Assembly (NCBI GenBank): GCA_009692015.1
Contig: SIAB01000004.1
Span: 1 to 41,183 of the forward strand
Direction of reading: 5' to 3'
Origin: Phycisphaerales bacterium
GTDB taxonomy: Bacteria > Planctomycetota > Phycisphaerae > Phycisphaerales > SM1A02
DNA: 41,183 nucleotides
Below are positions 1 through 41,183 of the stretch, in pieces (positions within the stretch are counted from its first letter, which is position 1; each line of letters starts with the position of its first letter). Both the position numbers and the translations under genes were made by a program. Under the pieces are notes generated by a model. It searched no databases and was not told the origin of the DNA. It saw only the letters and a program-made list of their open reading frames with translations.

Positions 1-1116
1 AACGACATCGCTGGGGGCACCATTGTGCGCGACGCTCATGGCGCACCAACCGGGCTCCTCCTCGAGCAATCCGCGTGGAAAATCCTTGTCCCTCGCATCC
101 CCGCACCAAGCCTGCCGATGCGCCGCCAAGCCTGCGCCGATGCGTGCGCGCACTTGCTCTCGGTGGGGATCACAACCGTCGGCGCGATGGAGTATCTCGA
201 TGACATCGAACAGGTTCTCGTACCGGCGCGTGACACCGGATCTCTGACGGTGCGTCTCGCCCTCACCGCACTCGATCGCGAGCGACCGCTTCCATTTGCC
301 CGCGCCAACGCCATTCGCGGCGACGACTGGCTGCGGATCATCGGCTTCAAGTCGTTTGCGGATGGCACACTCGGCTCTTCAACTGCGAGCATGCTCGACG
401 ATTACTGCGACGCCACGGACTGCGCGGACCGCGCTGGGTCACTCATGGAACACGCCCGCGATGGCACGCTTGCCGACTGGATGCGCGAAGTACTCGCTGC
501 GAATTACTCCCCGAGTGTGCACGCCATCGGCGACCGGGCGCTCGGCGAGGTACTGCGCGCGGCGATCGCGGCGGACCCGCATCTTCGCACCCGCTTCGAG
601 CACGCCCAGACGGTTCATCCAGATTCGATTCCGCAGTACCGAGGCCGGATCATCAGCATGCAACCCTTTCACAAGGCGACCGACGCACCCCTTGCGCGCA
701 CCAGACTCGGCGCGCATCGCGCGAGCCGCGTCTTCCAGTTTCGCTCATTTCTCGGGGCAGGCGCGCGGCTGGCATTCGGTTCTGACTGGCCAATCTCATC
801 AGGCAATCCGCTCGAAGGGATGCGCGCTGCGATCACGGGACGGGCGCTCGATGGCAAGATCTACGGTGAAGACCAGAACCTCTCGCCGTATGAAGCGATC
901 GCGGCATACACCACGGGCGCGGCCGCCTGTCTCGGCGACTCGGCGCAACTCGGTCGACTCACTCCCGGCGCGCACGGCGACTTCATCGCGCTGGATCGAA
1001 ATCCCCTCGAATGCAATTGGATGGATGAAGCGCCGCGGGTCTTGTTGACGGCAGTGGGCGGAGTCGTGCGCTACAACGCGACCGACAGCAGCGAGACCAC
1101 CAAGCCGACCGCATGA
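1..1116 (+). CDS. YtcJ-type amidohydrolase, C-terminal part (5' end outside window)
   Basis: This is a metal-dependent hydrolase of the amidohydrolase superfamily, YtcJ/LAF3 branch, probably acting on an exocyclic amide or related bond; the substrate cannot be read from sequence. The frame is open from base 1 and the first residues (GGTIVRDAHGAPTGLLLE) match the middle of the family, so the GTG at 25 is not the start and 371 codons of a longer gene are present. Visible family motifs are FADGTLGSSTA, the metal-ligand VHAIGDRA, FEHAQ and the late FGSDWPI with its catalytic Asp, followed by the closing composite domain (LTPGAHGDFIALD). The 3' end overlaps the opposite-strand site-2 protease gene by 46 nt. 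Confidence 0.88.
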   Translation, partial: NDIAGGTIVRDAHGAPTGLLLEQSAWKILVPRIPAPSLPMRRQACADACAHLLSVGITTVGAMEYLDDIEQVLVPARDTGSLTVRLALTALDRERPLPFARANAIRGDDWLRIIGFKSFADGTLGSSTASMLDDYCDATDCADRAGSLMEHARDGTLADWMREVLAANYSPSVHAIGDRALGEVLRAAIAADPHLRTRFEHAQTVHPDSIPQYRGRIISMQPFHKATDAPLARTRLGAHRASRVFQFRSFLGAGARLAFGSDWPISSGNPLEGMRAAITGRALDGKIYGEDQNLSPYEAIAAYTTGAAACLGDSAQLGRLTPGAHGDFIALDRNPLECNWMDEAPRVLLTAVGGVVRYNATDSSETTKPTA

Positions 1117-1745
1117 GCCGTCGCGGTTTGAATCTGGTCAACAAGCCAACTTGCGGCATCGGTCCAAAAGAAACAGATGAAGATCGCCAGAAATCCAAAC
1201 TGCTGCACGGCTGGCTTTGAGAATAATCGCATTGCAGCATCTGAAAATCCCTCCAGGATTTTCGCACCATCGAGGGGCGGTACTGGGATGAGATTGAAGA
1301 CCATGAGATAGATGTTCAGCCACGCGCCGGTCATCAGAAACATCTGCAGATTCGTCGCAAGCGGCTCACTCTGCGGTCCATATCGAATCGCCAGCGCACA
1401 CAGCAGAACGCACAGACCGCTCAGCAGCAGGTTCACCGCGGGTCCAGCGGCCGCCACGATGATCCACCCCTTTCGTCGATGCCGAAACCGCGAGGGATCA
1501 ACCGGCATCAATCCCCAGGCGATCCCAACGATCGCCAGGGCGAACAGACTGAACCATCCCATATGGACGATCGGATTCAGCGTGATGTGACCGGTGTCGC
1601 GCGGAGTGTTATCACCCTGCCACATCGCTGCGAACCCGTGCCCGAGTTCGTGCAGAACGATCGAGGCGATGACCCAGGCCAGCCAACTCAGCAGCAAGGC
1701 ACTCTCGCCCTGTTGGTACAGATCTGCAATCCACCATCCACTCAT
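1071..1745 (-). CDS. Site-2 protease family (M50) membrane metalloprotease
   Basis: This is a small intramembrane zinc protease of 224 residues. HELGH at residues 32-36 supplies the zinc-binding HExxH in the first long hydrophobic segment. NLIPVPPLDGAKIL near residue 155 is the second active-site motif (third zinc ligand Asp in the PxDG context). Several further hydrophobic segments are visible and there is no PDZ domain, which fits the minimal, rhomboid-sized M50 subgroup common in bacteria. I chose the ATG at 1745 over the upstream ATG at 1793, because the latter would cover the rpsP promoter and adds 16 polar residues unlike the family. No clear Shine-Dalgarno is visible. The substrate is unknown. 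It is divergent from rpsP and overlaps the amidohydrolase gene at its 3' end. Confidence 0.85.
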   Translation of the reverse strand: MSGWWIADLYQQGESALLLSWLAWVIASIVLHELGHGFAAMWQGDNTPRDTGHITLNPIVHMGWFSLFALAIVGIAWGLMPVDPSRFRHRRKGWIIVAAAGPAVNLLLSGLCVLLCALAIRYGPQSEPLATNLQMFLMTGAWLNIYLMVFNLIPVPPLDGAKILEGFSDAAMRLFSKPAVQQFGFLAIFICFFWTDAASWLVDQIQTATAHAVGLVVSLLSVAL

Positions 1746-1751
1746 AAGGTG

Positions 1752-1780
1752 TTGGAGGGTAGCGGCAACTTTGCTATGCT
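1752..1780 (+). promoter_or_regulatory. Predicted sigma-70-type promoter of rpsP operon
   Basis: TTGGAG (1752-1757), 17 nt spacer, TATGCT (1775-1780). It lies just upstream of the M50 start on the opposite strand and would give rpsP a leader of about 130 nt. Confidence 0.5.
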
Positions 1781-1920
1781 TCTCGACTCGCAATCAGCCC
1801 CCCAAAGGTTTGTCGCACGGCTTCCACTACGACTGGAAACCCAACGGCGAATCCGGCGAGGTCCCGTCCGTTGGACGAACGACTCACCGCGGGAGGCATG
1901 TTCTCAAGGGAGTCCCCCCT
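1781..1920 (+). promoter_or_regulatory. rpsP leader with hairpin and Shine-Dalgarno
   Basis: The leader carries a small hairpin, CGTCC (1865-1869) with GGACG (1873-1877) around GTT. A Shine-Dalgarno AAGGGAG at 1906-1912 sits 8 nt before the ATG and is followed by a run of six C. A long leader with an SD contrasts with the leaderless arrangement of many other genes here. Whether it has a regulatory fold is not known. Confidence 0.4.
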
Positions 1921-2262
1921 ATGGTCGTTCTTCGCCTCAAACGCTACGGTCGAACCCACTCTCCTTTCTATCGCCTCGCCGCCGCAGACAAACGCTCACC
2001 GAGCGATGGTCGGGTGATCGAGGAACTCGGTTGGTTCAGCCCCACCGCCCCCGAGGGTCAACAGTGGAAACTCAAGGGCGAGCGCGCGCTCTACTGGCTC
2101 TCGGTCGGCGCACAACCCTCTGAAACTGTGATCTCACTCCTTCGTCGTGCCGGACTCGCCAACACAGTCGGCACCAAGGGCAAGGCATCCATGTCCGCCA
2201 CACGACAGAAGGCCCGCCGCAACGCACCAAAGAAGGTCAAGGCAGAACCAGCCAAGAGCTGA
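1921..2262 (+). CDS. rpsP: Small ribosomal subunit protein bS16
   Basis: This is ribosomal protein S16, a component of the body of the 30S subunit. The first 43 residues are a textbook bS16 start (MVVLRLKRYGRTHSPFYRL, AADKRSPSDGRVIEELGW). The protein has 113 residues with a basic Ala/Lys-rich tail, slightly longer than the roughly 80-residue core of the family. The frame is open much further upstream, but the ATG at 1921 is fixed by both homology and the Shine-Dalgarno AAGGGAG 8 nt before it. It is the first gene of rpsP-trmD-rplS; the usual rimM between rpsP and trmD is missing and only 44 nt separate the two genes. Confidence 0.96.
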   Translation: MVVLRLKRYGRTHSPFYRLAAADKRSPSDGRVIEELGWFSPTAPEGQQWKLKGERALYWLSVGAQPSETVISLLRRAGLANTVGTKGKASMSATRQKARRNAPKKVKAEPAKS

Positions 2263-2306
2263 GCGAACTGCGACAGAAATCCGCCCAGCCGAGTTCCACC
2301 ACCAGC

Positions 2307-3146
2307 ATGACACTTCGAATCGACATCCTCACCCTCTTCCCCGACATGTTCGCGCCAGTTCTTGGCACGAGTATTGTTGGTCGGGCGATCGCGCAAGGAC
2401 TCGTGGATGTCCATGTCCATGACATTCGCAAGTGGTCGGTGGGTCGTGATGCAGGCGGTCACAACAAGGTTGATGATCGCCCCTTTGGTGGTGGTCCTGG
2501 AATGGTGTTCATGTGCGAACCACTCAGCGCAGCAGTCGAAGCAGTCGATGCCCACGATCCCCGTCCTGCCCGTCGAATCTTGCTCTCGCCCGCTGGCAAG
2601 AAGTTCGCCCAGCACGACGCCGCCGTGATCGCCGAGAGCCAGCGAATCATGCTGATTTGTGGCCACTACGAAGGGATCGACCAACGGGCGATCGATGAAC
2701 TTGCCCTCGAAGAGATTTCGATCGGCGACTTTGTGCTTTCCGGTGGCGAGCTTCCAGCACTCGCAATCGTTGACGCAGTCGCCCGGCTCATTCCAGGCGC
2801 ACTTGGCCACCAAGATTCTGCAGCGGAAGATTCTTTTTCAAAGACCACCGACGCGGGCGCTCCACTGCTCGATTGTCCGCACTACACACGTCCTCGCGAA
2901 TGGCGAGGGCACATCGTTCCCGATGTCCTTCTTTCGGGTGACCATCAAGCAATCGCAAGGTGGCGTCTCGAAGAGAGCATCAAACGGACGCGCCAACGCC
3001 GTCCGGACCTCGAATCACTCCATGCGCAACCTCTCGAGGGCGAGGCCTCAATGTTGCAAGGCACGGTCGGCCTGTTCCAATCTGGATCATGCTGCACGAG
3101 CACAGTCTTACCCGGGCGAAATGCCCACGAGAGGAGTCATACATGA
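2307..3146 (+). CDS. trmD: tRNA (guanine(37)-N1)-methyltransferase
   Basis: TrmD methylates G37 next to the anticodon of tRNAs reading CNN codons, using S-adenosylmethionine, and prevents +1 frameshifts. It belongs to the SPOUT class with a trefoil knot. Visible motifs are ILTLFPDMF at the start, the conserved GGGPGMV, the knot segments ICGHYEGIDQRAID and SIGDFVLSGGELPAL, and the C-terminal HYTRP..WRG..VPDVLLSGDH that binds tRNA. It has 279 residues, a little longer than usual because of an extra tail after about residue 250 (ending GRNAHERSHT). That tail runs across the rplS ribosome-binding site and ends in an ATGA overlap with rplS, so the two are probably translationally coupled. Confidence 0.96.
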   Translation: MTLRIDILTLFPDMFAPVLGTSIVGRAIAQGLVDVHVHDIRKWSVGRDAGGHNKVDDRPFGGGPGMVFMCEPLSAAVEAVDAHDPRPARRILLSPAGKKFAQHDAAVIAESQRIMLICGHYEGIDQRAIDELALEEISIGDFVLSGGELPALAIVDAVARLIPGALGHQDSAAEDSFSKTTDAGAPLLDCPHYTRPREWRGHIVPDVLLSGDHQAIARWRLEESIKRTRQRRPDLESLHAQPLEGEASMLQGTVGLFQSGSCCTSTVLPGRNAHERSHT

Positions 3147-3520
3147 ATCGAACCGCCATCATGGAGAGCGTGGAGGCCAAGCATCTCAAGCCTGCCGCGG
3201 ATGTTCCAACCCTGCGCATCGGAGACACGATCGATGTGCATTATCGCATCGTCGAAGGTGACAAGGAGCGCGTGCAGGTGTTTCAGGGTGTCTTGCTCGC
3301 GACCAAAGGTCGTGGAACAAGCCGCACGATCACCGTCCGTCGCATTGTCGCCAACGAAGGTGTCGAGCGCGTCTTTCCATTGCACTCAACGCGGGTCGCA
3401 AAGATCGAGGTGATCCGTCACGCCGAAGTGCGCCGAGCAAAGTTGTATTACTTGCGCGGTCTCACAGGCAAGGCCCGACGGCTCAAGGAAATCCGCAAAG
3501 ATGCCAGCGACGCGAGCTGA
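3143..3520 (+). CDS. rplS: Large ribosomal subunit protein bL19
   Basis: This is ribosomal protein L19, at the 30S-50S interface. It has 125 residues with family signatures: LRIGDTIDVHYRIVEGDKERVQVFQGV, then TITVRRI..NEGVERVFPLHS, and the C-terminal RRAKLYYLRGLTGKARRLKE. The ATG at 3143 overlaps the trmD stop (ATGA). A strong Shine-Dalgarno GAGGAG at 3131-3136 stands 6 nt before it, inside the end of trmD, so the start is secure. The longer open frame reaching back to 2960 lies antiparallel to nothing real and is ignored. Confidence 0.96.
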   Translation: MNRTAIMESVEAKHLKPAADVPTLRIGDTIDVHYRIVEGDKERVQVFQGVLLATKGRGTSRTITVRRIVANEGVERVFPLHSTRVAKIEVIRHAEVRRAKLYYLRGLTGKARRLKEIRKDASDAS

Positions 3521-3543
3521 TTGAAAGGCGAAGCGAGGATCGC

Positions 3544-4230
3544 ATGATGGATCCCCTGGCAACGCTCCCCAATCCGCGCGCAGCCCTGCGCATGATCGAC
3601 GCACAATCCCAACGCCCGCCCTCATCCGGCGGGTGTTTTCATTGGATCGCTGGCAATCCGCGCCACGAATCCTGGCAAGCAGATTCGAGCCGAGTCGCGG
3701 CAGAGTCGAGCGACAACGACATCATCCTCTGCTGGAGCGGCACATTTGGCGCACAACTCTTTGGTGGCGACATTCGAAACTGGACCAAGGCTGGAGCCGT
3801 GGCTCTCACGGAGTGGCTCGACGAATCACTCCCGCGACTTGCAGCACCAGCGACCAAGAGATTGCTCGGCATCATCCCCAATCACACCCACCTTCTGAGC
3901 GATGTCGCCGGTCAGATGAGACTCTGGCAAGATCGCAGCTCGCAAGGCCTTGCAACCGTGCTCTATCCATCGGGACTCATCGCCCCTTCAATGCTCAAGG
4001 ACATCGACGATCATCTGATTCGATCGATTTCACATCTCGCCCCGCGCTGCGCGCTGTGCATCCTCGAAGACATTGCACCATGCAGTGAGGGCAGCGCACG
4101 TGCAGACTTCCATCGGGTTGCTTGGGGTCGTGGCATCCTGCCGCACGCCAGAATCGAGAGTCTGCTGCGGCAACACCTGCCAGTGACCACGCCAATAATC
4201 GTGATGACAAAGCCGCCATTCTTCGCCTGA
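3544..4230 (+). CDS. Unrecognised protein, 228 residues
   Basis: I do not recognise this protein. It starts 23 nt after rplS at ATG 3544 (or the next ATG, 3547), with a weak GCGAGGA ribosome site. The sequence looks coding: it has alternating hydrophobic strands and helices, and segments such as LLGIIPNHTHLLSDVAGQMRL, VLYPSGLIAPSML and a C-terminal TTPIIVMTKPPFFA. The order of strand-like segments with a buried His pair (NHTH) reminds me faintly of TIM-barrel sugar-phosphate isomerase-like proteins, but this is weak. There is no signal peptide. A terminator-like hairpin lies inside codons 24-32 (see separate entry), so read-through from rplS may be limited. Same strand as its neighbours; function open. 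Confidence 0.6.
   Translation: MMDPLATLPNPRAALRMIDAQSQRPPSSGGCFHWIAGNPRHESWQADSSRVAAESSDNDIILCWSGTFGAQLFGGDIRNWTKAGAVALTEWLDESLPRLAAPATKRLLGIIPNHTHLLSDVAGQMRLWQDRSSQGLATVLYPSGLIAPSMLKDIDDHLIRSISHLAPRCALCILEDIAPCSEGSARADFHRVAWGRGILPHARIESLLRQHLPVTTPIIVMTKPPFFA
3615..3639 (+). terminator. Terminator-like hairpin, probably ending rpsP-trmD-rplS
   Basis: CCCGCC (3615-3620), 7-nt loop, GGCGGG (3628-3633), then TGTTTT. It resembles a short intrinsic terminator about 95 nt after the rplS stop, yet lies within the 5' coding part of the next open frame. Confidence 0.45.
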
Positions 4231-4272
4231 CGCGCACATCGCGAGGGATCTCGCAAGATCGCACCACTTCGG

Positions 4273-4301
4273 TTGGCGTTCCTTTCTGGTGGAGATAGAC
4301 T
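4273..4301 (+). promoter_or_regulatory. Predicted promoter of the HNH gene
   Basis: TTGGCG (4273-4278), 17 nt spacer, TAGACT (4296-4301). Transcription would start near 4308, upstream of the GAGGAG ribosome site at 4330-4335. This argues that the longest possible HNH start (TTG 4273) is part of the -35 box and not a codon. Confidence 0.5.
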
Positions 4302-4341
4302 CCATCAGCCGAGGCCGTCCGGTCTCGAAGAGGAGATTGTG

Positions 4342-4971
4342 TTGACCGCGTTGGTTTCTGGTCTTGACTCGAAAGTTCTGGTCCTCAACAAGGTGTACAC
4401 CGCTCTTCGGGTGGTCAATGCTCGCCGTGCATTCACGCTTCTGGCCAAGGATGTGGCTGAAGTCATCTCGGTCGAGGCCGGCAATTATGTTTCGTATGAC
4501 CTCACCACCTGGTTCGATGCGGCTGAGTATCAGCGAGCCCATGAACATGATGTCCACGACTGGGTGACCACCACCCGGCTGGTGATCGCGGTGCCGAAGA
4601 TCATCCGACTCCTGGGTTACGACCGGTTCCCGCGCGAGCAGGTCAAATTGAATCGGCGCAACATTTATGCGCGCGACGCCAATCAATGCCAGTTCTGCGG
4701 CTTGTACTTTTCGACGCGCGAACTCACCCTCGATCATGTAGTTCCCCGGGTCCAAGGCGGCTCGAATGCCTGGACGAACCTGGTCTGTGCCTGCGTGAAG
4801 TGCAATGCCCGCAAGGGCGGACGCACGCCATCACAAGCGCGGATGAAGCTGATTCGCCCGGCGATCAAGCCCAAACGCAACCCGGCGATTGCGCTTCGAC
4901 TCGGCAGTCCCAAGTATCAGTCGTGGAAGGCATTCCTCGACGAGGCATACTGGACGATCGAACTCGAGTAG
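4342..4971 (+). CDS. HNH endonuclease family protein
   Basis: This is a probable DNA-binding or DNA-cleaving protein with a C-terminal HNH nuclease fold, about 209 residues. The N-terminal segment SKVLVLNKVYTALRVVNARRAFTLL is the conserved lead-in of a widespread bacterial HNH group. The nuclease core shows CQFCG, TLDHVVPRVQGG (the catalytic His region), WTNLVCACVKCNARKGGRTP, with four Cys of a zinc knuckle (CxxC...CxxC). I place the start at TTG 4342, 6 nt after GAGGAG (4330-4335), the same geometry as rplS; GTG 4339 is an alternative. Proteins of this group occur in core positions in many bacteria without a known restriction partner, and none is seen here. Convergent with the CPBP gene. Confidence 0.85.
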   Translation: MTALVSGLDSKVLVLNKVYTALRVVNARRAFTLLAKDVAEVISVEAGNYVSYDLTTWFDAAEYQRAHEHDVHDWVTTTRLVIAVPKIIRLLGYDRFPREQVKLNRRNIYARDANQCQFCGLYFSTRELTLDHVVPRVQGGSNAWTNLVCACVKCNARKGGRTPSQARMKLIRPAIKPKRNPAIALRLGSPKYQSWKAFLDEAYWTIELE

Positions 4972-4996
4972 CGCCGTTTCGCCGCGGGGGTCACCC

Positions 4997-6457
4997 TCAA
5001 CTCGCCAGTGCAATATTGATGCAGACGATCAACCCATTGTTGATCCCGTGCGCGACCATGCACGAGATCAGACTGCCGCGCGTTTCGCGTGCTAGGCAAA
5101 ACGCAAAGGCGAGGGCCCCGAGGATTGGAATGAAGAGAACACCTTGGGGGTGGATCGCCGCAAACATGAGGCTCGATCCAAGTGCCGATGCGACAAATGA
5201 CGCGCCGCGTCCCCACCCCATCGAGATGTCTCGTAAGTGTCGAAAGAGCACGCCACGAAAGACGATTTCCTCGACAACTGGTGCTGCGACGGCGGCAAGC
5301 AGCAAGAGAAGGAGGCGATCCCAGAGCGAACCCTCGGCAATTGCCTGCTGAATGGGATGACTCGCCGAAGCGAATTCTTGGTTGAGCACGAGAGACATCA
5401 CGAACGCGATCGCAGCGCCGACGATGACCATCGGAATCGCCGTCCCGTAGGTGGTAAAGCCGTAGCCAACTTCCCGCCAAATGCCACGCCCGCGGTGCAG
5501 CCCGACATCGCGACAGACTTGGCTCCAGGAGATCGCGGCTGACCCTGCCGCGCTTCTGCGAAGCGGGATCGTGAGCGCCACCAGCGGCGCGAACATCAAG
5601 ACAACCTGCACGATGAGCGCGAGTCCACCTGACAATCGGTCGGAGCGACTTGCGAAGATCGCAACGCCGACTGCCGACAGGAGACTCAGCCCGAACCACA
5701 CCGCGAGGATCCACGGAAGACTCGACCCCGACTGGGAGGGTTCTGCGAGTGGGTTAGCCAGGGTGTTCTGTGCCCAGCGAATTGCCAAGACCACCAGCCA
5801 AATGCATCCGCTGATCCCGGCGATCCCCGCAACGCAGGCAAAGACCAAGAACGAGATGAAAATTCCAAGCGCGCTCCGGCCGAGCGCCGACTCGAATGCG
5901 GGATCGGTCTCTGCCGTCGAGGCGATCAACTGGCCGTACCAGCCGAGATTCTTGGCGAGGGTCTGCTCTTGCTCATCCGTGAGATCCATCGCACCATCGC
6001 GATCCTGCACTTCCTGGATCGCTTGTTCGACGAGCGCAGCACTCTCCACGAAACCTGCCGGCGCAAGGTCTGGGTCTTCGGTCACCCGCGCTATCAGGGA
6101 CCCAACGGTGGTCAGCGCGAGGTCCGCCTCTCCCAGCCGTGCCAGCAGGATTGCGCCGCAGAGGTTGGTCACCGCGCCCGCCGAAGAGAGCAGAAGCGGC
6201 TCGATCTGCGCGCGAAACGCCGAACGACCCTGCCCAGTGGTATCGAGCGACACAAGGGTCAACAAAAGCTTGCCCATCAGGACATCCTTGAAACCCTCCA
6301 TCGGCACAGCAACAGATGACGCGCCATCAACCTCGGCTGCGATGCCGTCGACCGGATTGTCATCCTCTCTGAGGAGCGAATCGAGTGCTATCCAAACGCC
6401 AGCGCAACACAAGATGGCGATCCAAGCGGCGACCAATGAGGTTCTGCGAGTCCACAT
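4997..6457 (-). CDS. CPBP family intramembrane metalloprotease
   Basis: This is an integral membrane protein of 486 residues with a C-terminal CPBP (Abi/CAAX-protease-like) domain. The three CPBP motifs are visible: VVEEIVFRGVLFRHLRD (EExxxR), the FAAIHPQG segment, and CMVAHGINNGLI with the last His and Asn. The N-terminal half has a signal-anchor (residues about 9-27), a polar extracytoplasmic stretch of some 150 residues and further membrane segments; this half is not a known domain to me. CPBP proteins include Rce1-like proteases and bacteriocin-immunity proteins, so the substrate is open. I chose ATG 6457 because a TAGCGT -10 box ends 8 nt before it; the longer frame to 6538 would run through the rplM promoter. 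Confidence 0.85.
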   Translation of the reverse strand: MWTRRTSLVAAWIAILCCAGVWIALDSLLREDDNPVDGIAAEVDGASSVAVPMEGFKDVLMGKLLLTLVSLDTTGQGRSAFRAQIEPLLLSSAGAVTNLCGAILLARLGEADLALTTVGSLIARVTEDPDLAPAGFVESAALVEQAIQEVQDRDGAMDLTDEQEQTLAKNLGWYGQLIASTAETDPAFESALGRSALGIFISFLVFACVAGIAGISGCIWLVVLAIRWAQNTLANPLAEPSQSGSSLPWILAVWFGLSLLSAVGVAIFASRSDRLSGGLALIVQVVLMFAPLVALTIPLRRSAAGSAAISWSQVCRDVGLHRGRGIWREVGYGFTTYGTAIPMVIVGAAIAFVMSLVLNQEFASASHPIQQAIAEGSLWDRLLLLLLAAVAAPVVEEIVFRGVLFRHLRDISMGWGRGASFVASALGSSLMFAAIHPQGVLFIPILGALAFAFCLARETRGSLISCMVAHGINNGLIVCINIALAS

Positions 6458-6465
6458 GACTCGGA

Positions 6466-6494
6466 ACGCTATCAGCAAGCCATTCCCTTGACAG
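6466..6494 (-). promoter_or_regulatory. Predicted leaderless promoter of the CPBP gene
   Basis: Reading the minus strand: CTGTCA (6494-6489), 17 nt spacer, TAGCGT (6471-6466), then 8 nt to the ATG at 6457. Its -35 box overlaps the rplM -35 box (TTGACA 6488-6493) on the other strand. Confidence 0.5.
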
Positions 6495-6515
6495 TTTCGC
6501 GCTTCTCGGTACGCT
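6488..6515 (+). promoter_or_regulatory. Predicted promoter of rplM-rpsI
   Basis: Perfect TTGACA at 6488-6493, 16 nt spacer, TACGCT at 6510-6515. Gives a leader of about 45 nt before the rplM ATG. Confidence 0.65.
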
Positions 6516-6564
6516 TTTCGGTCCAACTGAATCGTCAAGACGAGCGCCCGAAGGACTCAACCTC

Positions 6565-7005
6565 ATGCCCCGCCAAACATCATTCATCAAGCCTGGACAA
6601 CTCCCTGCCACATGGCGCATCGTTGATGCCGACGGCAAAATCCTCGGCCGCCTCGCGACAGAAGTTGCCACCGCGCTCATGGGCAAGCATCGCCCGGAAT
6701 ACACACCGAACATTCTCTGCGGCGACTCGATCATCATCACCAATGCTTCCAAGATTGTGCTGACCGGTCGCAAGGCAGAACTGAAGACACTGCGAAAGTG
6801 GAGCGGCTATCCAGGCGGTCTGCGCGTTCGCAACTACGAGACACTTCTGCGCGATGACCCGACTGTGATGGTCACCGAAGCGATTATCCGCATGCTGCCT
6901 CGCGGACGGCTCGGTCGACGAATCCAACGCAATCTGCGTGTTTTCGCTGGCGCAGAGCATGATCATCAAGCACAAACGCCAACCCCAATGAAGACCAAGG
7001 CCTAA
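6565..7005 (+). CDS. rplM: Large ribosomal subunit protein uL13
   Basis: This is ribosomal protein L13, an early assembly protein of the 50S subunit. It has 146 residues. Recognisable features are WRIVDADGKILGRLAT..A..L.GKHRPEYTPNILCGD, then IVLTGRK....T...WSGYPGGLR, and MLPRGRLGRRIQRNLRVFAGAEHDHQAQ, the standard C-terminal block. The ATG at 6565 is the family start; no strong Shine-Dalgarno is seen. It forms the conserved rplM-rpsI pair: the rpsI start follows the stop after 3 nt. Confidence 0.96.
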   Translation: MPRQTSFIKPGQLPATWRIVDADGKILGRLATEVATALMGKHRPEYTPNILCGDSIIITNASKIVLTGRKAELKTLRKWSGYPGGLRVRNYETLLRDDPTVMVTEAIIRMLPRGRLGRRIQRNLRVFAGAEHDHQAQTPTPMKTKA

Positions 7006-7008
7006 CCC

Positions 7009-7497
7009 ATGACAAGTCTGACGAGCGTCATCCAAGACACCGTTGCGCCAAATTTGGCGCATCACCCTATCGGCACCACCAAGGCAGCGCTGCACCGCAT
7101 CGCTGATTCCAAGGGTTGGTACTGGGGAACGGGTCGGCGCAAGACCGCGACCGCTCGGGTTCGGATCCGCCCCGGCACTGGCGAGTTCCTCATCAACGAG
7201 ACTCCGCTCGATGAATTCTTTGTTGCGGATCGTGATCGCAAGTCGCTGGAAGGCGTGATGGAAAAGTGCTCGTTGAAGGGCAAGATTGATGTTCGCGTGA
7301 ATGTCCTCGGCGGCGGCTGCACTGGGCAGGCTGGTGCGGTTTTGATGGGGCTCGCCCGATCACTCTTCGCCTACGACCTCAACCTCGAACCTGTGCTTCG
7401 GGACAATGGCTACCTGACTCGCGATTCTCGAAAGGTCGAGCGCAAGAAGTACGGCCAATCCGGCGCGCGCCGACGGTTCCAGTTCTCCAAGCGCTGA
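7009..7497 (+). CDS. rpsI: Small ribosomal subunit protein uS9 with N-terminal extension
   Basis: This is ribosomal protein S9, whose C-terminal arm reaches the P-site tRNA. The uS9 core begins near residue 36 (GWYWGTGRRKTATARVRI) and continues through the glycine-rich GGGCTGQAGAVLMGLARSL to the standard end YLTRDSRKVERKKYGQSGARRRFQFSKR, including the universal C-terminal KR. The protein has 162 residues against about 130 usual, owing to some 35 extra N-terminal residues. No ATG or GTG lies closer to the core, though a TTG at 7054 is possible. The extension encodes a perfect 18-bp palindrome. Second gene after rplM, 3 nt gap; a terminator starts inside its stop codon. Confidence 0.95.
   Translation: MTSLTSVIQDTVAPNLAHHPIGTTKAALHRIADSKGWYWGTGRRKTATARVRIRPGTGEFLINETPLDEFFVADRDRKSLEGVMEKCSLKGKIDVRVNVLGGGCTGQAGAVLMGLARSLFAYDLNLEPVLRDNGYLTRDSRKVERKKYGQSGARRRFQFSKR
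7044..7061. repeat. Perfect 18-bp palindrome inside the 5' part of rpsI
   Basis: TGCGCCAAATTTGGCGCA is its own reverse complement. It lies in the non-conserved N-terminal extension of uS9, where coding constraint is weak. It could be a dimeric-protein site or chance; no second full copy was seen. Confidence 0.6.
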
Positions 7498-7517
7498 TTC
7501 GGCTCACCGAATTTTTT
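7497..7517 (+). terminator. Rho-independent terminator of rplM-rpsI
   Basis: ATTCGG (7497-7502), loop CTCA, CCGAAT (7507-7512), with a run of six T at 7512-7517. The stem begins with the last base of the rpsI stop codon. Confidence 0.8.
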
Positions 7518-7543
7518 CGTGCGATTGACGAGCCCAGGCGCTG

Positions 7544-9265
7544 TCATGCTGTTGTTGCGATGGCTCTCCCAAGCCGCGCTGCGATCACGCTGACCGGTTT
7601 TTGTTGCAACGCGGCAATCTCTGCGATCGTCATGGGATGGTTCGCAAACGCGTGCGATCCACGCATTCCGAGTCGGAGCTGCCACAGCGATCGATCTGGG
7701 GCATCGTGCGCGATCCGATCGACTCTCGCTTCGATCGTCGATAGCGGAATCTGCCATCGGCACTGTGCATCGAGAGGATCGCACCAGGGCAATGTGGGCC
7801 CAGCGCCTGCGGCGTGCTTTGCGTTCGGTCGCGCGACCCCGAGGAGGCGACGATCAAGTTGAAGTGAGACCGCTTGTTCGAGTCGAACGCGAGCACTGGC
7901 GATGTGCGCGGGATCCGACTCGCGGACGACGACCAAGAGGGATTCGGCCGCCAGTTCCAGGATTCCCTGGAGCGTGTGTGGCGCGAGGCTGGCGATCTCG
8001 CCGTCGCTCCACACGCGAACGCGGGTGACGATCGCGGGCATCGCACTGCCGAGCAGAGAACGCAACAAAAGACGCGCCCACCGCAGATCTGTTTCGATGC
8101 GATCCAGAACTGCCTCGCTTGGTCGTGTTGATGGAAGTTGCTCCACCGCAGTCCGCGCGGACCAATGGAGAAATCGAACTGCCATCAATCTGGCGCTCTC
8201 ACCTTTCGAACTCTCGCCTTTCGCGCCATCGCCCCCCACCCGAGTGCGCTGAACCCTCGCGGATCGAGATCCTTCGATGCTTCGCAGCGCGGTCCACGCC
8301 TGGGCATCCTCGATCGGATCGGCGCTGACCAGATTCGATCGCACCGCGAGGGCGCCGAGAATCACCTCGCGCGCATCCGCGCGAAAAAATGTCTTTGGAA
8401 TCTCAACGAAGTCGGGCGAAATGGCAACCGCATGAATGCGCAGGAACTGCGCGCGGGCGCGGTGGATGAGTCGGTCGGCCGTCTGCTGTGAGCAGGCGAG
8501 ATTTCGGGCGATCAGAGAAACTCGCATCCCGCGCTGCCAGGCCGCGAGTGCGCTTGCCGCACGCCGCAGATCGCGGGGGCCCCTTCCAATCAGTTTCCCA
8601 GCGGTCGCAGCACGATTTCGCACGATCAACGATCGCACCGTTTCCGTGCTCACCCCGACCTCGCCTGCGATTGCGCGCGCTGCATTTGAAACGCGCCGCT
8701 CGCCGGTCATCGCGAGAGCGCCAGCTCGCCGCAGAATTTCACGCTGCGCGCCGGTCGTCAATCGCTTGGTGCGCGCAGCGCGCGCGAGGGACTTCGCGTG
8801 GGTCGCATAAAACGCGGTCGCATCCGCCGTTCGAATTCCCAGCACGACTCCACCAACCTGGGCAAGGAGTGATCGCCGCATCCAACAGGCTGCGAGCCCG
8901 CGCTTTCTCAAACGGTGGATCGTCCGTTCGCTCACACTCCACGATCGAGCCGTTTGCGCAATCGTCTGGGCGTCCGCGGCGCGCTCTGGCGCACGGTGGC
9001 TCAGTCGCAGTACCAATTCACAGAGGTCGCGCCGCAGGGACTCTCCAATGACTTGCAATTCACTTTCGGCAGTGCGCCGCTCGGCTCGGAATTGGGTGAT
9101 CTGCCACACAACATCGCTCCACCCATATAGAGCATCGGGCTCGGTGCGTTCGATCAGAATGCGCGTTGCGGCGAGCTGACGGCGCGCTGTTGCTTCTGAA
9201 CCAAACGCAAGCTGCTCTGACAAACTGCGCATTTCTTCGAGGATGAACCCGCCCGATCGCGGCAT
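7544..9265 (-). CDS. Diverged sigma-70-like protein with several helix-turn-helix segments
   Basis: This soluble 573-residue protein is rich in Arg and Ala. I see four helix-turn-helix-like segments: about 100-125 (TIAQTARSWSVSERTIHRLRKRGL), 192-216 (AARAIAGEVGVSTETVRSLI), 245-272 (RGMRVSLIARNLACSQQTADRLI) and the very C-terminus (MTIAEIAALQQKPVSVIAARLG). Their order, and the region VVWQITQFRAE near residue 55, match my memory of a planctomycete sigma-70 family with a long N-terminal HTH region. In such proteins the last segment would be sigma region 4. The expected conserved region 2 (promoter melting and -10 reading) is not recognisable between about residues 370 and 520; only helix-rich, Arg-rich sequence remains. 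A regulator or pseudo-sigma is therefore more likely than a working sigma factor. The ATG at 9265 follows a TACGCT box by 7 nt. It lies 17 nt downstream of alr. Confidence 0.6.
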   Translation of the reverse strand: MPRSGGFILEEMRSLSEQLAFGSEATARRQLAATRILIERTEPDALYGWSDVVWQITQFRAERRTAESELQVIGESLRRDLCELVLRLSHRAPERAADAQTIAQTARSWSVSERTIHRLRKRGLAACWMRRSLLAQVGGVVLGIRTADATAFYATHAKSLARAARTKRLTTGAQREILRRAGALAMTGERRVSNAARAIAGEVGVSTETVRSLIVRNRAATAGKLIGRGPRDLRRAASALAAWQRGMRVSLIARNLACSQQTADRLIHRARAQFLRIHAVAISPDFVEIPKTFFRADAREVILGALAVRSNLVSADPIEDAQAWTALRSIEGSRSARVQRTRVGGDGAKGESSKGESARLMAVRFLHWSARTAVEQLPSTRPSEAVLDRIETDLRWARLLLRSLLGSAMPAIVTRVRVWSDGEIASLAPHTLQGILELAAESLLVVVRESDPAHIASARVRLEQAVSLQLDRRLLGVARPNAKHAAGAGPTLPWCDPLDAQCRWQIPLSTIEARVDRIAHDAPDRSLWQLRLGMRGSHAFANHPMTIAEIAALQQKPVSVIAARLGRAIATTA

Positions 9266-9272
9266 AGGCAAG

Positions 9273-9278
9273 AGCGTA
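9273..9278 (-). promoter_or_regulatory. -10 box of the sigma-like gene (leaderless type)
   Basis: TACGCT on the minus strand, 7 nt before the ATG and directly after the alr stop codon; identical to the rplM -10 box. No good -35 is visible. Confidence 0.4.
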
Positions 9279-9282
9279 TTGC

Positions 9283-10554
9283 TCAGCCGGTCATGATGCC
9301 CGGCGATTGCCGCGTGATTCGCACATCCGCGCCGACAACTCCGCTGGCCTCGCCAACATAACGGCGTGGGATGCGGGGATTCAAGCGACAGAGCAGTTCG
9401 TATGCGTGTGCGCCGATTGCGCCTGCCACGCGCGGCAGATAATTTCGGGCGCTCGGACGGGATCCATACACCTCGGCAGTCATGCCGATGAAACCCTCTC
9501 CGTACGCAAGAGATGGTGGGACATCGGTGAGATCAACCACCACCTGATCCATGTTGACCGCGCCCACGACTGGCACTTCCCACGATCGTGTTCCCGCGCT
9601 GGTTTCGCTCATCACCCGAATCCAGCGATCATCGCGCGTGTGTGCGGCAACGGGATATCCGTCGAAGTATCCAATCGGAACAACACCGAGTCGCGAGGGG
9701 CGGCCGGCCTTCCAAAGCGATCCGTAACCCACAGCGACATCGCGGTCCACTTCCTTCGTGTGGACAATCGACGACTCCCACCGCACAATCGACTCGAGGG
9801 ATAGTCCGTCGCTCGCACCCGAATCGCTGGGCTCTCCCGCTCCATCTGACAGATGCGCCAAACCCGTCCAAGCCAATCCCGTGCGGATCATGGTGCGGTG
9901 AAAGCGCGGATCGCGAAAGACTGCGTGCGAATTGGCGACATGCACGATCGCATCTGCTGGAATGTGCAGCGCGTGATCGCAGAGCAGTCGCTCAAAGAGA
10001 TCCATCTGATCGTGGGTTCGCACCGCATCGCGACGACTATCCGAAAAATGGGTGAAGACTCCCGCGAGCCGCAGTCTGCGCTCGTCAGCAATGCAGGCGA
10101 GCGTGCGACCAGCCTCGTCAACGGTCGCGCCGCCGCGGGACATACCGGTATCGACCTCGAGATGCACCGGGATCGGACCGCCGCCGAGCTGTTCGGCGAT
10201 GGCGGCAAGTTCGAGCGCGTGTGCCTGCCCGTGAACCACCAGATGCAGCCGCCCTGCCAGGAGAAGTCGGTGGCACTCGCCGCCTGTTTCAATCTCTCGC
10301 ACCGGCATCAGGATCAACTGCGGTGTCGTCACCCCCGCCGCAGAAATCGCCTCCGCTTGGCCAATGCTGTAGACCGCCAACATGCTCGCGCCGCTCGCCG
10401 CAAGTTGCCGGGCGATCCGCGGCGCGCCGAGACCATATCCGTCAGCCTTCACGACGGCGCAGAGATCGCAATGTGGCGATATCAGCCCTCGAATCGCGGT
10501 GATGTTGCGGTCGAGCGCCGTGAGATCAATGTTGAGGAAACTCGTACTGCGCAT
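9283..10554 (-). CDS. alr: Alanine racemase
   Basis: This PLP enzyme interconverts L- and D-alanine, supplying D-Ala for peptidoglycan; murA in this window serves the same pathway. It has 423 residues. Key residues are visible: the PLP-binding Lys36 in AVVKADGYGLG, EVDTGMSRGG, GVFTHFSDS, the second catalytic base Tyr277 in AVGYGSLWK, then GVVPIGYFDGYP and VVGAVNMDQ. The last replaces the commoner GRVCMDQ, so the Arg that usually hydrogen-bonds there is changed. Candidate starts are ATG 10554 (chosen, fits the family N-terminus) and TTG 10569. It is divergent from the helicase gene, and the two starts are only 54 nt apart. Confidence 0.93.
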   Translation of the reverse strand: MRSTSFLNIDLTALDRNITAIRGLISPHCDLCAVVKADGYGLGAPRIARQLAASGASMLAVYSIGQAEAISAAGVTTPQLILMPVREIETGGECHRLLLAGRLHLVVHGQAHALELAAIAEQLGGGPIPVHLEVDTGMSRGGATVDEAGRTLACIADERRLRLAGVFTHFSDSRRDAVRTHDQMDLFERLLCDHALHIPADAIVHVANSHAVFRDPRFHRTMIRTGLAWTGLAHLSDGAGEPSDSGASDGLSLESIVRWESSIVHTKEVDRDVAVGYGSLWKAGRPSRLGVVPIGYFDGYPVAAHTRDDRWIRVMSETSAGTRSWEVPVVGAVNMDQVVVDLTDVPPSLAYGEGFIGMTAEVYGSRPSARNYLPRVAGAIGAHAYELLCRLNPRIPRRYVGEASGVVGADVRITRQSPGIMTG

Positions 10555-10571
10555 CCTTGCTTCGCTCAAAG

Positions 10572-10600
10572 TTGTATCGGCATCATTCGCTCGCTATCAT
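10572..10600 (+). promoter_or_regulatory. Predicted leaderless promoter of the DEAD-box helicase
   Basis: TTGTAT (10572-10577), 17 nt spacer, TATCAT (10595-10600), then 8 nt to the GTG start at 10609. The predicted transcript would begin at or next to the start codon. Confidence 0.55.
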
Positions 10601-10608
10601 CAAGGTTC

Positions 10609-11988
10609 GTGACAACGAATGAAACCCCTCCCAGCGGTTCCGCTGGACGATCCCTCGACATCTTCGCTCAGGATCAGACATTTGCCTCGCTGGGGCTGAC
10701 GGAGTCGATCCTTCAAGCCCTCAATGATCGTGGATTCAAGCATCCAACGCAGATTCAGGCTGATCTGATTCCGATCGTTTTGGCGGGCAAAGACTGCTTA
10801 GGGCAGGCCAAGACAGGGACTGGAAAGACGGCGGCTTTCGCGCTGCCGGCACTGCAGTTGATCGCGAAAGATGCCGCGCTCTCTGTGCTGATCTTGGTGC
10901 CAACGCGCGAACTCGCGATTCAGGTCGCCAAGGAAATCCACGACTTTGCTCGGCACACTGGTCACCATGTCGTCCCGATCTACGGCGGCCAACCGATCTC
11001 CACTCAAGTTCAGAAACTTCAGCGCGGACCGGCGATCATCGTTGGAACGCCGGGACGGGTGATGGATTTGCACGAGCGGCGCTTGCTCTCCTATGACAAG
11101 GTGCAGTACGCGGTGCTCGACGAAGTCGATCGCATGCTGGATATCGGCTTTCGCGAGGACATCCGCCGCATTCTGGGATCGATGAAGCACCATCCCCAGA
11201 CGGTCTTTGTCTCGGCGACGATCTCCCCGGACATCGAGAAGTTGGCGCGGCAGTATCTGCGCGACCCAGAGAAGATCGTGACCACGGCAAAGAGCCTGAC
11301 CGTCTCGCAGGTGCGCCAGTCCTACTTCGCAGTGGAGCGCTGGGACAAGCGGCGGCTCCTGCTGCATCTGCTGCGAAAGGAAGAACCCGCACTCACCCTG
11401 GTCTTCTGTCGCATGAAGCGCACCGTCGATGAGGTCACCGCATTCCTTGCCAAGAACAGTATCGATGCGCATCAGATGCACGGCGATATGTATCAGACCA
11501 AGCGCGACAAGGTGATGGACAAGTTGCGGGAGGGTGGTCTTTCTGTGCTTGTTGCCAGTGATTTGGCGTCGCGCGGGCTCGATGTCGACGACATCAGCCA
11601 TGTCATCAATTACGACCTTCCAGAGGATCCCGAGGTGTATGTGCACCGCATCGGTCGCACCGCGCGGGCTGGTCGCGAGGGTGTTGCATGGAGTTTCGTC
11701 TGCCCAGATCAGGGCGAGCTGCTCACAGCCATCGAAAGCCTTGCCAACATCGAGATACCGGTGGCGATCTACGACGATTTTGGGCCGGGACCCGTGCCAT
11801 CCGACATTCATGCCCAGCGCGAGCTGGATGAGATTCGCAAGCAAGCATCGATGGAATCGAAGTCGCGAAATCTGCTTGCCAACAAGCCAGATGCGACCGA
11901 TCTCACGCGTTTCCCAGGTGGACTTGTGCCAACACAACCTCCCCCAAAGCGGCTTGGCGGACGATTGACAACGCGTCGCCGACATTGA
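10609..11988 (+). CDS. DEAD-box RNA helicase with a DEVD motif II
   Basis: This is an ATP-dependent RNA helicase, likely acting in ribosome assembly or mRNA handling. It has 459 residues. Motifs in order: F..LGL and the Q motif GFKHPTQIQ (42-50), Walker A AKTGTGKT (67-74), PTRELA, TPGR, motif II DEVD (171-174) in place of DEAD, SAT, then VASDLASRGLDVDDISHVINYD and the arginine-finger HRIGRTARAGR. A short basic tail (KRLGGRLTTRRRH) closes the protein. The open frame reaches back to 9853, but that part is antisense to alr; GTG 10609, 8 nt after a TATCAT box, gives the family start. psuG follows after 10 nt. Confidence 0.93.
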   Translation: MTTNETPPSGSAGRSLDIFAQDQTFASLGLTESILQALNDRGFKHPTQIQADLIPIVLAGKDCLGQAKTGTGKTAAFALPALQLIAKDAALSVLILVPTRELAIQVAKEIHDFARHTGHHVVPIYGGQPISTQVQKLQRGPAIIVGTPGRVMDLHERRLLSYDKVQYAVLDEVDRMLDIGFREDIRRILGSMKHHPQTVFVSATISPDIEKLARQYLRDPEKIVTTAKSLTVSQVRQSYFAVERWDKRRLLLHLLRKEEPALTLVFCRMKRTVDEVTAFLAKNSIDAHQMHGDMYQTKRDKVMDKLREGGLSVLVASDLASRGLDVDDISHVINYDLPEDPEVYVHRIGRTARAGREGVAWSFVCPDQGELLTAIESLANIEIPVAIYDDFGPGPVPSDIHAQRELDEIRKQASMESKSRNLLANKPDATDLTRFPGGLVPTQPPPKRLGGRLTTRRRH

Positions 11989-11998
11989 TCGCTCGCGC

Positions 11999-13033
11999 GT
12001 GAATCTCCCGCCCGCGCATTCTCCAAAGCTTCCGTGGGCAGCCACCGCTGAGGTTGCAGATGCGCTGCGCGCTGGTCATCCCGTGGTCGCGCTTGAATCA
12101 ACGGTGCTCACCCACGGAATGCCCCGCGAGCCGCGGGCGATGTCCGCGCAATTTATCGCGGCGCATCCGCTTTGGAACGCAGCGCTCCCTGCGAATCTCG
12201 CCGCAGCACAGGCCGCAGAAGCCCGCGTTCGCGCGGCAGGCGCGATCCCCGCAACGATCGCCCTCGTGGATGGCAGAATCTGCGTTGGACTGCGCCGGGA
12301 GGAATTGGAGCGACTCTGCGGCGATGCCACTGCAACGAAAGTTTCACTGCGGGACTTTGGATCGGCAATCGCCAGAGGGCGCACCGGCGGAACAACCGTC
12401 GCTGCAACTGCAGCGATCGCGGCACAAGCGGGAATCTCTCTCTTCGCCACAGGAGGAATTGGTGGCGTGCATCGCGGATGGATCCAATCGTTCGATCTCT
12501 CAGCGGATCTGCTGGCGATCGCCACGCATCCGGTTCTCGTCGTCAGCGCCGGGGTGAAAGTGATCCTCGATCTTCCCGCCACGATGGAAGCACTCGAATC
12601 GCTCGGCGTTCCAGTGATTGGATATCGAACAAAGTTTCTTCCACGGTTTACAGCAGCGCCCGACCCCGCGATCCCACTGCCCGACTCTGTCGACGAACCC
12701 GCAGAAGCGGCGCGCGTCCTCGCGGCCCACTGGTCTCTGCGGCCCAACTGCGGCGCACTTCTCATGCAGGCATGTCCGACAGAATTCGCGATCGAATCGC
12801 AGTACCTGGAAGGCGCCCTCGCTGCTGCGCTCGCCGCGGCAGATTTGCAGGGAGTTCGCGGCGCGGCCACGACTCCATTTCTGCTGGGTCGACTCGCCGC
12901 CGCGCAGGGCGGCGCAGCGGTGCTCGAGGCGAATCTTGCTCTTCTCTGTGCGAATGCATCACTCGCCGGAAGCGTCGCTGCGGCGCTCGCTGCCTCGGCT
13001 CTGGATCGCTGGCGACTTGACAGCGCGCAGTGA
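11999..13033 (+). CDS. psuG: Pseudouridine-5'-phosphate glycosidase
   Basis: PsuG cleaves the C-glycosidic bond of pseudouridine 5'-phosphate to uracil and ribose 5-phosphate, a step in salvaging modified RNA nucleosides. It has 344 residues. Family motifs are VALESTVLTHGMP at the start, GGTTVAAT, LFATGGIGGVHRG with FDLSADL, and the Schiff-base Lys region VSAGVKVILDLPATME followed by ESLGVPVIGY. The usual PsuK kinase is not adjacent, so the substrate source is unclear. Start GTG 11999 is 10 nt after the helicase stop. A TTGACA at 11965-11970, 17 nt before ATCGCT, could be its own weak promoter; read-through from the helicase is equally likely. Confidence 0.93.
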   Translation: MNLPPAHSPKLPWAATAEVADALRAGHPVVALESTVLTHGMPREPRAMSAQFIAAHPLWNAALPANLAAAQAAEARVRAAGAIPATIALVDGRICVGLRREELERLCGDATATKVSLRDFGSAIARGRTGGTTVAATAAIAAQAGISLFATGGIGGVHRGWIQSFDLSADLLAIATHPVLVVSAGVKVILDLPATMEALESLGVPVIGYRTKFLPRFTAAPDPAIPLPDSVDEPAEAARVLAAHWSLRPNCGALLMQACPTEFAIESQYLEGALAAALAAADLQGVRGAATTPFLLGRLAAAQGGAAVLEANLALLCANASLAGSVAAALAASALDRWRLDSAQ

Positions 13034-13045
13034 AACGGTTCTAAT
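13017..13045 (+). promoter_or_regulatory. Predicted strong promoter of rho
   Basis: Perfect TTGACA (13017-13022), 17 nt spacer, TCTAAT (13040-13045; 5 of 6 to consensus). The -35 box lies in the last codons of psuG. It gives a leader of about 38 nt before the rho ATG at 13090. Confidence 0.7.
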
Positions 13046-13089
13046 TCGAGCGTCGAAGTGAAGGACAGTTCGTCTCACCCGACACACAC

Positions 13090-14211
13090 ATGAGTACAGT
13101 TCGAGGGATTCTCGAATGGGCCAACGGCCCCGAGGGTCGCATCAGACAGTTCAACGATGGCTTGATCGAACATCCAGACGATCCCGTTGTGCCATTGGCA
13201 CTCGCGAACAGCTACGCGCTGCGTCCTTGCGTGAGCGTGGTCGCTGAGGTTGCTCAGGTTGAGGTCAAGACCCGCCGCGGCCGCTACACCAAGGCGATGG
13301 TTGAGCGGCTGGTCGAAATCGAAGGACTTGCTCCCGAGCTCTTTTCGCAGCGAAAGCCCTTTGCGGAACTCACGGCACTCGACCCCTGCCCCCGCATCAC
13401 ACTGGAGTATCCGGGATGCCCTCCGGCGAACAGACTCATCGATCTCTTCTGCCCCATCGGGTACGGAACGCGTGGACTCATCGTGGCTCCGCCGAAGGCT
13501 GGCAAGACCATCCTGCTGCAGAATCTTGCCTACGGCATCAAGCACAATCATCCAGAAATCGAATTGGTTGCTCTGCTCATCGACGAGCGCCCCGAAGAGG
13601 TGACGGATTTCAAGCGCAATGTTCCTGCGCACGTGCTCGCTTCGAGCAATGATCAGGATGTTGAACGCCACACGGCACTGGGGATTCTCGCCATCGAACG
13701 CGCCCGGCGCATGGTCGAGGCCGGTCGCGATGTCGTGGTGCTCTTGGATTCCATCACCCGACTCGGGCGGGCGTTCAACAATTCGCGGCGCTACGGCTCG
13801 GGCGGACGCACCATGTCGGGCGGTCTGGACTCGCGGGCGTTGGAGATTCCAAAGCAGCTCTTCGGTGCCGCGCGCAAGGCTGAAGAGGGCGGCTCACTCA
13901 CGATCATCGCGAGTTGTCTGGTGGATACCGGCAGCCGCGCCGACCAAATCATCTTCGAAGAGTTCAAGGGCACGGGCAATATGGAACTGATTCTCGATCG
14001 CTCCATCTCGGAGAAGCGCCTCTTTCCCGCCATCAATCTGGCGGCCAGCGGTACCCGCAAGGAGCACCTGTTGTTGACCGAGCGCGAACTCAAGACAATC
14101 ACTGCGCTGCGCAGACGACTCATCGCGATGCCACCGCATGTGCAAATCGAACAGCTCCTCGCGGCGCTGAAGCGATTCCCAACCAACGAGGCGCTGATCG
14201 GCAGTTCGTGA
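13090..14211 (+). CDS. rho: Transcription termination factor Rho, short form
   Basis: Rho is the hexameric RNA helicase that ends untranslated transcripts. It has 373 residues against about 420 in E. coli, because the N-terminal helix bundle is missing and the protein begins at the cold-shock-like RNA-binding domain (VRGILEWANGPEGRIRQF). Where E. coli has the aromatic RNA-binding GFGFLR, this protein reads GPEGRIRQ, so the primary site looks altered. The motor domain is intact: Walker A APPKAGKT (about 133-140), LIDERPEEVTDF, Walker B VVVLLDSITRLGRAFN, the Q loop SGGLDSRAL, and the R loop FKGTGNMELILDR. ATG 13090 has no clear Shine-Dalgarno. It is followed, 63 nt later, by the MCE pair. Confidence 0.95.
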   Translation: MSTVRGILEWANGPEGRIRQFNDGLIEHPDDPVVPLALANSYALRPCVSVVAEVAQVEVKTRRGRYTKAMVERLVEIEGLAPELFSQRKPFAELTALDPCPRITLEYPGCPPANRLIDLFCPIGYGTRGLIVAPPKAGKTILLQNLAYGIKHNHPEIELVALLIDERPEEVTDFKRNVPAHVLASSNDQDVERHTALGILAIERARRMVEAGRDVVVLLDSITRLGRAFNNSRRYGSGGRTMSGGLDSRALEIPKQLFGAARKAEEGGSLTIIASCLVDTGSRADQIIFEEFKGTGNMELILDRSISEKRLFPAINLAASGTRKEHLLLTERELKTITALRRRLIAMPPHVQIEQLLAALKRFPTNEALIGSS

Positions 14212-14261
14212 GTTGGACCGCGAGCGCCGGACCCCGCCCCGTGCCGTCACACCCGAACGGG

Positions 14262-14267
14262 TACTCT
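14262..14267 (+). promoter_or_regulatory. -10 box of the MCE gene pair (leaderless type)
   Basis: TACTCT ending 7 nt before the ATG at 14275. No convincing -35; weak taken alone, supported by the recurring spacing elsewhere in the window. Confidence 0.35.
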
Positions 14268-14274
14268 TCCTCGC

Positions 14275-15519
14275 ATGAGTGGACCGAAACTGAAGACGGG
14301 CTTCTTTGTCCTGAGTGGCCTCACCTGCTTCGCGCTCGTCGCAATTGTGCTTGCAAAGTTTGATTGGTTCAGCGACGCAAGTCAATACATCGTTCGATTC
14401 ACGATCAATGACGGGGTGATGGGTCTTGGAAAGGGGTCCGCCGTTCAGGTGGGCGGGCTCTCTCGCGGAAGTGTCGAATCGGTCCACCCGATCTATGACG
14501 CCACTGGTGTGATGACATCGCTCGATGTTCACATTTCACTTGAGAACGATGTCACGCTTTACGCCAATGCCCAAGCGATGCGCCTGATGCCACTTCTTGG
14601 CACGGTTGCAACGCTCAACTTCGTGTCGATCGGAGATGGAGACAAACGGCTTGCGGCGGGCTCCACCATCAATGCGGTGGCCAGCGGCGGAATACTCGCA
14701 ACTCTCCTCGGACCGACCAATGCGATGAAGTCCGATCAGATTGTCGAGAACGCGCTTCAATTCAGCGTCTTTCTTGCCAAGGTGCCCGGCGACTACGAAA
14801 CCAAGGTCGTGCCGATGATCGACAACGCCGCAACGGTCATAGCTGAGTTTCGGACCGATTACAGCGATTGGCGGACGAAAATTGGCGTGACCCTGACCTC
14901 CGCGCAAGGCTCGATGCAGAAACTGGATTCCAGCCTGACCGAAGTTCAACAACTTGTGGCCCGCAACGGACCCAAGATCGACACCACCCTTGCAAATCTC
15001 GATGTCAGCGTCGCTTCGGCGAAGGACGCGCTGCACCACTTGAATCAGGAGACGATCCCGCTGATCGACAGCACGCTGCGGCACACGGAGAGCGCGGTCG
15101 ACGAGTTCGGCAAGTCGATTGAACTCGTCCACGCGCTGCTCTTGGAACGGTCGCCTGATATCGCCGAGACGCTGTCGAGCATTCGCACTGCGGCAGGACA
15201 AATGAAGTTGGCATCGATGGAGATCCGGCGCAGTCCCTGGAAGATCCTCTACCAACCCAGCAGCGATCAGGTCGCGCACGAGAATCTCTATGAGTCCGCG
15301 CGAAGCTTTGCCATGGCCGCTGGCGACCTGCGTGCCGCCGGCGACGCGCTGCGATTGGTCATCGAGCGCGATCCTGGAAAGTACGATGCCGATATGAAAT
15401 TCCGGGACGCGGTGCAGGCGATGGTGCTCGATGCGATTGCGAAGTATGAATTGGCGCAGCAGCAACTGAACAGCGTGCTGATGGCCCCCGCGCCGGCTGG
15501 CGAATCGAAGGCGAAGTAA
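14275..15519 (+). CDS. MlaD/MCE-domain membrane protein, first of a pair
   Basis: This is a membrane-anchored MCE protein of 414 residues, of the family that forms hexameric lipid-carrying rings or tubes between membranes. There is one N-terminal transmembrane anchor (GFFVLSGLTCFALVAIVLA, about 8-26). The MCE domain follows (about 38-130: YIVRFTINDGVMGLGKGSAVQVGG, SRGSVESVHPI, and the late LGTVATLNFVSIGDG). The rest is a long helical segment likely to form the needle or coiled coil. No MlaE-like permease or MlaF-like ATPase is linked here. It is followed immediately by a second MCE-like gene. Lipid transport to the outer membrane is inferred only from the family. Confidence 0.85.
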   Translation: MSGPKLKTGFFVLSGLTCFALVAIVLAKFDWFSDASQYIVRFTINDGVMGLGKGSAVQVGGLSRGSVESVHPIYDATGVMTSLDVHISLENDVTLYANAQAMRLMPLLGTVATLNFVSIGDGDKRLAAGSTINAVASGGILATLLGPTNAMKSDQIVENALQFSVFLAKVPGDYETKVVPMIDNAATVIAEFRTDYSDWRTKIGVTLTSAQGSMQKLDSSLTEVQQLVARNGPKIDTTLANLDVSVASAKDALHHLNQETIPLIDSTLRHTESAVDEFGKSIELVHALLLERSPDIAETLSSIRTAAGQMKLASMEIRRSPWKILYQPSSDQVAHENLYESARSFAMAAGDLRAAGDALRLVIERDPGKYDADMKFRDAVQAMVLDAIAKYELAQQQLNSVLMAPAPAGESKAK

Positions 15520-16773
15520 GTGGTGGTTGCGCCGCGCCCCCCAGAGGCAGACATCAAGGTCGGGGCGATCGTCTGCTTGATCGCAGGGCTGCTCTTTTGC
15601 GCGGTGATGGCACTCCCATCCCTTTCAGGACCAAAACAGCGCCGCGTTGTGGTTGAGAGTCAGTTTGTGGATGGTGTTTCCGGCATCGAACAGGGCACGC
15701 CCATCATGATGGGTGGACTCCGCGTGGGAGAGGTCGACGCGGTCACCTTGATCCCTGCCAGCGCGGGTACCAACGCGTACTTCCAACTTGAGTGCGCTGT
15801 GGATGCTGGGCTGCGCATCCCAAGAACTTCGACGGTCAGGTCGACGCAATCACTCGTAGGTGCTGGAACAATCTTGGAGATCCGCCTTCCCCCCGTTGGC
15901 GTTTCGGCGCCACTCATCGCCGGCGAAACACTCCAAAGCACTCCCGCGGATTCGACACTCGCGGCGCTGCTCGGCGACCACCGCGCTGCCGCGCTCGAAG
16001 AGGCGTTCGCGAGGATTCACGCCACCGACTTTCGCACCCCATTCGAGTCAGGCCGCGCCCGACTTCAAACACTCGCGCCCGACTTCGCTGCGGTCAAGCA
16101 AGAGGTCGCAGCGGATCTCGACGCCTGGAAGATTCAGCGCGATGCGATTTTCGCTGGCGCAGACTCGGCACATTTGAAGCTGAATGAGCTGGTTGCGCTG
16201 TTTGGGCCAGATCAATGTCTCGACCTTGCCCGACTTGAACCAGCGTTCGATCGGTTGCGCGCGAATCTTCAGGCGACCGTCGACGGGATCACGGCACTCA
16301 AGTCACACTGGAACGAGGAAGTCTGGCCACCACTCTCAGACATCATCGGCCGACTCACGCGGGATCTGGCAACGCTGCAAGGCGATGCTGCACTCGTGAC
16401 CACGATGCTCAACGACACCAAGGGTGCTTGGAGCGCGACTGCCGCAGATCTGCAGATCACCGGCGGTCAACTCGAACGCGCAGAATCCATGATCACGCTT
16501 GCCCCGTGGACCCTTCTCGGCGGTGCCTTCGCAGAGAAGGGCGAGCGCGAACAGTTCACGAAGATTGCGCGCGAGCTCGTGCGCAGCACCACCGAACTTC
16601 ATCTTGCGGTGACATTTGCCAATGACCTGCTCGTCCATGACCCGAAACTTGCGGCGCGATATCCAGAACTCGTGGCGTTGTTGAAAGAGTGGATGGCACG
16701 GGCCCGCGCCGAGCACGAAGTCGCTGGCGAGCAACTGCTGAACCGACTGATCGGCGCTCCCCCTTCAGAGTGA
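15520..16773 (+). CDS. MlaD/MCE-domain membrane protein, second of a pair
   Basis: This 417-residue protein has the same plan as the gene before it, with an anchor at about 12-32 (IKVGAIVCLIAGLLFCAVMAL). A recognisable MCE domain follows (VVESQFVDGVSGIEQGTPIMMGGLRVGEVDAVTLI, then RSTQSLVGAGTILEIRLP). A long, mostly helical C-terminal part ends in a basic amphipathic stretch. The first GTG lies directly after the stop of the first MCE gene (TAA-GTG, no gap), so the pair is one transcription unit and the two proteins may form a mixed ring. Sequence similarity between the two is low beyond the MCE domain. It converges on murA with a 14-nt gap. Confidence 0.8.
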   Translation: MVVAPRPPEADIKVGAIVCLIAGLLFCAVMALPSLSGPKQRRVVVESQFVDGVSGIEQGTPIMMGGLRVGEVDAVTLIPASAGTNAYFQLECAVDAGLRIPRTSTVRSTQSLVGAGTILEIRLPPVGVSAPLIAGETLQSTPADSTLAALLGDHRAAALEEAFARIHATDFRTPFESGRARLQTLAPDFAAVKQEVAADLDAWKIQRDAIFAGADSAHLKLNELVALFGPDQCLDLARLEPAFDRLRANLQATVDGITALKSHWNEEVWPPLSDIIGRLTRDLATLQGDAALVTTMLNDTKGAWSATAADLQITGGQLERAESMITLAPWTLLGGAFAEKGEREQFTKIARELVRSTTELHLAVTFANDLLVHDPKLAARYPELVALLKEWMARARAEHEVAGEQLLNRLIGAPPSE

Positions 16774-16787
16774 GCTCGGCCGACGCG

Positions 16788-18149
16788 TCAGCTCTCGTCC
16801 TGCATCGACTGCGCAGCACCCGCGGCCATGCCCGCACCGCGAAGAACTGACGGGTCAGAAGCGGGGCGATCGCTCACGCGCTCGATCTTGGCGCCGAGCT
16901 GCCGCAGCGTCTCTTCCATACGCTGATAGCCGCGGTCGAGGTGATAGACACGGTTCACCGTTGTTTCGCCATCTGCGGCCAAGCCCGCCAAAACGAGGCT
17001 TGCCGATGCACGCAGATCGCTCGCCATCACCTCGGCGCCGACGAGCCGTGATCCACCAGAGATCACGACCGTGGGTCCATGGCGCAGCAGTTGCGCTCCC
17101 ATGCGAGCCAATTCAGGCACATGCATGAACCGCTCGGGATAGATCTTCTCGGTGATCACAGAATTTCCTTGGGCATAGCAGAGCAGTGCCATGAACTGCG
17201 CCTGCAAATCCGTGGGAAAACCAGGATGTGGCTGGGTGGTGATGACGGCGGGCTTCAGCTGCCGCTCGCTGGTCACGCGAACGGTGCAACAGCGGTCGTC
17301 GGCATCGGGGGTGATCTTGTGGATGTTGACTCCGATGAGCGACAAACGGTCCACCACTGCCAGCAGCGAATCGAATGGGAAGTCATCGATGATGATCTCA
17401 CCATTGGTGATCGCCGAGGCGATCGCGTAGGTCCCGGCGACGATCCGATCTGGCATCACGCGATGGGTCGTCCCGCCGAGTTCGTCCACGCCGTCGATGA
17501 TGATCCGTGGTCCGCCGGCGCCGCGGATCTTGGCTCCCATCGAGATGAGCATGTCGGCGAGATCCACGATTTCCGGCTCGCATGCCGCGCTTTCGATCAC
17601 CGTGCGACCCTGTGCCAGCGTCGCGGCGCTCATGATGTTGGCCGTTCCTGTGACGGTCGAACCGTAGGGACCGCCAAGGAAAACCGTCGCGCCCTTCAGT
17701 CGATCGGCGCTGGCTGTGATGTAGCCATTTTTGAGTTCGATCTTCGCTCCGAGTTTTTCAAGACCCCGCAGATGGAGATCGACCGGCCGATCCCCGAATG
17801 CGCACCCGCCCGGCATCGAGAGCACCGCCCTCTTGCGCCGTGCGACCATCGGACCGAGGACGCAAATCGACGCCCGCATCGTGCGAACCTGCTCGTAGGG
17901 AGCTTCGATGGCATTGGGATCCTTGGTCTGCATGGAGACCCGGTCATCGCCGAGGTGGGCCTCGACCCCAAGCATGCCGAGCAACTTTCGCATGCTGGCG
18001 ATGTCGGCGAGACTGGCGACATTCGTCAGCGTGACTTCTTCGTTCGTCAAGAGTGAAGTGGCCATCAACGGCAACGCTGCGTTCTTCGCCCCTTCGACAC
18101 GCACCCGACCCGATAATCGGTGGCCCCCTTGGATGACGAACTTATCCAT
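16788..18149 (-). CDS. murA: UDP-N-acetylglucosamine 1-carboxyvinyltransferase
   Basis: MurA transfers enolpyruvate from PEP to UDP-GlcNAc, the first committed step of peptidoglycan synthesis. It has 453 residues. Clear motifs: VEGAKNAALPLMA at the start, RASICVLGPMVAR, PGGCAFGDRPVDLHL with the catalytic, fosfomycin-reactive Cys116 present, and the repeated half ending RVYHLDRGYQRMEETLRQLGAKI. The ATG at 18149 is preceded by GAGGAG (minus strand, 18162-18157) with 7 nt spacing; the frame stays open to 18251 but those 34 residues do not match the family. The gene has a leader, unlike its divergent neighbour (ferredoxin-NADP reductase). Together with alr it fits a planctomycete that makes peptidoglycan. 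Confidence 0.96.
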   Translation of the reverse strand: MDKFVIQGGHRLSGRVRVEGAKNAALPLMATSLLTNEEVTLTNVASLADIASMRKLLGMLGVEAHLGDDRVSMQTKDPNAIEAPYEQVRTMRASICVLGPMVARRKRAVLSMPGGCAFGDRPVDLHLRGLEKLGAKIELKNGYITASADRLKGATVFLGGPYGSTVTGTANIMSAATLAQGRTVIESAACEPEIVDLADMLISMGAKIRGAGGPRIIIDGVDELGGTTHRVMPDRIVAGTYAIASAITNGEIIIDDFPFDSLLAVVDRLSLIGVNIHKITPDADDRCCTVRVTSERQLKPAVITTQPHPGFPTDLQAQFMALLCYAQGNSVITEKIYPERFMHVPELARMGAQLLRHGPTVVISGGSRLVGAEVMASDLRASASLVLAGLAADGETTVNRVYHLDRGYQRMEETLRQLGAKIERVSDRPASDPSVLRGAGMAAGAAQSMQDES

Positions 18150-18311
18150 AGTGATTCTCCTCAAGCAGGTCGTGCTTCCTTGCGATTCCTCCAGCGACGC
18201 ACGACGGGTCGAGGAGGAATTGGTGTCGACAACTCGCACCAAACCGTCCATCTATTTCGGCTCTTGGACCCCGCTGGGCTTAGATTTGTCGACGGGCCGG
18301 CTTGAACTTCC

Positions 18312-18317
18312 TAGGAT
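18312..18317 (+). promoter_or_regulatory. -10 box of the ferredoxin-NADP reductase gene
   Basis: TAGGAT ending 9 nt before ATG 18327. A possible -35, TTGTCG at 18286-18291, is 20 nt away, longer than ideal. Confidence 0.35.
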
Positions 18318-18326
18318 TGCGCCTTG

Positions 18327-19334
18327 ATGACCATTCACTTGAATGATCCCCTTCTGCGTGAGGCTCGCATGCATGTTGTGATGCCGGGAGCCGCTGTCGC
18401 TGCCCGCATTGCATCGAGTGAACCCTGCCTGCGCGGAAAGTCTGCAAGTTTCGTGCGGCATATTGGGGTCGATCTCGCTGGCACACCGCTCGCGGGCACC
18501 TTCTTGGCCGGCCAATCGTTCGGCGTTGTCGTTCCTGGATTCGATGCCAAAGGACGCCCCCACAAGGTGCGCCTCTACTCGATCGCCAGTCCCTCCTATG
18601 GTGAGGATGGATTCGGCGCAGTGATCTCGACAACCTGCAAGCGCACGATCGAGGAGATTCCCGATGAAAACGATCCGGATCGCTGCGATGGACACCCACT
18701 CATGCTTGGTGTTTGCAGCAATTGGCTCTGCGATCGGGCCGTCGGTGACGAAGTCCGGGTGTCGGGTCCCAACGGAAAAAGATTCGTGCTCCCCACGGAT
18801 CCCTCAGCGCACGACTATCTCTTTGTCGCCACGGGAACCGGAATCGCCCCCTTCCGGGGAATGATCCACGAACTGCTTGTCGGTCCTGGCGACAATTCTC
18901 CGGCGCGTGAGAGTTGGCCAGGACCCTGCGCGAGTCGAATCCATCTGGTGATGGGATGCCCCTACCGCACCGACCTGCTCTATGACGGTTGGTTTCGCCA
19001 AGTCGCCAGCGAGCATCCCAATTTTTCCTATCACACCGTGATCAGCCGCGAGCCTCTCCCGCATGTTGGACATGGGCCGCATACCCACCACTATGTCGAT
19101 GCGCGGATGGATTTCTTTCGACCGCTCCTCGCTTCGACGCGAACCCTAATTTACGCCTGCGGTCTTGCCGGAATGCAGGTCGGCATTTTTCGCGCCCTCG
19201 CGATTGCCGGACTTGGTGCCGGTTATCTGACCGTGCACGAGGAGATTGCCTCCATCCCCCCCACCGAGTGGACCACCGAGCAATTGAAGCGACGGGTTCG
19301 CCCAACCCATCGCTGCATGCTCGAGGTCTATTGA
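18327..19334 (+). CDS. Ferredoxin-NADP(+) reductase, plant type
   Basis: This FAD enzyme passes electrons between ferredoxin or flavodoxin and NADP(H). It has 335 residues. Visible are the FAD-binding RLYSIAS (the RxYS motif), the second FAD contact GVCSNWLCD, GDEVRVSGPNGKRFVLP, the NADP-binding VATGTGIAPFRGMIHE, and the end YACGLAGMQVGIFRAL. The GVCSN-L-C wording and the long loop before it resemble the cyanobacterial/plant lineage rather than the short bacterial Fpr. The extreme C-terminal Tyr (MLEVY) fits the family, where a terminal aromatic stacks on the flavin. ATG 18327 is chosen over TTG 18324. No ferredoxin gene is adjacent. Divergent from murA. Confidence 0.9.
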   Translation: MTIHLNDPLLREARMHVVMPGAAVAARIASSEPCLRGKSASFVRHIGVDLAGTPLAGTFLAGQSFGVVVPGFDAKGRPHKVRLYSIASPSYGEDGFGAVISTTCKRTIEEIPDENDPDRCDGHPLMLGVCSNWLCDRAVGDEVRVSGPNGKRFVLPTDPSAHDYLFVATGTGIAPFRGMIHELLVGPGDNSPARESWPGPCASRIHLVMGCPYRTDLLYDGWFRQVASEHPNFSYHTVISREPLPHVGHGPHTHHYVDARMDFFRPLLASTRTLIYACGLAGMQVGIFRALAIAGLGAGYLTVHEEIASIPPTEWTTEQLKRRVRPTHRCMLEVY

Positions 19335-19352
19335 GCGAAAATCAGGATGTTT

Positions 19353-19382
19353 TTCGACACCGTTGTCGATGACTGGCATACT
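19353..19382 (+). promoter_or_regulatory. Possible extended -10 promoter of the TPR gene
   Basis: TTCGAC (19353-19358), 18 nt spacer, TGG plus CATACT (19377-19382). It would start transcription about 10 nt before ATG 19399 and rules out the upstream ATG at 19363. Confidence 0.4.
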
Positions 19383-19398
19383 AGAATTCGAAACCCAC

Positions 19399-20805
19399 AT
19401 GGCAGGAGACTCAAGCGATTGGATCAGTGCAGAAGCTCGCGTTGAACGCGCGCGTGGTTTGTTTCAATCGGGGAAGTTGGAAGAGGCGGCAACGGAACTT
19501 CGTCGTGCGCTGGCGAGCGAGCCGGATCGCGGCGACTGGCATCACAATCTTGCAGTCACCTTTGATGCGCAGGGTCGCCATGGCGAAGCACTCGCGACAT
19601 ACGAACGAGCCCTCGAACTCATCCCGGGACATGTGCATGCGCTCCTTGGCGCAGCGCAGGGCTCAATCCGCGCTGGAAAGCTGGAGCAGTGTGTTCGCTA
19701 CTGTGAGCGCGCCGCGAAGGGCGATCCAAAGATTGAACCGGCCTACTCGCTTCGAATCACAGCGCTGGGACTTCTGCAGCGCTACGAAGACGCAGAGTCT
19801 GTTTATTTTCTGGCGCAGCAGTACCTGAAGGAGCTGCCACTCTGCCTCGCCGAGATGGCCAATGTGCTCGCCCAGCAAGCGAGCTTCGAACGCGCGATCT
19901 GGTGCTACCGCGAAGCACTGGCGCAAAGCCCCAAGCTGATTGGAGTCAAGACACGACTGGGTGTAGTCCTGCGCCGCGCAGGACAGTTGGAATCTGCCCA
20001 TCAGGTCTTGGTGCAGGCGATGCGCGAACAACCGGGCGACGCGAACACCATTCTCGCTCTGGGTCGCGTGCTCGAAGATCTCGACCGTGTCGCAGAGGCC
20101 GAGGAAAAGTATCGTCGGATCGTCGAATTGGAACCTGCGAATCCGTCAGCGCATATTCGACTTGGCGACATGGCACTGCGCGCGGGACGGCTTGATGAGG
20201 CGCGCGCCGCCTACACACTGGTCATCGCTCTGGGCGTTTCAGATATGTCGGTTCGGCTGCGACTGGTCGAGGCACTCACCCGACTCGGTGCAACCGTCGA
20301 GGCTGGACGCCTGCTCGAAGAACTCTTTGGACGCGTGAACATCACCACCCGAGCCCCGATCACAGAGGATGCCTCGATCGCCTTGGGAGCGGCCGGTGCC
20401 GCTCTTGAGTGCGCGAAACCAAAGATCGCGGCGCGGATCTTGATCGCGACGGCTCGGCGGCACCCCAAGGATGCCCGACTCTGGCTGCGACTCGCTCGCG
20501 CTCAGTTTGAATGTGGCGATCGCGCCGGCGCGCGCCGGGCGGCGCGGCGATCGCTTGCCTTCGATCGTGGCTGCGTTGAAACACTGCACAATATCGCGCT
20601 CGACGCACTCACCCATGGCGAACTTCGCCGCGCGCGCGCGGCGGTCAACCGCGGACTTCGCCTGCATCCCGCTGAACCAGGACTGCGGCGCATTCGGCTG
20701 CGGATCGTCGGCGTGCGCCTGCAACGATCGCTGCGGAGTGCTTGGAGAGCGCTCCCGCAGATCATCGCCCGAATGCGCGACAGAATTAGGACGCGGCGTT
20801 CGTAA
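19399..20805 (+). CDS. Tetratricopeptide-repeat protein
   Basis: This is a soluble protein of 468 residues built almost wholly from TPR helical hairpins, starting near residue 10 and continuing to about 430. Typical repeat phrases include NLAVTFDAQGRHGEALATYERALELIPGH (split over two helices), YREALAQSPKLIGVKTRLGVVLRRAGQLESA, and RLGDMALRAGRLDEARAAYTLVIALG. The last 60 residues are very basic (Arg-rich tail ending RIRTRRS). No signal peptide or enzymatic domain is seen. A scaffold role is inferred from the fold only. The 3' end overlaps the rpsR gene on the opposite strand by 20 nt. Start ATG 19399 fits the predicted promoter. Confidence 0.85.
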   Translation: MAGDSSDWISAEARVERARGLFQSGKLEEAATELRRALASEPDRGDWHHNLAVTFDAQGRHGEALATYERALELIPGHVHALLGAAQGSIRAGKLEQCVRYCERAAKGDPKIEPAYSLRITALGLLQRYEDAESVYFLAQQYLKELPLCLAEMANVLAQQASFERAIWCYREALAQSPKLIGVKTRLGVVLRRAGQLESAHQVLVQAMREQPGDANTILALGRVLEDLDRVAEAEEKYRRIVELEPANPSAHIRLGDMALRAGRLDEARAAYTLVIALGVSDMSVRLRLVEALTRLGATVEAGRLLEELFGRVNITTRAPITEDASIALGAAGAALECAKPKIAARILIATARRHPKDARLWLRLARAQFECGDRAGARRAARRSLAFDRGCVETLHNIALDALTHGELRRARAAVNRGLRLHPAEPGLRRIRLRIVGVRLQRSLRSAWRALPQIIARMRDRIRTRRS

Positions 20806-21022
20806 ACGGAAGCAGCGCCATAAAGCGCGCGCGTTTCACGGCTTGACCAAGCATCGACTGATCGCCAGCCGACATCTCGAGCCGCTTTCGCGAGAGAATC
20901 TTTCCGTTTTGGGTCATCGCCCGACGCAACTCTTCAACCTGCTTGTAGTCGATAAAGAGGCGACCCTTGGCATCCTTCTGGCGACGAATCACGGGTGGGG
21001 GTGGTGCTTGAAATTGAGACAT
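20786..21022 (-). CDS. rpsR: Small ribosomal subunit protein bS18
   Basis: This is ribosomal protein S18, which binds with S6 on the 30S platform. It has 78 residues, normal for the family. The core FIDYKQVEELRRAMTQNGKILSRKRLEMSAGDQSMLGQAVKRARFMALLPF is diagnostic (YKD/YKQ...L..F.....KI..RR...... Q..L..AIKRAR..ALLP). Start ATG 21022 has GAGGA (minus strand, 21034-21030) with 7 nt spacing. In most bacteria rpsR sits with rpsF, ssb and rplI; here it is a lone gene, tail-to-tail with the TPR gene and divergent from the phosphoesterase. No promoter was found with confidence in the 160-nt divergent gap. Confidence 0.95.
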   Translation of the reverse strand: MSQFQAPPPPVIRRQKDAKGRLFIDYKQVEELRRAMTQNGKILSRKRLEMSAGDQSMLGQAVKRARFMALLPFTNAAS

Positions 21023-21183
21023 TTTTCATTCCTCGGCATCGGTGTGCCGACCGCGACTCATTCCATCTTGATGATGCGGTTTGGCATCAAGACGCACGCC
21101 ACGGACCCCGCGAGGGGGCTTCCAGTCCATCTGGAAGCAGCGAGTCAGGTAGGGTATCGAATCTCCCGCACCATGCCAAGCCC

Positions 21184-22038
21184 ATGCCGCGAACACTGAT
21201 TCTTTCCGACCTTCACTTGGGAATGCCCGAGGTGCCTTGCGGTCGACCGCAGCGGACACCGCAATCACTCGCGCCGCTGCTCGACGAGGCTGACAGGCTC
21301 ATTCTCAATGGTGATTCGGCTGATATTCACCATAATCACCGCAGAGAACCGGCAGTTCGGATGCTCGAGGAGTTCCTTGCGCTGGCGTCACGGGCGCGCA
21401 TCTGCGTCACCCAAGTCAACGGCAATCATGACGACGATCCCACGCATGTGGACCATATCGACCTCTTTGATGGCGCAGTCTTCGTGACGCATGGGCACGC
21501 CTTTGGCGATTCGATGCTCCCGTGGACTCCGGCGCACAAGGTGATTGGAGAGACGATGCGGATCGCGCGCGCGAGAAACCCAAAGACCATCGAAGGATTC
21601 CTGCGCGCCGCTGGCGAGGCCGCGATGGCTCAGTGGAATGATCCAGCGGTTCACAATGAGCCGACTGCACTCATCTCAATTGGGCTCAATCCCTGGCGCG
21701 TCGCCCGCGTGCTCACATGGTGGCGCGCCTACCCCCGCGCGGCAGCAGCATTTGTGGATCGATTTCGACCCGAGGCAAAGCTGCTCGTCTGTGGTCACTC
21801 CCACCGCGCCGGTTCCTGGATGGTGCGGAATCCCCGAACCGGTGGGGTGCGACACATCTTGAATACCGGTGGATTCACATTTCCCTCGTCGCCGCGGGCG
21901 GTCGTCATTGATGACTCCCCCACCACGCTCTCGATTGAGCTGCGCGCGATTCTCCACCGTGGCGGTCGTTACAAACTGGCGCCGCGGGCCAGCGAAAGTT
22001 GTTGGCGAATCCAGAGGCCTGCCTCGGCCACGCGCTGA
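21184..22038 (+). CDS. Calcineurin-like metallophosphoesterase, LpxH-like
   Basis: This is a dimetal phosphoesterase of 284 residues. Metal-ligand motifs in order are LILSDLHLG (Asp and His), LNGDSADI (GD), VNGNHDDD (GNHD), VTHGHAFGD, and LLVCGHSHRAG (GHSH). The order and size match UDP-2,3-diacylglucosamine pyrophosphatase-type (LpxH-like) proteins, but the usual middle region of LpxH is replaced by a helix-rich insert (about 115-185), so the substrate is uncertain. Start ATG 21184 gives the family N-terminus (MPRTLILSDLHLG); no Shine-Dalgarno or tight -10 box is visible. The 3' end overlaps the HMG-CoA lyase gene on the other strand by 70 nt. Confidence 0.85.
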   Translation: MPRTLILSDLHLGMPEVPCGRPQRTPQSLAPLLDEADRLILNGDSADIHHNHRREPAVRMLEEFLALASRARICVTQVNGNHDDDPTHVDHIDLFDGAVFVTHGHAFGDSMLPWTPAHKVIGETMRIARARNPKTIEGFLRAAGEAAMAQWNDPAVHNEPTALISIGLNPWRVARVLTWWRAYPRAAAAFVDRFRPEAKLLVCGHSHRAGSWMVRNPRTGGVRHILNTGGFTFPSSPRAVVIDDSPTTLSIELRAILHRGGRYKLAPRASESCWRIQRPASATR

Positions 22039-22838
22039 GTGTCCACGCCAGAAACAAATCCCGCACTCTTTGCCGCCGCAACGAGGGACTCGGTCGCCAC
22101 ATTTCCTGGCGCGCCCGGGGCGTATGGGCATCCACCCAATCCTCCCGCGCTTGAATCAAAGGAGCGCACGCCAAGTTCGAGTGCGCGCAATGCGCAGGCG
22201 ATTGCACGGCCATGTGTGTCGTGCAGGTGCAGGGTTGTTGCGCTTGGTGCAACGAGCGGGAAGAGTCCTTCATAGAGCCGCGCGATCGAATCGCTCGTCG
22301 CGGCGCCGATCGTGTCGCCGAGATCGAGTTCATCTACGCCCAATTCAAGAAGCGCCGCGCAGACGCCGCGGACTTGTGCCGGGGAGACCTCCCCCGCGAA
22401 TGGGCAGCGGATGACGCAACTCACATAACCGCGAACTGGAATCCCCGCCGCGCGGGCGCGCTTGACGACTGGCGCAATTCGCGCCAGCACCTCGGCGATC
22501 GATCCATTGGCGTTGCGTTGACTGAACTCCTCGGTTGCCGAGATGAAGACTGCAATCTTGTCGGCGCGCGCCGCGCAGGCGCGGTCGAATCCCTGCTCGT
22601 TGGGAACGAGCGCCGAGTAACTCGTTCCGATGCGGCGTTGAATCGCGGCGAATACCTCGGCGGCATCTGCGAGTTGCGGCACCCACTTTGAACTCACGAA
22701 ACTCGAGACTTCGATCTCGGGGATGCCCGCGGCCGAGAGAAGATCGATGAACTGCACCTTGACGGCGGTCGAGAGGCAGGCGGACTCACTCTGGAGTCCA
22801 TCGCGCGGTCCAACTTCTGTGATGCGAATCGCGGTCAT
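21969..22838 (-). CDS. Hydroxymethylglutaryl-CoA lyase family protein
   Basis: This is an aldolase-type lyase that splits HMG-CoA to acetyl-CoA and acetoacetate, used in leucine or ketone metabolism. It has 289 residues forming a DRE-TIM barrel. Motifs: ITEVGPRDGLQ at the start, EVSSFVSSKWVPQLAD, GYVSCVIRCPFAGEV, the metal-binding LHLHDTHGRA, and the catalytic-loop GGLGGCPYAPGAPGNVATE with its Cys. The start ATG 22838 overlaps the stop of the 53-residue membrane protein (ATGA), so it is the last gene of the ygfZ unit. Other leucine-degradation genes are absent from the window. Homocitrate-synthase relatives are excluded by the GGLGGCPYA loop. Confidence 0.92.
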   Translation of the reverse strand: MTAIRITEVGPRDGLQSESACLSTAVKVQFIDLLSAAGIPEIEVSSFVSSKWVPQLADAAEVFAAIQRRIGTSYSALVPNEQGFDRACAARADKIAVFISATEEFSQRNANGSIAEVLARIAPVVKRARAAGIPVRGYVSCVIRCPFAGEVSPAQVRGVCAALLELGVDELDLGDTIGAATSDSIARLYEGLFPLVAPSATTLHLHDTHGRAIACALRALELGVRSFDSSAGGLGGCPYAPGAPGNVATESLVAAAKSAGFVSGVDTQRVAEAGLWIRQQLSLARGASL

Positions 22839-22996
22839 CGTGTCGACTTGCCCCCGGTCTTTTCTTCGCGAGCTGCCTTGAGGAAAAGCCAAATGCTGAA
22901 ACCGATCACGGCGAGAGACATCACGGCCGCAGCGATGAAGAGCAGGACATCCGGGGTCCAAGCCCACTCTGGCTCCAGCTGATCTTGCAAACTCAT
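22835..22996 (-). CDS. Small single-pass membrane protein, 53 residues
   Basis: This is a short gene locked between ygfZ and the HMG-CoA lyase by ATGA overlaps on both sides (ygfZ stop 22993, lyase start 22838), which is good evidence that it is translated. The predicted protein has an acidic, Trp-containing N-terminus (MSLQDQLEPEWAW), one hydrophobic helix of about 22 residues (VLLFIAAAVMSLAVIGFSIWLFL) broken here as positions 17-39, and a charged Lys/Arg/Glu tail. The predicted topology by charge is N-out, C-in. I recognise no family. The role is unknown; the position suggests a link to either flanking enzyme. Confidence 0.75.
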   Translation of the reverse strand: MSLQDQLEPEWAWTPDVLLFIAAAVMSLAVIGFSIWLFLKAAREEKTGGKSTR

Positions 22997-24249
22997 TGGG
23001 GGCGATCCTTCGATGACGGCGCCTCTGGAAGCGACCCCAACTCAGCTTGCACAATCGCGCGCGCCGGTAGACCTTCGGCGCTCACCAGCAGCGCGGTCTC
23101 TGCCGCAGTGAATGCGTAGCGGATGCTGGCGAAGCCGATGCAGGTTGCACCGAGCATTGGGCTCATGGCGCTGCTGGTCACCACCCCCACCGCATCGCTC
23201 GTGCCACCTTCGGCTGTCGGCGCAAACATCTGGGCACCCGAATTCGGCAAGGCATTGGATTCCATCCGAAAGGCACACAACATCTGCTTGGGTTTTCCGA
23301 GACTCTCCATCCGCGCGACAATTTCCTGACCGAGATAGCAACCCTTTTTGAACGAAACGCGCTTCGCGAGAATTCCAGTTTCGTGTGGCAAACTTGTTGT
23401 TGAAAAGTCGATCTCAAAGAGCGGCGAACCACCCTCGATGCGGGCGATGTTGAAGGCCTGCCAACCACAGGGTCGCGCGCGGCGCTTGCCGCCATCGAGC
23501 AGATCGTGCACGCCGAGAAGTGCGCTCCAGAGCGCAATTGCTTGATCGCGGGCGACGAAGATTTCGATCCCAGTGGTTCCGCAGACATCGGCGCGCACCA
23601 GCACGCATAACACGCCCGCGATGGTGGTCGCGAGGCACGATCCCGCCTGCCCAAGGCATTCCACCGCCTGCTCGCTCGCCCCGGTAAGCGCCAGAAGATG
23701 CAGAGCCTCTGGACCGTGCAGCGCCATCCGATAGTCGCGGCTCGAAACATCGGTGAGTGTCACCTCTTCTGAGAAGACGAACTTGGTGAGTGCCTTTGCG
23801 GTCGACTCTGCCGATGCGCCGGCGCAGTCAATCAGCAGGCGATCACCCAACTCGCAGAGCAAGAGGTCTGCATCGATTCGACCCTTTCGATTGAGCAAGA
23901 ACGATCGCCGCGATTGCCCAGCCGCGAGCCCGTTGAGGTCCTGCGTGCACATGCTCTGCAGAAACGCGATCCGCTGCGCGCCGGTTACTTCAATGGTTCC
24001 TCGCTGCGGTTGATCGCAGAGCGCCGCGCCCGAGCGAATGGCCGAATACTCCGTCTCCACGCGATCGAAAACCCCCACGATTTCAGCGGTGCTGCCCCAT
24101 GGGATCCACTGGATCTCTGGCTTGGGCACCATCCCCCCGATCCCCCGATCCTTCTGCACTTTCGCCGCGCGGCGCGCCGATTCACAGTGTGCAAACGCCT
24201 CGTGCTGCGCGCGCAGCAGCGACTCGGCGTGGAACGAAGCGGTAGGCAT
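22993..24249 (-). CDS. ygfZ: YgfZ/GcvT-like folate-binding protein
   Basis: This tetrahydrofolate-dependent protein is related to the glycine-cleavage T protein and, in known cases, helps build or repair Fe-S clusters (YgfZ/IBA57). It has 418 residues, longer than E. coli YgfZ. The diagnostic motif KKGCYLGQEIVARMESLGK is present with the conserved Cys. N-terminal GcvT-type sequence (YSAIRSGAALCDQPQRGTIEVTGAQRIAFLQSMCTQDLNGL) is also clear. Start ATG 24249 follows TATGAT by 6 nt; ATG 24252 and the ATG at 24273 are alternatives. It is the first gene of a three-gene unit and divergent from the M42 peptidase, with overlapping -10 boxes. Confidence 0.9.
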   Translation of the reverse strand: MPTASFHAESLLRAQHEAFAHCESARRAAKVQKDRGIGGMVPKPEIQWIPWGSTAEIVGVFDRVETEYSAIRSGAALCDQPQRGTIEVTGAQRIAFLQSMCTQDLNGLAAGQSRRSFLLNRKGRIDADLLLCELGDRLLIDCAGASAESTAKALTKFVFSEEVTLTDVSSRDYRMALHGPEALHLLALTGASEQAVECLGQAGSCLATTIAGVLCVLVRADVCGTTGIEIFVARDQAIALWSALLGVHDLLDGGKRRARPCGWQAFNIARIEGGSPLFEIDFSTTSLPHETGILAKRVSFKKGCYLGQEIVARMESLGKPKQMLCAFRMESNALPNSGAQMFAPTAEGGTSDAVGVVTSSAMSPMLGATCIGFASIRYAFTAAETALLVSAEGLPARAIVQAELGSLPEAPSSKDRPQ

Positions 24250-24255
24250 CATCGA

Positions 24256-24265
24256 ATCATAGACT
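24256..24265. promoter_or_regulatory. Overlapping divergent -10 boxes for ygfZ and the M42 peptidase
   Basis: Minus strand TATGAT at 24261-24256, 6 nt before the ygfZ ATG (24249). Plus strand TAGACT at 24260-24265, 6 nt before the M42 ATG (24272). The boxes share two bases, so RNA polymerase should not bind both at once. Both mRNAs would be leaderless. Confidence 0.5.
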
Positions 24266-24271
24266 CGCCGC

Positions 24272-25324
24272 ATGAACTACGACCTCCTGAAGCGGTTGTG
24301 CGAGACAGCGGGCGTCGCTGGTCGCGAAGAGCGCGTGCGCGCGCTGGTGCAGAAGGAAATCAAAGGGCTCTTCGATTCTGTCGAGACCGATGCGATGGGA
24401 TCGCTCATCTGCACGCGCCAGCCTTCCCGATCAAAGAGAGGTGTGAAGCCGACCCGTGTGCTCGTCGCGGCGCACATGGACGAAATCGGTTTCTATGTCA
24501 GGCACATTGATGAGCAGGGTTTCCTCTGGCTGAATCCTGCGGGTGGATTTGATCCACGCAATCTCTTTTCGCGGCGCGTGCTGGTGGTGACCGACAGCGG
24601 CGACTACGCGGGGGTTCTCAATCCTGGGGGCAAACCGATCCACATTTCAACCGAAGTCGAGCGCACCAAGGTGCCGGGAACCGAGGAGTTTTTCGTTGAC
24701 CTCGGTCGCGACCCCTCCGAAGTGCGCGCGTTCGCCCAGATCGGCGACTTTGTGGTGATGAACGAACCATTCATCGAAACTCCGCTCAAGGTGATCAGCA
24801 AAGCCATCGACAATCGCATGGCTGTCTTCACTGCCATCGAAGCGATCCGTCGCATTGCCAAGGCACGCGCGGGGCACACTTGCGAAATCGTGGTGGCTTT
24901 CACGACACAGGAAGAGGTTGGATTGCGCGGCGCGCAAGTTGCAGCGAATGCCTGCGGCGCAGAGATCGGGATCGGGCTTGATGTCAATCTTGCCTGCGAT
25001 ACTCCCGGCATTCCGGACAATCAGCGGGTCACCAAGCAGGGACTCGGCGTTGCGCTCATGGTGCAGGATTCATCGATGATCGCCGACATCACCTTGTTGC
25101 GACAGTCGTGCGCGATTGCCAAGAAGAACCGCATTCCACACCAAAGGGCCGTCCTCGGTCGCGGCGGTCAAGATGCCGGCGCGATTCAGCGCGCGGGTCG
25201 CGGAGCTCGTTGCGTTGCATTCGGTCCCGGCACGCGGTACATCCACACGGTCACGGAGATGGTCGACAAGGGCGACCTCGAAGCCACGATCGCGCTCTTG
25301 ACTGCGGTTCTCGGCGAACTTTGA
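24272..25324 (+). CDS. M42 family metallopeptidase (glutamyl aminopeptidase-like)
   Basis: This is a dizinc aminopeptidase of the M42 family, which forms large self-compartmentalised tetrahedral particles that trim peptides in the cytoplasm. It has 350 residues. Motifs: LCETAGVAGREERVR at the start, VAAHMDEIGFYVRHID (first metal His/Asp), KAIDNRMAVFTAIEAI (bridging Asp), FTTQEEVGLRGAQVAA (catalytic Glu and metal Glu), GLDVNLACDTPG, and the C-terminal YIHTVTEMVDKGDLEA (last metal His). In the bridging position the usual DDR is DNR. A cellulase/endoglucanase label often given to M42 proteins should not be used. Convergent with metH over a 174-nt gap in which I see nothing. Confidence 0.93.
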   Translation: MNYDLLKRLCETAGVAGREERVRALVQKEIKGLFDSVETDAMGSLICTRQPSRSKRGVKPTRVLVAAHMDEIGFYVRHIDEQGFLWLNPAGGFDPRNLFSRRVLVVTDSGDYAGVLNPGGKPIHISTEVERTKVPGTEEFFVDLGRDPSEVRAFAQIGDFVVMNEPFIETPLKVISKAIDNRMAVFTAIEAIRRIAKARAGHTCEIVVAFTTQEEVGLRGAQVAANACGAEIGIGLDVNLACDTPGIPDNQRVTKQGLGVALMVQDSSMIADITLLRQSCAIAKKNRIPHQRAVLGRGGQDAGAIQRAGRGARCVAFGPGTRYIHTVTEMVDKGDLEATIALLTAVLGEL

Positions 25325-25498
25325 TCACGCGCGCGGCGGCGAGGCGCGATGATCCCATCGCTTCATTCAGCGCTGGATCGCTCCACATCACCACCGCTGC
25401 GCGGGCAGCGAATCGAGAAGTGCGGGTCTGCTTGCCCAGGGTTCGTGACCGCGTGTTCCCCGATCATGATCTCCGCAACAAGATGGCCCCTCACGCCG

Positions 25499-28400
25499 TC
25501 ACGCCGAGAAATACTTCGCCTGCGGATGATGAACGATGATCGCGCTGGTCGACTGCTCTGGTTCAATCTGGAAGTTTTCAGTCAGAACGCATCCGATTCG
25601 CTGCGGCTGCAGCAATCGGAAGAGTTTCTCCTGATCGCCTAGGTCAGGACAGGCCGGATAGCCGAAGGAATAGCGGCTGCCACGGTAATGCTGTTGAAAG
25701 AGCCGTTCGGTCTTGGGGTCATCCTCGTGTGAGAATCCCAACTCGGCACGCACCCGCTTGTGCCACATTTCTGCCAGCGCCTCTGCACACTCGACACCCA
25801 TGCCGTGGAGATAGAGGTATTCGGTGTACTCATTTCGTTCGAAGAGCGACCGCGCCCGATTGCTTGCTTCGCTGCCCATCGTGACGCATGAAAGCCCGAT
25901 CACATCGCGTGACCCACTGGAAACGGGCCGGAAGAAGTCGCTGAGCGAGATTCTCCGACCAGCCTTTTGCCGCGGGAATGTGAAGCGTTCGCGCTCGCGG
26001 TCGTGGTCTTCCGCGTCGTAGATGATCAGGTCATCTCCCTCTGACTGACAGGGGAAGTAGCCCCACACCACTGCAGGTCGGAGAATCTTCTCCGCCCGAC
26101 ACTCGTGTTTGAGCCTCTCGAGGATTGGCTCGACTTCATCGCTCAAGAATCGCGCGTAGGCCCGGTCGTCAAGTTCGCCGCGGCGAAATCCCCACTGCCC
26201 GCGGAAGAGCGCCGTGCGATTGATGAATGGGTAGATGAGATCCAATTCGATGCGCTCAGTCAGGCGCGTGCCCCAAAATGGTGGATCGGGAATCGCATTG
26301 TCGTGGGCGACGCGCGCGCCTGGCAGTGCGCCGGTGGTGTCGGCCGTGGTGTCCGGAAAGAATGGATCGGCGGGCGCAGTGGGCGCGCCGTCAGGGATCG
26401 CCGCGTCGCCTCGTGCCGTCGCTTCTCCCGCGCGAAGCGCGCTGGCCTTCACGCGCGCATCGATCGCCGCCCGTTTGGTGAGCCTCGAATCGATTTCGCG
26501 GTTGATGACCTCGCGTGATCCCGAGGCGATTGCCTCGCAGACGGCCAGACCCTCGAAAGCATCGCGACCGTAATAGAGCTCGCCGCGGTAAGTGCGGCGC
26601 AAGTGACCCTCGGCATAATGCCGGGTGAGCGCTGCGCCACCGAGCATGACCGGAACCCGAATGTCCTGGCGATTCATCTCGCGCAGATTCTCTTCCATCA
26701 CCGTCACGCTCTTCACCAAGAGTCCGCTCATCCCAATCGCATCGGCGCCAGTAGTTTTCCAGGCCTCCAGAATCTGCGCCAGTGGCTGCTTGATGCCGAT
26801 ATTGTGCACTTTGTAGCCGTTGTTCGAGAGAATGATGTCGACCAGGTTCTTGCCGATGTCATGGACATCGCCCTGGACGGTTGCGAGCACAATCGTCGCC
26901 TTGGGCTTCGCGGTGACCCCGACCCGTTCCATATGGGGTTGGAGAAATGCCACGGCCCGCTTCATGATCGACGCGCTCTGCAGCACGAAGGGCAGTTGCA
27001 TGCTTCCCGATCCGAAGAGGTCGCCCACGGTCTTCATTCCCTCAAGTAGGTGATCATTGATGATCGCCAGCGGGGTGTACTTGGTGAGCGCCTCGTCGAG
27101 CGAGGTCTCGAGTGCGTGTTCCTCGCCATCCACGATGTGACGGCGCAGCCGTTCTTCCACGGTCAGTTCTTCGAGCGGCTGCTGCGCGACCGGGGCGGCC
27201 CCATCTGGAAAGAGCGAGATGAAGTGCAGAAGTGGATCGAACTTCTCTGGTTGCCCCTCAGGGCGACTCGCTCCGCGGTGATCGAAGATCAACCACTGCG
27301 CTGCTTGCCATTGCTCGGGCGGGATGCGACTCTCGGGAAGAATGCGCGAGACATGCACAATCGCAGCGGTCAATCCCCGCGCCCGCGCCTCGTGCAGGTA
27401 GACGCTGTTAAGAACCGCCCGTGCGGCTGGCTTGAGCCCGAAGGAAATGTTGGAGAGACCAAGAATGATCGAGCAGCGCGGGAATCGCTCGGCGATGAGA
27501 CGAATCCCCTCGAGTGTTTCGAGCCCAAGGCGGCGATCATCGTCGTTGCCGGTGGCGATCGTGAATGTCAGTGGATCCCAGAACAAATCTGATTCATCGA
27601 GGCCCCACTTCTTGGTGAAGAGATGATGGATTCGCTCGGCAATTTCGAGTTTTCGCGCCGCTGTCTTGGCCATCCCGGCGACGGGATCCTCGTCGATCGT
27701 CAGGGCAACGCAGGCCGCGCCATACTTTTTCAGGAGCGGGCAAATGCGATTCATCCGCTCCTCGCCATCCTCGAGGTTGATGGAGTTGACGATGCAGCGA
27801 CCGGGGGCGTGTTGCAATCCAGCTTCGATCACATCCGCTTGCGTTGAATCGATCATCAGCGGAGCGTTGACCTGCCGAACGAATCGGGCCACTGTCTCGG
27901 ACATGTCTCGCACACCATCCCGACCAACAAAGTCGACGCAGACATCGAGCACATGCGATCCATCGCGAAGTTCTTCCTTGGCCATCGACGCCAGACCCTC
28001 CCAGTCTTCGGCATCAAGGCAGGTCTTGAACTTGCGCGATCCATTGGCATTGGTGCGCTCGGCAACGATCAGAAAGGAATTGTCCTGACGAAACTCTGTC
28101 TGGGTGTAGAGGCTCGAACAGGCCGGCGCCGCGACCTCGGCGACACGCGCGGCACGCGAACCCAGCGGCACGGCGGCTCGCAGTGCGGCGATGTGATCTG
28201 GGGTTGTTCCACAGCATCCGCCCACGATGCTGGCCCCGAACTCCTCAAGAAAGCGGCGCATGGCGATGGTGAAGTCGCGCGGCTGCAGCGGGTACTCCGT
28301 TCGACCTTCGACAAGCACAGGAAGTCCCGCATTGGGAACGACTGAAAAGGGGCGATCCCAGAACTTGCTGAGATAGGCCAAATGCGGCGTCATTTCGACC

Positions 28401-29098
28401 GGACCCGTTGCACAGTTCAATCCGAGCGAGGCGATCGGCAGCCCCTTGAGCGCGTTGACAACGGCGGCGATGTCCGACCCCAAGAGCATCGTCCCAGTGG
28501 TTTCCATAGTCACCGAAACGAGGATGGGAAGATCGCGCGTCGTGCGCTTCGCCGCCTCGATCGCTTCGAGGCATGCCGTCACCGCACACTTGATTTGCAG
28601 GAGGTCTTGACAGGTCTCGATCATCAAGCAGTCGACACCACCATCGATGAGCCCTCGGGCTTGCTCGCGGTATGAATCCAACATCCCCGCCCAGGTTGCC
28701 TGGCCGAGTGTGATCAGCTTGGTGCCCGGCCCCATCGACCCAGCCACAAATCGCGGGCGCCCTGGCTCGCCATACTTGTCGCACGCCGCACGGGCGATTT
28801 GCCCAGCGCGGAGATTCAGCTCGTAGACCCAACTGACCATCTCGGCATCGAACTCTGCGGCGACGAGTCGGTTGGTGCCGAATGTGTCGGTCTCGACAAC
28901 ATCCGCCCCGACAGCAAGAAAACTTTCGTGAATGCGTTGGATCAGATCGGGCCGCGAGCGAACCAGGATGTCGGTGCAGTTATCCCGTCCGAGATAGTCA
29001 CCGTGGGCACAGTCCGCGCAGGCGTGAATCGAAGTGCCCATCGCTCCGTCAAAGAGCAGGGTGCGTTGATCGAGTTGAGCGAGGAACGTGGTCGGCAC
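25499..29098 (-). CDS. metH: Cobalamin-dependent methionine synthase, full length
   Basis: MetH moves the methyl group of 5-methyltetrahydrofolate to homocysteine through methylcobalamin. It has 1199 residues, with all five expected parts. First is homocysteine binding (about 1-320: [12 protein letters not shown], and zinc ligand Cys in [11 protein letters not shown]). Then folate binding (about 345-600: [25 protein letters not shown]), the four-helix cap (about 640-735) and B12 binding ([14 protein letters not shown] with DxHxxG). Last is the reactivation domain (about 960-1199: [38 protein letters not shown], ending LGVTENF-like [18 protein letters not shown]). Start GTG 29098 follows a promoter with 6 nt leader space. 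No cobalamin riboswitch fits in front of it. Confidence 0.97.
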
Positions 29099-29104
29099 GC
29101 GCCA

Positions 29105-29133
29105 AGCCTATCCACCGGCGGGAGGCATTTCAA
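29105..29133 (-). promoter_or_regulatory. Predicted leaderless promoter of metH
   Basis: Minus strand TTGAAA (29133-29128), 17 nt spacer, TAGGCT (29110-29105), then 6 nt to GTG 29098. This is the best-supported leaderless promoter in the window because the -35 is also good. Confidence 0.6.
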
Positions 29134-29197
29134 CCGTTCATCCGGATGGACGGATGGACGATCCGCACCTCCCCGCACGCCAGGCGCAAAGGGATGC

Positions 29198-29203
29198 GAT
29201 ACT
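29198..29203 (+). promoter_or_regulatory. -10-like box of the S41 protease gene
   Basis: GATACT ending 8 nt before ATG 29212; four of six bases match TATAAT. No clear -35. Confidence 0.3.
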
Positions 29204-29211
29204 GCGCCGCT

Positions 29212-30621
29212 ATGCGTGCACGGCTGGCAATTCTTTTCCTCGCAATCCTCCCGCCGGCCCTGCTCGGATGCCAAACCCATTCGACGACAACCGTGGCGCA
29301 GAAGCTTCCAGCGAATCTCCCCGCTGCTCCCCCAGATTCCTCGAACCCAAAGTCAAATGGCGAGGTCTTCGATCAAGTGTGGGAGATCATCTTGAAGTCT
29401 CATGTGGGCCCAACCATCGCGAGTGACCAGTGGAGCCAGCGGCACGATCAGTATCGCGAGCGCGCCCGCGAGGCTCGCAGTCAGCACGCGCTTCGCATCG
29501 TGCTGAGCGAACTGCTGCAGTCGCTCGATGCAAGTCATTTCGCGATCATCCCACAATCAGCGACTGCTTCGACGGCCCCGTCGGGCGGATGGTCTGGACT
29601 CACCCTGCAAGTCTTTGGCGATGAAGTGCTCGTGACCCACATCGCAGAGGAGAGTCCTGCCAAGCGTGCCGGGGTCCACCAGGGATGGCGACTCCTCACC
29701 GCCGCGGACCACTCCATGGATGAAGTTGTCAAGTCGTTCGGCACTCCGCAAACCTCGCTCGAGCGGCTCGCGCGCGACCATGCGCTCGTCGCATGCCTTA
29801 GCGGTCGGCTCGGCTCGAGCGTCGACGCGCTCTTCGTCGATGCAGAGGGAACAGAGCACGCCGTGGCGATCGCACTTTCGGCGCCACCTGGACAGCTGGT
29901 CACGATGGGAAATCTCCCGCCATTCGCGGCGGAGTCCAAGTGGCACTGGCTCAGCGCGGATGAGATTGGGCAACTCGGTGGTGATCCCGCCCGCACCGGT
30001 CGCGTTGGTTACTTGCGATTCAGCGTCTGGTTGACCCCGCTCGCCGCGTCGATCGATGAAGCGCTGCGCACCTTTCGCGCCGCGGATGCGGTGGTCATCG
30101 ACCTTCGTGGCAACCCAGGCGGTCTTGGACTGATGGCCACGGGAGTGGCAGGTCACTTTCTTCCAGCTCCAACATCGCTGGGCACGATGCGTGGTCGCGA
30201 CATGAAACTTGAGTTTCGAACCAATCCAAGAACGGTCGATCCAGAAGGAAACTTGATCGGCACTTTTTCTGGACCGCTGGCAATTCTGATGGACAGCCAC
30301 TCCGGAAGCACCTCCGAAATTTTCGCGGCGGGGCTGCTCGACATCAAGAGGGCACAGCCATTCGGGCAGACTTCTGCGGGCGCAGCGCTTCCCGCGACCA
30401 CGCACAACCTCAAGAACGGCGATGTACTTCTGCATGCAATTGGCGACTTCCGCACACCCTCGGGCGGTCTGGTTGAGGGGATCGGCGTGCGTCAAGTGAT
30501 CGGCAATCCCCCAACGCGCGCTGACTACACTTCCTCCCCCGATCCAGAGCTTCGCGATGCCCTTCGTTGGATCGCAAGTGAGAGAGTTCCAACAAACGCA
30601 ACGCCGAGTCCAACACCATGA
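29212..30621 (+). CDS. S41-family serine protease, lipoprotein
   Basis: This is a C-terminal-processing-type peptidase of 469 residues anchored as a lipoprotein: signal MRARLAILFLAILPPALLGC has its lipobox LLGC at Cys20. A helical N-terminal part is followed by a PDZ-like segment (about 120-175: LTLQVFGDEVLVTHIAEESPAKRAGV) and the S41 core (VGYLRFSVW, VIDLRGNPGG, ILMDSHSGSTSEIFAAGLL). The catalytic Ser is probably Ser366. The usual catalytic Lys of the CtpA/Prc type, in GxKTFGKG, is replaced here by GQTSAGAALP, so the enzyme belongs to the Lys-less S41 group or uses another base. The start of the next gene overlaps its stop (ATGA). Confidence 0.87.
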   Translation: MRARLAILFLAILPPALLGCQTHSTTTVAQKLPANLPAAPPDSSNPKSNGEVFDQVWEIILKSHVGPTIASDQWSQRHDQYRERAREARSQHALRIVLSELLQSLDASHFAIIPQSATASTAPSGGWSGLTLQVFGDEVLVTHIAEESPAKRAGVHQGWRLLTAADHSMDEVVKSFGTPQTSLERLARDHALVACLSGRLGSSVDALFVDAEGTEHAVAIALSAPPGQLVTMGNLPPFAAESKWHWLSADEIGQLGGDPARTGRVGYLRFSVWLTPLAASIDEALRTFRAADAVVIDLRGNPGGLGLMATGVAGHFLPAPTSLGTMRGRDMKLEFRTNPRTVDPEGNLIGTFSGPLAILMDSHSGSTSEIFAAGLLDIKRAQPFGQTSAGAALPATTHNLKNGDVLLHAIGDFRTPSGGLVEGIGVRQVIGNPPTRADYTSSPDPELRDALRWIASERVPTNATPSPTP

Positions 30622-31529
30622 CACATTCTTCGACCCACCTCGTTCACCATCACCTCCGCGCGCTCGCGATCTCCGCCTTCCTTGCCTGCCCGGCGATTTC
30701 TTTCGCGCAGGATCCAGCTGCCCCGACGCCACCGCCAACTGTTCCTGCAGCCGCTCCACTTCCAACTGCCACCGAGATTTTCGCCAAGGCGGTCACGGCC
30801 GCTGGAGGCGCAGATCTCATTCGCCAACAAACATCCCGCACCTCCACCGGCACGATTGAGATGCCCGCGCAGTCGCTCAAGGGAACGCTGCACACAAAGT
30901 CTCTCGCCCCCGACCTGCTGATCGTCGAAACCGAGATCAAAGGCTTCGGAAAGATCATGCAAGGCATCAATGGGAAGGTCGGTTGGTCGAGCGATCCCGT
31001 TCGCGGCACGAGCCTGATGGAAGCCGATGCGCTCGAGCGCGAAACGCGCGACTTGAGCATCGAGCAAGAACTCAATCCCGCGCTGGACTGCTCTGAGGTT
31101 GTGGTGGTTGGCCGCAGTGACTTCCGCGGAACCGCGTGTTACGAGGTGCGCTTGAAGTGTGGCGCGGATGCCTCAACCCGTTTTTATTCTGTCGACTCTG
31201 GTCACCTGGTCGGCCTCGTGCGGCAGGCCAAGACGCCCATGGGAGAACTCGAGGTTGTTGTAGCCTTTCGCGACTTTGCAGCATTTTCTGGAAGGACGCT
31301 GGCGAAGGTGCAGGAGATCACGATGATGGGGCAGGTTCAAATCGTTTCAGTGAACAGCGTGGACTTCGCTCCAATCGACCCAAGCGCCTTCAAACTCTCA
31401 AAAGAGATTCAGGCGCTCGTCGATGCCGCGACTTCCCAAGCTGCGCCAGCGGGAACTGCCCCCGCCTCATCCACGCCTCCGGCGAGCGCGCCTACGGCAA
31501 CAACCCCAGCGCCTACGAAGAAGAAATGA
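30618..31529 (+). CDS. Exported LolA-like (lipoprotein-sorting-like) protein
   Basis: This is a secreted protein of 303 residues with a signal peptide (hydrophobic core LRALAISAFLACPAISFA, likely cleavage after FAQ). The segment from about 50 to 265 (ATEIFAKAVTAAGGADLIRQQTS...GTIEMPAQSLKGTLHTKSLAPD, GINGKVGWSSDPVRG, RFYSVDSGHLVGLVRQAKTPMGELEV) follows the pattern of LolA-like beta-half-barrel proteins often annotated outer membrane lipoprotein-sorting protein. The tail from about 270 is Ala/Pro/Thr-rich and ends in KKK. The function is inferred from the fold pattern only. It sits between the S41 lipoprotein (ATGA overlap) and the ABC exporter (10-nt gap), which suggests an envelope maintenance unit. 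Confidence 0.72.
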   Translation: MTHSSTHLVHHHLRALAISAFLACPAISFAQDPAAPTPPPTVPAAAPLPTATEIFAKAVTAAGGADLIRQQTSRTSTGTIEMPAQSLKGTLHTKSLAPDLLIVETEIKGFGKIMQGINGKVGWSSDPVRGTSLMEADALERETRDLSIEQELNPALDCSEVVVVGRSDFRGTACYEVRLKCGADASTRFYSVDSGHLVGLVRQAKTPMGELEVVVAFRDFAAFSGRTLAKVQEITMMGQVQIVSVNSVDFAPIDPSAFKLSKEIQALVDAATSQAAPAGTAPASSTPPASAPTATTPAPTKKK

Positions 31530-31539
31530 TCGCAGCGAA

Positions 31540-32505
31540 ATGAACGCCCACGGTGAACCCGCGGTGCTCCTGCAAGGAGTTCGCAAACGATTCGGCAGCG
31601 TCGATGCCGTCTCGAATCTCGATCTCTCGGTCGGAGAGGGATCGCTGGTTGGCCTCCTCGGTCCCAACGGCGCCGGCAAGAGCACGGCGATTCGCATGAT
31701 CATGTCGCTCATCCGCGCCGACAGCGGATCGATTCGCGTGTTCGGCGGCGACGCACTCGACATGAAGGATCGCATCGGCTATCTGCCCGAGGAGCGGGGC
31801 GTCTATCGCCGCATGCGCGTCGGCGAATTTCTGGAGTTCATGGGGAGGCTCAAGGGACTGCCCCGCGAGGGACTCAAGTCGCGCGTCGAGCAGTGGCTCG
31901 AGCGGGTGGAACTTCCCGGGGTGATCCGCGCGCGCTGTCAGGAACTGAGCAAGGGCATGCAGCAGAAGGTGCAGTTTCTCGCCGCGGTTCTTCACGAACC
32001 AGATCTCATTGTCCTCGACGAGCCCTTCTCGGGTCTCGATCCGGTCAATGCCCGCGTGCTCATCGCCACCGTCAAGGAACTGCACCAATCTGGACGCACG
32101 ATTTTTCTCTCGACCCATCAGATGGCTCAGGCCGAGCAACTCTGCGAGCGGGTGGTGTTGATCAACCGCGGCGAAAAGATTCTGGATGCCCAGACCCGCG
32201 AAGTCATCGAGCGATATTCAGCCCGGGCCGTCATCGTTGAACTCGTTGAACGGGCATCGACCGCCATCGGGTCGCTGGGCTCGATCGACGGGGTCGATTC
32301 GGCAACCGAACAAGAAGACGGCCGCACGATCTCGCTGGCGCTCACCGACTCGGCCGATGCGCGGCAGGTCATGGCGACCGCACTCGCGGCGATCCCCTGC
32401 CGACGAGTCGAATTGTCTCGGGCATCGCTCGACGAAGTGTTCGTTCGCCTGGTCACCGAGCACGGCGGTCATTCCCGCCAACCACTCCAGGGAGCCACGC
32501 GATGA
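31540..32505 (+). CDS. ABC transporter ATP-binding protein, NatA-like
   Basis: This is the ATPase of an ABC exporter, 321 residues. Motifs: Walker A GPNGAGKST (41-49), Q-loop region YLPEERGVY, signature ELSKGMQQKVQF, Walker B LIVLDEPFSGLDP, and the switch His in STHQMAQAE. YLPEERGLY followed by KGMQQK is the wording of the NatA sodium-export and related groups. A C-terminal extension after about residue 225 (DAQTREVIERYSARAVIVEL...) is the small DUF4162-type domain of that subfamily. ATG 31540 is chosen; no Shine-Dalgarno. It overlaps the permease gene by ATGA, so the two are coupled. The substrate is not certain. Confidence 0.92.
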   Translation: MNAHGEPAVLLQGVRKRFGSVDAVSNLDLSVGEGSLVGLLGPNGAGKSTAIRMIMSLIRADSGSIRVFGGDALDMKDRIGYLPEERGVYRRMRVGEFLEFMGRLKGLPREGLKSRVEQWLERVELPGVIRARCQELSKGMQQKVQFLAAVLHEPDLIVLDEPFSGLDPVNARVLIATVKELHQSGRTIFLSTHQMAQAEQLCERVVLINRGEKILDAQTREVIERYSARAVIVELVERASTAIGSLGSIDGVDSATEQEDGRTISLALTDSADARQVMATALAAIPCRRVELSRASLDEVFVRLVTEHGGHSRQPLQGATR

Positions 32506-33872
32506 TCCCAAAGCCAAGTGGATTTCGCCTCGGGCGAATCATGATCGTGGCGCGCCGCGAGTTTCGATCCACGGTCTTCACCAAGGGATTCATTCTCGGA
32601 GCCATCGCCTTTCCGCTGGCGATGTTCGTGGTGGTGGCGCTCATTCCGCTGCTTATGTCGGATCACGCTGTGCCCATTCAGGGCACGATCGTGATCGCTG
32701 ATTCCGACGGCTCGGTTGCCGCAGCGGCCCAGGCGACCTTTGATCGGATGCTCGACGATCCATTGAGCGTTGGCGGATCGGCGCAGGACCTGCTCGATAA
32801 AGACTCGCAACCAGCTCTCGACGACCTGCAGTCGCTCGGTGATGCGGGGACGATCGTGAATGTCAAAGTCATCCGCGTTTCGAATACCAGCGATCTCATC
32901 GCGCTGCGCGCCGATGTCCAAGCCGAAAGACTGCTCGCGCTGGCAGAAGTTCCGACTGATCTTCTCTCAGCAGACCCGCCCGTCGACTCGGTGATCGCGC
33001 TGCTCGTGCCCTCCAACATGTCTCCCAAGTCCACGGCACTTTTCTCGCGCACCATTCGCGATGCCACCGTCGTTGCCCGAGTCGAGAAGACTGGAACGGA
33101 CTTGAAGAAAGCCCGCGCGCTCGTGCGGCAACCCAAGACCGATGCGGCGCGCATGACCCGCGACGGAACCCAAGCTAGCGAGAGCCTTGAACTTCGCCTC
33201 TTTATCCCGGGCGGCTTCATGATTCTCATGTGGATCGCAACCTTCACCAGCGCCAATCAGCTCTGCACGACCACCATCGAAGAAAAGTCGAGCAAGGTGA
33301 TCGAAGTGCTCCTCTCGGCACTCAGTCCGACTGAATTGCTGGCGGGAAAGATCGTCGGACAGAGTTTCGTGAGCGCCATCATGCTGGCCACCTATGGTTC
33401 GGTTGGAATCGCGACCCTCGCCTTTGCGACGATGCTTGATGTGGTGCCACTCTCGGCGATGCTCATGTTCATCGTCTGGTTCGTGCTTGCCTACTTCATG
33501 GTGGCATCGATCATGGCCGCGGTCGGCAGCGCGGTGAGCGACCTGCGCGAGGCGCAGTCGCTCATCGGACCCGCTATGTCGGTGATGATGATCCCCCTGC
33601 TGGTCTGGCTGCCGATCTCCGAAAACCCAACCGGTTGGCTGGCGACCATCTCGAGTTTCATTCCGCCCATCGGTCCGTTCATCATGGTGCTGCGAACGAC
33701 CGGCGCAATCGAGCCGATCCCCGCCTGGCAAGTCATCGGCTCGCTGATCGTCAATTTTGCAGCAACATTCCTGCTGATCTGGCTCGCGGGGCGCGTCTTT
33801 CGCATCGGCGTGCTCATGCAGGGAAAGCCGCCGACACCACTCGAACTGCTGCGCTGGGCACGCGCCCGATGA
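32502..33872 (+). CDS. ABC transporter permease, NatB-like
   Basis: This is the membrane subunit partnered with the ATPase before it, 456 residues. It has the ABC-2/NatB layout: a first transmembrane helix near 25-50 (FILGAIAFPLAMFVVVALIPLL), a large extracytoplasmic domain (about 55-235), then five or more helices from about 237. The conserved linker TTIEEKSSKVIEVLLSALSPTELLAGKIVGQ is typical of NatB and related bacteriocin/ion exporters. The last part is ILVNFAATFLLIWLAGRVFRIGVLMQGK-like. It begins with ATGA overlap. Sodium or drug export is the family role; not shown here. Confidence 0.9.
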   Translation: MIPKPSGFRLGRIMIVARREFRSTVFTKGFILGAIAFPLAMFVVVALIPLLMSDHAVPIQGTIVIADSDGSVAAAAQATFDRMLDDPLSVGGSAQDLLDKDSQPALDDLQSLGDAGTIVNVKVIRVSNTSDLIALRADVQAERLLALAEVPTDLLSADPPVDSVIALLVPSNMSPKSTALFSRTIRDATVVARVEKTGTDLKKARALVRQPKTDAARMTRDGTQASESLELRLFIPGGFMILMWIATFTSANQLCTTTIEEKSSKVIEVLLSALSPTELLAGKIVGQSFVSAIMLATYGSVGIATLAFATMLDVVPLSAMLMFIVWFVLAYFMVASIMAAVGSAVSDLREAQSLIGPAMSVMMIPLLVWLPISENPTGWLATISSFIPPIGPFIMVLRTTGAIEPIPAWQVIGSLIVNFAATFLLIWLAGRVFRIGVLMQGKPPTPLELLRWARAR

Positions 33873-33887
33873 GCGCGCAGCACCTTC

Positions 33888-33893
33888 TACGAT
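33888..33893 (+). promoter_or_regulatory. -10 box of the HIT gene (leaderless type)
   Basis: TACGAT ending 7 nt before ATG 33901, 15 nt after the permease stop; no -35 visible. Confidence 0.35.
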
Positions 33894-33900
33894 CAACGCG

Positions 33901-34422
33901 ATGACACATCAGGATCTTTGGGCACCTTGGCGGATGACTTATCTGCGCGAACTGGAGGCCGCGGAGTCCGACCTGCGCGCTTCGGGCTCTTCGCCCTCCA
34001 CAAACTTTCTGCGCGCGGCGTGGGATGCCGTCGACAACGCCGCGGCGCATCATGTCGTCTTTCGAAACGACCACGGTCTCATCATGCTCAACCGATATCC
34101 CTACGCCAATGGTCATGTTCTGGCGGCACTTGCTGACCCTCGCCCGACCTTGATGGACTATGCCCCGGCCCAACGCGCGCAGCTTTGGATCCTCGTCGAC
34201 ATCGCAGTCGATCTGGTCGACCGCGCCTTTCATCCCCAAGGTGTCAATGTCGGACTCAACCAAGGGCGGGCTGCGGGCGCCGGGCTTCCGGAGCACCTGC
34301 ATGTGCATGTCGTGCCGCGCTGGAATGGTGACACCAACTTCATGGCCACGGTTGGGGCGATTCGCGTGATCCCCGACTCGCTCGAACAGTCGTGGCAGAT
34401 CCTGCGCAGCGCGGTCCGTTGA
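33901..34422 (+). CDS. HIT-domain nucleotide hydrolase/phosphorylase (Ap4A-type)
   Basis: This is a histidine-triad protein of 173 residues. The motif GLPEHLHVHVVPRWNGDTNFM carries the HxHxH triad. The N-terminal LWAPWRMTYL and the NRYPYANGHVL box are the signature of the Ap4A phosphorylase-like branch found in actinobacteria and others, so a dinucleoside polyphosphate substrate is likely. No linked partner. Start ATG 33901 fits the family's N-terminus (MTHQDLWAPWRM). Confidence 0.92.
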   Translation: MTHQDLWAPWRMTYLRELEAAESDLRASGSSPSTNFLRAAWDAVDNAAAHHVVFRNDHGLIMLNRYPYANGHVLAALADPRPTLMDYAPAQRAQLWILVDIAVDLVDRAFHPQGVNVGLNQGRAAGAGLPEHLHVHVVPRWNGDTNFMATVGAIRVIPDSLEQSWQILRSAVR

Positions 34423-34444
34423 TTGCTCTTGATCGGATCCGCCC

Positions 34445-35800
34445 GTGAAGTTCCCCATCGCTGACTATTTCTTTTCTGCCCTGAACAACTTTGTCGCGGG
34501 GTTCCATCCCCGTTCGCTCCCGCCCATGCTTCGGGCGAACTACGCGCGCGAACTGTTTTCATGGCTGCTTCTGCCCTTGATGCTCGGGGCCATCGAGGGT
34601 GGAACGATGGCGATCATCGTCAAGAAGATGTTTGAGGGAGCGCCCGGTGTGCACCCAGCGCAACTCGACTTCGCGGTGGCTGCCGTCAGCGCAGCACCAA
34701 ACATTGCCAACCTCGCCAGTTTTCTTTGGGCAGGCCTCGCCCATGGGCGAACCAAGGTGCCATTCATCAGCCGGCTGCAATTGGCGACTTGCTCCTGCGT
34801 GGCGATGATCGCGGTCGTGCCGCTCTCGTCGGGTGGACTCCTCGCGCTCACGATCCTCATTTTCGTCGCCCGCATTCTCTGGACGGGTGTCATCACCATT
34901 CGCACCGCGGTCTGGCGCAACAACTATCCCCGCGCCAACCGCGCGCTCATCGCCGGCAAGATGGCCATGGTGCAAGCTGTCATGCTCGCGATCACCGGCC
35001 TCGTGATTGGCGAGGCAATGGACATCGCGCCTGGATCCTTTCGATACCTCTTCCCAGCCCTCGCACTGGCGGGCTTCGCGGGAAACGCGATCTACCGAAA
35101 GGTGCGACTCCGTGGCCAAAGGCGACTGCAACGGGCGGAACAGGAAGGACGAGCCGCTGGCGCTGCGCGCGTCGATCCGCGGCGACTCTTTTCGCTGCTG
35201 CGCGAAGACCGCTTCTACGCCCGATTCATGTGGTGGATGTCCGTCTTTGGTCTCGGCAATCTGATGATGGGACCGCCGCAGGTCATCGTGCTCAACGATG
35301 AGTTCCACACCTCATATCTCGAGGGGATCCTGGCCACGACCGTGATTCCCCTCATGGTGATGCCGCTGGCGATACCGGCGTGGTCACGGTTGCTCTCGCG
35401 CACCCATGTGATCGCCTTTCGATCCATTCACGGATGGACCTTTGTGCTCGCCTCTGCAGCGATGTGGATCGCAGTCCTCATGCACTCGCTGCCGCTCATG
35501 TATTTCGCAAGTGTGCTGCTGGGACTTGGCTTCGCAGGCGGCGCGCTCGCGTGGAATCTCGGTCATCACGACTTCGCCCCAGCGCACCGCGATAGCGAAT
35601 ATATGTCGCTCCATGTGACCCTCAATGGCATCCGGGGTGCCCTCGCCCCCTTTCTCGCCGTGGCAATCTATTTTCCGATGGCTCGCGCGGGATGGGGGGG
35701 GTGGTTCTTCTTTCTTTGCTTCCTGATCAACCTCGTTGGGCTCTTCGGCTTCATGTCTATGCGGCGGGACATTCCCCCGCGAAAGCCCGCAGAAATTTGA
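34445..35800 (+). CDS. Major facilitator superfamily transporter
   Basis: This is a polytopic membrane protein of 451 residues with about 12 predicted helices, in two halves joined by a basic cytoplasmic loop (about 215-250: RKVRLRGQRRLQRAEQEGRAAG). The MFS fold is assigned from helix number and the loop; no substrate motif is evident. Start GTG 34445 lies 22 nt after the HIT stop. A weak TCGGAT stands 6 nt before it. The stop codon TGA is part of the extended -10 of the rpsA promoter. Confidence 0.82.
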   Translation: MKFPIADYFFSALNNFVAGFHPRSLPPMLRANYARELFSWLLLPLMLGAIEGGTMAIIVKKMFEGAPGVHPAQLDFAVAAVSAAPNIANLASFLWAGLAHGRTKVPFISRLQLATCSCVAMIAVVPLSSGGLLALTILIFVARILWTGVITIRTAVWRNNYPRANRALIAGKMAMVQAVMLAITGLVIGEAMDIAPGSFRYLFPALALAGFAGNAIYRKVRLRGQRRLQRAEQEGRAAGAARVDPRRLFSLLREDRFYARFMWWMSVFGLGNLMMGPPQVIVLNDEFHTSYLEGILATTVIPLMVMPLAIPAWSRLLSRTHVIAFRSIHGWTFVLASAAMWIAVLMHSLPLMYFASVLLGLGFAGGALAWNLGHHDFAPAHRDSEYMSLHVTLNGIRGALAPFLAVAIYFPMARAGWGGWFFFLCFLINLVGLFGFMSMRRDIPPRKPAEI

Positions 35801-35806
35801 TATATT
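35798..35806 (+). promoter_or_regulatory. Extended -10 promoter of rpsA
   Basis: TGA-TATATT: TG at 35798-35799 followed by TATATT at 35801-35806, directly on the MFS stop codon. No -35 match; the TG extension could compensate. It gives a leader of about 87 nt. Confidence 0.6.
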
Positions 35807-35899
35807 CACCAACCCGCCACTGAGATGGTCTCAGGGGCAATCGCCTTGCGGTCGAGCATCGTGCTCGTCCGCGCACTTTGGAACGCACCCCCCCCTCCC

Positions 35900-37696
35900 A
35901 TGGTTGATTACAACTTAATTGAAGACATCGGACTCGATCAGAACGCCACCGCAGAGCTCTTCCGCGAGGCATTCGGCGATCGACCCATCGCCGACGACTT
36001 GACCGACATCATGAACAAGGCCGGAGCCTCGATTGGCTCACCCAACAGTGTCATCAAGGGCATCGTGGTTTCCGTCAGCGGCGATTATGTGATCGTCGAT
36101 GTCGGGCTGAAGAGCGAGGGACAGATTTCCAAGGAAGAGTTCGAGGACGCTGGTGGAGTTTCTCCCGGCGATGTCGTCGATGTGCTCCTCGAGGAAATCG
36201 AAGACGGCGAAGGCAACATCGTCCTCTCCAAGCGCAAGGCCGATCGAATCCGTGGCTGGGAGCAACTGCTGCAATCCAAGAAGGAAGGCGATGTTGTCGA
36301 AGGAAAGGTGCTGCGCAAGATCAAGGGTGGACTCTTGGTTGACATCGGAGTTCCAGTCTTCCTCCCCGCATCGCAAGTGGATGTTCGTCGCCCCGGTGAT
36401 GTGGGCGACTTCGTGGGTCGCACCATTCGGGCTGCGGTGCTCAAGATCGACCTCGAAAGACGAAACATCGTCATCAGCCGTCGCAAGCTCATCGAAGTTG
36501 AACGCGAGGATGCGAGACGACACCTGCTCACGCAAGTCAAGGAAGGCGACATCGTCAAGGGAACCGTCACGAATATTGCAGAATTCGGGGCATTCGTGGA
36601 CCTCGGCGGTATCGATGGGCTCCTGCACATCACCGATATGTCATGGGGTCGGGTCAACCATCCCACCGAGATCGTGAAGGTTGGACAGGAAGTCGAAGTC
36701 AAGGTCTTGAACATCGACCGCGAGCGCGAGAAGATCGCCCTCGGTCTGAAGCAGCGCGAGCCAAGCCCCTGGGAAGAAATCGAACAGAAGTATCCCGTCG
36801 GGGCGCGCGTTCGTGGTTCCGTGGTCAGCCTGATGTCGTACGGCGCGTTCGTGCGCCTCGAAGATGGCATCGAAGGACTCGTCCATGTGAGCGAAATGTC
36901 ATGGACCCGCCGCGTCAATCATCCGAGCGAGATTGTCCAGGCCGGACAGGAGATTGATGTCGTGGTGCTCGACTTCAACAAGGACAAGCTCGAGATCTCA
37001 CTGGGAATGAAGCAGTGTGAATTGAACCCATGGGATCTGGTTGCAGAGCACTACCCACTCGGAACGGTCATCACTGGAAAGGTCCGCAACCTCGCCAACT
37101 ACGGCGCGTTCATCGAAATCGAAGCTGGCATCGATGGACTCCTGCACATCTCGGATATGTCCTGGACCAAGAAGATCGCCCATCCAAACGAGGCCTTCAA
37201 GAAGGGCGAAGAAGTGAAGTGCGTGGTCATCGAAGTCGACCAGGAGAAGCAGCGGGTTGGTCTGGGTGTGAAGCAATTGACCGAGGATCCATGGGTCGAA
37301 GCGATCCCTAGTGCGTACCGCCCCGGCATGATCGTGAAGGGCGTGGTCACCAAGATCACCAACTTCGGCGTGTTCGTGGAACTCGAGGAGGGGCTCGAAG
37401 GATTGCTGCACATCTCGGAACTCAGCGACCAGAAGGTCGAGAACCCGATGGACATCGTCAAGGCTGGGCAAGAGGTCGATGTGAAGATTCTGCGTGTCGA
37501 CACCGAAGATCGCAAGATCGGTCTCAGCCTCAAGCGGGCACAGTGGACCGCAGGCGCCGGTGGCTCGGGCGGTCGTGAAGAGACCCCTGCAAGCAGTGAA
37601 GACGATGCCTTCATCCTTCCAAAGAAGCCCAAGCCGACCAAGGGTGGTATGGACGACCACGGAGCGCTCGGTACCGACAAGATCAAACTCAACTGA
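35900..37696 (+). CDS. rpsA: Small ribosomal subunit protein bS1, six S1 domains
   Basis: S1 binds mRNA on the 30S subunit and helps initiate translation of structured or weak-SD mRNAs. It has 598 residues. Six S1 repeats are visible at about 50-115, 132-198, 219-287, 304-372, 389-457 and 476-545; repeats 3-6 are the most regular (GTVTNIAEFGAFVDLGGIDGLLHITDMSW and similar blocks ending in the NI/KIALGLKQ motif). The tail is acidic then basic (ETPASSEDDAFILPKKPKPTKGG). ATG 35900 is chosen, since the frame open to 35825 lies across the leader. There is no Shine-Dalgarno; the start is preceded by a run of eight C. Monocistronic, ended by a terminator. Confidence 0.96.
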   Translation: MVDYNLIEDIGLDQNATAELFREAFGDRPIADDLTDIMNKAGASIGSPNSVIKGIVVSVSGDYVIVDVGLKSEGQISKEEFEDAGGVSPGDVVDVLLEEIEDGEGNIVLSKRKADRIRGWEQLLQSKKEGDVVEGKVLRKIKGGLLVDIGVPVFLPASQVDVRRPGDVGDFVGRTIRAAVLKIDLERRNIVISRRKLIEVEREDARRHLLTQVKEGDIVKGTVTNIAEFGAFVDLGGIDGLLHITDMSWGRVNHPTEIVKVGQEVEVKVLNIDREREKIALGLKQREPSPWEEIEQKYPVGARVRGSVVSLMSYGAFVRLEDGIEGLVHVSEMSWTRRVNHPSEIVQAGQEIDVVVLDFNKDKLEISLGMKQCELNPWDLVAEHYPLGTVITGKVRNLANYGAFIEIEAGIDGLLHISDMSWTKKIAHPNEAFKKGEEVKCVVIEVDQEKQRVGLGVKQLTEDPWVEAIPSAYRPGMIVKGVVTKITNFGVFVELEEGLEGLLHISELSDQKVENPMDIVKAGQEVDVKILRVDTEDRKIGLSLKRAQWTAGAGGSGGREETPASSEDDAFILPKKPKPTKGGMDDHGALGTDKIKLN

Positions 37697-37760
37697 GTGA
37701 TCCCACTCGACTGAGTCAAAAGATTCGACTGATCGAAGCGCTCGCGAGAACGCGCGATCC

Positions 37761-37805
37761 AAAAGCAACGACGGCCTGCGAGTTTTCGCAGGCCGTCGCG
37801 CTTTT
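37761..37805. terminator. Strong terminator after rpsA, probably bidirectional
   Basis: A perfect 13-bp stem: CGACGGCCTGCGA (37769-37781), loop GTTT, TCGCAGGCCGTCG (37786-37798). AAAAGC on the left and GCTTTT on the right extend the symmetry. The T run on the plus strand is short (four), so it may need the stem strength. Confidence 0.75.
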
Positions 37806-37888
37806 CGGCACATCCTGCGCACGCGCGCTGGGATGTGTCTCCCCATCCGCCCCACCGCCCCCCTCAGGGGGGGTGGTCGTGCCGAAAA
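37802..37888 (+). other. Structured spacer between rpsA and the next gene
   Basis: The rest of the 348-nt gap 37697-38044 holds nested inverted repeats: TTTTCGGCAC (37802-37811) with GTGCCGAAAA (37879-37888), a 7-bp CACATCC (37809-37815)/GGATGTG (37831-37837), and CCACC...CCCCC (37852-37863) with GGGGGGGTGG (37867-37876). The first two share CAC and so exclude each other. No coding sequence is credible here. It may be a small RNA, a second terminator or simply read-through DNA. Confidence 0.4.
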
Positions 37889-38032
37889 AGGCGGTCGTAT
37901 CAGAGGATTGCGAGAAAGGACAATATCGTGAGCAGCGCAAGACGCTGGCGCGTGACCTCGTATGGAATGATCCGATGAATGAACATCTCAACTCTTTCGC
38001 AACAACTCTCGATCAAACAAATGATCGACCCG

Positions 38033-38038
38033 TACACT
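38033..38038 (+). promoter_or_regulatory. -10 box of the exported AMMECR1-like gene (leaderless type)
   Basis: TACACT ending 6 nt before ATG 38045. No -35 found. Confidence 0.4.
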
Positions 38039-38044
38039 CGAAAG

Positions 38045-39913
38045 ATGCCCCGACTTTGGCGAATTGCCAATACTTGTCTTTGTTTTTTGCTCGTTATTCC
38101 GCTTTTTGCCCATTCCACGCCACCATCTGCCTCTGACTCACTCGCCGCCTGGACCGCCTGCAGGTCATCTATCGACCGCGGCGCCGTCGCAGAAACGGCG
38201 GAGATTCCCGGTTTTTCAGAGGTTTGGAGCGCCGTGGTCATCCTACGCAAGGATGGAAAGGTGCTTGGGGTAGGAGATTCGCACGAGGCGAACCCGATCT
38301 TTGGGGCGCTCAAGACGGCGCTGGCCGATGCACGGGTGAGGACTTTCCAAAGTGGAGCGAATCCAGAGTCGATCAAGTGGAATCAGGTCACGCTCGAACT
38401 TGAATTGGGATCGAAACCAGAACCACTCGTTGGTGGTACATACGAACAAGCCGCACACTTCATCGAGCCGGCACTCGATGGGATCGCAGTGCGGCGGGGC
38501 GGACAATGGGCGGTTGCGCACCCCGCTGTGTTGCAGGCTCTCAACGCCGCAGCGACACCCGATCAATCATTGCTCTCACTGGTGATGCAGTTGGGACTTC
38601 CAGCGCGAGAATTCGCGGCGCTCCCCACGACAGAACGCGTCGGACTCTATCGATTCGATGCCACGCGCCTCGTGCAGCCCACCCCGGAGATGGCAGCGAC
38701 CTTTGTCCACCGCGGTTCTCGCATCGAACCAACACCTGATCCGATCCATGCCGCTACCTCGGCGCACGAAGCCGCGCTGGCCATCTTCGAGTGGTTCGAG
38801 CGGTCGTTCATCCGCCCGAGCACGCGCGCTGCCGATGCGTCCATCGGTGAGCAGCAAGCGCTCGAGATGCTCGGACTTCGCGGCAACTATCTGCCTGCCG
38901 AGGGAAGGGATGAGTCGATCAATGCCGCACCAGCCGAGCAAGCGCTCGCTGCCTTTGCGATCGCGCGATTTGCAACACTCAACAGTTCCGATGCCGACCT
39001 CGCCCGGCGCGCCCGCCTGCTTTCCGTGGACATTCTTGCGGCGCTGCACAAGGTCGCACCCATCGAGCGCGATCCGCTGGCGGATCGGAAGACACTCGCC
39101 TGGATCGTGATGACCACCCTCGAGCTTGGGAGTTGCGTTCAAGGCTCCCCCGCCGCAACTGCGCTGGGCGCGAATGCCAAGGATCTGCTGGCCAAGGAAG
39201 TGCTTGCGAACGCCAAGGATCCCGAGGGAATCCTGCGCGGCGATCCCTTGGAGCAGGCGCTCACGGCAGCGGCGCTGGCGACCTTCGATCGCGCTGGTCA
39301 ACCACTCGTCGATCGCGCCGCCCTCGTCGCTGCGATCGATTCACAGTGGACCGGCGATGCGCGCAGCTCACTCGTGGGCGTGATGGGCTGGCTGCTCTGG
39401 GCTGATCGACAACTCGGGGCGATTCCAGCCACGCACACCATCATCGCCCGCGCCGCGCGCGCGGCACTCTCGCGAGCTCAACTTGGATTGCAGATCGGGT
39501 TGCAATCGCAGTCGAGCGACTCGGGCGAATCACCAACGGCTGCCCGCGTTGCGCCCGACCTGGTTGGCTCGCTCGCACTCGCCGGAATCGGAAGCAAGGG
39601 TGCAACGGCTCAGACCGCGCGGCCTGGATACGCGCTGGCACTCATGATGACTGATCCAACACTCACCCTCGTTGGAGAGCAGTACCGCGCGCGCGCCATG
39701 CAGATCGGCATCATTCGGTTCCTGCGCCAATTGGGATATGACGAAGTTTCGTGCTACCTCGTGCGCGATTTGGAACGCGCCAGTGGGGCCATCCGCACCG
39801 CTCCGTGGGAGAGCAGCGTTGCTGTGGCAGGAAACGCGATGGCGCTCTTGTGTCTCGAAGAGTCTGCATTTTCGGTCAATTCGCTCAATTTGGTGCTAGA
39901 GTCTTCCAAGTAG
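38045..39913 (+). CDS. Exported protein of unknown function with an AMMECR1-like N-terminal segment
   Basis: This is a secreted protein of 622 residues. An N-terminal signal peptide (MPRLWRIANTCLCFLLVIPLFAHS) supports the start at 38045 rather than the upstream ATG at 37979. The part near residues 60-110 (SAVVILRKDGKVLGVGDSHEANPIFGALKTALADAR) resembles AMMECR1-fold proteins. The remaining 450 residues are helix-rich, Ala-rich sequence without a motif I recognise. The role is unknown. It is followed by the secretin-N-like gene 27 nt later, so a shared envelope function is possible. Confidence 0.7.
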   Translation: MPRLWRIANTCLCFLLVIPLFAHSTPPSASDSLAAWTACRSSIDRGAVAETAEIPGFSEVWSAVVILRKDGKVLGVGDSHEANPIFGALKTALADARVRTFQSGANPESIKWNQVTLELELGSKPEPLVGGTYEQAAHFIEPALDGIAVRRGGQWAVAHPAVLQALNAAATPDQSLLSLVMQLGLPAREFAALPTTERVGLYRFDATRLVQPTPEMAATFVHRGSRIEPTPDPIHAATSAHEAALAIFEWFERSFIRPSTRAADASIGEQQALEMLGLRGNYLPAEGRDESINAAPAEQALAAFAIARFATLNSSDADLARRARLLSVDILAALHKVAPIERDPLADRKTLAWIVMTTLELGSCVQGSPAATALGANAKDLLAKEVLANAKDPEGILRGDPLEQALTAAALATFDRAGQPLVDRAALVAAIDSQWTGDARSSLVGVMGWLLWADRQLGAIPATHTIIARAARAALSRAQLGLQIGLQSQSSDSGESPTAARVAPDLVGSLALAGIGSKGATAQTARPGYALALMMTDPTLTLVGEQYRARAMQIGIIRFLRQLGYDEVSCYLVRDLERASGAIRTAPWESSVAVAGNAMALLCLEESAFSVNSLNLVLESSK

Positions 39914-39940
39914 CGACGGTCCAAAAACAGGAGTTCACCA

Positions 39941-41026
39941 ATGTCCGTGAGCAATCCAATCAAGTCAGTTGCAGCGCTCACACTCACGCTTGTCAGCGCC
40001 TGCGCCTTCGCACAGTCGAGTGCCGCGCCAGTTCCCGCGCCTGCACCAAAACCTGTGGCGAAAGTTGCGACAGCCCAGGCCGCGACCGCAGCACCGGTCG
40101 CACAAGCAACGCCGCGATCGCCCGAAGAGTGGTTCTCAGAGCCACCCGACATGCTGTTCGCGCTTCTGAACACCGAGGTCTCGATCGATTTCGACGAGAC
40201 GCCAGCCAAGGAGGCGATCGAGTACATCCAGCAGATAGTCGGCGTGCAGATGGTTTCGCGCTGGCTGACAGAGCGCAATCTCTCTGGGATGGATCCCGCG
40301 GAACTCATTTCGCTGAAACTGCACCGCGTTGCAGCCGTTGATGCGCTCGACGCGGTGCTCGCGCAACTTTCAACCGAGTCGAGCTGCACTTGGCAACTTC
40401 GCAAGGGATTTCTAGAAATTGGAACGAAAGCGAGTTTGTCGCGCGCGGGATCGCGTGAGACAAAGCTCTATCCGATCAAGGATCTGCTTTACGAGGTCCC
40501 CTACTTTGACAATGCTCCAGACTTCAACATGGATGCCGCGCTCAACCAAGGCAGCGGCGGAGGAATGGGCGGAGGCGGTGGCGGTATGGGCGGAGGCGGA
40601 GGCTTTGGCGGAGGCGGAGGTGGCGGTTCCGGCGGCGGTGGTGGCGGTGGCGGCAGCCTCTTTGGAAATGCTGGAGCGAGTCCAGAGCGAGACACAGACA
40701 GCGCCAAGGCCATGCGATTGATTCAGCTGGTCAAGACCCTCGTCGAACCAGAAGCCTGGGAAAACGACTGGGCTTTCATCGATTACACCAAGGACTGCCT
40801 CATCGTGCGCGCTCCCGATTTCGTTCATCGTGCGCTTGGCGGATACGCATTTCTGCCACCTTCAAGACTCGAGCGGCAGCGCGGCGCTGGTCGCTATGTT
40901 TCGTTCACCGCTCCAATGAGTTTCTCGCAGCTGCAGGGCTTTACACCCGTTCCGGTGGGTGGTGCCGCCGGAAGCAACGGCCGCGGCGGGAGTGGTGGTG
41001 GCGGTTCGGGCGGTCCAAATCCTTGA
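39941..41026 (+). CDS. Exported Gly-rich protein with secretin-N-like modules
   Basis: This is a secreted protein of 361 residues with a signal peptide ending in ACAFAQS. Two short modules that resemble secretin N/STN domains (about 78-160: EVSIDFDETPAKEAIEYIQQIVGVQM...; about 245-290: AMRLIQLVKTLVEPEAWENDWAFIDYTKDCLIVRAPDFVHRAL) are separated by an almost pure glycine linker (about 204-238). No beta-barrel secretin domain follows, so it is not itself a secretin pore. Start ATG 39941 has AGGAG at 39929-39933 with 7 nt spacing. The end (GGSGGGGSGGPNP) is again glycine-rich. The next gene overlaps its stop (TTGA). Confidence 0.72.
   Translation: MSVSNPIKSVAALTLTLVSACAFAQSSAAPVPAPAPKPVAKVATAQAATAAPVAQATPRSPEEWFSEPPDMLFALLNTEVSIDFDETPAKEAIEYIQQIVGVQMVSRWLTERNLSGMDPAELISLKLHRVAAVDALDAVLAQLSTESSCTWQLRKGFLEIGTKASLSRAGSRETKLYPIKDLLYEVPYFDNAPDFNMDAALNQGSGGGMGGGGGGMGGGGGFGGGGGGGSGGGGGGGGSLFGNAGASPERDTDSAKAMRLIQLVKTLVEPEAWENDWAFIDYTKDCLIVRAPDFVHRALGGYAFLPPSRLERQRGAGRYVSFTAPMSFSQLQGFTPVPVGGAAGSNGRGGSGGGGSGGPNP
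40550..40654 (+). repeat. Glycine-codon low-complexity tract
   Basis: Thirty-five codons encoding 30 Gly with two Ser, two Met and one Phe, using mixed GGC/GGA/GGT codons. Prone to slippage; length may differ between strains and assemblies. Confidence 0.8.
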
Positions 41027-41183
41027 GCGCGACTCGCTCCGCGCCCTCAATTCGACGACCCGCACCCATCGCCAAGACGACTCGATCGACGGCGGTGGTT
41101 GCGCTGGCGTGTTCGATTCTTTTCGCTGCGCTCGCGCTGATCGATACAGAGGCGCTCACAAAGTTTTTTACGCATCAGGAACT
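41023..41183 (+). CDS. Start of an unidentified membrane-anchored protein (3' end outside window)
   Basis: An open frame starts at TTG 41023, inside the stop codon of the previous gene (TTGA overlap), and runs to the window edge: 53 codons. It shows a basic N-terminal stretch followed by one hydrophobic segment (VVALACSILFAALALI, about residues 25-40), like a signal-anchor. It is too short to classify; the overlap suggests co-translation with the secretin-N-like protein. Confidence 0.5.
   Translation, partial: MSATRSAPSIRRPAPIAKTTRSTAVVALACSILFAALALIDTEALTKFFTHQE

Follow-up and report, generated by a model that had tools for sequence, protein, structure and literature searches.

Leaderless genes with a TA-like signal (TANNNT) have been described in Actinobacteria and Deinococcus-Thermus, where they average 19% and 39% of genes according to the available text of Zheng 2011 (PMC3160421). 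Planctomycetes are not named in that text; its 'Other Bacteria' row (8/20 genomes) could include some. For Deinococcus-Thermus, the accessible part of PMC12340547 reports a -10 region adjoining about 30% of ORFs, which was experimentally validated according to the paper, and a scan across the bacterial domain in its Fig. S7. Within the open-access PMC subset we found no report of leaderless genes in Phycisphaerae, and PMC10783764 describes none in its available part. The leaderless mode is already known; the Phycisphaerales lineage seems to be new for it.

We analyzed a 41,183-nt stretch of a Phycisphaerales genome, called the window in the following. Ten gene starts in the window had been predicted to carry TANNNT closely upstream, and all ten hexamers are present at the predicted distances (8, 7, 8, 7, 9, 6, 6, 6, 7 and 6 nt). 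They are listed below together with a -35-like element, two further candidates and a near-miss; orthologue counts give those with the motif.

6466..6471, minus strand: TAGCGT, putative -10 element, 8 nt before the CPBP (Rce1-like) start at 6457; orthologues 6/6
9273..9278, minus strand: TACGCT, putative -10 element, 7 nt before the HTH/sigma-like start at 9265; orthologues 5/7
10572..10577, plus strand: TTGTAT, -35-like element at a spacing of exactly 17 bp to the putative helicase -10
10595..10600, plus strand: TATCAT, putative -10 element, 8 nt before the DEAD-box helicase GTG at 10609; orthologues 8/8, always at 8 nt
14262..14267, plus strand: TACTCT, putative -10 element, 7 nt before the MCE-like start at 14275; orthologues 7/7, at 6-9 nt
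18312..18317, plus strand: TAGGAT, putative -10 element, 9 nt before the NAD-binding oxidoreductase start at 18327; orthologues 9/9, at 6-10 nt
24256..24261, minus strand: TATGAT, putative -10 element, 6 nt before the ygfZ-like start at 24249
24260..24265, plus strand: TAGACT, putative -10 element, 6 nt before the peptidase M42 start at 24272
29105..29110, minus strand: TAGGCT, putative -10 element, 6 nt before the metH GTG at 29098; orthologues 10/10, at 6-8 nt
33888..33893, plus strand: TACGAT, putative -10 element, 7 nt before the HIT-domain start at 33901; orthologues 6/7
38033..38038, plus strand: TACACT, putative -10 element, 6 nt before the start at 38045; usable orthologues 5/5
1756..1761, minus strand: TACCCT, further candidate -10, 10 nt before the peptidase M50 start at 1745; orthologues 2/2, at 8-10 nt
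19382..19387, plus strand: TAGAAT, further candidate -10, 11 nt before the TPR-protein start at 19399; orthologues 9/9, at 7-12 nt
29198..29203, plus strand: GATACT, near-miss -10, 8 nt before the S41 start at 29212; preceded by TGC (TGN, extended -10-like)

The cases at 1745 (minus strand) and 19399 are conserved, lie just beyond 6-9 nt and were absent from the original list. S41 had been called a near case: it has GATACT at 8 nt and no TANNNT, and its orthologues (TANNNT in 0/3) show GATACT (G001, G008) or CATACT (G015) upstream. Of the gene labels proposed earlier, CPBP is backed by an Rce1-like match (E=5e-17), while MCE (MlaD below cut-off) and sigma-like (HTH_23, with sigma region 4 below cut-off) are both weak; the AMMECR1-like label of the 38045 gene found no Pfam match and is left unconfirmed.

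With the predicted starts, ten of the 34 called window genes carry the hexamer at 6-9 nt versus 3% expected by chance (p=4e-8). With starts from our own caller the count is 6/34 (p=6e-5). The caller places the starts of CPBP, HIT, ygfZ and the 38045 gene elsewhere. Orthologues favor the predicted starts, showing TANNNT at 5-12 nt in 6/6, 6/7, 10/10 and 5/5 cases, respectively. An AGGA/GGAG/GAGG core 4-11 nt before the start was seen in none of the ten genes when the upstream sequences were read by eye.

In ten genomes of the same genus, TANNNT was found at 76 of 79 usable orthologues of the ten genes (four further ones were dropped) versus 2/97 for the other window genes, with the reservation that the 76 are not independent evidence each, since the ten were selected as motif carriers and their orthologues are related to one another. 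Control windows of the same genes contained TANNNT in 0/79 cases. Where starts aligned residue for residue, the motif was present in 66/68 claimed versus 0/54 other cases. The position of TANNNT is conserved by selection. The helicase pattern TTGTAT-N17-TANNNT is shared by the window and eight loci of the same genus.

We then determined the spacing profile in a 433-kb sample of the 1.74-Mb genome, in which 362 starts were called by coding potential alone, blind to any upstream signal. The predicted peak at 6-9 nt was confirmed: 77/362 starts carry TANNNT there versus 7.4 expected, and 71/328 versus 6.5 when the window is excluded. Against a background of 1.85 per position, distances of 0-5 nt gave 0, 0, 1, 1, 0 and 0 starts and distances of 6-13 nt gave 34, 16, 12, 15, 9, 6, 3 and 1. 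In the wider range of 5-12 nt we observed 95 starts, compared to 23.4 in shuffles and 11-18 in four upstream control windows. The motif takes the form TA[GC]N[CA]T with GC-rich flanks: T1, A2 and T6 are fixed and C/A is strong at position 5. Pooling 162 promoters revealed no -35 enrichment (TTG spaced 15-19 bp away in 11, versus 13, 14 and 19 in controls), so promoter identity is based on the -10 alone.

Both the TAnnnT form of high-GC genomes and a location about 12 bp upstream counted from the first T, equal to the 6-nt spacing here, agree with the available text of PMC3160421; unlike the motif given there, ours is strongly C/A at hexamer position 5. Motif and spacing requirement also match those in the accessible part of PMC12340547, which concerns another phylum, whereas our case is read from the sequence. 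Applying the same method to four Deinococcota loci gave 18/73 starts, 11 of them at 6 nt, and the same spacing. No significant excess was seen in E. coli (14/120; controls 12-16) or in families f4-f6 with the same caller (4/60, 0/70 and 4/54), and alphaproteobacteria showed no peak (19/580).

From motif, spacing, enrichment, conservation and taxonomic distribution, all of them observed, we infer that the hexamers are very probably sigma70-type -10 elements. Transcripts would then begin with the start codon's own first base where the spacing is 6 nt, and a few bases ahead of it where the spacing is 7-12 nt. With a -10 so near the start, the mRNA leader would be absent or too short for a Shine-Dalgarno (SD) site, and in the leaderless translation step the ribosome would initiate on a 5'-terminal or near-terminal AUG/GUG. 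Such genes would coexist with SD-led genes, including the ribosomal operon, and with a large class showing neither signal.

The original prediction went further and regarded leaderless transcription as the default mode of non-ribosomal genes. Spacing, motif shape, conservation and controls give good support to leaderless or near-leaderless promoters, but 'default' is too strong, and we consider it improbable. The window itself speaks for it, with TANNNT at 12/34 genes (the ten plus 1745 and 19399), including 7/10 non-ribosomal divergent starts, and so do divergent genes outside the window, with 45/120 at called starts and 64/119 with flexible starts. Flexible starts allow nearby alternatives and inflate counts; they are reported beside controls for that reason. 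Against it, the 95 starts with TANNNT at 5-12 nt make up just 26% of all starts (22% above background; 29% with flexible starts), and SD cores precede 82/362 starts (23%, about 16% above background). An SD core accompanies only 9 of the 95, close to the background rate of 6-7%, so more than half of the starts have neither signal. Even likely transcription-unit leaders outside the window reach just 26% above background at called starts (63/202) and 37% with flexible ones (93/200). Behind co-directional gaps of at least 60 nt, TANNNT occurs at 3/52 called starts, equal to the control, and at 13/51 flexible starts versus 3-5 in controls. The leaderless mode would thus account for about one gene in four in this Phycisphaerales genus, being common and not the default.

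For these fractions we adopted fixed-motif counts. A mixture model fitted by EM, with components for -10, SD and background, gave sensible motifs in the large G000 sample, but its fractions were dropped because the components were overfitted and the weights in rotated-sequence controls were as high or higher. No 16S match, which would carry the anti-SD, was found in the MAG, and window DNA searched against plasmids gave no match. When E. coli ribosomal queries were run on the first 20 stretches and the genus loci, only rpsL and rpsD were recovered besides weak GTPase matches, and we therefore used a separate S10 stretch. Here the predicted ribosomal contrast held, with TANNNT at 0/22 genes of the S10-spc-alpha region and an SD core at 14/22, although it is partly positional, as most of the 22 genes are operon-internal.

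Alternatively, the hexamer could be no promoter but a translational mRNA signal on leadered messages, such as an S1-type A/U-rich or unstructured site. In the available part of Nakagawa 2017 (PMC5397173), leaderless and RPS1 signals could not be told apart in its one planctomycete. The hexamer also precedes 20/108 tightly spaced co-directional genes, which on the promoter reading requires promoters within apparent operons. Against general A/U richness stand the fixed T1, A2 and T6, the C/A at position 5 and the GC-rich flanks; the sharp edge at 6 nt, the -35-like element conserved at 17 bp before the helicase -10, the M42/ygfZ block acting for both strands and the absence from all 22 ribosomal-region genes likewise make this explanation very unlikely. 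That the peak merely reflects start choice, through hand-picked starts (our caller disagrees on four of ten) or through TAA/TAG stops close to the beginning of ORFs (in frame with the start when the spacing is 6 or 9 nt), can practically be dismissed: the peak appears with starts called blind to upstream signals, the out-of-frame distances 7, 8, 10 and 11 hold 43 cases versus 7.4 expected, E. coli, f4-f6 and alphaproteobacteria show no significant excess with this caller, and orthologues back the predicted starts.

Taking the hexamers as -10 elements, we examined their arrangement between neighboring genes. The opposite-strand elements of M42 and ygfZ overlap by 2 bp, forming the block ATCATAGACT (24256-24265), a candidate shared bidirectional promoter. 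TANNNT on both strands, each hexamer exactly 6 nt from its start codon, was found in 18/18 genomes of the genus that were read (own included), and TAGACT, the M42 element, is invariant in all 18. Other opposed pairs between divergent units span 18 nt in G000 and 17 nt in f2. Bidirectional promoters based on -10 symmetry were reportedly first described by Warman in 2021. In the accessible part of PMC10268837 such promoters also arise from -10 symmetry, with a usual distance of 18 bp between divergent transcription start sites; overlapping, opposed -10 elements between divergent units are common to that system and to the pairs found here. The M42 and ygfZ start codons lie 23 bp apart. Unlike in that system, leaderless mRNAs would be made in both directions, and the 22-bp region between the genes would hold little beyond the promoter.

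Stop codons were also found to supply the TA of the following gene's putative -10; the range of 9-15 nt used for this test was picked after examples had been seen, which makes its p-value optimistic. In f2, another family of the order, the minimal spacing between -10 and start is shifted by one nucleotide: 28 starts lie at 5 nt and 18 at 6 nt, compared to 0 and 57 in f1.

Taken jointly, these observations could mean that leaderless expression rivals the SD-led mode in Phycisphaerales, that packing uses a shared 10-bp double -10 and the reuse of TAG/TAA, and that spacing differs by 1 nt between families; we hold this combined reading to be evenly balanced between right and wrong. The double -10 would then be nearly the whole intergenic control region of divergent neighbors, and the minimal spacing is taken as the -10-to-TSS spacing of the RNA polymerase itself. 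The 1-nt difference between families of one order would provide a testable hypothesis on transcription start-site selection. In practice, TANNNT at 6 nt may be useful for locating start codons and delimiting operons in these MAGs, in which a codon-only caller missed four of ten starts that orthologues support. A Gram-negative, largely uncultured planctomycete lineage would thereby join the short list of those rich in leaderless genes, which bears on the evolution of translation initiation modes.

The original prediction had placed a TANNNT hexamer, which we read as a sigma70-type -10 element, 6–9 nt before ten start codons (nucleotides between hexamer end and start codon) and proposed leaderless transcription as the default for non-ribosomal genes. 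All ten hexamers are present at the positions it gave. The window is contig C62 of genome G000 (1.74 Mb, 98 contigs, 85.8% complete). By the predicted starts 10 of its 34 genes carry the motif, compared with a chance rate of 3% (p = 4e-8). Because starts could be picked to fit, we used a start-caller that relies on codon statistics alone and ignores upstream signals. It agreed with six of the ten starts and shifted those of CPBP, HIT, the 38045 gene and ygfZ; by its calls TANNNT lies at 6–9 nt in 6/34 window starts (p = 6e-5). For the four shifted genes, orthologues back the predicted starts as the probable ones. Window positions 13090–14211 encode a 373-aa protein of the ATP-synt_ab family, which we take to be possibly the transcription terminator Rho.

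The same caller was applied to the window and 20 further G000 stretches (433 kb), yielding 371 genes, of which 362 with 60 nt of upstream sequence were kept and 9 dropped. TANNNT counts were 0, 0, 1, 1, 0 and 0 at distances of 0–5 nt and 34, 16, 12, 15, 9, 6, 3 and 1 at 6–13 nt, on a background of 1.85 per position. The peak at 6–9 nt named as the in silico check of the prediction was found in this sample, with 77/362 starts versus 7.4 expected (71/328 versus 6.5 with the window excluded). At 5–12 nt, 95 starts have the motif compared with 23.4 after base shuffling of the upstream regions. Four control windows further upstream gave 11–18. Since distances 6 and 9 set TAA or TAG in frame with the start, an ORF-boundary effect was considered; it cannot act at distances 7, 8, 10 and 11, which hold 43 cases versus 7.4 expected (p = 3e-19).

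Among G000 starts 26% have TANNNT at 5–12 nt, 23% have a Shine-Dalgarno (SD) core, 9/362 have both and more than half have neither. At called starts outside the window, TANNNT at 6–12 nt was found in 45/120 divergent genes, in 15/30 co-directional genes after gaps of 26–59 nt, in 3/52 after gaps of at least 60 nt and in 20/108 tightly spaced ones. Pooled likely leaders of transcription units outside the window amount to 63/202 (controls 6–13), or 93/200 (controls 13–27) if in-frame alternative starts are permitted. The predicted contrast with ribosomal genes was also seen: in the S10-spc-alpha region, a set of 20 ribosomal genes plus secY and rpoA that are mostly operon-internal, TANNNT occurs in 0/22 (Fisher p = 0.003 versus 86/328) and an SD core in 14/22. 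Orthologues of the window's rpsP (0/2), rplS (0/4), rplM (0/6) and rpsI (0/2) are without TANNNT, and by reading those of rpsP, rplS and rplM have purine-rich, SD-like stretches upstream. Upstream of rpsA lies TTGATATATTCA (35797–35808), also found in G005 and G015, which might be a -10 element whose transcript does have a leader.

For conservation, the syntenic region was fetched from ten same-genus genomes as one, two or three stretches each. We used the nearest ATG or GTG within 8 codons of the aligned start, after excluding hits with an unaligned N terminus or no nearby start (claimed genes 4/83, three extra candidates 7/21, other window genes 41/138). TANNNT at 5–12 nt was present in 76/79 orthologous starts of the claimed genes, and in 0/79 in four control windows further upstream; other window genes had 2/97 (controls 1, 0, 4 and 7). 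The extra candidates (1745 on the minus strand, 19399 and S41 at 29212) had 11/14, S41 contributing 0/3. Restricted to starts aligned at residue 1, the counts are 66/68, 10/11 for the extra candidates and 0/54 for the others. The hexamer is kept while its spacing drifts by 1–4 nt (metH 6–8, FNR 6–10) and neighbouring bases change. Since possession of the motif was how the claimed genes were chosen, and the ten genomes are relatives of one another, we count this as support rather than a probability. At S41, TGCGATACT (29195–29203) places TGN ahead of GATACT, and three relatives have GATACT or CATACT there; this is perhaps an extended -10 tolerating loss of the first T.

The starts of ygfZ and M42 are divergent and 23 bp apart:

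24249, minus strand: start codon of ygfZ
between the two starts: 6-nt spacer, ATCATAGACT, 6-nt spacer
24272, plus strand: start codon of M42

ATCATAGACT reads TATGAT on the minus strand and TAGACT on the plus strand, and the two hexamers have TA in common. In 18/18 same-genus genomes, its own included, both start codons lie exactly 6 nt from their own hexamer; they are ATG except for a ygfZ GTG in four genomes. Nine of the ten block positions are invariant. The spacers, 12 positions in all, have one that never changes and two that nearly never do (the three being CG directly after TAGACT and A directly before the block), while nine vary. Spacers of fixed length and mostly free sequence on both sides are expected if 6 nt is the distance from the -10 to the first transcribed base, and ATCATAGACT is a candidate shared 10-bp promoter. 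G014 was omitted from this set for its fragmentary copy (C16, 24134–24352): its M42 orthologue matches only residues 1–45 and 324–350 and appears cut down to its two ends, as though mostly deleted in one species.

Similar sharing of a candidate promoter was seen in other divergent pairs, an 18-nt one in G000 and a 17-nt one in family f2, both of which carry TAGACTA or its complement. Divergent pairs within 40 nt, overlaps counted, make up 27/182 in f1, the window's family (G000, others of the genus and others of f1), a count in which some pairs are copies of the M42/ygfZ locus from different species and certain distances depend on start miscalls, versus 3/73 in f2, 0/47 in five other families and 0/14 in E. 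coli (f1 versus all others, p = 8e-5).

The consensus TA[GC]N[CA]T fits a -10 element of the high-GC type. No -35 element was found in the pooled promoters; at the helicase, TTGTAT lies exactly 17 bp before the -10 in the window and eight same-genus relatives. The alr/helicase divergent region (10554–10609) contains TTGTATCGGC, also in eight same-genus loci, and its TTGTAT-containing element may additionally serve alr on the opposite strand. In f1 (G000, G005, G019–G024) the hexamer occurs 0 times at 5 nt and peaks with 57 at 6 nt, its minimum spacing, versus 28 at 5 nt, the minimum there, and 18 at 6 nt in f2 (p = 2e-13). The split is uneven within f2, with 18 at 5 nt and 5 at 6 nt in G030 but 10 and 13 in G034. 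Hexamers at 5 nt in f2 are TACC[CA]T-like, 82% with C preceding the start codon. If this edge reflects the -10-to-TSS distance, RNA polymerase would differ by one nucleotide between the two families.

The -10 may also overlap the preceding gene. For co-directional genes ending 9–15 nt before the next start, we asked whether a T stands where it would complete TANNNT: in f1 this holds for 16/20 after TAA/TAG versus 5/30 after TGA (Fisher p = 2e-5), on small counts, with a range picked post hoc from examples and some orthologous loci. The corresponding values are 2/12 and 0/3 in f2, 1/3 and 1/3 in five other families, and 5/14 in E. coli, which had zero TGA cases. In f1 the stop codon of the upstream gene seems in such cases to provide the TA of the following -10.

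In the same pipeline, four Deinococcota loci as positive control gave 18/73 starts, 11 exactly at 6 nt, while 30 Rhodobacterales/Rhizobiales loci as negative control gave 19/580, under their own control windows (17–36). Three E. coli K-12 stretches had TANNNT in 14/120 starts (control windows 12–16) and SD cores in 66/120. The excess is about 22% in the window's genus (G000 95/362, G005 19/74). Other f1 genera had 11/76 (G019), 8/78 (G020), 9/68 (G023) and 12/79 (G024), with 8/77 in G022 not significant (p = 0.11) and 2/19 in the tiny G021 sample; f2, another family of the order, had 33/232 (G030) and 27/234 (G034). No significant excess was found in the order-mates f4 (4/60), f5 (0/70) and f6 (4/54), the class members f8 (4/69), f18 (8/44) and f20 (6/71) or the phylum members f38 (1/43) and f50 (8/51); f11, also of the class, was marginal (6/57, p = 0.04). 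The nearest named records that carry the window's M42 gene are for the most part MAGs bearing a Phycisphaerae, Phycisphaerales or Planctomycetes label; a few are oddly labelled. We compared 60 of 80 named loci, omitting L193 and L194 (duplicates of sampled genomes), odd labels or lone contigs and single loci from other phyla; two omitted loci, L254 and L266, are planctomycete-labelled. Five Phycisphaeraceae-labelled loci gave 15/68, two sets of mostly Phycisphaerales loci 16/110 and 11/83, and a named f4 set 2/31; in samples of 31–110 genes an excess of a few percent could escape detection. M42 is 55–83% identical to the window's in L193, L197, L214 and L222, records named Singulisphaera, Limnohabitans, Cohaesibacter and Pseudomonadota; the label of L193 is probably wrong. 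So the leaderless-type signal is patchy across Phycisphaerales and, among the sampled groups, strongest in the window's genus.

From these sequence patterns we conclude that RNA polymerase would begin transcription on the start codon itself or just a few nucleotides before it. The ribosome may then initiate on the 5' AUG in a 70S or IF2-dependent way, as described for other bacteria. Actinobacteria and Deinococcus-Thermus are already known to have leaderless genes driven by TANNNT (PMC3160421; PMC12340547), and one planctomycete has been flagged for leaderless and/or S1 signals (PMC5397173). No prior report of leaderless genes in Phycisphaerae was found among the open-access PMC papers searched; the phylum may be represented in a figure of the scan across bacteria in PMC12340547. 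We file the Phycisphaerales signal as a new lineage for a mode already known.
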